Source of the DNA: Atopobium sp. ICM42b
GTDB lineage: Bacteria > Actinomycetota > Coriobacteriia > Coriobacteriales > Atopobiaceae
Direction: 5' to 3'
DNA length: 56,705 bases
Assembly: GCA_000564995.1 (NCBI GenBank)
Contig: JDFH01000015.1
Span: forward strand, 1-56,705
Shown here: positions 1-56,705 of the stretch, in pieces
Position numbering within the stretch: position 1 is the first letter of the stretch
Layout: each line of letters opens with the position of its first letter
Translations under genes and position numbers: made by a program
The notes under the pieces: model-generated
The model's input: the letters and a program-made list of their open reading frames with translations, nothing else
The model's database searches: none
What the model was told of the DNA's origin: nothing

Positions 1-326
1 TTGATCTCTGCTGCGAATGCACGAATTGCCTCGTAATCAGCAAGAATAGCGTCGAAAATCTCCTGTGGTTTCTTGAAGCCCTCTGCTGCCTCGGAAAGAG
101 TTGCGTTCTTGAGGAAGGAATCCATGGAGCCCAGTGGAGAGCCGTCGTTCATCAGAATGAGCTCGGCAACCTCGTCAAGCTGGTCATACATTGCACCGTA
201 AACCTTGTCGAGGTCAGTGTGCACATTGTAGAAAGAAGGGCCGCTGACATACCAATGGAAGTTGTGAATCTTGTGAGCCTCAACAGCGTAGTTAGCGAGA
301 AGAACATTGAGCTTGTCGTTTAGCAT
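1..326 (-). CDS. dps: Dps-family ferritin-like DNA-protection protein (N-terminal part; cut by window edge)
   Basis: My own reading of the minus strand gives a protein starting MLNDKLNVLLANYAVEA at 326 and running off the window after about 108 codons. The segment HKIHNFHWYVSGP followed by HTDLDKVY and a helix containing YDQLDEVAELI is the characteristic Dps helix A/B region, with the ferroxidase His/Asp residues contributed at the dimer interface. Family members form dodecamers that oxidise and store iron and shield DNA from peroxide. An AAAGG Shine-Dalgarno lies 8-9 nt before the ATG, which supports this start. A perfect 7-5-7 inverted repeat lies just upstream. The C-terminus lies outside the window, so full length cannot be judged. 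Confidence 0.85.
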   Translation of the reverse strand, partial: MLNDKLNVLLANYAVEAHKIHNFHWYVSGPSFYNVHTDLDKVYGAMYDQLDEVAELILMNDGSPLGSMDSFLKNATLSEAAEGFKKPQEIFDAILADYEAIRAFAAEI

Positions 327-346
327 AATTAAAACCTTTCTATATG

Positions 347-365
347 ATTCCTAATAAATAGGAAT
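347..365. promoter_or_regulatory. Inverted repeat upstream of dps (candidate operator)
   Basis: ATTCCTA and TAGGAAT form a perfect 7-bp inverted repeat with a 5-bp spacer, about 21 bp upstream of the dps start. Position and symmetry suit an operator for a Fur/PerR- or DtxR-type regulator, as is common for dps, but the sequence does not match a consensus I can name, so the regulator is open. Confidence 0.4.
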
Positions 366-610
366 GATTACTATTTAATATCTATATTCCCCTCTTTGGA
401 TGGGATATACAAACTTTCTAAAAATTTTTGAGATGCAATGTTTGAAGTCGCAACTCCACAATAACCTGCATGATTTTTGCTATTGCAGTCGACCTGCACT
501 CGTCTTTTTGACAAAACGGTTAAATCACACGGGTTTCTCGCCAAAGGGTTAAAGAAAGAAGGCAAAATCAGCGCAATCGAATTTTTAGCGTTCTCTTCCA
601 AGGAGACCAC

Positions 611-1612
611 ATGACCAAGATTCCAGAGGGCTACCGTTCAAGCCTTTCGCTTTACGATACTCAGAAAGCAATTGAGCAGGTCAAGAACGTGTTTCTGACC
701 AAACTGTGCGCCGCATTGAAGCTGTCGCGCGTCACTGCTCCGCTGATTGTTGACCCGCTTACCGGCATGAACGACAACCTCAATGGCGTTGAGCATCCGG
801 TTGCTTTTGACCTGCCAAACGTAGGCAAGAACGCCGAGGTAGTTCAGTCGCTCGCAAAATGGAAGCGCTATGCACTTTGGCGCTACAACTTTGCCGTTGG
901 TCGCGGTCTGGTCTGCGACATGAACGCTATCCGTCGCGACGAACAGCCCGATAACCTGCACTCCATTTACGTGGACCAGTGGGACTGGGAACGCATCATC
1001 ACGCAGGACGAGCGCAATACCGATACGCTGGAAGACGCCGTTTGTCGCATTGTTGAGGCAATCTGCGGAACCCTTGACGAGCTCAAGTGGCACTATCCGC
1101 AGCTTAACACGCAGCTCAGTCGCGAAGTTACCTTTGTGACCTCGCAGGAGCTTGAGGACCTCTACCCTACCCAGACGCCTAAGCAGCGAGAAAATCTGTT
1201 TGTTCGCGAGCATCCAACCACCTTTATCGTGGGTATTGGCGGCGCTCTAAACTCCGGACAGCCTCACGACTTCAGGTCTCCCGACTACGACGACTGGTCA
1301 CTCAATGGTGACCTGTTGTTCTGGGATGAGACCTTGGACTGTGCGGTAGAGATCAGCAGTATGGGCATTCGTGTTAACGCTGAGGCACTTAAGTCGCAGC
1401 TGGCAATCGCTGGATGTGAGGACCGCCTTGAGCTGCCGTTCCATAAGATGCTCATTGACGGCGAGCTGCCTTTTACCATTGGCGGCGGCATTGGCCAAAG
1501 TCGTCTTTGCATGCTGCTGCTAGAAAAAGCGCACGTCGGAGAGGTGCAGGCATCTATCTGGGACAAGCAGACCGAAGACCGCTGTGCAGAAGCAGGCGTT
1601 TCTCTGCTCTAA
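611..1612 (+). CDS. asnA: Aspartate--ammonia ligase
   Basis: Cytoplasmic enzyme making asparagine from aspartate, ammonia and ATP. At 333 residues it matches the usual AsnA length (about 330). Family landmarks are visible: the N-terminal region IPEGYRSSLSLYDTQKAIEQVK, the PLIVDPLTGMNDNLNG segment, the PNVGKNAEVVQSLAKWKR stretch, and a class II aminoacyl-tRNA-synthetase-like C-terminus with GGGIGQSRLCMLLL (motif 3-like ATP-binding arginine). An AAGGAG ribosome site stands 6 nt before the ATG. The gene is monocistronic; its upstream 280 bp contain one TTCTCGCC element (535-542) and no recognisable T-box. The identification is firm. Confidence 0.95.
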   Translation: MTKIPEGYRSSLSLYDTQKAIEQVKNVFLTKLCAALKLSRVTAPLIVDPLTGMNDNLNGVEHPVAFDLPNVGKNAEVVQSLAKWKRYALWRYNFAVGRGLVCDMNAIRRDEQPDNLHSIYVDQWDWERIITQDERNTDTLEDAVCRIVEAICGTLDELKWHYPQLNTQLSREVTFVTSQELEDLYPTQTPKQRENLFVREHPTTFIVGIGGALNSGQPHDFRSPDYDDWSLNGDLLFWDETLDCAVEISSMGIRVNAEALKSQLAIAGCEDRLELPFHKMLIDGELPFTIGGGIGQSRLCMLLLEKAHVGEVQASIWDKQTEDRCAEAGVSLL

Positions 1613-1691
1613 GCAGCGGGCCTGAACACGCGAAGCGGATCTACATCGCGTGTCACTAAACGCGCGTAGCCGCCCTCAAAACTAAAAACAT

Positions 1692-1720
1692 TTTGGCGTT
1701 TCTCCTGTTAACGCTACAAT
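1692..1720 (+). promoter_or_regulatory. Sigma-70-type promoter for the zinc-ribbon protein gene
   Basis: TTTGGC (1692-1697), a 17-bp spacer and TACAAT (1715-1720) lie about 60 bp upstream of the start at 1779. The same TTTGGC -35 variant appears in front of the DEAD-box gene, which makes the reading more credible. Confidence 0.45.
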
Positions 1721-1778
1721 AGTAACCCAGTGTAATTAAATGCCACTGAGTCTAACTGGCGATTTAAGGAGCGACTCT

Positions 1779-3296
1779 ATGAATTGCCCCAACTGCGGAG
1801 CTGAAATTAGCAAACACGCAAAGTTCTGTTCCAACTGCGGACAGAAGCTTTCTGATGTCGCGGACGCTGCTAACGTCGAGAAAACCGATGCGCTCGCCGA
1901 TTCCACAGAACCCGCACCAGAAACCGCACCCGACAACTCCACCACAGCCACCGAGGTTATCGCGCCAGCAGAAGCTGATGAGCCAGCTGAAACCGTAACT
2001 GATCCAGACGCAACTGTCCTGGCAGAGTATCCGATCGATGACAAAGACGCAACTGCTGCAGAAACCTCGCTCCTAGAGGTATCGGCAGACGACTCCTACA
2101 TCACCCCAGATGAGGCGCCTACCGTTGTCACCGACTTGGACGCTGTAGCAGATGCTGACGCAGACCCCACCGTAATCGCAAACTCCAACGTTTCTGCCGA
2201 GGAGCCTACGACCTTCATTAATGACCCAGATCGCATCGACGTCTTCACCTCTGACGATGTTGATTCAACTGCTATTTCGCACTTCGACCCTTCGCAGTTC
2301 ACCGTTGTTTCAAGCGGACCTAGTTCCGTTGAGCGCAAGCAAACCAAGGACGGCTCGGACACACTCCGCAAAGTGGCATTTGGCCTACTTGCGGCTGTTT
2401 TGGTTGTAGGCGTACTGGCCATTGCTTGGGTCATTCAGTCCCACCAAGACGACGCAGCTAAGCGCAGCGCCGTCCAGCAGCGCATTGCAACCTATCAGGA
2501 GCAGATTGAGAGCGTTGGCGTTGATCCTCGCAGTGACAGCAGTCGCGTTGAACTTCTTAACCAGTACGAGAAGCTCAATGAGATTGAAGAACAAATTCAG
2601 ACTGATCAGAAGAATGGACAGTTCCGTATGCCTAATGGCAGTGACGATACAGGAATCAACGTTCTGAATAGCTCAATCTCTGATCGACAGAAAAGCATTC
2701 GCGACTGGTTTGAGGCCGACTACAAGCGCAGGCTAACCGCAAACAGCTTCAACGACACAGATACCGCAAATACTATGGATCAAAAGTCTGTGGCAAATAA
2801 GCTTGTTGAGCTACAGGCTCTTCTCGGAGATATTGAGCACGAGAAGGTTATCTGGGGCGACGATACAGGCAACAATTCAACCTATGATTCATACCACTCT
2901 CGCGTATCTGACCAGATAAAGAAGGGTGAAACTCTTAAATCTGGCGTGGCCGAGAAGACCAAAAAAGAGCAAGAGCAGAAGGATAAAGACAAGAAGTCCG
3001 AGGAAGACCGCAAAAAGGCCCAAAAGTGGGTTGGCACCTATAGCGGTACCGGCACCGACGGCAAGCCAATGGAGGTTGTCATTCAGAAGGACGGCACGGT
3101 CATTTGGCGCATCGGCGGTCAGCCAGAAGTTCGTGGCACCTGGACTGGTGACGAGTCAAAGCTTGAGCTTAACTTCAACGGCCAGGTCAGTGGTAGAAGC
3201 GAGCCCTTCACCCTCTCTTCCACCAACGGTGGAAGAACCGTAACCATCAGCTCTCAGAGCAGTACTTGGAATACTGACACACTTTCTAGGAAGTAA
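1779..3296 (+). CDS. Zinc-ribbon membrane-anchored protein of unknown function
   Basis: The likely start is the ATG at 1779, because AAGGAG lies 6 nt before it; an upstream in-frame ATG at 1740 lacks a ribosome site. The 505-residue product begins with a CPNC...CSNC zinc ribbon (residues 3-20), then about 170 acidic, Ala/Asp/Thr-rich residues of low complexity. One transmembrane helix follows (about 197-219), preceded by a basic TLRK, so the ribbon is probably cytoplasmic. An extracytoplasmic helical segment rich in Lys/Glu comes next. A C-terminal beta-rich domain (about 415-505, starting KWVGTYSGTGTDGKP) resembles small lipocalin-like or DUF-type domains seen in Gram-positive zinc-ribbon proteins. 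No enzyme motif is visible and no function is assigned. Confidence 0.8.
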   Translation: MNCPNCGAEISKHAKFCSNCGQKLSDVADAANVEKTDALADSTEPAPETAPDNSTTATEVIAPAEADEPAETVTDPDATVLAEYPIDDKDATAAETSLLEVSADDSYITPDEAPTVVTDLDAVADADADPTVIANSNVSAEEPTTFINDPDRIDVFTSDDVDSTAISHFDPSQFTVVSSGPSSVERKQTKDGSDTLRKVAFGLLAAVLVVGVLAIAWVIQSHQDDAAKRSAVQQRIATYQEQIESVGVDPRSDSSRVELLNQYEKLNEIEEQIQTDQKNGQFRMPNGSDDTGINVLNSSISDRQKSIRDWFEADYKRRLTANSFNDTDTANTMDQKSVANKLVELQALLGDIEHEKVIWGDDTGNNSTYDSYHSRVSDQIKKGETLKSGVAEKTKKEQEQKDKDKKSEEDRKKAQKWVGTYSGTGTDGKPMEVVIQKDGTVIWRIGGQPEVRGTWTGDESKLELNFNGQVSGRSEPFTLSSTNGGRTVTISSQSSTWNTDTLSRK

Positions 3297-3331
3297 CGCT
3301 GACTAGAAAACCGCACGTCACAGACACAAAT

Positions 3332-3363
3332 ATGGCGAGAAGACCGATCGATCTTCTCGCCAT
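3332..3363. terminator. Bidirectional terminator built from an inverted pair of TTCTCGCC elements
   Basis: Perfect 12-bp arms, ATGGCGAGAAGA (3332-3343) and TCTTCTCGCCAT (3352-3363), around an 8-nt loop. It lies between the convergent zinc-ribbon and ROK-kinase genes. Each arm carries a full GGCGAGAA/TTCTCGCC copy, and T-richness follows on the plus side. Confidence 0.8.
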
Positions 3364-3417
3364 TTGTTTACAAAGCGAACGCTGTTCCACACGGTAGTCG
3401 TTCTTCTTGCCAAACTC

Positions 3418-4305
3418 CTACGCGCCAAGTGCACGTTGTCCAAGCACTAAAGCACCTAGAATGCCCTGGTTTCCCTCGCAACCTCCAGGAACAACGTAAT
3501 TCTGTATGTCCTCTATCTCTGGAGTGTTGATGTAGCCGTTGAGGTACGCAATAAGTTTCTGCTGGATAAGCGGGAACAGTTGCTTCTGCTCCATGACGCC
3601 TCCGCCCAAAATAATGCGCTGAGGTGAGTAGCACATTACATATGTGGAGAGGGCTTTTGCAAGGTAGGCAGCCTCAAGCTCCCATACCTCGTCTTTTTCG
3701 GTAAGCTCAACAGCTGGAAGCCCCCAGCGCTCTTGAATAGCAGGACCTGATGCCAGCCCCTCAAGGCAGTTCTGGTGATAGGGACACTTAGTCTGCTGCC
3801 AAGGATCGTTTGCCTCACGTTCAACAAGAATATGACCAGCCTCGGGATGGAGCATGCCGTGCTGGAGTTTTCCTTCAAGCAACACGCCGGCGCCAATTCC
3901 GGTTCCTACTGTCAGGTAGACAACGTTATCAAGGCCGCGAGCTGCACCAAAAACTGCTTCTCCTAAGCAGGCTGCATTGACATCGGTATCGTATCCAACG
4001 GGGACGTTCAGTCCATCCTTCAACGCCTGCAACAGATTGAAGTTGCGCCAACCTTGCTTAGGAGTCGAGAGAATCTTTCCGTAGCTAGGCAGGTCAGGAT
4101 TGACTCCCGTGGGGCCAAATGCGCCAACACCTAGAGCCTGAATAGAGCGAGCTTTGAACCAGTCCACAATCTTTGGCAAAACAGACTCTGGCGCTGCCGT
4201 GGAAAAGACCTCACGCTCGCAAATTTTTCCGTCTGGTGTACCCGTGGCAAGAACAATCTTTGTTCCGCCAAACTCAATACCACCAAGAAGCGTCTCTGCA
4301 CACAT
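3418..4305 (-). CDS. ROK-family sugar kinase (fructokinase/glucokinase type)
   Basis: A 295-residue ROK kinase phosphorylating a hexose with ATP. Visible motifs: N-terminal phosphate loop GGIEFGGTKIVLATG, catalytic region GYDTDVNAACLGEA, second phosphate motif TVGTGIGAGVLLEG, and the HPEAGH...CPYH-NCLEGLASGPA zinc-binding block diagnostic of ROK proteins. The sequence is closest in style to ROK fructokinases. It is the last gene of the PTS/GH1 operon, 14 nt after the IIA gene, so it probably feeds the released sugar into glycolysis. No ordinary Shine-Dalgarno is visible; instead GGCGAGAA sits 5-12 nt before the ATG and could serve as a weak one. The exact sugar is inferred from context only. 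Confidence 0.85.
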   Translation of the reverse strand: MCAETLLGGIEFGGTKIVLATGTPDGKICEREVFSTAAPESVLPKIVDWFKARSIQALGVGAFGPTGVNPDLPSYGKILSTPKQGWRNFNLLQALKDGLNVPVGYDTDVNAACLGEAVFGAARGLDNVVYLTVGTGIGAGVLLEGKLQHGMLHPEAGHILVEREANDPWQQTKCPYHQNCLEGLASGPAIQERWGLPAVELTEKDEVWELEAAYLAKALSTYVMCYSPQRIILGGGVMEQKQLFPLIQQKLIAYLNGYINTPEIEDIQNYVVPGGCEGNQGILGALVLGQRALGA

Positions 4306-4319
4306 GTTTTTCTCGCCAG

Positions 4320-4655
4320 TTACTTGTTAAGGAGCTTCTCGTACACGTCAATGAAGTCCTCAGCAATAATGCGGAAAGACTCGGCCTGCATAAGCTGGTC
4401 CTCAGCGTGGAGCAAAATGAGCGAGAACTCAACATTGCTGTTATCAATTGCGGACTGCTGCAGCATGTTCAGATGCGTGCTATGGCCCTCATTAAAGATC
4501 TCTGTACCAGCAATAATATCTGCACGCGCGCCATCAATATCGCCCGTTTTTGCCTTCTGGATAGCGCCAATATACATTGACTTTGCCGTTCCAACAGTAG
4601 CAATAATCTCAAAGGCTGCTTCTTGCGTAGCAGTCACGCCGTCATCTAAATCCAT
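4320..4655 (-). CDS. PTS lactose/cellobiose-family enzyme IIA
   Basis: A 111-residue cytoplasmic phosphocarrier of the Lac/Chb PTS family that receives phosphate from HPr and passes it to IIB. The expected all-helical pattern is present: AFEIIATVGTAKSMYIGAI near the N-terminus, EGHSTHLNMLQQSA in the middle, and SLILLHAEDQLM containing the phosphorylated histidine (His83) with the conserved Asp/Gln. Length fits family members (100-120). It lies between the IIB gene (55 nt away) and the ROK kinase in one minus-strand operon. Substrate cannot be decided from IIA alone. Confidence 0.93.
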   Translation of the reverse strand: MDLDDGVTATQEAAFEIIATVGTAKSMYIGAIQKAKTGDIDGARADIIAGTEIFNEGHSTHLNMLQQSAIDNSNVEFSLILLHAEDQLMQAESFRIIAEDFIDVYEKLLNK

Positions 4656-4710
4656 TTTTACCCCATACTCTTTTCTTGAGCACCTGGGAGCTCAGAAAAT
4701 CTTTTACCGC

Positions 4711-5007
4711 TTATTTAATAAGCTCCAGTGCGTCGTCAAGGATTTTTGCAGCGTTCATCCTGCCGTAATCAACCATAGGAATAACGGCTACAGGAGTAGA
4801 TCCTGCTGCAGCCTCAACGTCTGCCTTTGCATACGCAATCTGAGGTCCAAGCAAAAAGACGTCTGCGCCATCAATGAGCTCAAGTGCCTTATTAAGAGGA
4901 TTTGCAATAATCTCTGCATCCAAACCACGAGAAGCAGCCTCTTTCTGAAGCTTCTGAACAAGCAGGCTCGTGGACATTCCGGCGTTGCAAGCAAGTAAGA
5001 TTTTCAT
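4711..5007 (-). CDS. PTS lactose/cellobiose-family enzyme IIB
   Basis: A 98-residue soluble IIB component carrying phosphate from IIA to the sugar. It starts MKILLACNAGMSTSLLV, the phosphocysteine loop of the family (Cys7), and ends with a typical alternating alpha/beta fold including VFLLGPQIAYAK and VAVIPMVDYGRMNA. The start at 5007 is chosen over an upstream in-frame codon because AAAAGGAG precedes it by 6 nt. It sits 76 nt downstream of the IIC gene in the operon. Confidence 0.93.
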   Translation of the reverse strand: MKILLACNAGMSTSLLVQKLQKEAASRGLDAEIIANPLNKALELIDGADVFLLGPQIAYAKADVEAAAGSTPVAVIPMVDYGRMNAAKILDDALELIK

Positions 5008-5083
5008 GTGATCTCCTTTTGATAAGCCAGCCACCAAATACGATGGCTGGCTTCAAGTGATACTCAGATTATAAGCTTACAAA

Positions 5084-6523
5084 CTACTCTGCATCCTGAG
5101 CGTTCTCTGCAAGAGCCTCAGCCTGCTTGGCCTGTGCACGCTCGGAGATCTTCATGAATGGCAGGTAAATTGCCATGGCGAGAAGAACCTCGATAGCCTG
5201 CCAGATAACGGCACGATAGTCGCCGCCGGTTGCCAGCCAACCACTCAGGAAGACTGGGGTGGTCCAAGGAACCATTGCAACGCAAGGGCTAATCCAACCA
5301 AGGTTGGTAAACAGGTAAGTCAAACCAATGAACAAATCTGGAACAAGAACAAATGGAATCATCAGAGGAAGGTTAAAGACGATTGGATAACCGTAAATAA
5401 CTGGCTCGTTGATGTTGAAGATACCTGGGAGAAGAGAAAGTGCTGCAACGTCTTTAGAAGCCTTGTTCTTGGAGAAGACAAAGGTGTCAAGAAGCAGCAT
5501 CAGAGTACAACCAGAACCGCCGATCAGCGCAAAGGTGTTGATGATCTGCATGTTCATGTAGTGATCCTGAGGAATTGGCTGACCAGCTGCAAAGGTTGCC
5601 ATATTGTCAACAATAAGCATGGTCAAAATTGGCTCAATCAGAACACCAGAGATGGTGGACTGGTGAATGCCAAGGCAGAAGAGCAGGTTTGCAAAGGTGT
5701 AGATGATGATGACTGCAAATGGACCAGCATTCATGAGGCCCTTCAGTGGGGCGGAAATGCTTGTTGCAATGATGGTCATAAGGTCGGTACCAGCGCAAAC
5801 TGCAAGAAGAGCAGAAGCAATACCAAAGACGGTCAGGGTCAACATCATAGGAATCATGGTGTTAAAAGAATCTGCAACCGCTGGTGGAACGCCCTCACCA
5901 AGGCTGACCTTCAGCTGCTTAACGCTGGAGAGCTTAATGAAGATGGTGGTAGAAAGCAGGCCAATGATGATTGCACCAAAGAGGCCGTTAGTACCGGTGA
6001 AGGAAGTGGAGAAAGCACCAGTTACATCAACACCAGTAACTGCATAGCCGGTTGGCAGAAGCTTAGCAACATCAGCCACAGGAAGTGCAACTGCTGCTGC
6101 AGCTGCATCAGCGGCGTTTGCTGCATGAAGAACAGCACCTGCAGTAGCAACAATGCTCTGAGGCATCATGATGATAAGTGCAGCAATACCAATAACAACG
6201 CAAGAGATTGCGTTTTCAAAACGCTTGTTACGAGCGAGGCAATAACCAATAATGCCTGCAAGAATAACTGCCGAGAAACTCAGAGTGCCCTGAGCAATTG
6301 CTGCGCCCCAAACCTTGAAATTAGCCAAGGTAACTGGATCATTTGCAAAGATGAGTGGGAACAGAACGTTGTTGATCAGTACTGCAATACCAGCCAAAAT
6401 GTAAATTGGACTGACAGTTGCAAATGCATCGCGCAGGCTTCTCAAATGAACTTGATTACCTACTTTTGCAGAAACTTCTGCAAATTTATCTAGAAACGAT
6501 GCCTGGCCATTATCTTTTGCCAT
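5084..6523 (-). CDS. PTS lactose/cellobiose-family permease, enzyme IIC
   Basis: Integral membrane sugar channel of the Lac/Chb PTS family, 479 residues, many hydrophobic helices. Family signatures include the N-terminal amphipathic helix FLDKFAEVSAKVGNQVHLRSLRDAF, the loop HQSTISGVLIEPI and the conserved PGIFNINEPVIYGYPIVFNLPLMIPF. The ATG at 6523 has AAAGGAG 7 nt upstream; a TTG six bases earlier is in frame but too close to that site. The gene contains one GGCGAGAA element (5177-5184). With the neighbouring GH1 enzyme it implies uptake of a beta-linked disaccharide. Confidence 0.93.
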   Translation of the reverse strand: MAKDNGQASFLDKFAEVSAKVGNQVHLRSLRDAFATVSPIYILAGIAVLINNVLFPLIFANDPVTLANFKVWGAAIAQGTLSFSAVILAGIIGYCLARNKRFENAISCVVIGIAALIIMMPQSIVATAGAVLHAANAADAAAAAVALPVADVAKLLPTGYAVTGVDVTGAFSTSFTGTNGLFGAIIIGLLSTTIFIKLSSVKQLKVSLGEGVPPAVADSFNTMIPMMLTLTVFGIASALLAVCAGTDLMTIIATSISAPLKGLMNAGPFAVIIIYTFANLLFCLGIHQSTISGVLIEPILTMLIVDNMATFAAGQPIPQDHYMNMQIINTFALIGGSGCTLMLLLDTFVFSKNKASKDVAALSLLPGIFNINEPVIYGYPIVFNLPLMIPFVLVPDLFIGLTYLFTNLGWISPCVAMVPWTTPVFLSGWLATGGDYRAVIWQAIEVLLAMAIYLPFMKISERAQAKQAEALAENAQDAE

Positions 6524-6546
6524 GAACAAACTCCTTTCACGAGTTT

Positions 6547-7944
6547 CTAGTCAACTATATGTGTAGTGGCAACTTGCTTAAGCCACTCAGCTGATTTCTT
6601 AAGACGACGGTTGTAGTTATCTTCCAGATCAACCTCAACAAAGCCATAACGGTTCTTAAAGGCATTTGCCCAGGACCAGTTATCGATGATGGCCCAGTAG
6701 TGATAACCACGGCATTTTGCGCCGTCCTGAATTGCACGAGCAATCCACTCAAGATGACGACGGACAAAATCAACACGATAATCGTCTTGAATTACGCCGT
6801 TTTCGTCTTTCTTAAGATCTTCTCGCTCTACGCCCATGCCATTCTCGGAAACAAACCACTCAAGCTCTGGATACTCATCACGAACCTTCATGGCAAAGTC
6901 GTAGAGACCCTGTGGGTAAATCTCCCAACCACGAGAAACATTCATCTCTGCTTCTGGCCAAATATAGGGATCAGCAAAGTTTGGAATGCCATTCTCGTCA
7001 GTATCTTTTGCAGGAGCTTGAATACGCTCTGGGTGGTAATAATTGCAACCCAGCCAATCCACAACGCCGTCGGCAAGAATAAGCTTGTCCTCAGGGCGAA
7101 TAGGCAGGTCAACACCACGGGTCTGCAGTGTATCGATGACATCCTGTGGAAGCTCTCCCTTAGTTACCAGGTCAAGCCACCAGCGAATGTTGACGCCGTC
7201 GGTCATGCGCAGCGCCTCAAGATCTGCCTCAGATGGATTCTCTTTGGTATATGGTGGTGCAAAGCAGTTGATGAGGCCAATGCGAGAGTCCTCAAGCATA
7301 AAGCCTGCGGCTTTTGCGCGGCGATACTCGCGCACGCCAAGTGCGTGAGCAAGTGAAATGTTGTACTGAACTGCACGAGCACGCGAATAATTCTTAACAA
7401 AGGGGTACCAGCCACCAAGTGTGTAGCGGACCTCTGGCTCAACAATTGGCTCGTTAAAGGTAAACCAATAACGAATCTCTTTTCCAAACGTTTCAAACGC
7501 AATGCGCGCGTAATGCGCATATGCCTCAACAACCTCACGAGACTCCCAGCCACCGCGATTGAAGAGGTATTCAGGCATGTCAAAATGATAGAGGTTTACA
7601 AAAATCTCAATACCAACCTTCTTAGCAACAGCAAAAAGGTGATGATAGTACTTCTCGCCCTCTGGATTAAGGTTGCCGTTAATGTCCAACAAACGGCTCC
7701 ACTGAATAGAAGTGCGAATGGAATCCATGCCAAGAGACTTGAGAAGCTGAAGATCGTCTTCCATTCTTTCTGTAAAGTCATTTCCGGCGTAGGATCCAAC
7801 GCGATTGTGGAATGCATGAATGTCCAGGTTAGACCAGGTGTCCCAAAGGTTTGGCAGCTTTCCTCCGTCTTGCCATTTACCCTCGGTCTGTGGACCAGAC
7901 ATTGCCCCACCAAAGAAGAAATTCTCAGGCAACTGATACGACAT
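6547..7944 (-). CDS. Glycoside hydrolase family 1, 6-phospho-beta-glycosidase
   Basis: 465 residues, the usual GH1 length. The acid/base glutamate lies in FTFNEPIV (E165) and the nucleophile in VSENGMG (about E366). Near the C-terminus the enzyme reads DNWSWANAFKNRYGF, where ordinary beta-glucosidases have a Glu before the Trp. The Ser there and the following RYGF match the phosphate-binding arrangement of 6-phospho-beta-galactosidases (LacG), although the lysine of that motif appears shifted by one. It therefore probably hydrolyses 6-phospho-beta-galactosides or glucosides delivered by the PTS encoded downstream. First gene of the operon; the divergent GntR gene is probably its regulator. 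Confidence 0.9.
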   Translation of the reverse strand: MSYQLPENFFFGGAMSGPQTEGKWQDGGKLPNLWDTWSNLDIHAFHNRVGSYAGNDFTERMEDDLQLLKSLGMDSIRTSIQWSRLLDINGNLNPEGEKYYHHLFAVAKKVGIEIFVNLYHFDMPEYLFNRGGWESREVVEAYAHYARIAFETFGKEIRYWFTFNEPIVEPEVRYTLGGWYPFVKNYSRARAVQYNISLAHALGVREYRRAKAAGFMLEDSRIGLINCFAPPYTKENPSEADLEALRMTDGVNIRWWLDLVTKGELPQDVIDTLQTRGVDLPIRPEDKLILADGVVDWLGCNYYHPERIQAPAKDTDENGIPNFADPYIWPEAEMNVSRGWEIYPQGLYDFAMKVRDEYPELEWFVSENGMGVEREDLKKDENGVIQDDYRVDFVRRHLEWIARAIQDGAKCRGYHYWAIIDNWSWANAFKNRYGFVEVDLEDNYNRRLKKSAEWLKQVATTHIVD

Positions 7945-7968
7945 GCCTATCCTTTCTCAAAAGTATCT

Positions 7969-8010
7969 AAACCTGACATGTCAACTTTATGAAATAGATA
8001 TGTTAGGTTT
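7969..8010. promoter_or_regulatory. Divergent promoter region with paired GntR-operator candidates
   Basis: AAACCTGACATGTC (7969-7982) and GATATGTTAGGTTT (7997-8010) form a 14-bp inverted repeat with two mismatches, between the GH1 operon and the gntR gene. A minus-strand TTGACA (7984-7979) lies inside the left arm, and a plus-strand TATACT -10 lies at 8020-8025. A regulator bound here could control both transcripts. Confidence 0.55.
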
Positions 8011-8078
8011 TCTATGTAGTATACTAATGCAAATCAGCTAGAATGCAAAGTAAAAATTTTGCTACCTGAGGAGGTGTC

Positions 8079-8798
8079 ATGAATAAGTACGACTTGATTG
8101 TTCAGGATCTCAAAACTGATATTGCTATAGGCACGTATCCTGCTTATTCTCGCCTGCCTTCTGTTGCTCAGCTCTGCGAGCAATATGAAGTGAGCAAAAT
8201 TACCATTAATAAGGCACTAGAAGTTCTTGAGCAGCAAGGGCTTATCTTCAGGCGAAAAGGCTCCGGCACTTTTGTCAAAAAGTTGGAAGAAGGAACACAA
8301 ATTAAGCCAAGTAAAGAAGTCTCCGGTCAAATGGAAGGCTTCATGGCTGAACACGCTGCCCGAGGTGAGCGCGTTAAATCAAAGGTCTATACCTTTGAAG
8401 TTGAGCGTCCCTCTGAATACATTGCTAAAGCTCTTGATATTACTACCGAAGATTTTGTCTATAGAATTGTGCGCGTTAGGCTTGTTGAAGGAATTGCGCA
8501 GGTCATCGAGTATACCTACATGCCTATCAGCTTAGTACCCAATCTTAAAAAGGCTCATCTGGAGCACTCAATTTACAACTATATTGAGAGCGAAATTGGG
8601 CTCAGAATTGCCAATGCGCACCGCGTAATTAGAGCCGTCATGCCTACAGAGGTTGAGGCCTCAAGGCTAGAAATTAGTACAAGCGACCCCCTCTTAGAGG
8701 TTGAGCAAATCGGTTATATCGACGATGGTCGCGCGTTTGAATATTCCATCTCGCGACATGCGCATGGCTATGAATTCATGACCATTTCTATGCACTAA
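8079..8798 (+). CDS. GntR-family transcriptional regulator (HutC/UTRA subfamily)
   Basis: 239 residues. The N-terminal winged helix-turn-helix reads YDLIVQDLKTDIAIGTYPAYSRLPSVAQLCEQY and then VSKITINKALEVLEQQGL, with the wing RRKGSGTFV. A UTRA effector-binding domain follows from about residue 85 to the end (QVIEYTYMPISLVPN is typical). Such proteins repress sugar-uptake operons and release DNA upon binding a phosphorylated sugar. GAGGAGGTGTC precedes the ATG. Divergent orientation to the GH1/PTS operon and the shared inverted repeat make it the likely local regulator. One TTCTCGCC copy at 8147 within the gene lacks the usual -4 G. Confidence 0.92.
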   Translation: MNKYDLIVQDLKTDIAIGTYPAYSRLPSVAQLCEQYEVSKITINKALEVLEQQGLIFRRKGSGTFVKKLEEGTQIKPSKEVSGQMEGFMAEHAARGERVKSKVYTFEVERPSEYIAKALDITTEDFVYRIVRVRLVEGIAQVIEYTYMPISLVPNLKKAHLEHSIYNYIESEIGLRIANAHRVIRAVMPTEVEASRLEISTSDPLLEVEQIGYIDDGRAFEYSISRHAHGYEFMTISMH

Positions 8799-8820
8799 CC
8801 CCTGGTATAACGTTACAAAT

Positions 8821-8850
8821 ATGGCGAGAAGACCAATTGATCTTCTCGCC
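8821..8850. terminator. Bidirectional terminator built from an inverted pair of TTCTCGCC elements
   Basis: GGCGAGAAGA (8823-8832) pairs perfectly with TCTTCTCGCC (8841-8850) around CCAATTGA, followed by TTTT. It serves the convergent gntR and yfcE-like genes and is nearly identical to the hairpin at 3332-3363. Confidence 0.8.
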
Positions 8851-8953
8851 TTTTGCGTGTATGGGCGCGCGGCGCGGGGTGCAGCACGCAGCGCAACGCA
8901 GCCTGGTTGCTGCTCGGCAAGCGCTCGACGGCTGCTCGGCAGCTGCTCGGCAA
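8851..8953. repeat. GC-rich repeat tail between yfcE-like stop codon and terminator
   Basis: About 100 bp of clearly higher GC than the flanks, with CTGCTCGGCA-like units repeated (8930-8960 region: GCTGCTCGGCAGCTGCTCGG). It separates the minus-strand stop codon from its terminator and encodes nothing recognisable. See the finding on recurrent tails. Confidence 0.5.
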
Positions 8954-9514
8954 CTACTCGCCGAGAATGACGTGCCTGAACTCGCCGTCCTCGTAGATTC
9001 CGCAGCTGTGAGTGCCATCCTTTGGAATACCTACAGAACCTGGGTTAAACACGGTGACCTCAGGATGATCATGGCCCTTCTCGTTATATTTTCTGTGCGT
9101 ATGGCCGTACACAAACGCGTCAAGACTTGGCATCTGAGGCCACTTATCAACGCTGTTGTGAATGCCAGGGCCAAAGACGTGACCGTGAGTAAAGAAGATG
9201 GTGAACTGCTTGCCCGTCTTTGGATCCTTATCAAACAAGATGTTGTAATCAGCCATGCAGGGGAAGTCCAGAACCATCTGGTCAACCTCTGCCTCGCAAT
9301 TTCCGCGGACCGCAATGACCTTATCGGAAATGCTGTTCAACATCTCAATAACGCGCTTTGGTGCGTAGTCTGCAGGAAGATCGTTGCGAGGGCCGTGATA
9401 GAGCAGATCTCCCAGAAGCAAAACGTACTTTGGCTGCTCCTCCTCTATGACCTGCATGAGCTTCTCGCAATAGTCGGCAGCGCCGTGAATATCTGAAGCA
9501 ATTACAACCTTCAT
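8954..9514 (-). CDS. yfcE: YfcE/MJ0936-family metallophosphodiesterase
   Basis: 186 residues from the ATG at 9514, chosen because GAGAGGAT lies 8 nt upstream and the fold starts immediately with MKVVIASDIHG. All calcineurin-like metal-binding motifs are present in order: SDIHG, LLLGDLLYHGPRN, VRGNCE, FFTHGH and VYGHTH. Relatives are small manganese-dependent phosphodiesterases of uncertain physiological substrate. The gene is monocistronic on the minus strand and ends in a GC-rich tail before a shared terminator. Confidence 0.9.
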   Translation of the reverse strand: MKVVIASDIHGAADYCEKLMQVIEEEQPKYVLLLGDLLYHGPRNDLPADYAPKRVIEMLNSISDKVIAVRGNCEAEVDQMVLDFPCMADYNILFDKDPKTGKQFTIFFTHGHVFGPGIHNSVDKWPQMPSLDAFVYGHTHRKYNEKGHDHPEVTVFNPGSVGIPKDGTHSCGIYEDGEFRHVILGE

Positions 9515-9643
9515 CAACGTATCCTCTCTATACGTGTTTCTACACGTAGCTTCATACGCGTGTATCAATAAATTATTTTATGGTATTGATGGCGTCCAAC
9601 CAGTTACAAGCGCTGGCAATTCGGTCACCGTGTAAACGCCAGC

Positions 9644-10627
9644 TTAGAACCTACCGGTCATCCTTGCGTCAGGATCAGCCTCGGAAACACGCTTACGAAG
9701 ATCTGCAATAGCTGCAGGTATCTCGTCTGTGTTGTATGGCGTCATCTGGTACACCCAGTTAATCCAGTTGCGATACAGCAAGTTGGCGTGCGCTCGCCAG
9801 GTAAACAGCGGCTGCTTTTCTGGATCGTTATCAGGGAAATAGTTCTCTGGCAGGCGAATAGGCAGGCCCTTGTGAAAGTCGCGCCAATACTCCTCTGCAA
9901 GCGTATCGCGATCATATTCAAAATGACCGGTTACAAAAATCTCGTGGAAATCTCTGGTGGCGAGAAGTGCAGGTCCGCTGGTAAATCCCTCAGAAAGCAC
10001 GGCAAGCTCTGGATGATTCACCAAAGCTGATGTCTCAATTGCAGCATGGCGAGAGTGTGGCATGTAATGTACCTCGTCAAATCCATTGGTGAGGAAGCAA
10101 TACTCATCGCATAAACGCTGCGGAAAAATACCAAAAAGCTTAGCGCCCAGCATCTTCTTGGGAATATCGTGCAGGTAATACAGGCCAGCTAGTGCGCCCC
10201 AGCACAGGTACATCGTAGAAAAGACGTGCTCCTGAGACCAATCAACAATGCGACAGAATTCATCCCAATAGTCAACGTCCTCATATTTAAGATCTTCGAT
10301 AGGAGCACCCGTAATAATCAGACCGTCATAATTCTTATCTTTGAAGTCATCAAAAGTTGAATAAAACGTGACCAGATGGTCGGCGGCAGTGTTTTTAGAT
10401 TCATGCGAAGAGATGCGCATAAAGTCACACGTTACCTGAATAGGAGACTTTGAAATCAAACGGAGAATCTGAGTTTCTGTCTGAATTTTCTTAGGCATTA
10501 AATTCAAAATTGCCAGGCGCAGCGGGCGAATCTCCTGGTGTTCTGCAACTTCTTCCTCAAGCGCAAAAATACGCTCCTCTTGCAGTGTCTTCTTAGCTGG
10601 TAAACCATCTGGAATATTAATAGGCAT
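9644..10627 (-). CDS. metA: Homoserine O-acyltransferase (MetA type, probably acetyl-CoA specific)
   Basis: 327 residues, first committed step of methionine synthesis. The protein has the MetA core ILNLMPKKIQTETQILRL, the active-site cysteine in MYLCWGALAG (Cys142), and the GHFEYDR region with the catalytic His and Glu. Residue 111 is glutamate (TGAPIE). In characterised MetA enzymes Glu111 goes with acetyl-CoA and Gly111 with succinyl-CoA, so the product is likely O-acetylhomoserine despite the common succinyltransferase name. AAGGAAG precedes the ATG. It stands alone; no other methionine genes are in the window. Confidence 0.93.
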   Translation of the reverse strand: MPINIPDGLPAKKTLQEERIFALEEEVAEHQEIRPLRLAILNLMPKKIQTETQILRLISKSPIQVTCDFMRISSHESKNTAADHLVTFYSTFDDFKDKNYDGLIITGAPIEDLKYEDVDYWDEFCRIVDWSQEHVFSTMYLCWGALAGLYYLHDIPKKMLGAKLFGIFPQRLCDEYCFLTNGFDEVHYMPHSRHAAIETSALVNHPELAVLSEGFTSGPALLATRDFHEIFVTGHFEYDRDTLAEEYWRDFHKGLPIRLPENYFPDNDPEKQPLFTWRAHANLLYRNWINWVYQMTPYNTDEIPAAIADLRKRVSEADPDARMTGRF

Positions 10628-10637
10628 GGCAACTTCC

Positions 10638-10666
10638 TTTGGCTAATCGTTGCACATAAGTATACT
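10638..10666 (+). promoter_or_regulatory. Promoter directly abutting the DEAD-box start codon
   Basis: TTTGGC (10638-10643), 17-bp spacer, TATACT (10661-10666). Transcription would begin at or within a base or two of the ATG at 10674, and no Shine-Dalgarno is present, so the mRNA may be leaderless. Confidence 0.5.
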
Positions 10667-10673
10667 TGTTTAT

Positions 10674-12041
10674 ATGGAAATAACTTTTGCCGAGCTCGGG
10701 CTAAACGAGCAAATTCTGGCAGGCGTAGCAACACTTGGGTTCAGCGCGCCTACTCCCGTGCAAGCCGCGGCAATTCCCGCTGTCCTCGCGGGAAAGGACG
10801 TTGTTGCGTCTGCGCAAACGGGAACAGGTAAAACTGCAGCGTTTATGTTGCCTACGCTGCAGCGCATTGCTGTCGAGAAACCCGGTGGGACCGAGAAGCT
10901 CGATGCCAAGGAGCCCAACGCGAGCGCCAAACCCAACGCGGCCGCCGGACGCGGCGCCAAGCATAACGCCAAGCGAGGCGACGCCAAACGCAATACATAT
11001 CCTCGCGCGCTCATCATCACGCCAACGCGAGAGCTAGCTGCTCAAATTGATGCCGTTGCCAAGAGCGTTTGCGCATCCACCGGTCAGCAGGCCGTCATTG
11101 TTACCGGTGGCGCTCGCTACAAGCACCAGATAACCGCGCTGCAAAAAGGTTGCGATGTACTGGTGGCAACACCTGGCCGCCTGATAGATCTTCTCGACAA
11201 GAAGCATACAAGCCTTGAGAACATCCAGGTACTGGTGCTCGACGAGGCGGATCGTATGCTTGACATGGGATTTTGGCCAAGCGTTCATCGCATTATGGAG
11301 CAGCTGCCCAAAGCGCATCAAACGCTGCTTTTCTCGGCAACGCTCCCCGCATCAATCACATCGACTATAGACGCGCTGCTTAAAGATCCAGAGCGCATTG
11401 AGATTGCAAGAACCGGACAGACTGCGGCAACAATCGAGCAACATTTATGCTCGGTCACTCAGGGACAAAAACCGCAGCTCTTAAAGGCGCTTATCGACTC
11501 GTTTGATCCTGCGCCAGAGCGTGTGTTGGTGTTCTGTAGGACAAAGTCGCGCGTTGACAGCATTTACAAAAATCTCAAAGCCGCAGGTCTCAAGGTTGAC
11601 GTTATGCATGCGGACCGTCCGCAAAAAGCTCGCGCAAGAGCGCTGGAGCGATTCCGTAGTGGCGCCATTCAGGTTCTTGTTGCAACTGACGTCATGAGCC
11701 GCGGTATTGATATCCAGGGCATTGACGCAGTCATTAACTTTGACGTGCCGCTTGACCCTGAGGATTATGTTCACCGCATTGGCCGAACAGGCCGTGCAGG
11801 AGCCGCAGGTCAGGCGTTCACTTTTATGGGACCAGACGAGGTCACGCCTCTCAGAGAAATTGAATATTTTACAAAAGCGCTCATTCCTACATGGGATCTA
11901 TCTGGCTTTTCTTACGATACTGGACGCATTATGCTCCAGGACCCCCGCTCTACCTCCAAGACCACGCGTTCGATGTTCTCGGGCTCAAGGTCAAGAGGCA
12001 AAGGATTTGGATTTGGCGGCAGATATGGCCGACATACGTAA
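10674..12041 (+). CDS. DEAD-box ATP-dependent RNA helicase (RhlE-like)
   Basis: 455 residues from the ATG at 10674. Helicase motifs in order: Q motif region FSAPTPVQAAAIP, Walker A AQTGTGKT (47-54), PTREL, TPGR, DEAD in VLDEADRMLDMGF, SAT, and the C-terminal ARGID-like SRGIDIQ and HRIGRTGRAG. An Ala/Asn/Lys-rich insertion of about 35 residues lies between motif I and PTREL. The C-terminus is a short basic Gly/Arg/Ser-rich tail, typical of RhlE-type helicases acting in ribosome assembly or mRNA decay. An earlier in-frame codon (10650) would lie upstream of the predicted transcript. Confidence 0.93.
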   Translation: MEITFAELGLNEQILAGVATLGFSAPTPVQAAAIPAVLAGKDVVASAQTGTGKTAAFMLPTLQRIAVEKPGGTEKLDAKEPNASAKPNAAAGRGAKHNAKRGDAKRNTYPRALIITPTRELAAQIDAVAKSVCASTGQQAVIVTGGARYKHQITALQKGCDVLVATPGRLIDLLDKKHTSLENIQVLVLDEADRMLDMGFWPSVHRIMEQLPKAHQTLLFSATLPASITSTIDALLKDPERIEIARTGQTAATIEQHLCSVTQGQKPQLLKALIDSFDPAPERVLVFCRTKSRVDSIYKNLKAAGLKVDVMHADRPQKARARALERFRSGAIQVLVATDVMSRGIDIQGIDAVINFDVPLDPEDYVHRIGRTGRAGAAGQAFTFMGPDEVTPLREIEYFTKALIPTWDLSGFSYDTGRIMLQDPRSTSKTTRSMFSGSRSRGKGFGFGGRYGRHT

Positions 12042-12083
12042 TCTATAATCGATGCAGTCAGCTCATACAGTAAAGGAATCAAA

Positions 12084-12464
12084 ATGGGCCCTTTTAATGG
12101 CGTTGGTGTAATTTTTGCTCTTGGAGCAGCAGCTCTTCATGTGGTTATTTTTTATCTTGAGTCATTTGCCTGGACTTCTGACGGCACACTCAAGGCCTTT
12201 AACATGACAAAAGAAGAGGCAGAGAGCACCGAAAAAATAGCTTTTAACCAGGGATTTTACAATCTCTTTCTTGCCATTGAGGTATTCGTTGGCGTCTTCT
12301 TGATGGCCACCAGAAATCCAGCAGGCAAAGCGCTTGTTATCTTTGCTGTATGTTCAATGGCATTTGCCGCAATTCTTCTCTATGTAACTTCTCCCGACAA
12401 ACGCTCTGCAGCCATCAAGCAGGCAATATTCCCCATTATGGCTCTCTGCAATTTGATTCTGTAA
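12084..12464 (+). CDS. DUF1304-family integral membrane protein
   Basis: 126 residues with four hydrophobic helices (about 6-28, 55-75, 81-99, 108-126). It carries the family-typical segment HVVIFYLESFAWTS near the N-terminus and AFNQGFYNLFLAIEVFVG in the middle. Members are small bacterial membrane proteins of unknown function. AAAGGAA precedes the ATG. A clear intrinsic terminator follows, so it is probably transcribed alone or with the helicase 42 nt upstream. Confidence 0.8.
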   Translation: MGPFNGVGVIFALGAAALHVVIFYLESFAWTSDGTLKAFNMTKEEAESTEKIAFNQGFYNLFLAIEVFVGVFLMATRNPAGKALVIFAVCSMAFAAILLYVTSPDKRSAAIKQAIFPIMALCNLIL

Positions 12465-12479
12465 CTTTTGAACATAGAT

Positions 12480-12509
12480 GCTGGGCGCTTGCAGACACCC
12501 AGCTTTTTT
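12480..12509 (+). terminator. Intrinsic terminator after the DUF1304 gene
   Basis: GCTGGG (12480-12485) pairs with CCCAGC (12498-12503), followed by six T (12504-12509). Confidence 0.8.
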
Positions 12510-12537
12510 GTAAGCGCTTCTCGCGAGAAGGACCATC

Positions 12538-13857
12538 ATGAAACAACTCCGCCCATATCCACAGGTTATTGTCACCAAGAAAGCAGCTCGCGCGCTTGCG
12601 GGCGGACATCCTTGGGTCTTTGAGGGCGAGGTTATTCGTGTAGAACCGTCTCCAGAAAGCGGCAAGCATGCTCAAAACGGTTGCATTGTTGATGTCTTTG
12701 AAGAGAACGGTACCTACCAGGGAACCGGCCTTCTGTCAGAAATGAGCAAGATTCGCGTCAGAATTGTGACAAGAAACGCCAACGATAGGCTTAACGAAGC
12801 GTTTTGGAGTCGTAAGATTAGCTGGGCGTGGGAGCACCGCAAAACCACTATGGGAAACCGCGCTCTACCAGGCACTGAGCCCGATACCAATTGCTGCCGT
12901 GTCATCTTCTCTGAGGCCGATGGCTTTCCTGGCTTAATCGTTGACCGCTACGAGAATGTGCTTGTTGCGCAGGTAGGAACCGTTGGCATGGAGCATCTGC
13001 GTGATGCTATCTATCCACTGCTACTTGAAGTTTTCTCTGCAGACGGCCAGGTAATCGACGGCATTTACGAAAGAAATGACTCCCCCTCTCGCCTTAAAGA
13101 GGGACTTCCGCAATATAAGGGCTGGTGGACAAGTGGTTCTTCTGACGAGAATAGCTTGATTACAGAAAATCCTCTTACGCTGCCTTCAACTCATGTTCTT
13201 GCAACCGAAAACGGGCTCAAATTCAATCTTGACCTGGAAAACAGCCAGAAAACCGGCTTTTTCTTAGATCAAAAATATAATCGTCGAGCAGCTCGTCAGC
13301 TTGCGCAAGGTCGCCGTGTGTTGGATTGCTTCTGTCACGTTGGTCCTTTTGGTCTTAATGCCGCAGCTGGTGGAGCAGAATTTGTCCGCTGTGTAGATGT
13401 CAGTCAAACCGCCATTGACCTTGCGCGCCAAAACGCGGAGCTCAACGGCTTGGCAGACCGCATGGACTTTACCTGCGCAAATGTTCTCGAATATCTGCCA
13501 AAGTTAGCTCAAGACCGCGCTCAGCTCAAAGCAGAGGGAGGTCCGTTTGACCTCATCATTCTGGATCCGCCCGCATTCACTAAGACACGCGACAAGGTTC
13601 GCAGCGCCATGCGTGGCTATAAGGAAATCAACGCTGCAGCCATGAAGTTGCTACCTCGAGGCGGCTACCTGGCAACCTGTTCCTGCTCACACTTCATGAC
13701 CAGAGATCTTCTCGCCCAAGCAATTGCCGAGGCAGCTCACCACACCAACGTACAGCTCAAGCAAATTGAAGAGCGACAGCAAGCTCCTGACCACCCAATT
13801 CTTTGGGGTGTTCCCGAGAGCCATTACCTTGATTTCTTTATTTTCCAGGTGATCTAG
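12538..13857 (+). CDS. RlmI-family class I SAM-dependent rRNA methyltransferase
   Basis: 439 residues. An N-terminal PUA-like domain (KKAARALAGGHPWVFEGEVIR) is followed by an EEHEA-type middle region and a Rossmann methyltransferase domain with SAM motif RVLDCFCHVGPFGLNAAAGGA. It has the catalytic motifs FDLIILDPPAFTK (IV) and GGYLATCSCSHFM (VI, nucleophilic Cys). This is the RlmI/YccW architecture that methylates C1962 of 23S rRNA at C5. The ribosome site GAGAAGG overlaps the palindrome CTTCTCGCGAGAAG (12517-12530), itself two overlapping near-copies of the octamer. One full TTCTCGCC copy lies at 13709. Confidence 0.9.
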   Translation: MKQLRPYPQVIVTKKAARALAGGHPWVFEGEVIRVEPSPESGKHAQNGCIVDVFEENGTYQGTGLLSEMSKIRVRIVTRNANDRLNEAFWSRKISWAWEHRKTTMGNRALPGTEPDTNCCRVIFSEADGFPGLIVDRYENVLVAQVGTVGMEHLRDAIYPLLLEVFSADGQVIDGIYERNDSPSRLKEGLPQYKGWWTSGSSDENSLITENPLTLPSTHVLATENGLKFNLDLENSQKTGFFLDQKYNRRAARQLAQGRRVLDCFCHVGPFGLNAAAGGAEFVRCVDVSQTAIDLARQNAELNGLADRMDFTCANVLEYLPKLAQDRAQLKAEGGPFDLIILDPPAFTKTRDKVRSAMRGYKEINAAAMKLLPRGGYLATCSCSHFMTRDLLAQAIAEAAHHTNVQLKQIEERQQAPDHPILWGVPESHYLDFFIFQVI

Positions 13858-13911
13858 AACTACAATTCCATTCTCCAAAGAACACTTTATGAAATTTATT
13901 ACATATTGTGA

Positions 13912-13951
13912 TATAATACTCTTATAAAATATTTTATGAATTTATAAGAGT
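13912..13951 (+). promoter_or_regulatory. Promoter -10 and inverted repeat upstream of the small membrane protein
   Basis: TATAAT at 13912-13917 is followed at once by an 11-bp perfect inverted repeat (ACTCTTATAAA, 13918-13928; TTTATAAGAGT, 13941-13951) spanning the predicted transcription start. It could be an operator or a 5' mRNA hairpin; which cannot be told from sequence. I see no good -35. Confidence 0.45.
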
Positions 13952-13977
13952 GTTTACGGCATACTTTGGAGGCTCTT

Positions 13978-14472
13978 ATGGCTGAGACGGATGTCAGTAA
14001 TTCATCTGAACAAGTAACCTCAAGCAAATACTCGTCCCGATTAACCTACGGGCTATTAGCTTTTATTGGTGGCTTTGCCGGACTTCATACATTTTATAGA
14101 ACAGGTAAAATCTCGTCCTTCAGGACTGTATTATCTGGGTGTTTCCTCTATTTTCTTGTCTCTTACAACTATTGGTATCTCTATGCTGTTCTCGTGCTTA
14201 TAAATTCTTTTATTACACTCTCTATCGTCTTTGATAAAAATGTAACTAATCAAAATGTCCAAGGGCACGCGTCTCAGCCCCAAACAGCTGACGAGAATGA
14301 CAAATTAATCTTAATCACAATCACTGTATTTGCATTATTCCTGTTAGTAAGCGCGACTCTATCTTTTGTATTCAGCATCTCAATGGCTATAAAGCTCATT
14401 CTTCTAGTAGCTTTTATTGGTCTTGGGGCTTTGCTGATAAACGCTAGTGGAATCAAGATCTCTTTTAAATAA
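13978..14472 (+). CDS. Small polytopic membrane protein, TM2-like
   Basis: 164 residues with about four hydrophobic helices. The ATG at 13978 follows GGAGG by 5 nt. The first hydrophobic segment reads LLAFIGGFAGLHTFYRTG, reminiscent of the TM2-domain signature (Gly-Gly-x-x-Gly-x-His-x-Phe-Tyr) found in many bacterial membrane proteins of unknown role. Central residues (about 90-105) are hydrophilic and the C-terminus again membrane-embedded. It is more AT-rich than its neighbours. Function unknown. Confidence 0.7.
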   Translation: MAETDVSNSSEQVTSSKYSSRLTYGLLAFIGGFAGLHTFYRTGKISSFRTVLSGCFLYFLVSYNYWYLYAVLVLINSFITLSIVFDKNVTNQNVQGHASQPQTADENDKLILITITVFALFLLVSATLSFVFSISMAIKLILLVAFIGLGALLINASGIKISFK

Positions 14473-14486
14473 TTCCTCTAAACTTC

Positions 14487-14993
14487 TCAATTTTCCAAAC
14501 TTTTGCTTTTACGACGCTCTTTGAAGAAGGCTTTGAGCTGTGCAGATGCCTCGTCTGCTAATACTCCGCCTGAGACAGCAAACTCGTGATTGAGTCTTGG
14601 ATCGCTACTAACGTCAAACAACGTACCCGTTGCGCCGCCCTTGGGATCAAACGTACCAAACACACAACGATCAATACGAGCGTTGACCATCAATCCCGCG
14701 CACATCAAGCAAGGTTCCAGCGTCACATAAACCGTACAACCCGAGAGCCTCCAGCGGCCAAGCTTTTTTGAGGCCTCTTGCATGGCGAGAAACTCAGCGT
14801 GCGCAGAAGGGTCGTTATCAATTTCACGGCGATTGTGGGCAACGGCAATAACCTCTCCATCGCACACCACAACTGCTCCGATAGGCACTTCTCCTATCTG
14901 TGCTGCAAGCTCTGCCTGCTCAAGAGCAAGTTTCATGTACTTCTGATCAAGAGCAGCCTGTGGGGTCAAAGGCTCTTGTGCTTCGTCACTCAT
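14487..14993 (-). CDS. tadA: tRNA-specific adenosine deaminase
   Basis: 168-residue zinc enzyme converting adenosine-34 to inosine in tRNA-Arg(ACG). The zinc and catalytic residues are intact: SAHAEFLAM (His65, Glu67) and TLEPCLMCAG (Cys95, Cys98). The region IGEVPIGAVVV and the C-terminal DPKGGATGTLFDV...LNHEF are typical of TadA rather than of cytidine deaminases. The start at 14993 has GAGAGGAG 5 nt upstream. It contains one GGCGAGAA copy (14784). It lies next to a serine tRNA gene, in opposite orientation. Confidence 0.94.
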   Translation of the reverse strand: MSDEAQEPLTPQAALDQKYMKLALEQAELAAQIGEVPIGAVVVCDGEVIAVAHNRREIDNDPSAHAEFLAMQEASKKLGRWRLSGCTVYVTLEPCLMCAGLMVNARIDRCVFGTFDPKGGATGTLFDVSSDPRLNHEFAVSGGVLADEASAQLKAFFKERRKSKSLEN

Positions 14994-15183
14994 AGCTGCT
15001 CCTCTCTTGTCCGATTGCTGGCGTAAATCTTACGGAATTCTGTCTCGGCTCTGACGCAAATCCGTCGCGATTCTGTCACGAACCTGACGCATATTTGTCT
15101 TCACTCAATTATGAAGCAAAACCTAACTTGCTAAATCCCCTACTCGCAAAAAACTGAATTATGCGGTAGGATATTACCGCTTT

Positions 15184-15276
<93 letters not shown>

Positions 15277-15446
15277 TTTGGCGGCCCTCAACTCCATGTT
15301 TTACTTCCAGAACTTCCATTCCATTTCACGTCATTTCTAGCTCAACGTTCTTCTCGTCAGTGTGTGGGCGAGCATTCCATTTACCGAAAGATTCCTTAAC
15401 AAGTTAAAAGCTTTAATCAAAAACGCCTTAGATTTTTAGTTTTGGG

Positions 15447-15452
15447 TATAAT
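15447..15452 (+). promoter_or_regulatory. Probable -10 element for lemA
   Basis: TATAAT preceded by TTTTGGG, 57 bp upstream of the lemA start. No clear -35. The rest of the 15275-15508 gap shows nothing else. Confidence 0.4.
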
Positions 15453-15508
15453 TAACCTGTCCAAATGGATGGCTGACACAAAATTGTCAGTGATTGAAAG
15501 GATTTAGC

Positions 15509-16051
15509 ATGATTATTGCCGCAGTTGTAGTTATTGTCCTTCTTGTTTTCTGGGCCATTAGCATTCACAACAACATCATCCGCGCAAGCAACAGGTGCGA
15601 TAACGCTTGGGCAGCTATCGATACGCAGCTTCAGCGTCGTAACGATCTGATCCCTAACCTGGTCAACACCGTTAAGGGTTACGCAACTCACGAGTCTAAG
15701 ACTTTTGAGGCAGTTACCTCCGCTCGCGCTGCAGTCGCAAACGCTCACACTCCTGAAGAGAAGATGCAGGCTTCCGGCACTCTTTCCAACGCTCTGACCA
15801 ACCTGTTTGCTGTTGTTGAGAACTACCCAGAGCTCAAGGCTAACCAGAACTTCCTGGAGCTCCAGGCAGAGCTTACTGACACCGAGAACCGCCTCAGCTA
15901 CGCTCGCTTGAGCTACAACGATGTTGTCATGAACTACAACAACATCATCGCTGTCTTCCCAAACAACCTTCTTGCTGGTGGACGTTCCCCACGTACAAGC
16001 TTCCAGGTCACCGACGAGTCCGCTCGTCAGGCACCAAACGTACAGTTCTAA
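15509..16051 (+). CDS. lemA: LemA family protein
   Basis: 180 residues from the ATG at 15509, which has GAAAGGA 6-7 nt upstream. One N-terminal transmembrane helix (MIIAAVVVIVLLVFWAISI) is followed by the LemA helical domain. Diagnostic elements are ASNRCDNAWAAIDTQLQRRNDLIPNLVNTVKGYA and the later LKANQNFLELQAELTDTENRLSYARLSYNDVVMNYN. Family members are membrane-anchored four-helix proteins facing outside; their role is not settled. Monocistronic, closed by a strong terminator. Confidence 0.95.
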   Translation: MIIAAVVVIVLLVFWAISIHNNIIRASNRCDNAWAAIDTQLQRRNDLIPNLVNTVKGYATHESKTFEAVTSARAAVANAHTPEEKMQASGTLSNALTNLFAVVENYPELKANQNFLELQAELTDTENRLSYARLSYNDVVMNYNNIIAVFPNNLLAGGRSPRTSFQVTDESARQAPNVQF

Positions 16052-16082
16052 GAGCTGTTTCGTTACACTTTGTACCAGCTCA

Positions 16083-16119
16083 GCCCGGTATCTGCGTTCC
16101 GCAGGTACCGGGCTTTTTT
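16083..16119 (+). terminator. Intrinsic terminator after lemA
   Basis: GCCCGGTA (16083-16090) pairs with TACCGGGC (16106-16113), with an inner CTGCG/CGCAG extension and six T following. Confidence 0.9.
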
Positions 16120-16211
16120 GTGCGCCGTGAAGCTTTGCGGATCGGGCTGGTCATGCGCTGGTCGCACCTCGACTGCAGGTAAATCCGAGCAGCTAGATTA
16201 TGTGAAGAGTC

Positions 16212-16241
16212 TTTACAGCCTCGCGAGAAAATCGTTAAAAT
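16212..16241 (+). promoter_or_regulatory. Promoter for the MgtE-like/Nramp operon
   Basis: TTTACA (16212-16217), 18-bp spacer, TAAAAT (16236-16241). The transcript would carry an untranslated leader of about 205 nt before the start at 16457. Confidence 0.55.
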
Positions 16242-16249
16242 AGTTACAT

Positions 16250-16440
16250 CTGTGAATTGTCCTCGCAAGCACAATTCACGTTCTATTGGATGAAGAGAAA
16301 GGTCAGCATGAAACCTCGACCTCACAGTCGCTGACCTCTTGCGGTGTGCCGATTTGCACCGTGAGGGGTGAAATCGCAATGCAGTCCCCGTGGCAAATAC
16401 GCAGAGTTTCTCGCCAAAGCCACGCTTTAGTCTTCGGACG
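16250..16440 (+). promoter_or_regulatory. Structured 5' leader, candidate metal-ion riboswitch
   Basis: The leader folds by eye into several perfect stems: GTGAATTGT/ACAATTCAC (16252-16260 with 16271-16279), GGTCAGC/GCTGACC (16301-16307 with 16330-16336), and a nested element TTTGC/GCAAA (16353-16357 with 16393-16397) enclosing GGGG/CCCC (16364-16367 with 16386-16389), whose loop contains AATGCAG. It precedes a two-gene metal-transport operon, so an Mg or Mn sensor is the natural guess. I could not convince myself of a match to the M-box or yybP-ykoY consensus. One TTCTCGCC copy lies near its 3' end (16408-16415). Confidence 0.4.
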
Positions 16441-16456
16441 CATGTAAGGAGCACAC

Positions 16457-18343
16457 ATGATTTATCTTTCCCAGTTAATGGGTAATCCGGTTCTAGATTC
16501 AGAAGGCGAGAAGATCGGTTCTGTCTCCGACCTTGGAATTGCTACCGGAGAAGTTTTTCCTCGCATTACTTCCCTGGCTTTTATGGGCCCTGGCCGCACG
16601 CCAATGATGATTTCTTGGCGCAAGTATGTTGATACCTACGATGAGGACGTCATTAGGCTCAAGGTGCCTTCAACTGAGATTCGTTTCTCGTACCTCCAGC
16701 CTAACGAAGTTCTTCTCGCCCGAGATATTCTGAACAAGCAGATTGTTGATACGCGTGGCATTCGCGTCGTCCGCGTAAACGACCTCAAGCTTTCCGATAC
16801 TAGCTCAACGCAGCTGCGTCTTCTGGGCGCAGAGGTTGGCGCACGCGGTCTGCTGCGCAGCCTTTCTCCCCAGCTAGAGCACCTGGTTACCCGCATTGCG
16901 CGCGCCATGGGTCACCCCATGCAGGAGCGCATCATTGCGTGGAGTTACATGGACCTGGTTGAGCGCGACCTCTCCAACGTTAAGCTCTCCGTTTCCCACA
17001 AGACGCTGGACGAGCTGCACCCTGCTGACGTCGCAGACATCATCGAGCGCCTGGACTCGCGCCTGCGTAGTCAGGTGTTTGCCCAGCTTGATGACGAGCA
17101 GCGAGCCGGCGCAATGGCAGAGTTCAACGACGACGCTATGGCAGTTGAGCTCATCGGCGGCCTGAACGAAAAAGAAGCATCTCGCATCCTGTCCGAGATG
17201 GATCCAGACGACGCAGCCGAGCTTGTCTCCGAGCTGAGCTATGACCGTGCCGAGAAACTCCTGCGCTTGATGGGCGTTAAGGAGCAGCGTGCAATTAGGC
17301 AGCTGCTGGGATACCGCGAGTACACCGCCGGTCGTATTATGACGTCCGAGGCGCTTTCTGTTCCTGAGGACCAGACCGTTGCATACGCCTTTGATCGCCT
17401 GCGCAACCTGGACGAGGACTTTGAGACCGTCCGCTACCTTTACCTTACTGACGAGGATGGCCGTCTGTCCGGAATTGTTACCTTGAACCGCCTGATTGTC
17501 TCCGAGCCAGAAACTCGTCTGGAGGAGATTGCCAATAAGAACCTGGTCACAGCCTCACCAGAGGACGACCAGGAGGACGTTGCTCGAAACATTGCAAAGT
17601 ACAACCTGCTGGCCATGCCTGTTGTTTCTGACGACAACCGCCTGTTGGGCATTGTTACCGTCGACGATGCTCTTGACGTTCTTGAAGAGGAACACGCCGA
17701 AGACCTGCAGATTGTTGGTGGCGGCAGGAGCGATTCCGATTCTGGCGACCGCGGCCGCAACATTATTTGGTTCCTCCACCGCAACCTCTGGCTTTTGTTC
17801 TGGGTTGCCTCCGTTGTGACTGCTGCCTTTGTAGGAACAGCCGCAACATCTAATCCAATCATGGGTATTTTCGCAGCTCTTTGCACTATTACGATGCCAA
17901 TCTCGCTGAACTTGAGCGAGAATACCGTCAACTACGTGACAAACTTCTTCCTCACAGACGATCCTGGCAGCGAGAAGTCTCCTTCTATCTTAGGCTTTGC
18001 CTTCCGCTCGCTTCTACTGGGTCTTCTGGTCAGCGGACTCATTTGCATCCTTGGTGCCGCAGCTCACGCCCTGCTAGAGGCTCTGTTCCATCCGTACGAT
18101 CCAAATGCAGGCGTATTCTACGCCGCGCTCTTTGACCAGACTATTATTCAGATTTTTGGCGCAGCAGCTGGCTCTACGCTCATCTCCTTCCTGCTGACCC
18201 CAATTTTCTTGGCTGTACTTCGCCATCGTGAGGAGAAAAACCAGGAAACCTCAGGTCTCACGCTTACCCTGATTTCCATGGGCCTTTCGGTGGTGACATT
18301 CTTCGTCCTCTCTTACGCTCTCTCGCTTGTAGGTGTGATGTAA
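16457..18343 (+). CDS. PRC-barrel / MgtE_N / CBS membrane protein (MgtE-like, non-canonical membrane domain)
   Basis: 628 residues. PRC-barrel-like segments occupy the N-terminus (MIYLSQLMGNPVLDSEGEKIGSV..., to about 150). An MgtE N-terminal superhelical domain follows (about 175-290: LHPADVADIIERL, LSEMDPDDAAELVSEL), then two CBS domains (about 295-420), then about five transmembrane helices (440-628). In true MgtE channels the membrane part has a conserved Gly-Gly-Asn-Ala-Gly-x-Gln motif; I find none here. This is therefore probably an Mg-sensing partner or a divergent transporter rather than classical MgtE. Its stop codon abuts the next start (18344), implying tight coupling. Two octamer copies lie at 16505 and 16713. 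Confidence 0.8.
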   Translation: MIYLSQLMGNPVLDSEGEKIGSVSDLGIATGEVFPRITSLAFMGPGRTPMMISWRKYVDTYDEDVIRLKVPSTEIRFSYLQPNEVLLARDILNKQIVDTRGIRVVRVNDLKLSDTSSTQLRLLGAEVGARGLLRSLSPQLEHLVTRIARAMGHPMQERIIAWSYMDLVERDLSNVKLSVSHKTLDELHPADVADIIERLDSRLRSQVFAQLDDEQRAGAMAEFNDDAMAVELIGGLNEKEASRILSEMDPDDAAELVSELSYDRAEKLLRLMGVKEQRAIRQLLGYREYTAGRIMTSEALSVPEDQTVAYAFDRLRNLDEDFETVRYLYLTDEDGRLSGIVTLNRLIVSEPETRLEEIANKNLVTASPEDDQEDVARNIAKYNLLAMPVVSDDNRLLGIVTVDDALDVLEEEHAEDLQIVGGGRSDSDSGDRGRNIIWFLHRNLWLLFWVASVVTAAFVGTAATSNPIMGIFAALCTITMPISLNLSENTVNYVTNFFLTDDPGSEKSPSILGFAFRSLLLGLLVSGLICILGAAAHALLEALFHPYDPNAGVFYAALFDQTIIQIFGAAAGSTLISFLLTPIFLAVLRHREEKNQETSGLTLTLISMGLSVVTFFVLSYALSLVGVM

Positions 18344-19729
18344 ATGGCGCAGGAGAACGCACACGTAAAGGACGCGGTTGCAGAGCAGGGCGTGGTTGTA
18401 GAGCAGGACGCTGCTGCAGAACAGGACGCGGCTGGTCAGCTTTCTGCGGGCGACGGAATCGTTGTCGAGCAGGGCAAACGCACATCTAAAGAGAAGGCTC
18501 CGGTCAACAAAAACAGCCTCAAGTACATCTTGATGGCAATGGGTCCCGGTCTTCTCGCTGCATTTGCTGGTAACGACGCCGGTGGCATTGCAACCTACTC
18601 CAGCGCGGGCGCTACGTTTGGCTATTCGCAGCTGTGGACCGTGCCGCTCATGTGCTTCCTGCTGATTGTTGTTCAAGAAACCGCAGCTCGAATGGGCTGT
18701 GTCACTGGTAAAGGCATTGCATCGCTGGTGCGCGAGCGCTTTGGTATCCGCCTGTCCACGCTGGCAATGGGTGCGTTGCTGCTCTCCAACATTGCTGTTA
18801 CCTTCTCCGAATTCGCAGGTATTGCGTCCAGTATGGAGCTCTTTGGCATCCCAACATACGTCTCGGTGCCTATCAGTGCCCTGATGGTGTGGCTTCTGAC
18901 CGTTGGCGGATCGTACCGCCGTATCGAGAAGATTTTGCTGGCAATTAGCTGCATTTTTGTCACGTACGTGGTAGCCGGCGTGCTGGCTCAGCCTGACTGG
19001 GGCGAGGCCCTGCGCGTCACCATCATTCCACAGCCCTCCGCCGAACCGTCATACATTTCTCTGTTGGTCGCAAATATTGGTACTACCATCAGCCCCTACA
19101 TGATCTTCCTGGTTGCATCAAATGTTGTCGAGAAGAACCTTGATACCAGCGACATTCCCGCACAGCGTGCAGACAATGTTGCCGGCGCAATCCTGGCCGA
19201 GGTCATTACCTGGTTCATCATGCTGACCACCGGCGCTGTCCTCTTCCCTCGTGGAATCTCTGTTGACTCCGCTGCCGACGCTGCTCGCGCCCTTGAACCA
19301 CTTGCTGGTCAGTATGCTAGTACCCTCTTTGCGTTGGGTATGGTCGGCGCATCCTTCCTTGCAGCGTGCGTCCTGCCAGGCATTACCGCAAGCGCTATCT
19401 GCGAGGCATTTGGTTGGGAGCGCGGAGCCGACCGTAGCTGGCAGGAGGCCCCTGTCTACCACGGCATTATTACTACCGTCCTGGTCATTTCTGCGCTGGT
19501 TGTTCTGATCCCAGGCATGAGCCTCTTTGGCATCATGATGGCCGCCCAGGTCATCAACGGTATTCTGCTGCCAATTCTGCTTGTCTTTATGGTTATCATT
19601 GCGGCCGACAAACACATCATGGGCAAGTACGCCAACGGCCGCATCTGGAACGCACTGACCTGGTTTACCATCGTCACCGTTATCATCCTGACCATTGTGA
19701 TGTTCATTCTGCAGGCCATGGGCTTGTAG
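18344..19729 (+). CDS. Nramp-family divalent metal transporter, probable Mg-type (NRMT)
   Basis: 461 residues, about 55 hydrophilic residues and then 10-11 transmembrane helices. The fold is SLC11/Nramp (MGPGLLAAFAG..., VVQETAARMGCVTGKGIASLVRERF), but the metal site is changed. TM1 has DAGG (Asp78-Gly81) where Mn/Fe transporters have DPGN, and TM6 reads TTISPYM where they have a Met-Pro-His motif. Loss of the Asn and Met ligands is what is reported for Nramp-related magnesium transporters, one of which was characterised from the coriobacterium Eggerthella lenta. Mg transport is thus likely, as inference from family knowledge plus the adjacent MgtE-like gene. No intergenic space separates the two. 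Confidence 0.85.
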   Translation: MAQENAHVKDAVAEQGVVVEQDAAAEQDAAGQLSAGDGIVVEQGKRTSKEKAPVNKNSLKYILMAMGPGLLAAFAGNDAGGIATYSSAGATFGYSQLWTVPLMCFLLIVVQETAARMGCVTGKGIASLVRERFGIRLSTLAMGALLLSNIAVTFSEFAGIASSMELFGIPTYVSVPISALMVWLLTVGGSYRRIEKILLAISCIFVTYVVAGVLAQPDWGEALRVTIIPQPSAEPSYISLLVANIGTTISPYMIFLVASNVVEKNLDTSDIPAQRADNVAGAILAEVITWFIMLTTGAVLFPRGISVDSAADAARALEPLAGQYASTLFALGMVGASFLAACVLPGITASAICEAFGWERGADRSWQEAPVYHGIITTVLVISALVVLIPGMSLFGIMMAAQVINGILLPILLVFMVIIAADKHIMGKYANGRIWNALTWFTIVTVIILTIVMFILQAMGL

Positions 19730-19758
19730 CAAACGTCACGCAACTGCAACACAAAAAT

Positions 19759-19786
19759 AGGGCGAGAAGATCGATCTTCTCGCCCT
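19759..19786. terminator. Bidirectional terminator built from an inverted pair of TTCTCGCC elements
   Basis: GGGCGAGAAGATC (19760-19772) and GATCTTCTCGCCC (19773-19785) form a perfect palindrome, with an extra A-T pair. It lies between the convergent Nramp and PRC-barrel genes. Third example of the paired-element terminator. Confidence 0.8.
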
Positions 19787-19813
19787 TCGTTTTATGCGTT
19801 TATCTGCTGCTTA

Positions 19814-20785
19814 TTACTTGCTTGCCTTGTCAAACTCGTCCTTAAAGTCAGAGAACATCTTGCCCATGCGTCCAAGCTGCATGCCAAAGCCCTTTGCAGC
19901 CTTGTTTGCAGTAGCCTGTGCAGACGACTTGCTTGCAGACTTAGCGGCGGACTTTTCTGCAGCGGACTTGTCAGCGGCGACCTGCTCCTCTGCAGATGGC
20001 TTCTCGAGGCGAACGTCCTCTGCAGCAACGGGAGCTGGGCGCTCGGAATCGTCTTCTGCGTCGGGCTCGGTAGCATCTTCGATAGCACGCTTTGCCTTGG
20101 CCAGCGTCTTACCCAGGACAAACGCGCCCTTCTCGGTGGCCTCTGCAACAGCCTTTCCGGCCTTAGCGGTAGCCTCAGAAGCCTTTGCGGCGGCGGCTGC
20201 GTATCCCTCGCCTGCTTTTGCAGCTAAGCCGCCGGTGAGCTGGGCATCTGCTGCCTCGTCAGAGAGGACCATGGCGCCGTTAGAATAGCCAAGCAACCAC
20301 TCAGGCTTGATGGCAAACGAGCCTACCAGCGCCTCAGATCCAGCACCGTCACCCACAAGAAATGCCGAGACCACACCAGTGACCTGGTCAAACTCTGCAC
20401 CGCTCACGTAGCCCAGACTTTTTCCATTCTTAGTGCGGGCTTCCATGCCGTGCCATAGAATGCAGGTATCAAAGTCCAAGTTCAGGCGTTTGATTGCAGC
20501 TTTATCGACGTTATTCTCGGGATCTTTAACGCAAAGTCCCTGCTCAATGGTCTCCAGAGACTCCAGAGTGACAAACGCGTCATCCTGCTTAATCATGCCG
20601 GCAATATCGGGCTTCTGAACCATCACGCCCACTACCTGCGAGGACTGACCCTGTTTGAAGGGCGCAAAAACCACGTTATGAATTTTTCCTAACTTGGAAA
20701 ACCGCTCTTCTCCCGCGTGCTTGCCCTTTGTAGCAGGCTTTTTGGGGAGAAGGACCTTTGCGCCTAGGAGCTCGGTTGTTTTCAC
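19814..20785 (-). CDS. PRC-barrel domain protein with Ala/Lys-rich C-terminal tail
   Basis: 323 residues, GTG start at 20785 with GAGAGG 6 nt upstream. Residues about 1-170 contain PRC-barrel-like beta segments (FSKLGKIHNVVFAPFKQGQ..., GKSLGYVSGAEFDQVTGVVSAFLVGDG). The rest is a low-complexity, probably helical Ala/Lys/Glu/Ser tail, ending with MGKMFSDFKDEFDKASK. PRC barrels occur in RNA-processing and photosynthetic reaction-centre proteins; here the role is unknown. The PRC similarity to the N-terminus of the MgtE-like protein next door may not be accidental. Confidence 0.75.
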   Translation of the reverse strand: MKTTELLGAKVLLPKKPATKGKHAGEERFSKLGKIHNVVFAPFKQGQSSQVVGVMVQKPDIAGMIKQDDAFVTLESLETIEQGLCVKDPENNVDKAAIKRLNLDFDTCILWHGMEARTKNGKSLGYVSGAEFDQVTGVVSAFLVGDGAGSEALVGSFAIKPEWLLGYSNGAMVLSDEAADAQLTGGLAAKAGEGYAAAAAKASEATAKAGKAVAEATEKGAFVLGKTLAKAKRAIEDATEPDAEDDSERPAPVAAEDVRLEKPSAEEQVAADKSAAEKSAAKSASKSSAQATANKAAKGFGMQLGRMGKMFSDFKDEFDKASK

Positions 20786-20800
20786 GTGAAACCTCTCTAT

Positions 20801-20829
20801 AAAAAACGGGACGTCATAAGGCGTCCCGT
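20801..20829 (-). terminator. Intrinsic terminator after the YtxH gene
   Basis: On the minus strand ACGGGACG pairs with CGTCCCGT (plus-strand 20822-20829 and 20806-20813), followed by a run of T (plus-strand A at 20801-20806). It separates the YtxH gene from the PRC-barrel gene. Confidence 0.85.
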
Positions 20830-20850
20830 CACATTGCTTGTAAGTGAGGC

Positions 20851-21312
20851 TTATGCCTCCTGGTAGCCCTCGCCAGCGTGCTCCTGCTCGTGAGACTCAA
20901 CGTTCTCGATGCGAACTGCCTGAGCCTCAGCAGTTGTGGCGGTTGGCTCTGGAACAACAAAGGAGTCTGCAACAACATCAGCAGCATCTGCGACAGTATT
21001 AGAAGCAGAGGTCACAGCGTCAGAAAGTGACTCACGGAGCTGATCCATACGCTCGCGAGCAAGATCAACCTTTGCGCGGAGCTCGTCGGTCTTTGCGTCA
21101 ACAGTAGGCTTGACCTCGTCAATCTTAGTGCTTACAACCTTTGATGTGCGCTCGTAAGAATCAAGTGCGGAATCCCATGCGTCATTGACAGCATCTGCAG
21201 CCAAAGCGCGAGTCTCCTCGCCGGAACGTGGAGCCAGGAAAAGACCAGCTACAGCGCCAGCAGTAGCACCAAAAATAGCGCCTAGAAAGAAACCAGCAGA
21301 CTTCTTGCTCAT
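20851..21312 (-). CDS. YtxH-domain protein
   Basis: 153 residues. The start has the classical YtxH glycine-rich helix: FFLGAIFGATAGAVAGLFLAPRSGEETR. A long amphipathic, coiled-coil-prone helix follows (about 40-115), then an acidic tail. YtxH proteins are small membrane-associated proteins linked to general stress in Firmicutes; their biochemical role is unknown. AGGAGG precedes the ATG. It has its own terminator downstream. Confidence 0.85.
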   Translation of the reverse strand: MSKKSAGFFLGAIFGATAGAVAGLFLAPRSGEETRALAADAVNDAWDSALDSYERTSKVVSTKIDEVKPTVDAKTDELRAKVDLARERMDQLRESLSDAVTSASNTVADAADVVADSFVVPEPTATTAEAQAVRIENVESHEQEHAGEGYQEA

Positions 21313-21369
21313 AAGTACCTCCTGTTAAACAGCAAAACGCTGTACGTAATCATACCGCAATAAGGGCGT

Positions 21370-22242
21370 TTATCGAACGGGCTTTGAACGAGGAACGTTA
21401 ATCATGTTCCAGTCATCTGGGACGTCAGTGACCTCGGAGTCGTCCGTAGCGTCCTCATCAGCTTTTGCCTCGGCAAGCTCGTCGGCGGGTGCCTCGGCGG
21501 CGTCGGCTGCGGGCTCGGCGATGGCTGCGGGCTCGGCGTCGGCAGCGGGTGCGACCGCGTCCTCGTCGGCTGCATCGATGCCTGCGACCTCAGCGTTGTT
21601 CTCCTCAGCGTCTGCAACCTCAGCCTCAACTGCATCAGCAGCTGCGGCATCAGCGACGTCCTCGGAGGAGTTGTCGGCAGCGTAATCCTCTGCGTCTACG
21701 CTTTCTGCCTGGGGTACAGCGTCCGCCTCAGGTTCCGCGGAGTCTGCGAGCTCATCGGTCTTCTCGCCGTCAAGGCTCTGGATAAGCGCAACGAGGCCAG
21801 AAACGATTGCATTGATGTCTGGGTCGGCGTCCTCTTGGTTGCCATATGCCCAGTTGAGGAGCCACACAGCGCTGGAAAGCGAGGCTGCAACCAGCACGTC
21901 GTCTGGACATGCGAGGATGATCTCGTAGAGGCCGCGACGGGAATCTACCAGGGAAGTCTTGCCCGAAGCAACGTCTCCCGCGAGGTTGGTCAGGGCCAGA
22001 AGCTCAACGGTTACGTGCTCAAGCAGGTGCGCAACCTCGGTGTCCTTGGCAACAAGGCCAAAGCGAGCGTCGGCGTCACCCAAGCACAGATGATTGGAAA
22101 GACCTGGCAAAAGCTCAAGTACGCGCTCAGTTGCCTCAGCGTTTTCCGAGGTCAAACGTGGCGCTTTGGCCGAAAACTCAACGGTAGCGGTCAAGTTTTT
22201 AGGTCCTACCACAACTTTTTTGATAGAAATCAACTGCGCCAT
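21370..22242 (-). CDS. Stand-alone cyanophycin-synthetase-N-like domain with acidic tail
   Basis: 290 residues. Residues about 1-145 resemble the N-terminal domain of cyanophycin synthetase: ELLPGLSNHLCLGD, then HLLEHVTVELLALTNLAGD, then RRGLYEIILAC and a final hydrophobic helix. In CphA the equivalent reads Leu-Glu-His-Val-(A/T)-Leu-Glu-Leu-Gln...Leu-Ala-Gly. The ATP-grasp and Mur-ligase parts that make cyanophycin are absent. Residues about 150-270 are a low-complexity Ala/Asp/Glu tail, and the C-terminus is basic. Function unknown; the domain may bind a peptide or protein partner. AAAGAGG precedes the ATG. One octamer copy lies at 21761. Confidence 0.7.
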   Translation of the reverse strand: MAQLISIKKVVVGPKNLTATVEFSAKAPRLTSENAEATERVLELLPGLSNHLCLGDADARFGLVAKDTEVAHLLEHVTVELLALTNLAGDVASGKTSLVDSRRGLYEIILACPDDVLVAASLSSAVWLLNWAYGNQEDADPDINAIVSGLVALIQSLDGEKTDELADSAEPEADAVPQAESVDAEDYAADNSSEDVADAAAADAVEAEVADAEENNAEVAGIDAADEDAVAPAADAEPAAIAEPAADAAEAPADELAEAKADEDATDDSEVTDVPDDWNMINVPRSKPVR

Positions 22243-22288
22243 TTCAACCTCTTTCTATTGGTTCACTCTATTGTAATCATTCTTTTAG

Positions 22289-23647
22289 TTATTCATTTTC
22301 TGATGTGTCAGAGTTTTCGCCGGCTGGCTCAGATTCACCGTCTACCTGTGGTTCTGGGGCAATTACACGCAACAAAGATAGTCGGCGACGACGCATCGAC
22401 TGCACGCGGAACACGTAGCCATCCTTCTCAAAAACCTCACCTGGACGAGGCAAATGATTTGCCAAATCCAGCACAAAGCCCGCGATAGTCTCGTACTCCT
22501 CGGATTCCCCGACCGGCCATCCAAGTTCAGCTGCGTCATTGAGCGAGAAGCGACCATCTACCAGCCACTCTCTATCAGAGAGCTGCGTCAGATACTTGTT
22601 GTCCGGATCAAACTCATCCTCAATCTCGCCAACAATCTCCTCGACGATGTCCTCAACGGTGATAACACCAGCGGTTCCGCCGTACTCGTCAACCACGATG
22701 ACCATCTGGTCGCGACTTGTCTGCATCTCAGTGAGCAGCGGAATGATGTCTTTGGTATCGGGTACGTAGTCAGCAGAACGCACGAAGCGCGCGATCTTCT
22801 CGTCGCTAGCGTGCTGGTCAAGCGCCGGCTCCAGCAAATCTTTGATGTGAGCGATGCCCACGATGCGATCGATATTCTCGTGGTAGATAGGGATGCGCGA
22901 GAAGCCCGTCTGGCGCATGACGCGCAGGACCTCGGCGATAGTTGCGGTGTCCTCCATGGCGGTCATGTCAACGCGCGGGACCATTACCTCGCGGACAACA
23001 GTGTCGCCCATCTCGATGACCTCGTGGATCATGGATTTTTCTTCTTCAGAAAGGTCCTCGGAATCCTTGACGATGTAGCGGAGCTCTTCCTCGGTGACCT
23101 CTTGATGGTCGTTGGTAGTGTCAATGCCCATCAGCGTGGTAACCGCATCTGCCGAGGCAGACGTGATGAACACGAGTGGACGCACAATCTGCATGAACGC
23201 CTTCATAGGGCCGACGACTGCTTTGGCCACTGCCTCGGAGTTTGCTAGGCCAATACTCTTTGGAACCAGCTCGCCGATGACCACGGAAAAGAAGGAAACA
23301 ATCAGCGTAATAGCCACGACAGCTAAAGGAAGCGCCAGGTCAGCGTGGACACCAATGCTAATAAGCCAAGTGCCAAATGGCGCGGAAAGGCTTGTTGCAG
23401 CAAATGCTGAGGACGCAAAACCTACCAGGGTAATTGCGACCTGGATTGTTGCGAGGAAATATCCGCGATCAGTGGCAATGTCAATGACAGCAAGGGCTCT
23501 TGGATCGCCCTCGTCCACGTCCGCCTCAAGTGCCGCGCGACGAGAGCTAACAATGGCCATCTCGGCCGCAGAAAAAAAGCCGTTTACCAGGGTAAGCAGC
23601 AGAGTTATTCCAATACTTAACGCAATGTCCATCGAGTGTATGGGCAC
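22289..23647 (-). CDS. CNNM/CorC-family membrane protein (DUF21-CBS-CorC_HlyC)
   Basis: 452 residues. An N-terminal DUF21 domain with about four helices (to about 190) is followed by a CBS pair (about 210-335, [23 protein letters not shown]... and [49 protein letters not shown], the family hallmark) and a C-terminal CorC_HlyC domain. Homologues export or move Mg and Co; older names are haemolysin C/TlyC. The GTG start at 23647 has a nearby GAGGTAG, but an ATG 15 nt downstream is possible. The 23.65-24.25 kb upstream gap contains repeats but no gene. Confidence 0.9.
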
Positions 23648-23990
23648 CTACCTCTTCGAAGTTACTTTTTGTACAGACTATTGTACTCTAACGCGCTCTA
23701 CCTTGTAGTCTTCAGGAATTTGACACAGTCTCGCCATGAAACGTCAGGCGCGAGACGCGATGGCGCGAACGGCTCCGCGAGGTGATAGCGTCAACTATAC
23801 GAGCAGCACGCTTTTCCCGCGATACGAATTACTTTTCTGCGATTTTGCCAGCCATTTTAATATCATGCTTCTCTATTTTCTGCGTTAATTCTGGCTAACA
23901 CGCAGTTCCCAATATTTGATGCAGAATTTTGAATAACTCGTCCAATTAATTCATTTCCATGAATACGTAACTTTTACGCCTAAAATTATG

Positions 23991-24151
23991 TGCCGAAAAA
24001 GGTAAAAAACCCGTTTAGTTGGAAATGAAAATTGAAAATTGGTTGATTTATCTCCAACTAAGACGATTTTTTACCGCCTTAAAAACTTTTATCTGGGCAA
24101 ACGTTGTATGCAGAAAAATGAAATCTCCAACTAAACGCATTTTTTACCACT
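23991..24151. repeat. Intergenic repeat block with unit GGTAAAAAA..CGTTTAGTTGGA
   Basis: Three copies of a roughly 27-bp unit: plus orientation at about 24001-24027, minus at about 24050-24076, minus at about 24122-24149. The first two form a large imperfect inverted repeat. A fourth copy lies 32 kb away at 56664-56691. Apart from this block and the tandem repeat after it, I see no gene in 23648-24283. Confidence 0.7.
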
Positions 24152-24195
24152 TCGGGTCACTTCGGAGTCATTTCGGGGTCACTTCGGGGTCATTT
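24150..24195. repeat. Short tandem repeat, unit TTCGGGGTCAY
   Basis: Four imperfect tandem copies of an 11-bp unit (TTCGGGTCAC, TTCGGAGTCAT, TTCGGGGTCAC, TTCGGGGTCAT) directly follow the third copy of the upstream repeat block. Confidence 0.75.
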
Positions 24196-24231
24196 GCATC
24201 ATTTTTGTCCGCTTAACTCCCTTAACAGCAA

Positions 24232-24264
24232 AAGACCCTCACATTCAGCTGAGTGTGGGGGTCT
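24232..24264 (-). terminator. Intrinsic terminator after the flavo-diiron gene
   Basis: AAGACCC..CACA pairs with TGTG..GGGTCTT across CAGCTGA-like loop bases; on the minus strand it ends in TTTTGC. It lies 20 bp past the stop codon at 24284. Confidence 0.8.
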
Positions 24265-24283
24265 TGCTCAATATACCGCTAGA

Positions 24284-25486
24284 TTAGAGCTGCTTGCCAG
24301 CCGCGACCAGGTCCTTGACCTGCGCACGAACGGCGTCCAGGTCCTCGTCAGAAGGAATCCAGCCAATAGCGTGAACAGGCAGTGGCATGGTAAACTCAGC
24401 TGCCTCAAGCTCGGCCTGAACCATCTTTGGTCCAAGTGGAGCCCAGCCGTAAGAGCCAAACGCAAAGCCAATACGGTGGTCATTCTTTGGAGAAAGACCG
24501 CTCATATAGGTCAGGAAGGAAGAAACGGTAGGCAGGAACTTAGAGTTCAGCGTAGGCGAACCAACGCAGACATACTTGGAATCCAAGAAGTGATACATGA
24601 CGTTGGAGATATGAGTCTCCTTGAGGTCGATGAGCTGGGCAGGAATGCCTTCAGCCAGAAAACCGTCCAGAAGAGCGTGAGCCATCTTGTCGGTTGAGCC
24701 CCACATGGAGTCGTACACAACCAGGGCTTTCTCCTCAAGCTTGCCGGTAGTCCACTCCTCGTACTTGGAGATGATGTCGGCAATGTGGGAGCGCCATGCA
24801 ACGCCGTGAGCTGGGGCGATAATATCGATGTTCTCCAGACCAATGCCCTTAACTGCGGTAACAGCGGAGTCAGCCTGACGACCGTAAGGGAGAACGATGT
24901 TTGCGTAGTACTTGCGAGCCTGCTTCATGACCTCGCAGTAGTCGGACTCGTCCTCAAAGCGGGTGCTTGAAGCGTAGTGCTGACCAAATGCATCGTTGGA
25001 GAAGAGGATCTTGTCGTAGTCAGAATACGTGACCATGTTGTCTGGCCAGTGGACCATTGGGGTCTGCACAAAGGTCAGGGTGCGCTTACCAATGTTGAGC
25101 GTATCGCCCGTCTTTACGCCGTTGACGTTGATATTCTCGCCATAGAAAGCCTTGAGCTCCTTGACGCCCTGAGGTGCGCTTGCGTAGACCTCGGCGTTTG
25201 GCGCGAGCTCCAGAATGCGAGGAACGCTGCCGGAGTGGTCCATCTCAATGTGGTTGCAGATCAGAACGTCAATCTTTGCTGGATCGATGATGCTCTTAAT
25301 GCGCTCGACCAGCTCCTCGGAGAATGGGCGCTTGACGGTGTCAATGAGCGTGACCTTCTCGTCCAGGATAAGGTATGCATTGTAGGTGATGCCCTGCTCA
25401 GTGGTGTAGCCGTGGAACTCGCGAGCGTTCCAATCCAGGGCGCCTACAAAGTAGACATCGGGTTTGATTTCGACAGAACTAAGCAT
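24284..25486 (-). CDS. Flavo-diiron protein (FprA type)
   Basis: 400 residues from the ATG at 25486, chosen for GGAGG 4-5 nt upstream. The N-terminal metallo-beta-lactamase-like domain holds the diiron ligands His79-x-Glu81-x-Asp83-His84 (HIEMDHSGS), then PMVHWPDNM with the next His and the AHGVAWR ligand. The C-terminal flavodoxin domain begins about residue 250 with LVVYDSMWGSTDKMAHALL, the FMN phosphate loop. Such enzymes reduce O2 to water (or NO to N2O), protecting anaerobes. No fused rubredoxin is present, so an external electron donor is needed. One octamer copy at 25134. Confidence 0.93.
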   Translation of the reverse strand: MLSSVEIKPDVYFVGALDWNAREFHGYTTEQGITYNAYLILDEKVTLIDTVKRPFSEELVERIKSIIDPAKIDVLICNHIEMDHSGSVPRILELAPNAEVYASAPQGVKELKAFYGENINVNGVKTGDTLNIGKRTLTFVQTPMVHWPDNMVTYSDYDKILFSNDAFGQHYASSTRFEDESDYCEVMKQARKYYANIVLPYGRQADSAVTAVKGIGLENIDIIAPAHGVAWRSHIADIISKYEEWTTGKLEEKALVVYDSMWGSTDKMAHALLDGFLAEGIPAQLIDLKETHISNVMYHFLDSKYVCVGSPTLNSKFLPTVSSFLTYMSGLSPKNDHRIGFAFGSYGWAPLGPKMVQAELEAAEFTMPLPVHAIGWIPSDEDLDAVRAQVKDLVAAGKQL

Positions 25487-25578
25487 GTGTCCTCCAAAGA
25501 CCACAGTGCGAAAATTTGACACTACAAGGATATCATTTGCCGGCTAGTGAATGTATGTTCACGTAAACTTTCCAGAAG

Positions 25579-25640
25579 TTGTCCGAATCTAAATTCTTTC
25601 CGTGCTGGAATCTAGATTTTCACTTTGTCCGAATCTAAAT
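25579..25640. repeat. 16-bp direct repeat upstream of gldA
   Basis: TTGTCCGAATCTAAAT occurs identically at 25579-25594 and 25625-25640, 46 bp apart, with a related GGAATCTAGATTTTC between them. It lies between the divergent flavo-diiron and gldA genes and could bind a regulator. Confidence 0.7.
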
Positions 25641-25719
25641 ATTTTCCTTGCTGTTATGTTCTTTTGACAGTGTTACCATAATTTACATAGGTCTAAAACG
25701 TATCCGGAGAGGGGAACCT

Positions 25720-26814
25720 ATGAAAATGCTGCGCGCAATGCGTGAGCCACTGAAGTATGTTCAGGGCAAAAATGCTTGTCTCGAGTTTGAAAAAGAGATG
25801 GGCTACATGGGAAAACGCTTCCTTTTTGTTTGCTCTAACAGCGGCTACAAAGCAACCCACGACATGATCGAGCAGAGCTTCGAGGGCAAGGGCGACTATT
25901 ACCGTCGCTACGAGGTCTTCGGTGGCATCTCTTCCAACGGCGAGATTAACCGCATGAAGGCTATCGTCGAGGAGGACAACATCGACGTAGTCGTCGCTAT
26001 CGGCGGCGGCAGCGCTGTTGACACCGCAAAGGCAACCGCATATTACGCTGGTAAGCGCATCGTTATTCTTCCTACCGTTGCAGCTACCGACGCTCCATGC
26101 ACCGGCCTCTCCGTTATTTACAACGATGACGGTTCCTTTGACAAGTACCTCTTCTACCCACAGAACCCAGATGCAGTTATGGTCGACACCCAGATCATCG
26201 CTAACGCACCTGTTTCCTTCCTGGTAGCAGGCATGGGCGACGCACTGGGCACCTACTTTGAGGGCCGCGCATCCATCCGCACCGAGTCTCCTTCCCTCGA
26301 GGGAACCGGCATTACCCGCGTTGGTATGGCAATTGCTAAGGAGTGCTACCTCACCCTTCGCGATTACGGTTCACAGGCAATTAAGGCTTGCGAGAACAAC
26401 GTTGTAACCCCAGCTCTTGAGGCTATCTGCGAGGCAACCGTCTACATGAGTGGTGTCGGCGCTGACAACGTTAACTGCGCAGCAGCTCACTCCTTCTACA
26501 ACGGCCTCACCTCTCTTGGTGGCCACAGCGCACCTCACGGCAACTGCGTTGCTTTTGGTACCCTGGTCCAGCTTGTTCTTGAGGGCGTTCCTCAGGAGGA
26601 GTTCGACGAGGTCCAGGACTTCTGCCTTGAGGTTGGTCTTCCAACTACCCTCGAGGAGGTTGGCATCACCACTGACGAGCAGATCAAGAAGATCGCTGAG
26701 GCTGCTTGCGTTCCTGGCGAGACCATCCACAACCTTGCTGGCGACGTCACTCCTGACGAGCTCTATGCAGCTATCGTTCAGGCTGACGCTATGGGCCGCG
26801 CTCTTAAGGCTTAA
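25720..26814 (+). CDS. gldA: Glycerol dehydrogenase (iron/zinc alcohol dehydrogenase family)
   Basis: 364 residues from the ATG at 25720, preceded by GGAGAGGGG. It oxidises glycerol to dihydroxyacetone with NAD. The NAD motif VVAIGGGSAVDTAKATAYY, the ILPTVAATDAPCTGLSVIY block and the metal-binding regions (MGDALGTYFEG; AHSFYNGLTSLGGHSAPHGNCVAFG) follow GldA closely. Codon use is strongly biased, suggesting good expression. It stands alone between the flavo-diiron gene (divergent) and the DXS-like gene (convergent). Upstream lies a 16-bp direct repeat. Confidence 0.92.
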   Translation: MKMLRAMREPLKYVQGKNACLEFEKEMGYMGKRFLFVCSNSGYKATHDMIEQSFEGKGDYYRRYEVFGGISSNGEINRMKAIVEEDNIDVVVAIGGGSAVDTAKATAYYAGKRIVILPTVAATDAPCTGLSVIYNDDGSFDKYLFYPQNPDAVMVDTQIIANAPVSFLVAGMGDALGTYFEGRASIRTESPSLEGTGITRVGMAIAKECYLTLRDYGSQAIKACENNVVTPALEAICEATVYMSGVGADNVNCAAAHSFYNGLTSLGGHSAPHGNCVAFGTLVQLVLEGVPQEEFDEVQDFCLEVGLPTTLEEVGITTDEQIKKIAEAACVPGETIHNLAGDVTPDELYAAIVQADAMGRALKA

Positions 26815-26852
26815 GGTTTTAGCTGAACGTCGCGTCGCGACACACGTCGACA

Positions 26853-26892
26853 AGCCGCAACAGCACATTCGCAGCCGCAACAGCACATTCGC
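26853..26892. repeat. Perfect tandem duplication of a 20-bp unit in the gldA 3' tail
   Basis: The unit beginning AGCCGCAACAGC and ending ATTCGC occurs exactly twice, 26853-26872 and 26873-26892, in a GC-rich segment between the gldA stop codon and its terminator. Confidence 0.9.
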
Positions 26893-26903
26893 TTGATACA
26901 GAA

Positions 26904-26933
26904 GAGGGACCGCAGATGCGGCCCCTCTTTTTT
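26904..26933. terminator. Bidirectional terminator between gldA and the DXS-like gene
   Basis: GAGGG-CCGC pairs with GCGG-CCCTC around AGAT, followed by six T on the plus strand. Confidence 0.85.
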
Positions 26934-26940
26934 GTTACAG

Positions 26941-27028
26941 TTTTGATGTGATGGCGAGAAGTGCGGACGATGTCGCAACGGCACACAGCACAGACGAGGC
27001 TCGCACCGAGGCAGCAGCATCGACACGC
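26941..27028. repeat. GC-rich tail downstream of the DXS-like gene
   Basis: 88 bp between the minus-strand stop codon (27029) and the terminator, with GC-rich words such as GTCGCAACGGCAC and GCTCGCACCGAGGC, no coding sense, and one GGCGAGAA copy (26953-26960). Confidence 0.45.
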
Positions 27029-28786
27029 CTACATGCCCAGCACCTGCTTGATGTCCGCAGCAATCAGCTTAGGCTCCAGATGATTTTCTCGCATAAGGTC
27101 CGCGATGTTAACGCGGTCGTAGAAAGCCTTCTTGACGCCGTAGTTCAGCACGCGTGCGGAAGAAGTTCCCAGGTAGCTGGCTATATTTTGTCCCCAGCCA
27201 CCCTCGATGATGCCGTCCTCAATGGTCACGATGACGTCGTGGTCTTTTACCAGGTTGTCGAGCAGATTCTGATCAACGCCCGAGGCAAAGTATGGCTTGA
27301 CCAGCGTAGCTTCAATTCCCAAGGTGGAGCTGAGGGCTTCAACGGTTTTCTCGCCAAGGTCGTAGAAATCGCCCAGGGCAAGAACGGCCACCTTGGAGCC
27401 CTGGCGCGTGACCTCGTAGGTGTTGAGGTCGTCGAAGTTTGCGCGGACGGGTCCCTCGGCGTGGACCACGGGACCGGAAGGAATTGCGATGTAGACAGGG
27501 TGTTTGTCCTGTTCAAGCGCCCAGTCGAGCATGGCAACGTACTCCTCGGCGTTGGACGGCGCGAGGTACACCATGTTAGGGATGTTTGCGATCATGGAAA
27601 TGCTGCTGAGGCCCTGGTGGGTGGCGGCCATCAATCCCCTAATGGAGCCGGAGCCCACGATAACCGCAGGATTCTGGTTGAGCGCCAGGTCCTGGGTCAG
27701 CTGGTCGTAGGTGCGCTGGATGAAGGTTGCGCTTGAGCCCCAAACCACGTGCGCGCCGGCGTGAGCTGCGCCGGAAGCCATTGCAACTGCAGTTTCTTCA
27801 GCGATGCCCACGTCAAGGTAGTGCTTACCTAGCTCTTCTCGACGTTCCTGCGTAAGGCCGAGAAGACCAGGAACAGCCGACATGAGCACCAGAAACTTAG
27901 GATCAGTCTTTGCGCGCTTGAGCGCATACTCTGCGAAGATGCTGGCGTACGACTCGGAGGAACCGGATGCAGGGCTCTGACCAGTCTGGATGTCAAACGG
28001 CATGTGCCAGTGCCACTTCTCCTTGTTTGCCTCCGCAGGAGCGTAGCCCTTGCCTTTGAGCGTATTGATGTGGACCACGACCGGATGAGTTGAGTCTTTT
28101 ACCTGCTCAAATGCGGCGATAAGAGCCTCGATGTCGTTGCCGTCATTGACATACAGGTAGTCCAGGCCCATCGATTTGAAGAGGTTATTCTCGGCAGCTC
28201 CGTTGGTACGGCGCAGCTCAGCAAACTGGTCGTACATGCCACCGTGGTTCTCGGCGATGGACATCTGATTGTCATTGAAGACGATGATAAAGTTGCTGTT
28301 CAGCTCGCCGGCAACGTTCAAGCCCTCGAGCGCCTCGCCGCCAGACATGGAGCCGTCGCCGATAACGGCGATGATGTTCTCCTTGCCGCCCATAATGTCT
28401 CGAGCCTTTGCCAGGCCAAGCGCCAAGCTGATGGACGTGGAAGTGTGGCCGATTTTGAAGAGGTCATGCGGGGTCTCGGCGGGATCGGTGTAAGGAGACA
28501 CCGAGTCGTAGAGCGCGGGATCCATGTATGCCTGCTTGCGGCCGGTGAGCATCTTGTGCGGATACGTCTGGTGCGAGACGTCGTAAACGATATGGTCAAC
28601 AGGCGAGTTGAACACAGTGTGGAGCGCAATTGTTGCCTCGACGATGCCAAAGTTTGGACCAAAGTGGCCGCCATGCTTTGACTCCATGACCAGCAGATTG
28701 TCGCGAATCTCCTGCGCAAGCACCACGCGAGCCTCCGCGTCCAGCTTTTTTACGTCTTCCGGTCCATTGATTTGCTCTATATACAT
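27029..28786 (-). CDS. DXS-like transketolase-family enzyme
   Basis: 585 residues, shorter than typical 1-deoxyxylulose-5-phosphate synthase (620-640). Thiamine-diphosphate motifs are intact: KHGGHFGPNFGIVEATIALH, GDGSMSGGEALEGLN with a downstream Asn-Asp-Asn, and the C-terminal transketolase domains. The segment that in DXS carries Asp-Arg-Ala-Gly, with the arginine binding glyceraldehyde-3-phosphate, reads VGSGSIRGLMAATHQG instead. This could be the cell's DXS or, more likely, one of the short DXS-like paralogues of unknown product found in Gram-positive bacteria. Start at 28786 with GAAAGG. One octamer copy at 27348. Confidence 0.8.
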   Translation of the reverse strand: MYIEQINGPEDVKKLDAEARVVLAQEIRDNLLVMESKHGGHFGPNFGIVEATIALHTVFNSPVDHIVYDVSHQTYPHKMLTGRKQAYMDPALYDSVSPYTDPAETPHDLFKIGHTSTSISLALGLAKARDIMGGKENIIAVIGDGSMSGGEALEGLNVAGELNSNFIIVFNDNQMSIAENHGGMYDQFAELRRTNGAAENNLFKSMGLDYLYVNDGNDIEALIAAFEQVKDSTHPVVVHINTLKGKGYAPAEANKEKWHWHMPFDIQTGQSPASGSSESYASIFAEYALKRAKTDPKFLVLMSAVPGLLGLTQERREELGKHYLDVGIAEETAVAMASGAAHAGAHVVWGSSATFIQRTYDQLTQDLALNQNPAVIVGSGSIRGLMAATHQGLSSISMIANIPNMVYLAPSNAEEYVAMLDWALEQDKHPVYIAIPSGPVVHAEGPVRANFDDLNTYEVTRQGSKVAVLALGDFYDLGEKTVEALSSTLGIEATLVKPYFASGVDQNLLDNLVKDHDVIVTIEDGIIEGGWGQNIASYLGTSSARVLNYGVKKAFYDRVNIADLMRENHLEPKLIAADIKQVLGM

Positions 28787-28984
28787 GTGCGGCCTTTCTT
28801 GGATTTAAGCTACCATCACGAATAACATCGCCATCTCAACGCTGTTTGTCTGAAATACGTACCCAGATAGCCGCCGCGCAATACCGACAGGCAAGAAAAT
28901 AAGCCACATGAGCAAGTGAGTGCTAAAAGCTTACGCCCACGATCAACCATACCGTACGGGCAACATCATTAGTTGCTTGTACTG

Positions 28985-29162
28985 TTTTGATGATGGATGA
29001 TGATGGTTGAAGATGGCTGAAGATGACTGAACACACCTATGTCGGATAATCTGTCAAAAAGACGTATACATGACGCTTAAAACACCTGAAACGTGCAGAA
29101 TATCGTCATTAGGTGTGTAATAAACCCGTAATTGAGCAGAATATCTGACATAGGTGTGTTCC
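28985..29162. repeat. Intergenic repeat block with unit CAGAATATC..CATAGGTGTGT
   Basis: A triplet-like stretch (GATGATGG, GAAGATGGCTGAAGATG) at 28990-29030 leads into an inverted copy (29031-29053) and two direct copies (29096-29118 and 29137-29159) of a roughly 23-bp unit; outer copies pair as a large inverted repeat. The 28787-29450 gap is otherwise AT-rich with no gene that I can support. Confidence 0.65.
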
Positions 29163-29410
29163 TTAGGTGCGGAATTTACCGATAGTTAAATTATTTATAC
29201 CTTTCTATTCATTTTCCAGCATATTAAATGAAATTTATGCATAAAAATGTATATCAGGTATTAAGGCTCTCTAAATGTCAGACATTGAGCCCAGTTATCC
29301 GGTTATCTTGATTAAGCGCTTAACGATTCTTCAGCGAGGCTTAACAAAGCTACGAAATTTTGTGCGCAAAGCCTAAAAAACCAACGCTAGACGCATTGCA
29401 CCAGCGTAAA

Positions 29411-29443
29411 AGAACCCTCGCACCTGAAAGATGCGAGGGTTCT
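29411..29443 (-). terminator. Intrinsic terminator after the EF-G2 gene
   Basis: AGAACCCTCGCA (29411-29422) pairs perfectly with TGCGAGGGTTCT (29432-29443). On the minus strand a T-run follows. It lies 157 bp from the stop codon, separated by a GC-rich tail. Confidence 0.85.
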
Positions 29444-29474
29444 TGCTTGAAACTCGTTATTTACCTACGACCTT

Positions 29475-29613
29475 GCGCTCGCCGGCCGCGACTCCGTGCT
29501 GTGTTCGCAGCGCCTGCCATGCTCGCAGCGTCAGTGTGCCCGCAACGGTGCCGCGTTCGCAGCGCCTTCCGCGCTCGCAGTGTGCGTCTGACCTGTGGGC
29601 TAGCGCTCGCCGG
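29475..29613. repeat. GC-rich element flanked by an 11-bp direct repeat at the EF-G2 3' end
   Basis: GCGCTCGCCGG occurs at 29475-29485 and again at 29603-29613. Between them lie about 117 bp built of G(T/C)TCGCAG(C/T)G units (four copies). The left flank still reads, in minus-strand frame, VAAGERKVVGK and a stop, which looks like the displaced natural C-terminus of the gene. Confidence 0.6.
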
Positions 29614-31675
29614 CGGCGCGACGCTCGGCGTACTCGGCAGCAAGACGAGCCTGAATGTCGTGTGGCACCTGCTCGTATCCTGCCAGCTCAACGGTATACT
29701 CGCCCGTTCCGCGCGAGAGGGACCTCAGCCTTGTAGCGTAATCGGTAACCTCGGCGTATGGGATTGTCGCCTTAATGGTAGTTTCACCAGCGGAAACACC
29801 GGTGCCGGAAGACATTCCCTCAACGCGACCGCGGGAAGCGGAGACGTCGCCCATGACGGAGCCTGCGTAACTGTCTGGAACGGTGATCTCCAGGTGAGCC
29901 ATAGGCTCCAAGAGAACTGGTTCTGCCTGGTCAACAGCCTTCTGGAAACCAATGCGAGCAGCGGTCTTGAATGCCATCTCATTGGAGTCAACAGGATGGT
30001 AAGAGCCCTCGTAGACAGCAACCTTAACGTCAATCATAGGATAACCAGCCAAAACGCCTTCGCGCATGGTCTCCTGAACGCCCTTGTCAATTGCAGGGAT
30101 AAAGCCGCGAGGAATGTGGCCGCCCACAATCTCGTCGACAAACTCGTAGCCTGCGTCTGGGTTTGGCTCAATACGCAGCCAGCAGTCGCCGTACTGGCCG
30201 GAGCCGCCGGTCTGCTTCTTGTGCCTACCCTGAGCGCTTGCGACTCGACGGATCGTCTCGCGATATGGGATGCGAAGCGCAACTTTATGTGCGGAAACGC
30301 CGGCTCGCTGCTCAAGACGCTCGAGAAGAACGGCTACTTGTGCCTCGCCGATTGCAGAAACAATGGTCTGGCCGGTATCCTCGTCGCGCTCAACCTTGAG
30401 GGTTGGATCGGCGTCGGCGGCCTTCTCCAGGAACGCGAACAGCTTGCCCTCGGTACCGCGCTCATCAGGCTCAATGGCCGTGCGGTACAGGGAGTTGGGG
30501 AACCTGAACGCGGCAGCCTCAACCTTGCCGGTAACGGAAAGCGTGTCGCCCGTCATGGCCTCGAGCTTTGGAACTACCACGATGTCGCCGGCTGCGGCGG
30601 TGCTGACGTCAGCCGTGTCTTTGCCGCACATACGATACAGGTGAGAAAGGCGCTCGGGCTTGCGGGTGCGAGCGTTGATAAGCTCGGCACCTGCAGAAAC
30701 AGTACCCGCAAGCACCTTCACAAAGGTAAGCTTGCCGTTCTGTGGATCCTGCAGCGACTTGAAGGCAAACGCAACAGGGCGCTCGTCATCAGGTGAAATA
30801 TCAAGCTGCTCACCGTTGACCAACGGAATGCGACCAAAGTCGGACATAGTTGGGAACCAGCCATCAATGGCGTCAAGCAGGGAGATGACGCCCTCTTCAC
30901 GGACGCAAGAGCCCGAGAAGACAGGAACAAAAATGCGCTCCATAAGGGCCTTACCCAGCAGGCCTTCAAGCTCTTCCTGGGTAATCTCTCCGCCCTCAAG
31001 GTAGCGCATCATCAGCTCATCGTCTGCCTCAACAACTAGCTCGGTCAGGGCAGCGCGGGCAGCTTCTGCCTCTGCTTGGAACTCGGCAGGAATATCGGTT
31101 ACCTCAGGCTTGCCGTCTACCAGCTTGCGCGCCTTCTGATGGACAACGTCAATGATGCCGGAGAACGCCTCGCCAGAACCCATTGGAATGGTCACTGCAC
31201 CAAGCGAGGAGCCAAAACGATCCTGGAGCATAGCCATTGCGGTCTCGTAGTCTGCATCAGGGCGGTCCAAGCGGTTGATGAACAGCGCGCGGCAGAGAGA
31301 CAGGTCCTCGGCGGCAAACCAAAGCCTGGTGGTGATAGTGCCAGGTCCACTAGCTGCATCAACGACAAACAGCGCAGTCTCAACAGCGCTCATTGCCGAA
31401 TAGGCGTCACCTACAAAGTCAGGATAGCACGGTGCGTCAAGCACGTTAATGCGTGTATTTTCCCAGGTAATTGGTGCGATAGTAGTAGAGATAGAGAATC
31501 CGCGCTCTGACTCTTGTGAATCGTAATCAAGCGTGGGCTTTGTGCCTGCGTGGCCGCCTAAACGAGTGGTTGCACCCGTCAGATGCAGCATTGCCTCGGC
31601 AAGCATGGTTTTGCCCACGCCACCTTGGCCCACCAGGACCACATTCTTTACCTTAGAAACATTTTTTTCGGCCAT
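29600..31675 (-). CDS. Elongation factor G-like GTPase (EF-G2 type)
   Basis: 691 residues with EF-G domain order I to V. The GTPase motifs depart from true EF-G: G1 is GQGGVGKTMLAEAM, G3 is DAPCYPDFVG (Asp-Thr-Pro-Gly normally), and G4 is INRLDRPD. Domain IV-V segments such as GRHKKQTGGSGQYGDCWLRIEP and MGDVSASRGRVEGMSSG are clear. Such EF-G2 proteins occur in Actinobacteria; those studied lack ordinary ribosome-dependent translocation activity and their role is unclear. GAGGAGG precedes the ATG. The C-terminus ends RRAAGER, apparently cut short by a GC-rich insertion. Confidence 0.88.
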   Translation of the reverse strand: MAEKNVSKVKNVVLVGQGGVGKTMLAEAMLHLTGATTRLGGHAGTKPTLDYDSQESERGFSISTTIAPITWENTRINVLDAPCYPDFVGDAYSAMSAVETALFVVDAASGPGTITTRLWFAAEDLSLCRALFINRLDRPDADYETAMAMLQDRFGSSLGAVTIPMGSGEAFSGIIDVVHQKARKLVDGKPEVTDIPAEFQAEAEAARAALTELVVEADDELMMRYLEGGEITQEELEGLLGKALMERIFVPVFSGSCVREEGVISLLDAIDGWFPTMSDFGRIPLVNGEQLDISPDDERPVAFAFKSLQDPQNGKLTFVKVLAGTVSAGAELINARTRKPERLSHLYRMCGKDTADVSTAAAGDIVVVPKLEAMTGDTLSVTGKVEAAAFRFPNSLYRTAIEPDERGTEGKLFAFLEKAADADPTLKVERDEDTGQTIVSAIGEAQVAVLLERLEQRAGVSAHKVALRIPYRETIRRVASAQGRHKKQTGGSGQYGDCWLRIEPNPDAGYEFVDEIVGGHIPRGFIPAIDKGVQETMREGVLAGYPMIDVKVAVYEGSYHPVDSNEMAFKTAARIGFQKAVDQAEPVLLEPMAHLEITVPDSYAGSVMGDVSASRGRVEGMSSGTGVSAGETTIKATIPYAEVTDYATRLRSLSRGTGEYTVELAGYEQVPHDIQARLAAEYAERRAAGER

Positions 31676-31816
31676 GATGCCTCCTCTGACTGCGGCAAGC
31701 AGCCGAGAAGGTCAGCCGATAGTACGCGCCCGAGTCTAACGCGATATGCCTCGGCCCTTCCTGCTACTTACCGAACAAGAAAACCTCTAGCCACCCTACC
31801 GTACCGCAAAGCGTAA

Positions 31817-31860
31817 AAAGAGACACCCACCATTCGATAAACGACATGTGGTGGGTGCCT
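31817..31860 (-). terminator. Intrinsic terminator after the ABC exporter operon
   Basis: CACCCACCA (31824-31832) pairs with TGGTGGGTG (31849-31857); on the minus strand the stem is followed by CTCTTTTTACG. It lies about 90 bp past the permease stop. Confidence 0.75.
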
Positions 31861-31949
31861 CAAAGTTTCTTCTCGACAGAAGAATTTGAACTGTTACCGC
31901 AGGTAAATGACGCGAAATTTTGCCATATCACCCGCGTGCATCACAAAAG

Positions 31950-33794
31950 TTAGATTCTAACTCCTCGGTGAACGGTGTTGTTAAAGATCAGGTAGCCGAT
32001 AATCGCGTTCACCAGCGACAGCGTGACAAAGATAATGTTGGGAAGTGTCTCGTTGACCACGCCTGCTGAAGAGCTGAACGAGTCCATAACCGGGATAATC
32101 ATCATCATGAACGTTCCGCCGATAACAAACATGGAGCCCAGCGTACCCACAAGAGAAGAAACGGTGACCGAAAGGCTTCTCTTGGTGATATCGACAACGG
32201 AAGTCCAATCAAAGTTTGGTCGGCGAATATCAATGGCCAGGCCCACGTTAGACACCAGAAACACAATGCAGAGTGGCAGAATAACGTTTCTCAACGCCGT
32301 TTCAAGGGTGATGTGACCTGGGATCAGGAAGAAAATCTGGGTCAGCACGCTGAAGATGAACACGTAGATCATGTTAACGGCAATCTTTGCGCCAAAAATC
32401 TGCTTTGGAGATACAGGCATAGTCGCCATCAGCCAGTTTGAGCGGCCTTCCAGCGAGTACGAAATGGCGGCGGAGTTGGCGGCGCAGAACATCGAGGTGC
32501 CAAACCAGGTGGTTATCATGCCAAGGATGGTTCTTGCCAGAGGTAGATAGCGCGGGACCTCGGACGCAGGAACAAAATAGGCCACGATAGACGACGTGCT
32601 AAAGAACATAGAAATAAAGGCGAGAATAACCATCAGCAAGCAGCCAAAAAGCATGTTTATAAAGACTGCTGGATAGCCCGTGATGGTCTGAATTTCTTTT
32701 CTGATCAGGGCAACAAATGGCGTCGCAGACTTGGTGGAAATCTGTTTAGTGGTGAACTTCTTCTGGACCTTGTCCTCGCTTACCAGCGCATTAATGCGGT
32801 CGTTGAAGCGAGAAATAATTGCCACGATTGCCGCAGGAGCTCCAACAGAGACCAGCGCAAACAGCAAGAAGCTAACAAGGGAACCAGAATTAAAGAAATC
32901 CGCAATCCACAGTGATGGAAGATAAACTACGCCAACTGAACTTGCAACGTTAAAGACGGTATCACGGAAGTTATCCACCACACCTGGGACAAACTTGTCC
33001 GCGTTGAAAGATACCGTAAAGATAAAGAACAGATACGCGACCATAAAGAAAAGGCCAAAAACGCCGCCAATGACCATTCCCAAGTTCTTAAAGTGCAGTT
33101 TTGCAGCAAGGGCTGCAACCGCAAAAGCCAAGAGAATTGCAGCAGAAACTGCAAGGTTAGGTCCAAGAAGAAGCGCAAACAAAGCGCCAATCAAACGTGG
33201 AAGCGTGACTGCCTCAAAGCTAAAGTAAGCCAAAAAGACTGGCAGCATAATGGTGATAGACCAGATACCCTCTGCAGCATAAAGAGCAGCTACGCGAGAA
33301 TAGATAATGGTGCTCTTTTTGATTGGCAACGACATGATAAAGTCGTAATCCTTGTACGCAAAAAGCACGCCATTGGCCTTTACAAATGTCAAAATAACAC
33401 CAGGTAGAGCACCAGCTAGAATTCCTGCGAGAGGCAGCAGCCTTGTGAAGCCGGCAATGGCTAACGTTGTTGAAACGCCGTAGATGTAGACCATCATAAA
33501 GAGTGCGCCAACAACTGCAAAAACGCCACCGACAATAGGCAGAGCATTTGCGCCAACTTTTCTCTCAAAATTCTTTCGAGCACCTATAACCTGCGTAGTC
33601 CAAATCATGGTGATCTGAACCTTAAGCAGCATCCAGAACACTTTGAGGTCAGAAGGCAGTTTGAGCTCGGAGCGATCAAGAACAGGAACCTGACCAGCGC
33701 TTACTTGAGCTGGAATAAAGACATCTCCTGAAAGTTGCAGGTTCTGCTCAGGCACATCAGGGCGCTGAGGAGCCTGTGGAACGTTATTTGCCAT
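31950..33794 (-). CDS. ABC-2-type exporter permease
   Basis: 614 residues with about 12-14 hydrophobic helices in two halves. A soluble proline-rich N-terminus (about 50 residues, NVPQAPQRPDVPEQN) precedes the first half; a long cytoplasmic loop (about 325-365, SRFNDRINALVSEDKVQKKF) separates the halves. The layout matches large ABC exporter permeases of Gram-positive bacteria adjacent to a single ATPase. It starts 3 nt from the end of the ATPase gene, so the two are co-translated. Substrate unknown. One GGCGAGAA copy at 32619. Confidence 0.82.
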   Translation of the reverse strand: MANNVPQAPQRPDVPEQNLQLSGDVFIPAQVSAGQVPVLDRSELKLPSDLKVFWMLLKVQITMIWTTQVIGARKNFERKVGANALPIVGGVFAVVGALFMMVYIYGVSTTLAIAGFTRLLPLAGILAGALPGVILTFVKANGVLFAYKDYDFIMSLPIKKSTIIYSRVAALYAAEGIWSITIMLPVFLAYFSFEAVTLPRLIGALFALLLGPNLAVSAAILLAFAVAALAAKLHFKNLGMVIGGVFGLFFMVAYLFFIFTVSFNADKFVPGVVDNFRDTVFNVASSVGVVYLPSLWIADFFNSGSLVSFLLFALVSVGAPAAIVAIISRFNDRINALVSEDKVQKKFTTKQISTKSATPFVALIRKEIQTITGYPAVFINMLFGCLLMVILAFISMFFSTSSIVAYFVPASEVPRYLPLARTILGMITTWFGTSMFCAANSAAISYSLEGRSNWLMATMPVSPKQIFGAKIAVNMIYVFIFSVLTQIFFLIPGHITLETALRNVILPLCIVFLVSNVGLAIDIRRPNFDWTSVVDITKRSLSVTVSSLVGTLGSMFVIGGTFMMMIIPVMDSFSSSAGVVNETLPNIIFVTLSLVNAIIGYLIFNNTVHRGVRI

Positions 33795-33796
33795 GA

Positions 33797-34942
33797 CTAG
33801 TTCTCCTTAGGGAAGGAAGGAGGAACTGGAGCGCCTGGAGGTACTGGTGCTCCGGGCGCGGCTGGTGCTGCAGGTGCGGCTGGTGCTGCAGGTGCTGCTG
33901 GTGCTGCGGGTGCCGCAGGTGCTGCAGGGGCTGCTGGAGCAGCTGGAGCTGCTGGTGCTGCAGGAATGACTGGCTGAACAGTGGCGCCGTCCTTTGTGGT
34001 GGCCATATCCTGAGCAATCTCGGCAGAAACACCAGGAGCGCCGGCCTCAAGTCCAAGGAAGACTTCCTCAAGAGAAGCGTTGCCGCGAATCTCATCCGTT
34101 TTACCTGCGGCAAGAAGCTTGCCCTGACGAATAATTGCAATTTTATTGCAGAGTTTCTCGACAACCTCAAGAACATGTGACGAGAAGAACACGGCAGATC
34201 CGCGGTCGGCAAGCTCGTGCAGCATCTTCTTCAACTCGAAGCTTGCTGCTGGATCCAGGCCAACAAATGGCTCGTCCAAAATGATAAGCTTTGGCTCGTG
34301 GAGCAGGGCGGAAATCAGAACCAGCTTCTGTTTCATACCGTGAGAGTAGCTGCCAATAGCGTTTGCCAGGGAATCAGTGATGCCCAAGCGGTTGGCCAAC
34401 GTAGTAATGCGCTCGACGCGGTTCTCTGCAGGAACGCCAAAGATGTCACTGACGTAATTGAGGTACTTAATGCCGCTCATGAACTCGTAAATGTCTGGGT
34501 TATCTGGGACGTAAGCGATGACCTGCTTTGAGCCAACAGGGTCAACCAGCACATTCTTTGAATCCACAAAAATGACGCCGCCCTCAAATGGCTGAGCACC
34601 AACGATAGACTTGATAAGCGTGGTCTTACCTGCGCCGTTGTGGCCGATAAAACCGTAGATGTCGCCAGGCATAACGTCGAGCGAAAGGTCAGAAACAGCT
34701 ACCTTGGAGCCATACTTCTTGGTAAAGTGCTGGACGCTCAACACGGGAACAACCTCGCCAGGAGCCGCTGGTGTTGGGGCTGCTGGGGCTGGGGCCGGTG
34801 CGGGAGAAGCCGCAGACACAGGCGCAGCGGCAGCTGCAAGTGCGGCTGGTGCGGCTGACGCGGCGGGAGCCGCAGGAGCAGCAGGAGCAGCGGGAGGTAC
34901 GGGAGCGTTAGGAACAGGTGGCTGTGGAATATTGTCGGCCAT
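33797..34942 (-). CDS. ABC transporter ATP-binding protein with Ala/Pro-rich extensions
   Basis: 381 residues. The central ATPase (about 68-300) has Walker A GHNGAGKTTLIKS, the signature GSYSHGMKQKLVLISALL, Walker B LIILDEPFVGLDP and the switch His in FFSSHVLEVVE. Unusually, both ends carry low-complexity Ala/Pro segments: about 60 residues before the core and about 70 after it, the latter almost pure Pro-Ala-Ala repeats ending PPSFPKEN. The core is the usual DrrA/YxlF-type importer-like exporter ATPase. It follows the ribbon-helix-helix gene by one base (AAGGAAAC before ATG). Confidence 0.88.
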   Translation of the reverse strand: MADNIPQPPVPNAPVPPAAPAAPAAPAASAAPAALAAAAAPVSAASPAPAPAPAAPTPAAPGEVVPVLSVQHFTKKYGSKVAVSDLSLDVMPGDIYGFIGHNGAGKTTLIKSIVGAQPFEGGVIFVDSKNVLVDPVGSKQVIAYVPDNPDIYEFMSGIKYLNYVSDIFGVPAENRVERITTLANRLGITDSLANAIGSYSHGMKQKLVLISALLHEPKLIILDEPFVGLDPAASFELKKMLHELADRGSAVFFSSHVLEVVEKLCNKIAIIRQGKLLAAGKTDEIRGNASLEEVFLGLEAGAPGVSAEIAQDMATTKDGATVQPVIPAAPAAPAAPAAPAAPAAPAAPAAPAAPAAPAAPAAPGAPVPPGAPVPPSFPKEN

Positions 34943-34943
34943 G

Positions 34944-35144
34944 TTAGTTTCCTTCTTCCAATTTATCTATCTTGTTCACACGAGTGTCTTGAACTTTTGG
35001 AGAGCGCTTTGCCCTTCTCAGAGCATCGCGCAAAATCCATTCTACCTGAGCGTTAGTTGAACGCATGTCGTCTTGCGCCCAGCGTTCAACCGCCTCCCAG
35101 ACTTCTGGAGCTACACGAAGTGGATATTGTTTGCGAGGTGCCAT
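34944..35144 (-). CDS. Small ribbon-helix-helix (Arc-type) DNA-binding protein
   Basis: 66 residues: MAPRKQYPLRVAPEVWEAVERWAQDDMRST forms the beta strand and first helix of an Arc/MetJ-type fold, and STNAQVEWILRDALRRAKRS the second helix, with the short basic tail common in this family. Genes of this type often follow an SPFH gene, as here (17 nt after it). It may autoregulate the operon. GGCGAGAA occupies the usual Shine-Dalgarno place, 5-12 nt before the ATG. Confidence 0.8.
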   Translation of the reverse strand: MAPRKQYPLRVAPEVWEAVERWAQDDMRSTNAQVEWILRDALRRAKRSPKVQDTRVNKIDKLEEGN

Positions 35145-35161
35145 GGGTTTCTCGCCATGCT

Positions 35162-36151
35162 TTACTGCTGCAAGGAACCGGTGTTAAGCACAGGCTGAGC
35201 CTCGGACTCGCCGCAGAGAACAACCATGAGGTTGGAGGCCATGACAGCCTTGCGATCCTCGTCGAACTCAACAACGCCATTCTCGGAGAGCTGAGTGAGG
35301 GCCATGTCAACCATGGAAACGGCGCCCTCGACGATCTTTTTACGTGCAGCGATGATTGCCTCTGCCTGCTGGCGGCGGAGCATTGCCTGCGCAATCTCGG
35401 GAGCGTAGGAGAGATGCGTGAGACGAGCGTCGTCAACGGTGATACCAGCAACGGAAAGGTTGCGGCTCAGCTCGGACTGAAGCGCCTCGGAGACTTCCTC
35501 GATGTTGGAGCGCAGAGTAATTGCGGTGTTGGACTCGGACTCGTCCTCCATGTGGTCGTAGCTGTAGATGCTCGCGACGTGCCTAAGCGCGGTCTCTGCC
35601 TGCATAGTAACGTAGCTGTCGTAGTCGTCGACGTCAAAGAGGGCCTTTGCGGTATCGCTCACGCGCCAAACAACAACCTCGGCGATCTCGATTGGGTTGC
35701 CCATGCGGTCGTTGACCTTGAGAACTTCGCCGTTCAGCGTACGAGCACGGGTGGAAATGATGGAGGTATGTACGCTTACACTGGGAGTAACGCCTGCAGC
35801 GAGAGAAGAAAGGTCTCCCAAGTTTGTGGAAAGAGTCTTGGCATAGTAAGGATTTGCCCAGCGAAGACCCTCGTCCTTAACGGTGCCAATATACTTACCA
35901 AACAGCACGCAAACCTTTGCTTGACCAGGCTGAAGGCTGAATAAGCCGCTTGAAACAAACATTCCGGCAAAGAAGAATACCAGCGCACCAATGATGCTTG
36001 GGAACGATGGGTCCAGGAGAGGATTTCTGTCTGCAGCGATAGCGCTGAGTACAAAATTAGCCAAAAACAGGGCTGCAACTGCAAAAAGAACAATGGTAAT
36101 CAGCAGGAACAGCCAACCACTCTTGGACTTAATGATTTTCTCGGTGCTCAT
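35162..36151 (-). CDS. SPFH/Band 7 membrane protein
   Basis: 329 residues. Two N-terminal hydrophobic helices (about 12-42 and 51-72) are followed by an SPFH domain: [60 protein letters not shown] flotillin-like helical tail then carries the [24 protein letters not shown] segment typical of stomatin/HflK-like proteins. Such proteins oligomerise in membrane microdomains. AAAGGAG stands 5 nt before the ATG. It is the first gene of a likely operon SPFH, ribbon-helix-helix, ABC ATPase, ABC permease. Confidence 0.9.
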
Positions 36152-36387
36152 AAGATCTCCTTTGTGACAATGAGCTTCATGTTGGCATCATTGTGATATC
36201 ACGTTGATTACAAGTCAATAGAAATTTTTATTTAAATATTGTTTAAAAATCGCAGGTAAGACGGTGGTTTTGTTGGCCTCGGCGCGCGGCGAGAGGTGAG
36301 CGGTGAGAAAAACGCTTGATGCGGCGCATGGCGAGAAGTTCGTCTCTTCGAGAAAAGTAACCGATCTGTAAGGCTTGGACTAAGCGC

Positions 36388-36506
36388 GCCTGATTTCTGC
36401 AAAGAATCTGTAACGTTTGCCTGAAAACATCAAAGAATCGGTGGATTCTGCCTGATTTCATCAAAGAATCTGTGTCCCAAACACAGATTCTTTGCACTTT
36501 TCAGGC
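36388..36506. repeat. 31-bp-period array, unit GCCTGA..CAAAGAATCTGTG
   Basis: Four copies of a 25-bp unit begin at 36388, 36419, 36450 (direct) and 36482 (inverted, ending 36506), so the period is 31-32 bp. The last direct and the inverted copy form a long hairpin. Non-coding. Confidence 0.85.
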
Positions 36507-36561
36507 GGGCCTTTCGGGACGTGACTTTTGAATCCGAGGTTAGTTTCACGAGCACTCTTAT

Positions 36562-36686
36562 GGAGCCTGATTTTCTCGCCAAGTCTGAGCGATTTGCCGG
36601 AAAAGCGCACCATATCTGAGCGATTTGCCGGTTTTTCTCGCCAAGTCTGAGCTGTTTTACTCAGACTTGATGCGGTTTTCAGGCTC
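36562..36686. repeat. Second 31-bp-period array, unit TCTGAGCGATTTGCCGG
   Basis: TCTGAGC begins at 36584, 36615 and 36646, exactly 31 bp apart, with a closing hairpin CAAGTCTGAG/CTCAGACTTG (36642-36651, 36660-36669). The block is bounded by GAGCCTGA (36563-36570) and TCAGGCTC (36679-36686). Two TTCTCGCC copies (36573, 36635) are part of the repeat. With the preceding array this fills most of the 36152-36856 gap, where I see no gene. Confidence 0.85.
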
Positions 36687-36735
36687 ATAACTAGAGGCAA
36701 TCAAAAGATGGAGGAGAACAGCTCGGTTGCATAAA

Positions 36736-36767
36736 AACACACCTCGGGAGAAACCCCGAGGTGTGTT
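36736..36767 (-). terminator. Intrinsic terminator after the hydroxyacid dehydrogenase
   Basis: AACACACCTCGGG (36736-36748) pairs perfectly with CCCGAGGTGTGTT (36755-36767); on the minus strand TTTTTAT follows. Confidence 0.88.
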
Positions 36768-36856
36768 CGGTGTGCACTATTGCCTGTTCGCAGGCTATGC
36801 TCGCAGGTGCTGCTCGCGCCCGTCGTGGCCGCAGCCGGTGCGGAACCCGTGGTGCG
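36768..36856. repeat. GC-rich repeat tail downstream of the hydroxyacid dehydrogenase
   Basis: 89 bp between stop codon and terminator with G(T/C)TCGCAGG units (GTTCGCAGG, GCTCGCAGG, GCTCGCGCC), the same words as in the EF-G2 tail. Confidence 0.5.
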
Positions 36857-37825
36857 CTAGTCGATACGAGCGTCTACCTCAAGCCAACCAAGCTGGTCGA
36901 TGTTACTCTTGACATGCTCGCAAGACTTGCGCCATGCCTCAATCTCGGAGTCGGAGAGCTCGGGCACAAAGACCTTCTCGACACCATTGGCGCCGATAAC
37001 CGCAGGAAGTGAAGAGTAGAAGCCAGAAACGCCATACACGTCGTTGAGCAGCGTGGAGACTGGCGTGATCAGCTTGGTGTCGTGAACAATAGCCTTGATG
37101 ACCTCGACAGCGCCGTTTGCAATGGAATACTCGGTGCACTGCTTACCGCTGTAGGTAACGTATCCGCCCATGCGACCAGCCTGCTCAAGCTCTGGGAGGT
37201 CAAAGGTCTTACCTGCCTGAGCTGCAACTTCGTCGAGGGTGAGGCAGCCAATGGAAACGTGTGACCAGCAAGCAAACATGCCGTTGCCGTGCTCGCCGAG
37301 CATCCAAGCGTTGATGCAAGATGCTGGATAGCCGGTAGCGCCGGAAAGTGCGTGGCGGAGTCGAGCGGAGTCCAGCGTGGTACCGGAGCCGATAACCTTA
37401 TTTGGATCGGCGCCGGTCAGATACTGGAGCTCGGTGGTAACAACGTCGCAGGGGTTTGCGATATTGACCCAAACGCCATCGAAGCCTGCGTCTGCGATGC
37501 GCTTGGCAAACTTCTTGGCCTCGTCAGTGGTGACGAAGAGCTCACCATCACGACTACCTGCTGCAGCCTCAATGTGGCCAGCAGCATTAACGATAATGTC
37601 GCAGCCAGCAAGTTCCTCATAGCGGTCATCAAGCTCAAAAACGCGAGCAGGGTGTGGATAAAATGGCATTGCGTCCAGCAGGTCGTTTACCTGAGCCTTG
37701 CAGAGGACCTCATTTGTGTCGCTAATGTAGAGCTCAGTTGCAAGTCCCTGGTAAAGTAGGGCGTTTGCAACATGCGCGCCAACATGATTAGCGCCGATAA
37801 TACCAATTTTGCTGATGAGAGCCAT
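36857..37825 (-). CDS. L-lactate/2-hydroxyacid dehydrogenase (LDH/MDH superfamily)
   Basis: 322 residues from the ATG at 37825 (GAGGTGG upstream). It has the Rossmann motif KIGIIGANHVGAHVANALL, the ISD acidic residue for NAD, NIANPCDVVTTELQ, and the catalytic block WMLGEHGNGMFACWS. The specificity loop (NAAGHIEAAAGSRDGELF) is longer and unlike classical LDH (Gln) or MDH (Arg). It resembles L-2-hydroxyisocaproate dehydrogenases of lactobacilli, so the preferred keto acid may be larger than pyruvate. It probably regenerates NAD during fermentation. Confidence 0.85.
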   Translation of the reverse strand: MALISKIGIIGANHVGAHVANALLYQGLATELYISDTNEVLCKAQVNDLLDAMPFYPHPARVFELDDRYEELAGCDIIVNAAGHIEAAAGSRDGELFVTTDEAKKFAKRIADAGFDGVWVNIANPCDVVTTELQYLTGADPNKVIGSGTTLDSARLRHALSGATGYPASCINAWMLGEHGNGMFACWSHVSIGCLTLDEVAAQAGKTFDLPELEQAGRMGGYVTYSGKQCTEYSIANGAVEVIKAIVHDTKLITPVSTLLNDVYGVSGFYSSLPAVIGANGVEKVFVPELSDSEIEAWRKSCEHVKSNIDQLGWLEVDARID

Positions 37826-37993
37826 AGTCCACCTCTTTTGTCTCGCCAAAATACTGTGCCTGTTAGCTTAACGGTTTTCTAGACAAACGGGAAACGATAC
37901 AAAAAATGAAACATATTAGATACAACAATCCCCTCAACGTGCCATTTAAGCCCGCAAACGGTATAGTAGTAACCCAAGATTTGGAGAGGAACT

Positions 37994-39253
37994 ATGGGAT
38001 ACAAGACACCAACATGCTCTATTGCACGTAGCTGCGGAGGCTGTGAATGGCTTTCGGTCCCCTATCCTATCCAACTTAAACGCAAGCAAACGCAGGTAGA
38101 AGAACTTCTCGCCCCACTGGCAAGCATCAATAACGTAACTATCGAGCCCATTCGTGGAATGGACGAGCCTCTGGCTTATCGTCACAAAGCAGCAACGCCA
38201 TTTGCACCAGGCAAGGGCCGCACGGTTCGCTCTGGTTTTTACGCAAGCGGAACGCACAAAATTATTGCCTCAAAGGAATGCCTGGTAGAAGATGGTCGAG
38301 CTCGCGCTATCCTCAACGACGTGGCGTATCTTGCCGGCCAGTTCAACATTCACGCCTATCAGGAAGATCGCGGCAAAGGGGCGCTTCGCCACGGCGTAGT
38401 ACGCTGCGGATATGCCACTGACGACGTCATGCTGGTACTGGTGGTCAACGGTCAGCATCTGCCTCATGAACAGGAGTTTGTTGCTGCGCTTCGCAAGGCG
38501 CACCCCGAGCTGACCAGCATCTTCTTGAACGTCAACCAGAAGCGCACCAACGCAATCTTAGGGCGAGAAACCCGTCTGCTTTGGGGCTCAACGTCTATGA
38601 GCGACAAGCTTTTGGGCTGCACGTTTGAGATTGGCTCAACCAGTTTCTACCAGACAAACCCCCAACAAACTGAGGTGCTTTATCAGCTGGCCATCGACGG
38701 CGCGCTTGCTGGCTCCACGCAGACCAGCGCCACGCAAGACGGCGCTGCGCTGACCAGTGCTCCCGCACAAGCAGCAACCTCTGCTCAAGCCAACAACCTA
38801 CGAGTTCTTGACGCTTACTGCGGCACAGGAACCATTGGACTTTGCTTGGCGCACGCCGCCGAAGCTCAGGGCATCAACCTCTTGCTCACTGGTGTTGATC
38901 AGGTTGAAAACAATATTCAGATGGCTCGCAGAAACGCTCGAAACAATAAACTTGATGCTGAGTTTATCTGCGACGATGCCACTCGCTACATGCAAGCTTT
39001 AGCAAAAGAAGGTCAGAACTTTGACGTTATTATTCTTGACCCGCCTCGCGCTGGTTCCACGCCCACCTTCCTCAAGGCAACTGCCCAGCTAGCTCAGAAG
39101 AAAATCGTGTATGTGAGCTGCAGCGTTGTGACGCAGGCTAGGGACCTCAAAGTTCTTCTCGACAGTGGATTTGCCATTGAGCGCGTGACGCCTGTGGACA
39201 TGTTCCCTCACACCAAGCATGTGGAATGCGCTGTGATGCTTTCTCGGGCTTAG
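37994..39253 (+). CDS. RlmCD/TrmA-family uracil-C5 RNA methyltransferase
   Basis: 419 residues. Four cysteines for an iron-sulphur cluster: Cys8, Cys14, Cys17 (CSIARSCGGCEW) and the later ASKECLV. The C-terminal methyltransferase has SFYQTNPQQ, SAM motif VLDAYCGTGTIGLCLA, FDVIILDPPRAG and the catalytic YVSCSVVTQARDL. A Thr/Ala/Gln-rich insertion of about 30 residues precedes the SAM motif. Such enzymes make m5U in 23S rRNA or tRNA. GGAGAGG precedes the ATG. Two octamer copies (38106, 38572). Its stop codon lies inside the left 28-bp direct repeat of the next locus. Confidence 0.92.
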   Translation: MGYKTPTCSIARSCGGCEWLSVPYPIQLKRKQTQVEELLAPLASINNVTIEPIRGMDEPLAYRHKAATPFAPGKGRTVRSGFYASGTHKIIASKECLVEDGRARAILNDVAYLAGQFNIHAYQEDRGKGALRHGVVRCGYATDDVMLVLVVNGQHLPHEQEFVAALRKAHPELTSIFLNVNQKRTNAILGRETRLLWGSTSMSDKLLGCTFEIGSTSFYQTNPQQTEVLYQLAIDGALAGSTQTSATQDGAALTSAPAQAATSAQANNLRVLDAYCGTGTIGLCLAHAAEAQGINLLLTGVDQVENNIQMARRNARNNKLDAEFICDDATRYMQALAKEGQNFDVIILDPPRAGSTPTFLKATAQLAQKKIVYVSCSVVTQARDLKVLLDSGFAIERVTPVDMFPHTKHVECAVMLSRA

Positions 39254-40209
39254 ATTAAATTCGCAAATTGAATTGAGGGGCAATACCTGATAATCCTTCA
39301 TTAGTAGCTGCCAAGGAAACTTATAGAGCAAAATTAATTAAGGGAAATGTTTATAACTGGAATACAGTAATAGGGGATGGTCGCAGAATCATCCTCTATT
39401 TTTTGTGCAAAAACGAAGAACTTTGTATATTGCATTTTGATATTAGGCTCCCAGTTTCAGTGAAGAATCACAGTCTTCAACATCATAATGATGGAAAGAA
39501 AGTCTATTTTGACAAAATACCTCTATATGATTATAACTATGTTCATAGTTATATAGATACTAAACTTCAGATACAAGTTACAAAAAATAAGGAGGTATGG
39601 TTATGGCCACAAAAAATATTTATGTTGCAGAAGCAGATCTACACTTATTTGATGATGCTGCCAATTACGCCGGAAGTGTTTCTGCCGCTGTGATACAGGC
39701 ACTTCAGGACTTTCTAAGTGTTCAACACAACAAAAGCGAAGGATATGACAAGATTGAGTTAAACCTCTATGAAAAAGGGGTAAGAAGAAAGGTAATGTTC
39801 TATGGTATGGAGATTACTCGTGTAGAACGTCCGGTAGACGGTGGAATAAGGATTGACACGATTTATAAAACTGCAAAAGGGCAGCTTGCGGTAGCAACCA
39901 AGGTTCGCAAGGAGCTTCCGAATTGGGCGAAAGGAAATCCACACGTATGGGAAAACCCGCAGTCTTGGTCACATGATTTTTGGAATCTGGGGGACAGAGT
40001 ATTAAACGTATATCCGGACACAGAGAGCCTAAAGGAGAAGGATGCGTATCTTGCCGAGTGCTGCGAATCTTCTCTTTCGGAAAAGCCTTATGAGTTTTTG
40101 GATATTTAGATTAGGCATAAATACTAGATTTATAGAACTATAACAAGCAAATAATGCGATAGCTTTGTATTTATATATCACTTAGATTAAAGTCGCAAAC
40201 TGAATCGAG
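39250..40209. repeat. Pair of 28-bp imperfect direct repeats bracketing the EXLDI gene
   Basis: Copies at 39250-39277 and 40182-40209 agree at 25 of 28 positions; both start TTAGATTAAA and contain TCGCAAA and GAATYGAG. The left copy includes the stop codon of the upstream methyltransferase gene. They enclose about 0.9 kb containing one gene. Confidence 0.85.
39603..40109 (+). CDS. EXLDI-family protein
   Basis: 168 residues from the ATG at 39603, 7 nt after AAGGAGG; an ATG at 39597 is only one base from that site. The sequence ends YEFLDI, the C-terminal Glu-x-Leu-Asp-Ile that names the EXLDI family. It contains KIYVAEADLHLFDDAANYAG-like N-terminal and VWENPQSWSHDFWNLGDRVLNVYPD segments, consistent with small soluble proteins. 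Function unknown; members often neighbour TetR regulators or alpha/beta hydrolases, and a hydrolase follows here. The gene is more AT-rich than its surroundings and lies between direct repeats, suggesting later acquisition. The preceding 350 bp hold nothing I can support. Confidence 0.75.
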   Translation: MATKNIYVAEADLHLFDDAANYAGSVSAAVIQALQDFLSVQHNKSEGYDKIELNLYEKGVRRKVMFYGMEITRVERPVDGGIRIDTIYKTAKGQLAVATKVRKELPNWAKGNPHVWENPQSWSHDFWNLGDRVLNVYPDTESLKEKDAYLAECCESSLSEKPYEFLDI

Positions 40210-40214
40210 CAGCT

Positions 40215-40961
40215 ATGAAAACGGTAGAATTTGGAAAACAACATAACGACGTAATCATGCTGCTTCATGGTGGCGGTTTGTCTTGGTGGAATTATAAAGC
40301 TGAGGCTGAACTGCTGAAGGATCAATATCACGTTGTCCTGCCAATTCTTGACGGACATGCAGGTAGTGACAATGATTTTATAAGTATTGAGGAAAACGCA
40401 AGTCGGCTCATTTCTTTTATCGATAAAGAATTTGGAGGCTCGGTTCTTCTTATTGGAGGGCTGTCCCTCGGCGCACAGATTTTAGTAGAAATGCTGACGC
40501 AACGAAACTCAATTTGCCAAAACGCTGTCATTGAAAGTGCATCTGTCATTCCGTCCAAGCTGACAAATGCCCTGATTAAACCAACGTTTTCTCTAAGTTA
40601 TGGCTTAGTAAAAATGAAAAGTTTTGCTCAAATGCAATTTGACTATCTTCATATTCGTAAAGATTTATTTGAAGACTATTATCGGGACACGTCACAAATC
40701 TCAAAAGAAAACATGATTGCATTTTTGGAAGCAAATACATCCTATGAGATAAAACCCGGCCTTCAAGATGTCCACGCCAAAGTCCATATACTCGTCGGAG
40801 GAAAAGAACAGAAAAAGATGATCTGTTCAGCAGAGCAATTGCATAAGGTGCTGCCTGATAGCATTCTTGAAATAAAGAAAGGCTTATATCATGGCGAATA
40901 TTCCATCAATTGCCCAGAGGAGTATACAAAAGAACTCCTAGACATGATTAATGCCCAATAG
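40215..40961 (+). CDS. Alpha/beta hydrolase
   Basis: 248 residues of the alpha/beta hydrolase fold: oxyanion region MLLHGGGLSWWNY, nucleophile elbow GGLSLGAQ (Ser), the acid in the late VHILVGGKEQKK strand region, and a C-terminal His in GLYHGEY. Substrate unknown. No good ribosome site; the ATG starts 5 nt after the right 28-bp repeat. AT-rich like the EXLDI gene. Confidence 0.8.
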   Translation: MKTVEFGKQHNDVIMLLHGGGLSWWNYKAEAELLKDQYHVVLPILDGHAGSDNDFISIEENASRLISFIDKEFGGSVLLIGGLSLGAQILVEMLTQRNSICQNAVIESASVIPSKLTNALIKPTFSLSYGLVKMKSFAQMQFDYLHIRKDLFEDYYRDTSQISKENMIAFLEANTSYEIKPGLQDVHAKVHILVGGKEQKKMICSAEQLHKVLPDSILEIKKGLYHGEYSINCPEEYTKELLDMINAQ

Positions 40962-41016
40962 GACCCTTACCATCCGCTGACCCATCAATCTGTCCTCCAA
41001 AACCCAGGAGCTCTCC

Positions 41017-41784
41017 GTGATTATAAAAAACGAAATACCTCTTTTAGAATATGACGATGCCTCCCCAGAGGTTATTTCAGCAGATCACGAATGGACCGCA
41101 GGTCGGCTACCAGAAAAATGCCTCTTTGCATTTCTTGGAGACGTTGTCCATGATTACGCCAACGAGCACGGAGCAGAGATCGTAGAAACAATCGTGACTG
41201 TTTCTCGAGACATTAAAGTCTACGTTTTGGATTCATATGGCGAGAAAATCTGTTTAGTTCAATCCCCTACTGGATCTGCTTCATCCACACACGTAATGGA
41301 CATACTGGTTACCTGTGGATGTAAGAAAATAGTTGCAGTTGGTTCTTGCGGCGTTCTAAAAGAGATACAAGAAAATGCCTTTCTCGTCCCAACTAAAGCT
41401 CTTAGAGCGGAAGGGACGTCCTATCACTATCTTCCAGTATCAAGATATATAGAGCTTGATAAGGAGCCAATTTCTGTTATAGAAGAAACCTTCAAAAAAG
41501 ACGGACTCCCTTTTGAGACGTGCACCACCTGGTCTACTGACGGTTTCTTCCGTGAGACAAAAGATATGGTTGAGTATCGTCTGCAAGAAGGATGCTCAGT
41601 TGTAGAGATGGAATGCTCGGCACTAGCCGCTTGCTGCAGAAAACGAGGAGCGCAGTTTGGTCAGTTTCTCTTTACAGCAGACTCTTTGGCAAACGTTCAC
41701 GAATATGACGAGAGGGACTTTGGCAAAGACTCCCATGAGAAAGCGCTGCTTCTTGGCCTAGAAATACTCAGAAACTTTACCTAA
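41017..41784 (+). CDS. Nucleoside phosphorylase (PNP/UDP family 1)
   Basis: 255 residues, GTG start with AGGAG 6 nt upstream. The phosphorylase fold is seen in SPTGSASSTHVMDILVTCGCKKIVAVGSCGVL (phosphate and base pocket), in TTWSTDGFFRET and in GCSVVEMECSALAACCRKRG (the ribose-binding Met-Glu and base contact). It cleaves a purine or pyrimidine nucleoside with phosphate. Which base is preferred cannot be read. One octamer copy at 41239, so the stretch is not uniformly foreign. Confidence 0.88.
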   Translation: MIIKNEIPLLEYDDASPEVISADHEWTAGRLPEKCLFAFLGDVVHDYANEHGAEIVETIVTVSRDIKVYVLDSYGEKICLVQSPTGSASSTHVMDILVTCGCKKIVAVGSCGVLKEIQENAFLVPTKALRAEGTSYHYLPVSRYIELDKEPISVIEETFKKDGLPFETCTTWSTDGFFRETKDMVEYRLQEGCSVVEMECSALAACCRKRGAQFGQFLFTADSLANVHEYDERDFGKDSHEKALLLGLEILRNFT

Positions 41785-41894
41785 ACCATTGCTGGGCACC
41801 TGCGCTTACTGCGTTTCGTAAAATTTAAGCGTACAATTGTTAGCATGTTCTACTTGCTTTTCATCAGGGCATTTCTACAAATAGTGAGGCTCAT

Positions 41895-42503
41895 ATGAAA
41901 GTACAGCAGCTCATTAAAGATACATGTGCGATAGTCTCCGAGGACATCGGCACAGCAAAGGCAGAGCAAATTGCACGGGATGCTCAAAAGCGATACGAAG
42001 CGCTCTGCACAGAAAACGCGTCCGATTCTAAAGAGCTCCGCGCCCACTCTTACAAGCGTATTTACCCTGGTATTGCAGTATATGAGGCTCTGCGTGCGGA
42101 GGGTATTTCTCAAGAAAAGGCCGTCTGGTATATTCGCGAATACTTCCAGCGCTTTGCCGCCAAGCGAGTTCCTCTGTTCCAATGGGCCATTAAAACGTTT
42201 GGCCTTGCGCGCAAGTTTCCTAGTCTCTTTAAATCAGGTATCGAGAAAAGCTGCACATCAAGCGCAGGATTTGCCTTTGAATATCCAGATAGTCATGGTA
42301 ACGAAGCTCGCCTCAATATTGTGAGCTGCCCCTACTATGAGATAACCAAAAAATACGGCTGCCCCGAAATAACCGCTGCATACTGTGACAGTGACGATGC
42401 GGGATATGGCAATCTGCATCCGCAGCTTATCTGGGGCCGCACAAAAACCATAGGCCATGGTGGCGATTGCTGCGATTTTCTTTTAGAGTATAAAGAAAAC
42501 TAA
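41895..42503 (+). CDS. L-2-amino-thiazoline-4-carboxylate hydrolase family protein
   Basis: 202 residues. The C-terminal half has the signature of this family: CPEITAAYCDSDDAGYGNLHPQLIWGRTKTIGHGGDCCDF. The founding enzyme hydrolyses ATC to cysteine in Pseudomonas; most homologues in anaerobes are uncharacterised and may have another role. The N-terminal half is helical. GTGAGG lies before the ATG. Transcribed in the same direction as its neighbours with gaps of about 90-110 nt. Confidence 0.8.
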   Translation: MKVQQLIKDTCAIVSEDIGTAKAEQIARDAQKRYEALCTENASDSKELRAHSYKRIYPGIAVYEALRAEGISQEKAVWYIREYFQRFAAKRVPLFQWAIKTFGLARKFPSLFKSGIEKSCTSSAGFAFEYPDSHGNEARLNIVSCPYYEITKKYGCPEITAAYCDSDDAGYGNLHPQLIWGRTKTIGHGGDCCDFLLEYKEN

Positions 42504-42590
42504 TCACAGGTAGACGCTGTTTGCCTGCGCCGCCGCTAGAAATTCTGTCATCTACATGACGCGCTTTGAGCACCTCTACTAGGAGTTTTT

Positions 42591-43580
42591 ATGCAAGAAA
42601 ATCGCATGTTTTCCGACGTCAAGCTGGCAAAAAGACTGACTCCGGCTTGGCTTAGTCCTTTTCTGGCTGTGTTCTTGTTGATTGTTGGGCAAATTATTGG
42701 TGCTATTGTAATGACCATTTCAGCAGCTCTTATTATTGCCCCTTACTACATGGCGCACCCAGATCTACCAGATCGTCTTTCTGATTCCCTCAATCTGAGA
42801 GAGATTTTTGGAGACTACTATCTTCTGATAACGCTTCTTTCCTTTGTCTTTATCGCAGGCCTCTTTTTCCTGTGGGTAAAACTCTTTGAAAAACGTCCGA
42901 TTGTCACTCTGGGATTTTACAAAGATAACTGGAAGAAAGAGCTACTCAAGGGCTTTGGTCTAGGAATTCTTCTCTTCTCTATTGTGATGTTGATTCTCAT
43001 TTTGACCGGATCTTATCAATTGGTTGGCACTACTTTTACGCCTTATGCCTTCGGTTTTGTTCTTCTCACCTTTCCGTTTTGGCTGATTCAGGGAGGAACA
43101 GAAGAGCTTGTTACCAGAGGCTGGCTTCTTCCTGTCATGGCAGAAAAATCCAACAAAATTATTGCAATCGTGGTTTCAAGCAGCCTATTTGGTCTTCTGC
43201 ACATGTTTAACAGCGGCTTTACTATGCAATCCCTGATCGACCTAATTCTTTTTGGCATCTTAGAGACGTTCTACATCATCAAAACTGACAATCTCTGGGG
43301 AGCTGCTGGCATTCACGGAGCCTGGAACTTTGCTCAGGGCAATCTCTTTGGCGTTCTGGTAAGCGGTAGCACTACAGGCAGTTCTTTGCTGCAGTTTGCT
43401 CCCGGCAATGGGCCAGATTGGCTTACCGGCGGTAGCTTTGGCGCAGAAGGCTCCATCGTCTGCACGCTTGTTATGGTGGTAACTGTCTTGATTCTTGCCT
43501 ATCAGCTCAAGAAATCTGGCAAACTTTTTGTAAAGAAATCTGCCGAGAAACCCGTTGAAGCCGAAAGCAACAATTTATAA
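42591..43580 (+). CDS. CPBP-family intramembrane protease (Abi)
   Basis: 329 residues, eight or so hydrophobic helices. The CPBP/Rce1-like motif 1 appears as QGGTEELVTRGWLLP (Glu-Glu then Arg), motif 2 as SSSLFGLLHMFN (His), and motif 3 as AAGIHGAWNFAQG (His). These residues place the protein among intramembrane metalloproteases linked to bacteriocin self-immunity or protein processing. AGGAG precedes the ATG. An inverted repeat CCACTTCTCC/GGAGAAGTGG (43625-43654) follows and may end transcription. Confidence 0.87.
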   Translation: MQENRMFSDVKLAKRLTPAWLSPFLAVFLLIVGQIIGAIVMTISAALIIAPYYMAHPDLPDRLSDSLNLREIFGDYYLLITLLSFVFIAGLFFLWVKLFEKRPIVTLGFYKDNWKKELLKGFGLGILLFSIVMLILILTGSYQLVGTTFTPYAFGFVLLTFPFWLIQGGTEELVTRGWLLPVMAEKSNKIIAIVVSSSLFGLLHMFNSGFTMQSLIDLILFGILETFYIIKTDNLWGAAGIHGAWNFAQGNLFGVLVSGSTTGSSLLQFAPGNGPDWLTGGSFGAEGSIVCTLVMVVTVLILAYQLKKSGKLFVKKSAEKPVEAESNNL

Positions 43581-43749
43581 CTCCTATAGTTCTATGAATT
43601 TTACAGATAGACCGATTTTCTCGCCCACTTCTCCTGCACCTTAAGGAGAAGTGGATTGTGTATATACGGTTAATTTACAGCTTGAACAGCAAGTTCTTCT
43701 CGTCATTTATTATGATTTACCTATCTTTTTTGCTGTTTGAGGAGAAATA

Positions 43750-46329
43750 ATGCGCGCTAAGAAAGTTTTGAGCATCTTATTTGCTCTTGCTCTTGTTTTG
43801 AGCAGCCTACCTGCATCTGCAATTGCTGAATCTATTGAAGACGCAGGTAAATACTCTGTTGTAGTCTCGTACGTTAACGTATTAAACGACGAAGAGATTC
43901 ACGCTCCTTCTAAGCAAGTTGTAAATGAGGGAGAATCTTGGTCTGTTACAGCTCCAACAATCACCGGCTATGACCTGGAAGATCCTGCTCAAGCAACTGT
44001 TACTGGCGTTGCTTCTGGCTCAGATCACTACATCAAGCAGACTGTCTATTACATGCCTGGTTATGTTACCTACACCGTTAAGCGCATGAAGGAAATGACT
44101 ACCGGCAATTATGTTGAGGCGTCCTCCGAAGAAAATTACGGTGTGCCCGATTCGATTGTTACCGCTTCCGATGTCACCTATCCAGGTTTTGTGCGCACAA
44201 CTACAGACCTTTCGCTCAAGGTTACCGCAGATGGAAAGGCTGTTAAGTACATCTATTACGATCGCAATCCTCGCAGCGCAATCTACTTCTCAACTTCCGG
44301 CAGTGAGCTGTCTCCTGTAATTGGAAATCCAGGAGATCCTGTTCCTGCCGTCCCCAACCCAACACGAACTGGTTATACCTTTGCTGGTTGGGACCTTAAT
44401 GACGATGGTATTGCAGATTCTTTACCTACCACCATGCCTCAAGAGCCTGTTACTGCAAAGGCACTTTGGACTCCAGCAACAGCAACGTATCACTATGCCT
44501 ATTTTATTCAGGATCCAAACAACCCTTCTGACTACAACTACGTTACAACCACCGCAGCTTCCGGAACTGTTGGAACAATGACTGCAACTGCTCCCGTCCA
44601 ACCAAATACAGGCGTTTTCCGCTTTGAAACATACAGTCACGAGAGCGATCCAACTCCTATTGCAGCAGATGGTTCCACCACTATTAACGTTTACTACAAC
44701 CTTGCAACTATCACCGTCAATGTGCGTCCAAAGAGAAATGGCTCCATTCTTGCAACGCTTACGCTTCGTTATGGTGAGTCGTTTAATCCTTACGCCATCA
44801 ACCCCAATACCGGCAACAAGTACAGCGACGACATGCTCGCTGCCATGCGTGCAGACGACCCTTCTGGAACCTACTATTGGTACGGCATAATCCCTGGTGT
44901 TGGCGGTACTGCAACCACTTTCCAAGCAAAAACAACTGACCCAGGATCCAAAATTACTGCAGATAATGTGCTTGAAATTTACGGCCGCTATACCAATTCC
45001 ACTGCTCTTGGTCCACGTTACCGCTTCTACTACTATCAAAACCTTGATGGTACCTACGATATGGACGGAGACCACACGCTTTCTCGACCTGGCATGATTA
45101 CAGAGATTGCTAGAAACGGTGGTGACGGCTATCTTGAGAGCGAGAATAGACATCCTGGTTTTTCGTATGACGGCTACCGCATGAGCATTGGCCATTTTGA
45201 TGGAACCAATTACGATACGCTCGGTTGGACCAGTTGGCAGCCATACAACTACGATTACCTCATCACTGATTACAATTCCAACTTGATTGAGCACCGCTAT
45301 AAGCGCAATACCTATACCGTTACCTACGTAAGCTCTGGTACAACTGTTGCTACCCACTCTCATCTCTTCGGAGAGCCGTTTAACGCAAGCACCGATGTTC
45401 CTGGCGCCTCTTTAACTTCTCCACGCCCTGGTTATGTTTTCAAGGGCTGGTACGACAACTCGGAGACCGTGGGCACTCCTGTTACCGACACCACTATGCC
45501 TGCAACCAATACCGTGTTGTACGCCAAGTGGGCGCCTCTTACCGCAACCGTTACCTTTGACTCTGAGGGTGGTTCGCCAGTCAACTCGCAAGAGCTTACC
45601 TACGGAGATGCAGCTACAAAGCCAGCTGATCCTGTACGAGAGGGCTATACCTTTGCTGGTTGGATTCTCTATACCAATGGTAACCCCTCTGTATACAGCT
45701 TCTCCGCAGCAGTTACAGGTGACATTACCCTTCACGCACTCTGGAAGAAGAATGATTCTTCCGTCTCCTACACGGTCATTCACCAGACAGACGACGGTCA
45801 AGTTCTTGCAACTACAACCGAAACTGCGCCAATCGGTTCTCTTGTCAGCAAATGGGCTCTCGACGCCGCTGATCGCGGAGACTACGCCTATGTAGACGTT
45901 TCTTCTCGCTCTATGATTCTTGATGAGAATGCCGAGAATAACGTCTTGACCTTTACGTATAGCAAGGAAGCTCGCTACAGCTATACCGTCCATTACGTTG
46001 ACGCACAGACCGGTGAACAAATCCATTCCGACGATATTATTGGCAGCCAGACGCTCAACCTGCAGAATGTTTCTGCTCGTGAGATTGACGGTTACACACT
46101 TCAGGGTGACAGCACCGGATATGTTTCTGCTGACCAGCTTGAATACACGTTCTACTACACAAAGAACCCTGAAGCACCTGCAGCACCTCAGACCCCAGCA
46201 AAGCGTAAAAGCTCTCTGCCCGAGACTGGCGACGCTTCAAGCGTGATTCTTGTTAGCACAGCTCTAACCTCTGTGGCTTCCTTGGGAACCTCTCTTGTTT
46301 TGCGTCGTAGGAAAAGAACCGAAGCATAA
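43750..46329 (+). CDS. LPETG-anchored surface protein with InlB-type and MucBP-like repeats
   Basis: 859 residues. A signal peptide (MRAKKVLSILFALALVLSSLPASAIA, cut about residue 26) leads into repeats with Tyr-Thr-Phe-x-Gly-Trp cores. Three are Listeria-Bacteroides/InlB-type (about 205-240, 560-595, 635-670), and MucBP-like segments (about 675-705, 740-790, for instance YTVHYVDAQTGEQI) lie near the C-terminus. The sorting signal is LPETG (823-827), then a hydrophobic helix and RRRKRTEA. It is thus cell-wall linked by a sortase and probably an adhesin. The sortase in this window is class B, so a class A-type enzyme elsewhere may be needed. GAGGAG precedes the ATG. Confidence 0.9.
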   Translation: MRAKKVLSILFALALVLSSLPASAIAESIEDAGKYSVVVSYVNVLNDEEIHAPSKQVVNEGESWSVTAPTITGYDLEDPAQATVTGVASGSDHYIKQTVYYMPGYVTYTVKRMKEMTTGNYVEASSEENYGVPDSIVTASDVTYPGFVRTTTDLSLKVTADGKAVKYIYYDRNPRSAIYFSTSGSELSPVIGNPGDPVPAVPNPTRTGYTFAGWDLNDDGIADSLPTTMPQEPVTAKALWTPATATYHYAYFIQDPNNPSDYNYVTTTAASGTVGTMTATAPVQPNTGVFRFETYSHESDPTPIAADGSTTINVYYNLATITVNVRPKRNGSILATLTLRYGESFNPYAINPNTGNKYSDDMLAAMRADDPSGTYYWYGIIPGVGGTATTFQAKTTDPGSKITADNVLEIYGRYTNSTALGPRYRFYYYQNLDGTYDMDGDHTLSRPGMITEIARNGGDGYLESENRHPGFSYDGYRMSIGHFDGTNYDTLGWTSWQPYNYDYLITDYNSNLIEHRYKRNTYTVTYVSSGTTVATHSHLFGEPFNASTDVPGASLTSPRPGYVFKGWYDNSETVGTPVTDTTMPATNTVLYAKWAPLTATVTFDSEGGSPVNSQELTYGDAATKPADPVREGYTFAGWILYTNGNPSVYSFSAAVTGDITLHALWKKNDSSVSYTVIHQTDDGQVLATTTETAPIGSLVSKWALDAADRGDYAYVDVSSRSMILDENAENNVLTFTYSKEARYSYTVHYVDAQTGEQIHSDDIIGSQTLNLQNVSAREIDGYTLQGDSTGYVSADQLEYTFYYTKNPEAPAAPQTPAKRKSSLPETGDASSVILVSTALTSVASLGTSLVLRRRKRTEA

Positions 46330-46351
46330 CAGAAAGTTCTAATGCAACTAC

Positions 46352-46381
46352 AAAACCCGGGTGCCTCGCACTCGGGTTTTT
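46352..46381 (+). terminator. Intrinsic terminator after the surface-protein gene
   Basis: AACCCG..GTGC pairs with GCAC..CGGGTT around CTC, followed by TTTTTG. Confidence 0.85.
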
Positions 46382-46580
46382 GTTTGCGTATTCTTGAAGT
46401 AGCTACAGGCGGGCACAACTCTACAATCAGAAAAGCCTAATGAGGCTCATTACTCTAGCCATAAATCTGCAAACCAATCTTCATAACTAAAGCAACAGTA
46501 TTAAATTCTGATTTCACAGGTAGTTTGATTTTCTCGTTACCTCATCCTTGTAATTAAAATAACAAAGGAGGAGGTGTTTT

Positions 46581-46844
46581 ATGTCAAAGAAACAAATCAA
46601 TCTATTTGTAGGCTCTATCGGAGCTTTTATCGGAGTATTTGTTTTTATCGCTTATATTCCACAAATTATTGCAAATCTACAGGGCGTAAAGGCTCAACCT
46701 TTTCAGCCGCTATTTGCAGCAGTTTCTTGTCTCATTTGGGTCATCTATGGTTGGACTAAAGAGCCCAAAAAGGACTGGATTCTCATTATTCCAAATACTG
46801 CTGGTGTAATTTTAGGCGGATTAACATTCCTCACCGCTTTATAG
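46581..46844 (+). CDS. SemiSWEET sugar transporter (first paralogue)
   Basis: 87 residues with three transmembrane helices, the SemiSWEET half-transporter architecture. The Pro-Gln motif in FIAYIPQIIANL, followed by QPFQPLFAAVSCLIWVIYGW and IPNTAGVILGG, matches the MtN3/saliva fold. Such proteins dimerise to move sugars across the membrane. GGAGGAGG precedes the ATG. A terminator follows, so it is a single-gene unit. A related gene lies at 49625. Confidence 0.88.
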   Translation: MSKKQINLFVGSIGAFIGVFVFIAYIPQIIANLQGVKAQPFQPLFAAVSCLIWVIYGWTKEPKKDWILIIPNTAGVILGGLTFLTAL

Positions 46845-46870
46845 TGATTAAGCAGCAAGTTTAATTTAGA

Positions 46871-46906
46871 AATCCGACAGCACCTAATGGTGTTGTCGGA
46901 TTTTAA
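46871..46906 (+). terminator. Intrinsic terminator after the first SemiSWEET
   Basis: AATCCGACAGCACC (46871-46884) pairs with GGTGTTGTCGGATT (46889-46902) with one mismatch, followed by TT. Confidence 0.8.
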
Positions 46907-46985
46907 TTAACACGCATCTCACCTCTGTAGCCATTCTTGACACTTTTTTCGTTCTACATCATAAACAAACTCAACAAACTAATTC

Positions 46986-47663
46986 TTAGACATCCATTCC
47001 CGGAAAGCCAATCTGTCGCAGCGCCTCATACAGCACAATGGCGGCAGCATTTGAAACGTTTAGCGCACTGACCGAGAACTCGTTAGGATCGATAAAGTTT
47101 CCGCAGATATCCTGCTGCAAAAGCGCTGGGTGAGCATACTGGTCATCGCCATCAAGCGCATCGTGTTTTTGACTCCAGTCCTCACGATTAACCAGGCTTG
47201 CGGAGTCTTGCAGCATTGGGATTCTCTCGCACTCATCTGCGTGCTGTGCCAGAAGCTCCTCGGATAATCCCAGGCTTTCCTTACCAAAGATAAGGTAGTC
47301 CCCATCGCAATACGTTGCCTGCGTATAGGTCTTTTTAGCTTTCTTAGTCAGAAAATGTAGCGGGGATCTACTGGTTGCGGAGGTGCCGTCGACCGTGGAG
47401 ACAGCGTCGTGTGCAGCGTCCCCAGTAGGTGCGCCAGATGCTTGGGCAAGACCGTTCTTCTCCAGAAATTGATCCCAGTTATCGTAGACAGAAACGTTAA
47501 GGCTTTGCCAGTAGGCCATGCCTGCTCGTTTGAGGCTTTTGTCATCAAGCGAGAAGCCCAATGGGCCCACCAAGTGCAAGTGAGTCCCGCTCACTACGCA
47601 GGTGCGACCAATGTTTCCCGTATTTGCGGGAATCTCGGGCTCTACCAGTACAACGTTGAGCAT
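46986..47663 (-). CDS. trmL: tRNA (cytidine(34)-2'-O)-methyltransferase, SPOUT family
   Basis: 225 residues; the usual length is 150-170. The core motifs are intact: LVEPEIPANTGNIGRTCV, HLVGPLGFSLDDKSLKRAGMAYW, DYLIFGKESLGLSEELL and the C-terminal knot LNVSNAAAIVLYEALRQIGF. Extra length comes from two hydrophilic insertions (about 75-98 and 155-190) rich in Ala/Thr/Asp. It lies 3 nt after the phosphate permease gene on the minus strand and is probably co-translated with it. No Shine-Dalgarno is visible. Confidence 0.9.
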   Translation of the reverse strand: MLNVVLVEPEIPANTGNIGRTCVVSGTHLHLVGPLGFSLDDKSLKRAGMAYWQSLNVSVYDNWDQFLEKNGLAQASGAPTGDAAHDAVSTVDGTSATSRSPLHFLTKKAKKTYTQATYCDGDYLIFGKESLGLSEELLAQHADECERIPMLQDSASLVNREDWSQKHDALDGDDQYAHPALLQQDICGNFIDPNEFSVSALNVSNAAAIVLYEALRQIGFPGMDV

Positions 47664-47666
47664 TGG

Positions 47667-48662
47667 TTATGCCAGAACAAAGCTGGTCAGGAATGCAATA
47701 AGTCCGCCAAGTGCCATGGTGGCTGGCAGCGTCACAAACCAAGCAGCAATAATCTTGCGCGCAACGCCCCAACGCACGGAGCTGCGACGGCGAGCAGATC
47801 CTGCGCCCATGATAGATGTGGTGATGACCTGTGTAGTTGAGACTGGTGCTCCAAGTGCAGTCATAATCTCAATTGCAACGGTAGAACTTGTTTCGGCGAC
47901 AAAGCCAATAACTGGCGTGAGCTTAGTAACACCATCGCCAACGGTGCGCATAATGCGGCCGCCGCCAATGGAGGTACCCAGTGCCATGGTGGTTGCGCAG
48001 AGTAGTTTGACCCACAGAGGAATGCCGTTAGAAGGGTCGTGAAGACCGGCGGTAACCAGGGCCAACGTGATAATTCCCATAGTCTTCTGAGCGTCATTAT
48101 TGCCGTGGCTGTATGCCATAAAGGCAGCTGAGAGCACCTGAAGACGGTGGAAGAGACCGTTTGCCTTTTTAGGTGGCCAATCAGCAAAGATCTCAAATAC
48201 CAGCTTCATAATAAAGTAGCCCAGGGCCATACCAATAAGAGGCGAAGTAAACAGAGGAATAACAACTTTCTCTAGGACACCCGCCCAAAGAATGTGACCT
48301 GTGCTGCCGGTAAAAACAATGGTTGCACCAATAAGGCTGCCGATGAGCGCGTGCGAAGACGAACTTGGGATTGAGAACCACCAGGTAAAGAGGTCCCAAA
48401 TAATGGCGCCCATCAGTGCAGCAAAAATAACGTAGAGCTGTAGCTGAATATCAACCAGACCAGACGCAATGGTCATAGCAACTTTCTCGCTCATAAGCGC
48501 GCCGATAAAGTTCATGATAGCTGACATGATAATTGCTGTGCGTAGAGGCAAAGCCTTGGTATACACCGTGGTAGCAATAGCGTTTGCGGTGTCGTGGAAG
48601 CCGTTAATGAACTCAAATATCAGAGCGGAAACAAGTACCGCAATAAGCAGGATGCTAGCCAT
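47667..48662 (-). CDS. pit: Inorganic phosphate transporter, PiT family
   Basis: 331 residues with about 10 helices. The duplicated PiT signature is visible twice: EFINGFHDTANAIATTVYTKAL in the first half and AFMAYSHGNNDAQKTMGIITLAL in the second, with GAPVSTTQVITTSIMGAG after it. It takes up phosphate, often as a metal-phosphate complex. The ATG overlaps the last 8 bases of the DUF47 gene, so the two are translationally coupled. Confidence 0.93.
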   Translation of the reverse strand: MASILLIAVLVSALIFEFINGFHDTANAIATTVYTKALPLRTAIIMSAIMNFIGALMSEKVAMTIASGLVDIQLQLYVIFAALMGAIIWDLFTWWFSIPSSSSHALIGSLIGATIVFTGSTGHILWAGVLEKVVIPLFTSPLIGMALGYFIMKLVFEIFADWPPKKANGLFHRLQVLSAAFMAYSHGNNDAQKTMGIITLALVTAGLHDPSNGIPLWVKLLCATTMALGTSIGGGRIMRTVGDGVTKLTPVIGFVAETSSTVAIEIMTALGAPVSTTQVITTSIMGAGSARRRSSVRWGVARKIIAAWFVTLPATMALGGLIAFLTSFVLA

Positions 48663-49278
48663 TTTTCACGATAACATTCTGAACAGCGTTTGCAACGTGC
48701 TTGCAAGCGTCAAGAGTAGACTCAAGTCTATCCAAAAGGCTCTTCCACTTGAGAACCTCAATCGGATCATCAACGTTTCTGAAAATAGAGCTCAGGGCGT
48801 TACGATAAACAACATCACCCTGGTCCTCATACTCATTTGCAGAGCGTGTATGGCGAATGACCGAGTCATCCTTGTGATAATCAGGGAGACGATCAAAGGC
48901 CTTTTGCAGCTCCTCTGATGCAAACAGAATCAGATGTGCCACCTGAACTGCCTCTGGACGCATTTCTTTGATGTCATACATGCTGAGGTGTGCAGAGACG
49001 CTCTCAATACCGTCTGCAATCTCATCCATAAGCAGGGCAAGACGTGAAATGTCCTCGCGGTCAAATGGGGTGATAAAGGATGTGTTGAGGGTGGAAATAA
49101 TCTTTCCTACCTGGTCATCGCAGAGTGTCTCGTAGTTCTTGATTTGGACTTCATAATCTTCTGAACTTGGGAATGACTCCATATAGGAGACAAACAGTTT
49201 TGCTGTTGAAACAATCAACGCTGAAAACTCAGAGAACATGCTGTAGAACTCATCTTCTCTACGAGAAACTCGGCTCAT
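48655..49278 (-). CDS. DUF47 (PhoU-like) partner of the phosphate transporter
   Basis: 207 residues from the ATG at 49278, with GAAGG 7 nt upstream; an upstream in-frame start lacks a ribosome site. The protein is all helical (FYSMFSEFSALIVSTAKLFV..., FDREDISRLALLMDEIADGIESVSAHL). PhoU-like metal-binding acidic pairs fit DUF47/TIGR00153. Such proteins are encoded next to Pit transporters and probably regulate them. Overlaps the permease gene by 8 nt. Confidence 0.9.
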   Translation of the reverse strand: MSRVSRREDEFYSMFSEFSALIVSTAKLFVSYMESFPSSEDYEVQIKNYETLCDDQVGKIISTLNTSFITPFDREDISRLALLMDEIADGIESVSAHLSMYDIKEMRPEAVQVAHLILFASEELQKAFDRLPDYHKDDSVIRHTRSANEYEDQGDVVYRNALSSIFRNVDDPIEVLKWKSLLDRLESTLDACKHVANAVQNVIVKNG

Positions 49279-49427
49279 ATGACGCCCTTCACTTGGACTT
49301 TTTATTACATATACAAACACATTTAGTATAGCTGTTTAGGGCGCGTACGCTGGAGATAATGATAATTTCAACTTCTCCATAGAGAAGCTGTTGATCATAA
49401 TAAGATATGGACTAGGAAGGCCAGATT

Positions 49428-49556
49428 ATGCGAGAAAAGCTGTTTGAATACGTTGCAAATCAGTACGGTAATTGGATCTCTGCGCTTTTAGATGGCTCTG
49501 TTGACTTTGATGAGCTGTGTCAATGGATTGATGCAAGTTATTCTGCAACGAACTAA
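49428..49556 (+). CDS. Small 42-residue protein of unknown function
   Basis: ATG at 49428 with AGGAAGG 7 nt upstream, ending in TAA at 49554-49556. The 42 residues begin MREKLFEYVANQYGNWIS and continue ALLDGSVDFDELCQWIDASYSATN, amphipathic and helix-prone. No family recognised. The perfect ribosome site and a compact ORF suggest a real gene. It lies between the DUF47 gene and the second SemiSWEET. Confidence 0.55.
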   Translation: MREKLFEYVANQYGNWISALLDGSVDFDELCQWIDASYSATN

Positions 49557-49624
49557 CGAATATCTTGTTTAGTACTTGGGTAAGTATCAGCAATCTGTTT
49601 GTTAGACATTGGAGGTTATTTTAT

Positions 49625-49909
49625 ATGACAAAAAAGCACACACTTTCTTTTGACGAGAATTTCTTCAACAAGCTGGGCCAATTTGGCAGTATTCTCTCAG
49701 TCATGATGTATGTTTCTTATATCCCACAGATTACAAATAATCTTGCTGGAAACAAGGGTAGTTTTATCCAGCCTCTGGTTGCTATGATTAACTGCACTGT
49801 TTGGTTTGTTTACGGCGCTTTCAAGAAAGAGCGCGATGTTCCTATTATGATTGCTAACGCCCCTGGTATTCTCTTTGGACTTGTTACTGCAATTACAGCG
49901 CTGCTATAA
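49625..49909 (+). CDS. SemiSWEET sugar transporter (second paralogue)
   Basis: 94 residues from the ATG at 49625 (TTGGAGG upstream). The three-helix architecture is the same as the copy at 46581: MMYVSYIPQITNNL, QPLVAMINCTVWFVYGAF, IMIANAPGILFGLVTAITALL. The two differ enough to rule out a recent duplication, and they lie only 2.8 kb apart. Confidence 0.87.
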   Translation: MTKKHTLSFDENFFNKLGQFGSILSVMMYVSYIPQITNNLAGNKGSFIQPLVAMINCTVWFVYGAFKKERDVPIMIANAPGILFGLVTAITALL

Positions 49910-49966
49910 TCTGGCATCCAGCCAGGTCCATCAGTTTACTAAGACTCAACGATAGGGACGGTTCAT

Positions 49967-50380
49967 GTGGCACTTATAGGTTTCTTTAAAGTTGTCTATA
50001 TTCCCCTGGTCGTCCTGTATCTCATAGCGGCATATGTCCTTCTTGCAAAGCAAAGCTTGAGCAAAATCTTTAAGCGCACAAATTTTGACCTCTTCCGCGG
50101 TGGAGCGCTCGCACTTTATTACCTTTTTATAGCTATGGTCTTCTTTGTAGACATAATGCTTCTTACCACTAAAACTGTAGTTAAGCAGCAATTTCTTGTT
50201 CCTTATATAGTTGGAATTATTGCTATTGCTGTTGCATGCGCAATCTTTACGCAAATAGCAAAACACTCTAAATCAGATCGTTTTATTACCATTAGAGACT
50301 TGGTTGTTCCGCTTATTTGGCTTGCTTCCTCATTTGTTTATACGCAAACAATATTTGCGCTTTTACTTGCAGCAGAATAG
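49967..50380 (+). CDS. Four-helix membrane protein of unknown function
   Basis: 137 residues, GTG start with only AGGGACGG upstream. Four hydrophobic helices (about 8-27, 46-65, 78-95, 110-133) and short basic loops. No recognised domain. It overlaps nothing and follows the SemiSWEET by 57 nt; it could be co-transcribed with it. Confidence 0.6.
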   Translation: MALIGFFKVVYIPLVVLYLIAAYVLLAKQSLSKIFKRTNFDLFRGGALALYYLFIAMVFFVDIMLLTTKTVVKQQFLVPYIVGIIAIAVACAIFTQIAKHSKSDRFITIRDLVVPLIWLASSFVYTQTIFALLLAAE

Positions 50381-50424
50381 TAACGCTCGGTTGTTCCATC
50401 ACTATTCAGAGGGCTTCTCGCCAT

Positions 50425-51039
50425 TTACTTACCTGCCTCTATGCGAACCTTTTGGCCCTCAACGTGAACCTTGTCCTGCGCAAAAAGCTGTAACACCTCA
50501 GGATACAGCTGATGCTCTACCTGGTGAATTGCCTCTTCAAGCTGGTCAACAGTCCAGCCCTCCTCAACCACAACAGGTCGCTGGGCAATAATGGGGCCGC
50601 GGTCGTAATCGGCGTTTGCCAGATGAACGGTAACGCCTGTCACCTTGACCCCGTATTCATACGCATCCTGAATAGCGTGCGCGCCACGGAAGCTTGGCAG
50701 CAGCGCTGGGTGCAGGTTGAGCACGCGATTAGGGAAGGTGTTCAGAATAGGAACGCCAACTTTACGCATGTAACCAGCCATAACAACGTAGTCGACGTTA
50801 TAGCGCTTGAGCTCGGTAGCAATCACCATGTCCGCGACAAACGGATCCTCGTACGTCTCTTTTGAGAGTGTCAGAGTTTGCAAACCGGCTGCCTCTGCCC
50901 TCTTCAGACCATATGCATCGGGGCGAGAAGAAACGACCAGTTCAATGGTTGCGTCTAGCTTGCCAGCATCAATGGCATCAATAATAGCCTGCAGGTTGGT
51001 ACCTGAACCGGAAAGAAGAACGCCAAGCTTAATTGGCAT
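50425..51039 (-). CDS. purN: Phosphoribosylglycinamide formyltransferase
   Basis: 204 residues from the ATG at 51039, chosen because the conserved N-terminus MPIKLGVLLSGSGTNLQAIID starts there and GGTGG precedes it. The formyl-folate catalytic region NLHPALLPSFRGAHAIQDAYEYGVKVTGVTVH, then DYDRGPIIAQR, contains the expected Asn, His and Asp. It formylates GAR in purine synthesis. The start lies 11 nt inside the purM gene, so the two are coupled. One octamer copy at 50922. Confidence 0.95.
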   Translation of the reverse strand: MPIKLGVLLSGSGTNLQAIIDAIDAGKLDATIELVVSSRPDAYGLKRAEAAGLQTLTLSKETYEDPFVADMVIATELKRYNVDYVVMAGYMRKVGVPILNTFPNRVLNLHPALLPSFRGAHAIQDAYEYGVKVTGVTVHLANADYDRGPIIAQRPVVVEEGWTVDQLEEAIHQVEHQLYPEVLQLFAQDKVHVEGQKVRIEAGK

Positions 51040-52117
51040 CGTTGTAGACCACCTTTCCGGTGCCTGGGATAATCTGGCCCATGACAAATGGCTCAAATCC
51101 CTGGTCAGAGAGGGCTTCTGCTACATCGTCAACGTCGTCCATGTCTACGATAAGAGCCATACCAACGCCCATGTTAAAGGTGCGATACTGCTCATCAAGA
51201 GACAGGTTTGCTGCGCTAGAAACGTATGAAATAACTGGTGGAATATCCCATGCAGGACCAGCCTCTCCACCACGATCAACCTCTGCGTCAAGGTGAGCTG
51301 GCAGTGCACGGTTAAGGTTCTCGGTGATTCCACCACCGGTGATGTGTGCCATAGCCTTGATAGGAGCTCCTGCGCGAAGAGCGGCAAGCAATCCACCTGC
51401 GTAAATAGTAGTTGGACGCAAAACAGCGTCTGCGAGTGACTCTCCACCGAGCTCCTCTAGTGGCTGGTTAAGCTCCTCAACCGTTTTGCCCTCAATGGCT
51501 ACCTTGCGTACCAGCGAATATCCGTTGGAGTGAATGCCAGAAGAAGGAAGTCCCAGAATGACGTCACCTTCAATGACCTTCTCGGGACCTAAAATCTTTG
51601 GTTTGTCAACAACGCCTACGACAAAGCCAGCAAGATCGTAATCGTCAGGATTCATAACACCTGGATGCTCGGCCATCTCGCCGCCTACCAGCGCGCAGCC
51701 ACTCTTGCGACAGCCTTCTGCAATGCCACCAACAACCTCGGCGACTGCCTCGGCTTTAAGCTTGCCCACAGCAACGTAATCCAAGAAAAACAGCGGCTCG
51801 GCGCCCATGGGAACAATGTCGTCGACGCACATGGCAACCAGGTCCTCACCTACCGTATTGTGGCGATTGAGAAGCTGAGCAATAGCAAGCTTAGTGCCAA
51901 CGCCGTCGGTGCCACTGACCAGTACAGGCTCTTCCATGTCTTTGAGTGCTGCTGCCGAGAAGCAGGAGCCAAAGCCACCCAAGCCGCCAATGACCTCGGG
52001 ACGAGTAGTTGTAGCAACAGCAGCCTTGATGGCGTCGACCGCACGAGCGCCCTCATCAACGTCAACGCCTGCGTCGGCGTAGGTAATCTGCTTGGTTGGA
52101 TCAGCGGAAGTGGTCAT
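51029..52117 (-). CDS. purM: Phosphoribosylformylglycinamidine cyclo-ligase (AIR synthetase)
   Basis: 362 residues, the usual PurM length. Recognisable segments are TYADAGVDVDEGARAVDAIK, the GGFGSCFSAAALK region, VSGTDGVGTKLAIAQLL, MCVDDIVPMGAEPLFFLDYVAVGKL and GGEMAEHPG (ATP and substrate sites). AAGGGGAG precedes the ATG. It lies 11 nt after purF. Confidence 0.96.
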   Translation of the reverse strand: MTTSADPTKQITYADAGVDVDEGARAVDAIKAAVATTTRPEVIGGLGGFGSCFSAAALKDMEEPVLVSGTDGVGTKLAIAQLLNRHNTVGEDLVAMCVDDIVPMGAEPLFFLDYVAVGKLKAEAVAEVVGGIAEGCRKSGCALVGGEMAEHPGVMNPDDYDLAGFVVGVVDKPKILGPEKVIEGDVILGLPSSGIHSNGYSLVRKVAIEGKTVEELNQPLEELGGESLADAVLRPTTIYAGGLLAALRAGAPIKAMAHITGGGITENLNRALPAHLDAEVDRGGEAGPAWDIPPVISYVSSAANLSLDEQYRTFNMGVGMALIVDMDDVDDVAEALSDQGFEPFVMGQIIPGTGKVVYNDAN

Positions 52118-52128
52118 TGTTTCTCCCC

Positions 52129-53622
52129 TTACTGCTCTGAGGGCATAAGGCCCTCATCAATTAACTGCTGTTCTACCTGGTCAAACTTTAGTGCATACGA
52201 TGGATGCAAGTTGTCTGGTTTGTTCTCTGGCAAGAATCTCTGATGGAAGTCCTCTGGAATTTCCACGGGATACTTACCGCTAAAGCAAGACTCGCAATAA
52301 CCCCTTGAGGGTACGCATGCAAGCAGGCCCTCAAGGCTTAAGAAGCCCAAAGAATCTGCGCCGATATACTCGCAAATTTCTTCTGTACTCATTTTTGCTG
52401 CCACAAGCTGGTGCTGGTCAGCGGTATCAATGCCGTAGAAGCAGGGCCACGCTACCTTAGGAGAAGCGCTTCTGACGTGCACTTCTGTGGCTCCCGCGTC
52501 TCTGAGTAGCTGAACAATCTGTTTTGAAGTGGTTCCGCGAACAACAGAATCGTCCACCATTACAATGCGTTTATCTGCGACAACGTCAGAAAGTGCGTTG
52601 AGCTTAAGTCGAACACCCAGCTCACGAAGCTGTTGTGTAGGCTGAATGAACGTTCTTGCAACGTAGCGGTTCTTGATGAGGCCGGTACCAAAAGGTACGT
52701 CCAGCTCTTGCGCAAAGCCCTCAGCTGCAGGAACACCGGAATCTGGCACACCAATTACCAGGTCAACGTCTGCTGGCGTCTCTTTTGCCAGCTGACGACC
52801 CATCTGGTGACGGACGGAATATACCGAGCGGCCACTAATAATAGAGTCAGGGCGCGAGAAATACACCTGCTCAAAGATGCAGTCTGCCTGCTGACGAGGA
52901 GCAAGTCCCATCTCAGAAGACAGGCCATTATCCGAGATGCGGATAATCTCGCCAGGGGCCACCTCGCGCACATACGTAGCGCCCACAATATCCAGCGCGC
53001 ACGTCTCAGATGCAACTACCCAGTTATTCTCGCCTTCCTCGCCAATATGGCCGAGTACCAGCGGACGAATACCGTTAGGATCCCTAAACGCATAGAGGGC
53101 GTTCTCGCGGATGAGCACCATGGCGTAACCACCCTCGATGAGGTTCATGGTTGCAGCAATACCGGTGCGCAGACGGTGTGTACGACGAGTAAAGTAGCCG
53201 ATGAGCTGGGCTGCTACCTCGGAATCCGTGTGCGATCTAAAGGAAATCTGGCGAGAAGACAGTTCTTCTCGCAAGGAGTCAAAGTTAACGAGGGTGCCGT
53301 TATGCGCCAGGGCAATGAGGGTCTCATCGATGGACGACATGTGTGGCTGGGCCGACTCCCAGCCCTTGGCACCCGCGGTGCCGTAGCGGCAGTGGCCGAT
53401 AGCCACTTTACCTGGCATTGCGTTGAGATCGTCGTTGTTAAAAACTTCAGTTACGAGGCCCGTGTCTTTTCTGATAAGCACGGTCTGACCGTCGCCGACG
53501 GCTATACCTGCGGAATCTTGCCCGCGGTGCTGCAGCGCGTGCAGCGCAAAATAAGTGAGTCGAGCAACGTCACGGTCAGGCGCCCATACTCCAAAGACGC
53601 CACATTCCTCGTGAAGTTCCAT
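52129..53622 (-). CDS. purF: Amidophosphoribosyltransferase
   Basis: 497 residues from the ATG at 53622, which follows GGAGGGG by 5 nt; a GTG 33 nt upstream is less well placed. The short leader MELHEE precedes Cys7 (ECGVFGVW), the glutaminase nucleophile exposed by propeptide removal, as in Bacillus. The PRPP motif VMVDDSVVRGTTSKQIV and the cysteines near the C-terminus (CESCFSGKYP region), which ligate a cluster in the Bacillus type, are visible. First step of purine synthesis, first gene of the operon. Two octamer copies (53027, 53250). Confidence 0.95.
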   Translation of the reverse strand: MELHEECGVFGVWAPDRDVARLTYFALHALQHRGQDSAGIAVGDGQTVLIRKDTGLVTEVFNNDDLNAMPGKVAIGHCRYGTAGAKGWESAQPHMSSIDETLIALAHNGTLVNFDSLREELSSRQISFRSHTDSEVAAQLIGYFTRRTHRLRTGIAATMNLIEGGYAMVLIRENALYAFRDPNGIRPLVLGHIGEEGENNWVVASETCALDIVGATYVREVAPGEIIRISDNGLSSEMGLAPRQQADCIFEQVYFSRPDSIISGRSVYSVRHQMGRQLAKETPADVDLVIGVPDSGVPAAEGFAQELDVPFGTGLIKNRYVARTFIQPTQQLRELGVRLKLNALSDVVADKRIVMVDDSVVRGTTSKQIVQLLRDAGATEVHVRSASPKVAWPCFYGIDTADQHQLVAAKMSTEEICEYIGADSLGFLSLEGLLACVPSRGYCESCFSGKYPVEIPEDFHQRFLPENKPDNLHPSYALKFDQVEQQLIDEGLMPSEQ

Positions 53623-53662
53623 TGGATCCCCTCCGGATGCCTCGGCTTGAGTCACCCTTGAT

Positions 53663-53702
53663 CAAACGTCTCTCACGTTTGGCAACAGTACATACAGTGT
53701 AC
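53663..53702. promoter_or_regulatory. Paired palindromes upstream of purF
   Basis: CAAACGT/ACGTTTG (53663-53669, 53675-53681, 5-bp spacer) and GTACA/TGTAC (53688-53692, 53698-53702) lie 40-80 bp upstream of the purF start. CAAACGTTTG-like symmetry resembles LacI/PurR-type operators; which regulator binds is unknown. Confidence 0.45.
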
Positions 53703-53723
53703 CTGGAAAATTGCAAGAAAAAG

Positions 53724-53748
53724 TGCTCCGAACAAATATGTTCGGAGC
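53724..53748 (-). terminator. Intrinsic terminator after the sortase gene
   Basis: GCTCCGAACA pairs with TGTTCGGAGC (overlapping arms, 53724-53748); the minus strand continues ACTTTTTCTTGC. Separates sortase from the pur operon. Confidence 0.8.
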
Positions 53749-53841
53749 GTGTAACAATTTTTTAAGAAAGTGGCATTTTACTGCCCTGACTAACAGCTTC
53801 TAACTGTGTCCAATGCTCTTTCTGAACCGTCAGCATGCCGA

Positions 53842-54780
53842 CTACTGGGCCTTTGGCTGAGCCTCGGCTTTTGGAACACAGATAAGCATAGTCCTGCCGT
53901 ACTGATCAGTGTAGTTACAGGTAAAGAGCGTAAGAACATGATCAGCGCGAGAAATAACATCTGCTGCATCAGAACGCGAGCTTACTGCCCTAGAAAGCCT
54001 ATCTTTCAAGTAAGACCTGAACTCATCAACAGAGCCGAAGTTAAACTGCCTGACTTCCTCATCGTCTTCGTCGGTGTGATAGGTAAATACCGGCTCAAGC
54101 TCATATGTCTGAGTAGGTGTGACGTACCAGATGGTCTCAACCTTATCGAAGGTAGATTGGTCATTCATTGCTCCAATGTACTGGAACATGGAGCCGTTTC
54201 TCATATGGTGACCATAGAGAATGGTTTGCTGATCAGTAAGGCCGTTTGGATTGTTCTGGTAGTCCATAAAAATCTGACCACCGATTGACCACTCACCCTT
54301 TGCGTTTGTGTGCAGGTAGTGATCGTTGTCTGTAGTCTGATACACAGGATAGTTGACTTGCGTATCTGGAATCTGAATCCAGCCGACAACCTGGTTGTTT
54401 ACTGCCTGAAGACCAGCCCAATCAATAACTGGAGCCTCGTCTTTTTTCTCGGAAACTGTTGCGTATGTAGCAAGCTCTTCGTTGATGACGTCTTGCTCGT
54501 GGTATTCAAGCTGGGTTTTGCCAAACATAACACCAGCAACAACCAAGAGGCCAATGCCAACTACCAGCAAGAGTGTGGAAAGAATATAGGCAAAACCTTT
54601 CTTCTTAGCGGGTTTCTCGCCAGACTTTTTAGGAGAGGTTTTTTTGTTTCCCTCTTTTTTTGAAGACGCGGAATTTTTCATAGAAACTATCTCGACGGAT
54701 GTTTTTGAGGTGTGAGTATTTCCAGCCGTCTGATCGTCAGCGGCGAATGAAGCAAAATGCTTGCCGTTTTTTGATTCCAT
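53842..54780 (-). CDS. Class B sortase
   Basis: 312 residues. A basic Lys/Ser-rich N-terminus (about 60 residues) precedes one membrane helix (YILSTLLLVVGIGLLVVAGVMFG). The sortase domain has the class B layout: VGWIQIPDTQVNYPVYQTTDNDHYL, catalytic His in TILYGHHMRNGSMF, catalytic Cys in VLTLFTCNYTD and Arg in YGRTMLIC. Class B enzymes attach haem-uptake or pilin proteins, often encoded nearby; no such substrate is adjacent here. GAAGGGAAG precedes the ATG. An in-frame ATG about 33 codons later is an alternative. One octamer copy at 54614. Confidence 0.9.
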   Translation of the reverse strand: MESKNGKHFASFAADDQTAGNTHTSKTSVEIVSMKNSASSKKEGNKKTSPKKSGEKPAKKKGFAYILSTLLLVVGIGLLVVAGVMFGKTQLEYHEQDVINEELATYATVSEKKDEAPVIDWAGLQAVNNQVVGWIQIPDTQVNYPVYQTTDNDHYLHTNAKGEWSIGGQIFMDYQNNPNGLTDQQTILYGHHMRNGSMFQYIGAMNDQSTFDKVETIWYVTPTQTYELEPVFTYHTDEDDEEVRQFNFGSVDEFRSYLKDRLSRAVSSRSDAADVISRADHVLTLFTCNYTDQYGRTMLICVPKAEAQPKAQ

Positions 54781-54906
54781 GCACTTCCCTTCTGAAGGTA
54801 CTCTTTGTCATTCCTTTGTCATACCCTTTAAAAGTTTAGCTATGCACGAAACAAAAATCTCTGTACATCTTATGAAGTCATCGCATAATCACATTTTGCG
54901 GTATGC

Positions 54907-54940
54907 AAAACCCGCGCCTCAGGTCTCCTAAAGCGCGGGT
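54907..54940 (-). terminator. Intrinsic terminator after purE
   Basis: ACCCGCGC (54910-54917) pairs with GCGCGGGT (54933-54940); on the minus strand TTTTGC follows. Confidence 0.82.
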
Positions 54941-55014
54941 CTCGTGTGCGATTGCGGGTGCAAGTACGCATGCGAGTTCTATTTGCGGACTACGTGCGTG
55001 CGGTACGCGTTAGC
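54941..55014. repeat. GC-rich tail downstream of purE
   Basis: 74 bp between the purE stop (55015) and its terminator, with repeated TGCG words. Same arrangement as the other GC-rich tails, though with less obvious units. Confidence 0.4.
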
Positions 55015-55476
55015 TTATGCGTCAGCCATCTCGGCTTTAAGCTGGACGATCTTCTCGCGATACTCTGGAAGAGATGCGCCCAAAATTTGAGTGGCGTAAA
55101 TAGCTGCGTTTTTGGCGCCGTTGATGGCAACGCAGGCAACGGGCACGCCGGATGGCATCTGGACCATGGAAAGCAGGGAGTCCATGCCGCCGAGGTCAGA
55201 GGTCTTCATTGGAACGCCGACGACAGGCAGTGGGGTGAATGCAGCAACAACTCCACCCAGGTGAGCAGCCTTTCCTGCGGCCGCGATGATTACCTTGAGG
55301 CCGCGGTCAGCAGCGGTCTCGGCCCACTGATGGACCTTGTCTGGAGTGCGGTGTGCGGATGCAATGACCAGCTCATATGGAACGCCAAGGCGCTCAAGTT
55401 CAGCGGTACATCCCTCCATAGTTGCAAGGTCGCTCTTTGATCCCATGATAATGCCGACAACAGGCTGATCTGCCAT
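55015..55476 (-). CDS. purE: N5-carboxyaminoimidazole ribonucleotide mutase
   Basis: 153 residues from the ATG at 55476, which has AAAGGAG 5 nt upstream. The class I PurE signature [15 protein letters not shown], the SAHRTPDKV loop with catalytic His, and [24 protein letters not shown] are all present. It moves a carboxyl group in purine synthesis. It is separated from purF-purM-purN by the sortase gene. No purK is in the window. Confidence 0.95.
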
Positions 55477-55592
55477 CTCTGCTCCTTTGTTACGTCTCAT
55501 AAAATAGGCGGATACGTCAAATATCCATCTCACAGTATAGAGTATGATTTTCTAGAACGTTGGTCCATCAGTCCACGTGAAAGGAAACTGTA

Positions 55593-56462
55593 ATGAATGA
55601 AACCAACTCTGTTCTGTACCAGCGAGAAAGCTCGTACATCCCTCGCATTGCCGCAGTGCATGACCTCTGCGGATACGGAAAATGCTCGCTTGGCGTAGCT
55701 ATTCCGGTTCTGTCAGCAGCGGGATGTGACGTTTGTCCAGTACCTACGTCGCTTTTCTCGGCACACACCAAGTTCCCTACGTTCTACATGCACGACACCA
55801 CCAACATGCTCGAGGATTACCTGAATGCATGGCAGGAAGAGGGTATTGACCTGGACGTCATTTATTCTGGCTTCCTTGGTGCAGCAGAGCAGGTTGCAAG
55901 CATTCAGCGCTTGTACCAGGAGCATCCAAAGGCACTCCGCGTTGTTGACCCAGTTATGGGCGATGGCGGCAAGATGTATCCAACCTATACGCAAGAGCTT
56001 TGTGACGCAATGAAGTCCCTGGTAAACGGCGCAGATATTTTGACACCAAATCTTACTGAGGCTTCAATTCTGACGGGTATTCCATACGCTGGTCAGGATT
56101 TGACTGATGAGCAGGTAGATGAGCTGCTTGATGCACTGCTTGCGATGGGCGCAAAGTGCGTTGTCCTTAAGGGTATTGTTCGCGGCGATGACCTTATCCG
56201 CAATTTTGTTGCCACCGAGTCCGAGCGTGGCGAGATTGTCTCCGAGCTTCTGCCTTACATGCTGCACGGCACCGGCGATCTGTTTGCTTCTGCGCTTTTA
56301 GCTGCAGTTATGTGTGGTCAGGAAATCGCTGACGCGGTTGAGTTCGCTGGTGAGTTTGTCTGCGAGTCCATGGAAATTACTCGCGAGCAGCCAAACTTTG
56401 AGCTTCGTGGCGTTTCGTTTGAGACAAAGCTTGGCCTAATTGCCCAGCTTCTGCAGGAGTAA
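55593..56462 (+). CDS. Pyridoxal/pyridoxamine kinase (PdxY/PdxK family)
   Basis: 289 residues, ribokinase-like fold. Conserved segments are AAVHDLCGYGKCSLGVAIPVLSAAGCDVCPVPT, YSGFLGAAEQV, VVDPVMGDGGKMY, ILTPNLTEASILTG and the catalytic HGTGDLFASALLAA (general-base Asp). It phosphorylates pyridoxal or pyridoxamine to feed PLP salvage. AAAGGAAA precedes the ATG. Confidence 0.92.
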   Translation: MNETNSVLYQRESSYIPRIAAVHDLCGYGKCSLGVAIPVLSAAGCDVCPVPTSLFSAHTKFPTFYMHDTTNMLEDYLNAWQEEGIDLDVIYSGFLGAAEQVASIQRLYQEHPKALRVVDPVMGDGGKMYPTYTQELCDAMKSLVNGADILTPNLTEASILTGIPYAGQDLTDEQVDELLDALLAMGAKCVVLKGIVRGDDLIRNFVATESERGEIVSELLPYMLHGTGDLFASALLAAVMCGQEIADAVEFAGEFVCESMEITREQPNFELRGVSFETKLGLIAQLLQE

Positions 56463-56528
56463 GAGCTTTTACAAAATAAACTGCTCGCACAGGCCTTTGC
56501 GTCGCAAAAAGCATTCTATTTCTTTGTC

Positions 56529-56561
56529 ATAGGCGCTCACTCGCGTAGAGTGGGCGCCTAT
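56529..56561 (+). terminator. Probable terminator after the pyridoxal kinase
   Basis: AGGCGC..CACTC pairs with GAGTG..GCGCCT around GCGTA, followed only by ATTCTT, so the T-run is weak. Confidence 0.6.
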
Positions 56562-56656
56562 TCTTCGCAAGCAATCTTCGTTATGCATGAAAATGCATTT
56601 TTCTAGTCCTTTATTCGTTTCATTTTTTATCAAACAAAAATTAAGCTTCAAAATAG

Positions 56657-56705
56657 GGCGAAAAAGGTAAAAAATCCGTTTAGTTGGAAATCGAAGAAAT
56701 TGATT
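56657..56705. repeat. Second locus of the GGTAAAAAA..TTTAGTTGGA repeat (cut by the window edge)
   Basis: GGCGAAAAAGGTAAAAAATC followed by CGTTTAGTTGGAAAT matches the first copy at 24001-24027 almost exactly. It continues beyond the window, where an inverted partner would be expected by analogy with the 24 kb block. Confidence 0.75.

Follow-up and report, generated by a model that had tools for sequence, protein, structure and literature searches.

A likely DNA uptake sequence in the Gram-positive class Coriobacteriia

Neisseriaceae and Pasteurellaceae were named in 2025 as the only families known to possess motifs that mark self-DNA for uptake (PMC12616744), and because tagged uptake is stated there to be known in just these two Gram-negative families, the question stands whether uptake codes arose by accident in two lineages or are what competence generally leads to. 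The neisserial DNA uptake sequence (DUS) is described as better conserved than the sequence around it, as missing from genes of recent acquisition and as forming terminators when paired (PMC2397512), and the DUS dialects of Neisseriaceae are described as having a common core, CTG (PMC3630211). The USS of Pasteurellaceae is described as over-represented and free of a general orientation bias, with many copies in genes and with intergenic inverted repeats (PMC2346458). Micrococcus luteus, which has comEA and comEC, is reported to need its tad genes for transformation (PMC4322843); the term "uptake sequence" occurs nowhere in that paper. Here we describe a repeated word in a window, the whole stretch of 56,705 nucleotides that was analysed, for which a first-pass annotation had proposed such a function.

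The repeated word and its copies in the window

The window contains 35 exact copies of the octamer TTCTCGCC, 21 on the plus strand and 14 on the minus strand, in agreement with the count of the first-pass annotation, compared with a mean of 2.40 and a maximum of 6 in 100 dinucleotide shuffles of the window. It is the most over-represented octamer of the window (first-order Markov expectation 2.24). All starts listed earlier were right except 38572 (minus strand), for which the true start is 38562. A G at position -4 in 32 of 35 copies and a pyrimidine at -1 in 31 of 35 were likewise recovered on recounting, and an A occupies position +8 in 20 of 35. The conserved unit is GNNY-TTCTCG-CC(A), with a 3' end that is graded and not fixed; the 12-mer GNNYTTCTCGCC occurs 29 times in the window and the 10-mer core GNNYTTCTCG 78 times, versus 10 for the reversed core. 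The flank shows a weak further signal, TTCAA, at -10 to -6. The copies and their inverted pairs are listed below.

535..542, plus, TTCTCGCC copy, intergenic
3334..3341, minus, intergenic TTCTCGCC copy forming the left arm of an inverted pair
3354..3361, plus, intergenic TTCTCGCC copy forming the right arm of an inverted pair
3332..3363, no strand, inverted pair of the motif flanked by convergent genes, with a terminator-like hairpin on either strand
4310..4317, plus, TTCTCGCC copy, intergenic
5177..5184, minus, TTCTCGCC copy in ORF 5084-6529
7652..7659, plus, TTCTCGCC copy in ORF 6547-7944
8147..8154, plus, TTCTCGCC copy in ORF 8079-8798, without G at -4
8823..8830, minus, intergenic TTCTCGCC copy forming the left arm of an inverted pair
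8843..8850, plus, TTCTCGCC copy forming the right arm of an inverted pair, within called start of ORF 8837-9496
8823..8850, no strand, inverted motif pair, terminator-like hairpin
9959..9966, minus, TTCTCGCC copy in ORF 9644-10627
13709..13716, plus, TTCTCGCC copy in ORF 12538-13857
14784..14791, minus, TTCTCGCC copy in ORF 14487-14993
16408..16415, plus, TTCTCGCC copy in called ORF 16080-16454
16505..16512, minus, TTCTCGCC copy in ORF 16457-18343
16713..16720, plus, TTCTCGCC copy in ORF 16457-18343
19761..19768, minus, intergenic TTCTCGCC copy forming the left arm of an inverted pair
19777..19784, plus, intergenic TTCTCGCC copy forming the right arm of an inverted pair
19759..19786, no strand, inverted pair of the motif flanked by convergent genes, with a stem of 12 pairs that is terminator-like on either strand
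21761..21768, plus, TTCTCGCC copy in ORF 21370-22242
25134..25141, plus, TTCTCGCC copy in ORF 24284-25522
26953..26960, minus, TTCTCGCC copy, intergenic
27348..27355, plus, TTCTCGCC copy in ORF 27029-28786
32619..32626, minus, TTCTCGCC copy in ORF 31950-33794
35149..35156, plus, TTCTCGCC copy, intergenic
36330..36337, minus, TTCTCGCC copy in short called ORF 36243-36497
36573..36580, plus, TTCTCGCC copy, intergenic
36635..36642, plus, TTCTCGCC copy, intergenic
38106..38113, plus, TTCTCGCC copy in ORF 37994-39253
38562..38569, minus, TTCTCGCC copy in ORF 37994-39253
41239..41246, minus, TTCTCGCC copy in ORF 41017-41784
43618..43625, plus, TTCTCGCC copy, intergenic
50415..50422, plus, TTCTCGCC copy, intergenic
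50922..50929, minus, TTCTCGCC copy in ORF 50425-51096
53027..53034, plus, TTCTCGCC copy in ORF 52129-53655
53250..53257, minus, TTCTCGCC copy in ORF 52129-53655
54614..54621, plus, TTCTCGCC copy in ORF 53842-54780

Sixteen copies had been placed between genes; our own gene calls (greedy longest ORFs) reduce this number to 13 of 35, with 22 octamers inside called genes in both orientations. Between genes, which make up 7.2 of the 56.7 kb, the window holds 13 of its 29 12-mers, a density of 1.80 per kb versus 0.32 within genes, and in the relative G003 the intergenic share is 30 of 128, in 37.7 of 400 kb. The coding and intergenic comparison is argued only from the window and G003, though four other genomes were also run, because longest-ORF calls are unreliable in GC-rich genomes. 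Within genes, certain reading frames are favoured. Three close inverted pairs, comprising 6 of the 35 octamers, lie just 3' of genes and are predicted to fold into hairpins with z between -5.3 and -6.6 and energies of -18.8 to -25.4 kcal/mol. The 400 kb of G003 contain 4 inverted pairs of the 12-mer and 22 of the core within 30 bp. Judged from these predicted folds and by analogy with Neisseria, the paired copies are likely to double as transcription terminators.

That the word is nothing but the stem arm of intrinsic terminators or attenuators would suit the three window pairs, which directly follow genes and have stable predicted folds, but not the many in-gene copies in both orientations; terminators alone were rejected because the paired copies are too few to account for the enrichment, 29 of 35 octamers lying outside close pairs, and we assign this explanation a minimal probability. 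A by-product of codon or peptide bias (words of the Gly-Glu-Lys/Asn or Leu-Leu-Ala type) would be consistent with the favoured frames and with a core about twofold above the reversed control in many other members of the class. It was rejected for the window's genus because intergenic density exceeds genic density, and the word is moreover missing from same-family relatives such as G077; its probability is practically negligible. A dispersed transposable repeat was also rejected, as there is little conservation past about 20 bp round the core.

Distribution, conservation and dialects in relatives

Genome-wide counts were taken from relatives rather than from the window's own assembly, and the word proved to be enriched across their genomes, as the proposal of the first-pass annotation requires. 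In the nearest genome compared (94% identical over the first 20 kb of the window), the 12-mer occurs 626 times versus 17 for its reversed control; the range in five genomes of the window's own genus is 453-626 versus 12-24, and that of the core 1482-1820 versus 330-454. Forward and reverse 12-mer counts are near-equal in motif-rich genomes. Confinement to one replichore strand, which that annotation had named as evidence against its proposal, was not seen in the relatives: in G003, the core is found 197 times on the leading and 189 times on the lagging strand, and the 12-mer 54 and 68 times, respectively (19 of 20 stretches, the skew-neutral L043 being left out). Each of the 20 stretches round the chromosome of G003 contains the core. 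The motif is evenly spaced there, with a variance/mean of 0.72 for 2-kb bins over 22 stretches (lower-tail P 7e-4); none of 300 count-matched hexamers was as even, the lowest reaching 0.81. The motif extends to other families of Coriobacteriia and is lacking in some genera of the genomes compared.

Between the window and G003 (86% identical), the core is retained at 51 of 70 aligned sites, and 400 permuted patterns, when pooled, at 612 of 1589; the one reversed control persisted at 7 of its 10 sites, a small sample and hardly below the motif. Three relatives that form one clade in the TadA tree (99/97) employ the dialect GNNYTTCTCGGC, which has the same core as GNNYTTCTCGCC, with GGC and GCC forms numbering 820 and 29 in G067, 811 and 45 in G027, and 420 and 80 in G037.

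The core is nearly absent from all three prophages examined. In pre-set stretches of 20 kb round terminase genes, each confirmed to contain prophage genes, we found 1, 6 and 2 core sites versus 22, 25 and 17 expected from genome-wide rates. The comparison rests on these pre-set stretches, and P values from blocks delimited with the counts already known are not relied on. In the same stretches the reversed control, too, is rather sparse (3, 1 and 2 versus about 6, 4 and 4 expected), and a non-prophage control stretch (L148 of G122) has 5 core sites versus 17 expected. Prophage content did not differ significantly with motif richness, TerL being found in 3 of 51 motif-rich genomes versus 8 of 53 others (P 0.20).

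Even spacing and near-absence from prophages would suit a chromosome-wide mark, such as a site for a chromosome-structuring or segregation protein (a nucleoid-associated, occlusion or anchoring factor). However, KOPS-type marks are strand-biased and Noc- or matS-type marks regional, unlike a core that lies on both strands and in every G003 stretch, and such a site would account for neither the inverted pairs nor the dialects of genera; we regard it as quite unlikely. A Chi-like recombination hotspot, which an end-resecting helicase-nuclease would recognise within the cell and which would steer repair, would be just such an abundant, non-palindromic, asymmetric word that is scarce in phage DNA. 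Yet Chi is biased to the leading strand and the motif has no replication orientation bias, while intergenic enrichment, hairpin pairs and the dialect change between genera would be left unexplained, and this role appears very unlikely. Strand-biased roles in general (Chi, KOPS) are rejected by the G003 replichore counts. The split, non-palindromic G-N2-YTTCTCG does resemble the layout of type I and type III targets, so that a methylation, restriction-modification or BREX-like target that is kept and not avoided was considered; to our knowledge, however, such targets are not usually enriched (here about 15-fold), evenly spaced and hairpin-paired, and the graded 3' end also speaks against this explanation, which we judge highly improbable.

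Uptake machinery and proposed function

The first-pass annotation had proposed looking for com and type IV pilus genes; ComEA-ComEC, DprA and a Tad/Flp pilus locus were found in close relatives. A search of 104 relatives found ComEC, DprA and a pilus-type ATPase (PF00437) in every one, and this ATPase lies in a Tad/Flp-type locus in each of the 22 genomes read. All six tad queries were matched in those 22 genomes among the matches listed, some weakly (at least 24 bits, one query), and ComEA and ComEC were matched in 16 of 16 loci read, again among the matches listed and some weakly. G003 encodes comEA, comEC and a tad locus with a Flp pilin, the Pfam matches of Flp and CpaB being below the curated cut-offs; a prepilin peptidase was not located in the search of its tad machinery. 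Classical type IV pilins (PF07963) were matched in 14 of 104 family genomes and not found in the other 90, a search that very divergent pilins may escape; none was found in the five own-genus genomes or in the motif-richest genus, g4.

The motif-free members G022, G032, G068, G076 and G077 also carry ComEC, DprA, the PF00437 ATPase and, where read, tad genes, and therefore the presence of the machinery does not predict the motif. When motif-rich, motif-free and GC-dialect genomes were compared at their tad and comEA-comEC loci in search of a receptor, no motif-tracking protein emerged among the matches listed, and no clear trend was seen in the pI of ComEA or of the minor pilins across these loci. 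As the machinery fails to separate motif-rich from motif-free lineages, uptake is a function that we infer.

The tested hallmarks that an uptake sequence predicts, i.e. density, distribution on both strands, spacing, intergenic pairs, conservation, near-absence from prophages and dialects, were all found. The motif is best read as a DNA uptake sequence of a Gram-positive class, with uptake itself and its receptor being predicted. We consider GNNYTTCTCGCC likely to have this function, such that a surface receptor of the predicted Tad/Flp pilus-ComEA-ComEC route would favour the DNA of kin. The putative receptor, which may belong to the Tad pilus or be ComEA, would bind GNNYTTCTCGCC; cells would take up DNA with a preference for motif-bearing molecules, favouring those of the same or closely related species, and copies of the motif would spread by molecular drive through biased uptake and recombination. 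Somewhat less firmly, we propose that this is probably the first self-DNA uptake code in a Gram-positive lineage, one that lies outside the two proteobacterial families, is read by a pilus of Tad/Flp type and not by a classical type IV pilus, is old enough to be divided into the dialects GNNYTTCTCGCC and GNNYTTCTCGGC across several families of Coriobacteriia, and would act as a mating barrier and an anti-phage filter. If true, this third, unrelated case, Gram-positive and relying on another kind of pilus, would open the evolution of sexual isolation in bacteria to testing, and natural competence would be predicted in Coriobacteriia, for which our literature search found no report of natural transformation. 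The motif also offers a bait for fishing out the receptor.

Comparison with known systems

HIP1 of cyanobacteria is a highly iterated palindrome and an extremely over-represented short word; the motif shares this extreme over-representation but is non-palindromic, with dialects and hairpin pairing. USS has AT-rich flanks, which the TTCAA flank recalls. Like USS, the motif is an over-represented word in both orientations, with many copies in genes and with intergenic inverted pairs, but sequence, host and pilus machine are all unrelated: the letters of USS (AAAGTGCGGT or ACAAGCGGTC type) are not matched by GNNYTTCTCGCC.

The likeness to the DUS of Neisseriaceae, as described, includes a non-palindromic word of 10-12 bp on both strands, inverted pairs and dialects with a short core (PMC3630211, PMC2397512), as well as good conservation and, where DUS is absent from newly gained genes, near-absence from the three prophages (PMC2397512). 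Unlike DUS, the motif has an unrelated sequence, the CTG core not being matched by GNNYTTCTCG, and belongs to a Gram-positive class and not to Proteobacteria; its uptake role is proposed from sequence, and the PF07963 search of the five own-genus genomes returned no N-methyl pilin, the class of the Neisseria receptor, the minor pilin ComP. Like M. luteus, G003 combines a tad locus with comEA-comEC as the predicted DNA-uptake machinery (PMC4322843); M. luteus is reported to need two tad clusters, and the reading of G003 covered one.

Abundance, form and conservation of the motif

The octamer TTCTCGCC occurs 35 times in the window (21 plus, 14 minus strand) against an expectation of 2.4 (no more than 6 in any of 100 dinucleotide shuffles), which confirms the excess over chance and the presence in both orientations claimed by the first-pass annotation; its listed starts are correct save one (38562, not 38572). 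As it also claimed, 32 of the 35 copies have G at −4 and 31 have a pyrimidine at −1; A at +8 in 20 of 35 lengthens the word. The strict 12-mer GNNYTTCTCGCC has 29 copies in the window and the core GNNYTTCTCG 78, compared with 10 for the backward pattern. In G003, a relative 86% identical to the window, single-letter variants at G(−4), Y(−1) or TTCTCG number 0 to 11 copies each versus 128 for the consensus and the last two letters (CC) are tolerant (20 to 42 copies each), so that GNNYTTCTCG forms the firm core and the 3′ end is graded. A weak flank, TTCAA, lies at −10 to −6 in 20-kb stretches of G003.

Against an order-2 Markov background, no octamer in 400 kb of G003 ranks above TTCTCGCC (155 versus 9.7). 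The 12-mer is present in 626 copies in G001, the closest genome compared (314 forward, 312 reverse; reversed control, 17), and the remaining four genomes of its genus have 453 to 516 copies each (reversed control, 12 to 24). Restriction to one replichore strand, named beforehand as contrary to uptake, was not found in G003, sampled in twenty 20-kb stretches of its closed contig, whose GC skew flips sign near 0.83 Mb: with skew-neutral L043 excluded, the core has 197 leading and 189 lagging sites and the 12-mer 54 and 68. Across 22 stretches of G003, cut into 219 bins of 2 kb, the motif is spaced more evenly than random (variance/mean 0.72, lower-tail P 7e-4; reversed control 0.96), and none of 300 hexamers matched for count, drawn from 386, is as even (lowest 0.81).

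The motif is also conserved across relatives. Over 48,452 aligned bases of the window (86.2% identity), G003 retains the core at 51 of 70 aligned sites, as compared with 612 of 1589 (0.385) for 400 permuted patterns, pooled, each single permutation having fewer than 20 aligned sites (binomial P 6e-9); the single reversed control, retained at 7 of 10 sites, counts against this contrast. Set anywhere in the alignment, the core's own eight-position mask shows complete identity at a frequency of 0.37 in coding and 0.38 in intergenic DNA. Full 12-mers are retained at 17 of 23 sites, eight core and six 12-mer sites being unaligned and left out, and the substitution rate is 0.04 at TTCT, whereas positions not in the motif range from 0.06 to 0.26. 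In G001 (94.5% identity over the first 20 kb of the window, with 13 12-mers and 40 core sites outside the alignment), 12-mers are retained at 15 of 16 sites (background 0.69) and core sites at 31 of 38 (0.63).

Genomic setting and motif-poor stretches

G001 matches the first 20 kb of the window at 94%, and the protein at 43750–46329 is 98% identical to one of Atopobium sp. BS2; the earlier term "coriobacterium" is therefore right for this Atopobium-type member, Coriobacteriia being the class to which such bacteria belong. That 859-aa surface protein carries an LPXTG anchor and Listeria-Bacteroides (Flg_new) repeats, and a tRNA-Ser (TGA) at 15184–15274 is the sole RNA gene found in the window. 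A Pfam scan of 20 of the 51 called ORFs found many housekeeping enzymes and transporters, one ORF without match and, among those 20, no phage or plasmid genes.

Intergenic DNA, 7.2 of the 56.7 kb, holds 13 of the 29 12-mers in the window; in G003 the figures are 37.7 of 400 kb and 30 of 128. Three inverted pairs lie just downstream of genes, and in two cases the flanking genes are convergent:

3332–3363, inverted motif pair after a gene end
8823–8850, inverted motif pair after a gene end
19759–19786, inverted motif pair after a gene end

All three are predicted to be terminator-like, with predicted folds of −18.8 to −25.4 kcal/mol; for each of four folds, 0 of 200 shuffles was as stable. Outside such pairs lie 29 of the 35 octamers.

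Other words recur in the window, TGACCAG being a second enriched word (38 places versus 6.9 expected):

180, 3833, 13697, 27298, 46131 and others, both strands, TGACCAG, all within called genes
5162, 13468, 28098 and others (14 places), TTTACCTG / CAGGTAAA

TGACCAGC, which extends TGACCAG, has 18 copies in the window and is weaker in relatives (32 per 400 kb in G003, 15 per 124 kb in G001). TTTACCTG / CAGGTAAA is over-represented (1.4 expected) and occurs 13 times per 124 kb in G001, where stretches L010–L014 also repeat the decamer AAATGGGAGG and the 12-mer containing it, AGAAATGGGAGG (8 copies versus 0.01 expected).

Prophages, recognised by TerL (PF03354), occur in 11 of the 104 family genomes, and three of these genomes (G004, G119 and G122) are motif-rich. 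The 20 kb round their terminases contain 1, 6 and 2 core sites versus 22, 25 and 17 predicted from genome-wide rates with rounded genome sizes (reversed control 3, 1 and 2 versus about 6, 4 and 4). In each of the three, PHROGs scans (10, 5 and 5 ORFs; 2 of 20 without match) identified genes for head, tail, portal, terminase or integrase, and core density climbs again, unevenly, in most flanking bins. A distant stretch taken as an ordinary control, L148 (G122:C1:300001-320000), has 5 core sites versus about 17 expected and may be another island. Across the family, prophage presence and motif richness show no significant link (3 of 51 rich, 8 of 53 poor genomes; P 0.20).

Dialects and distribution

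The family is represented by 104 genomes with a completeness of 90% or more, and 51 of them count as motif-rich (at least 250 12-mers, plus three GC-dialect genomes). These three, G067, G027 and G037, use GNNYTTCTCGGC, with the same core (820, 811 and 420 copies versus 29, 45 and 80 of the CC form); they alone in the family have an at least fivefold GC excess and form one clade (support 99/97, single-gene TadA tree of 22). The shift is graded, with milder GC excess in many other family genomes (GC/CC 357/191 in G015, 297/98 in G007, 323/138 in G021, 707/408 in G074) and about equal forms in genus g29. Enrichment is absent, by core/reversed counts, from G022 (153/193), G032 (234/246), G068 (267/253), G076 (812/763) and G077 (645/658), and in G028 and G081 the core is followed by a loose 3′ end.

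Eight genomes beyond the family were surveyed for both forms. Genus g64, of another family, has 447–886 CC and 319–483 GC copies per genome versus 27–48 reversed controls; its G215, G253, G270 and G291 carry 2239–2648 cores each, as dense as many motif-rich Atopobium relatives. The GC form is in use in G039, outside the family (837 GC, 71 CC), and G156, of another order (498 GC, 55 CC), while G053 and G276, also outside the family, have 72–117 copies of either form.

Putative uptake machinery and proposed mechanism

The com and type IV pilus genes sought after the first-pass annotation were found in part: ComEC, DprA and a PF00437 secretion/pilus ATPase are encoded in all 104 family genomes, the ATPase among tad genes in the 22 whose locus was read, and N-methyl type IV pilins (PF07963) in 14 of 104, none of them in the window's genus. 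The G003 tad locus encodes TadE and T2SSF above Pfam threshold, a Flp-like pilin and a CpaB-like protein by sub-threshold matches, and a MinD/ParA-type protein, presumably TadZ; its comEA-comEC adjoin a putative gene that we take to be holA. Transformation of M. luteus requires its tad/Flp genes, a set said to occur often together with comEA/EC in Actinobacteria (PMC4322843). In the loci read, motif-free genomes carry the same genes, so the machinery is permissive for the motif, not diagnostic. The ComEC of motif-free G022 (L120) is highly diverged and possibly decaying (64 bits to G003 ComEC, 697 aa; at least 261 bits in the other loci read).

The likeliest account is uptake by a Tad/Flp pilus, of which we infer every step from binding onward. 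Cells would produce a Tad/Flp-type pilus, a minor component of which, or ComEA, would bind GNNYTTCTCG-CC on external DNA; the bound DNA would pass in through ComEC and recombine with DprA/RecA. Word-bearing alleles would be imported more often and the word would accumulate, initially in sequence under little coding constraint; this could produce the even spacing, the excess between genes and the reuse of copies in terminators. Prophages would arrive by other routes, hence without the motif, and receptor shifts could give rise to dialects.

Neisseriaceae and Pasteurellaceae are named as the sole families with known motifs of this type (PMC12616744), and a non-exhaustive search of the open-access literature found no report of an uptake sequence from Coriobacteriia or from any other Gram-positives. 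As first proposed, the motif would work like the DUS of Neisseria, but in sequence it belongs to neither the DUS nor the USS family.
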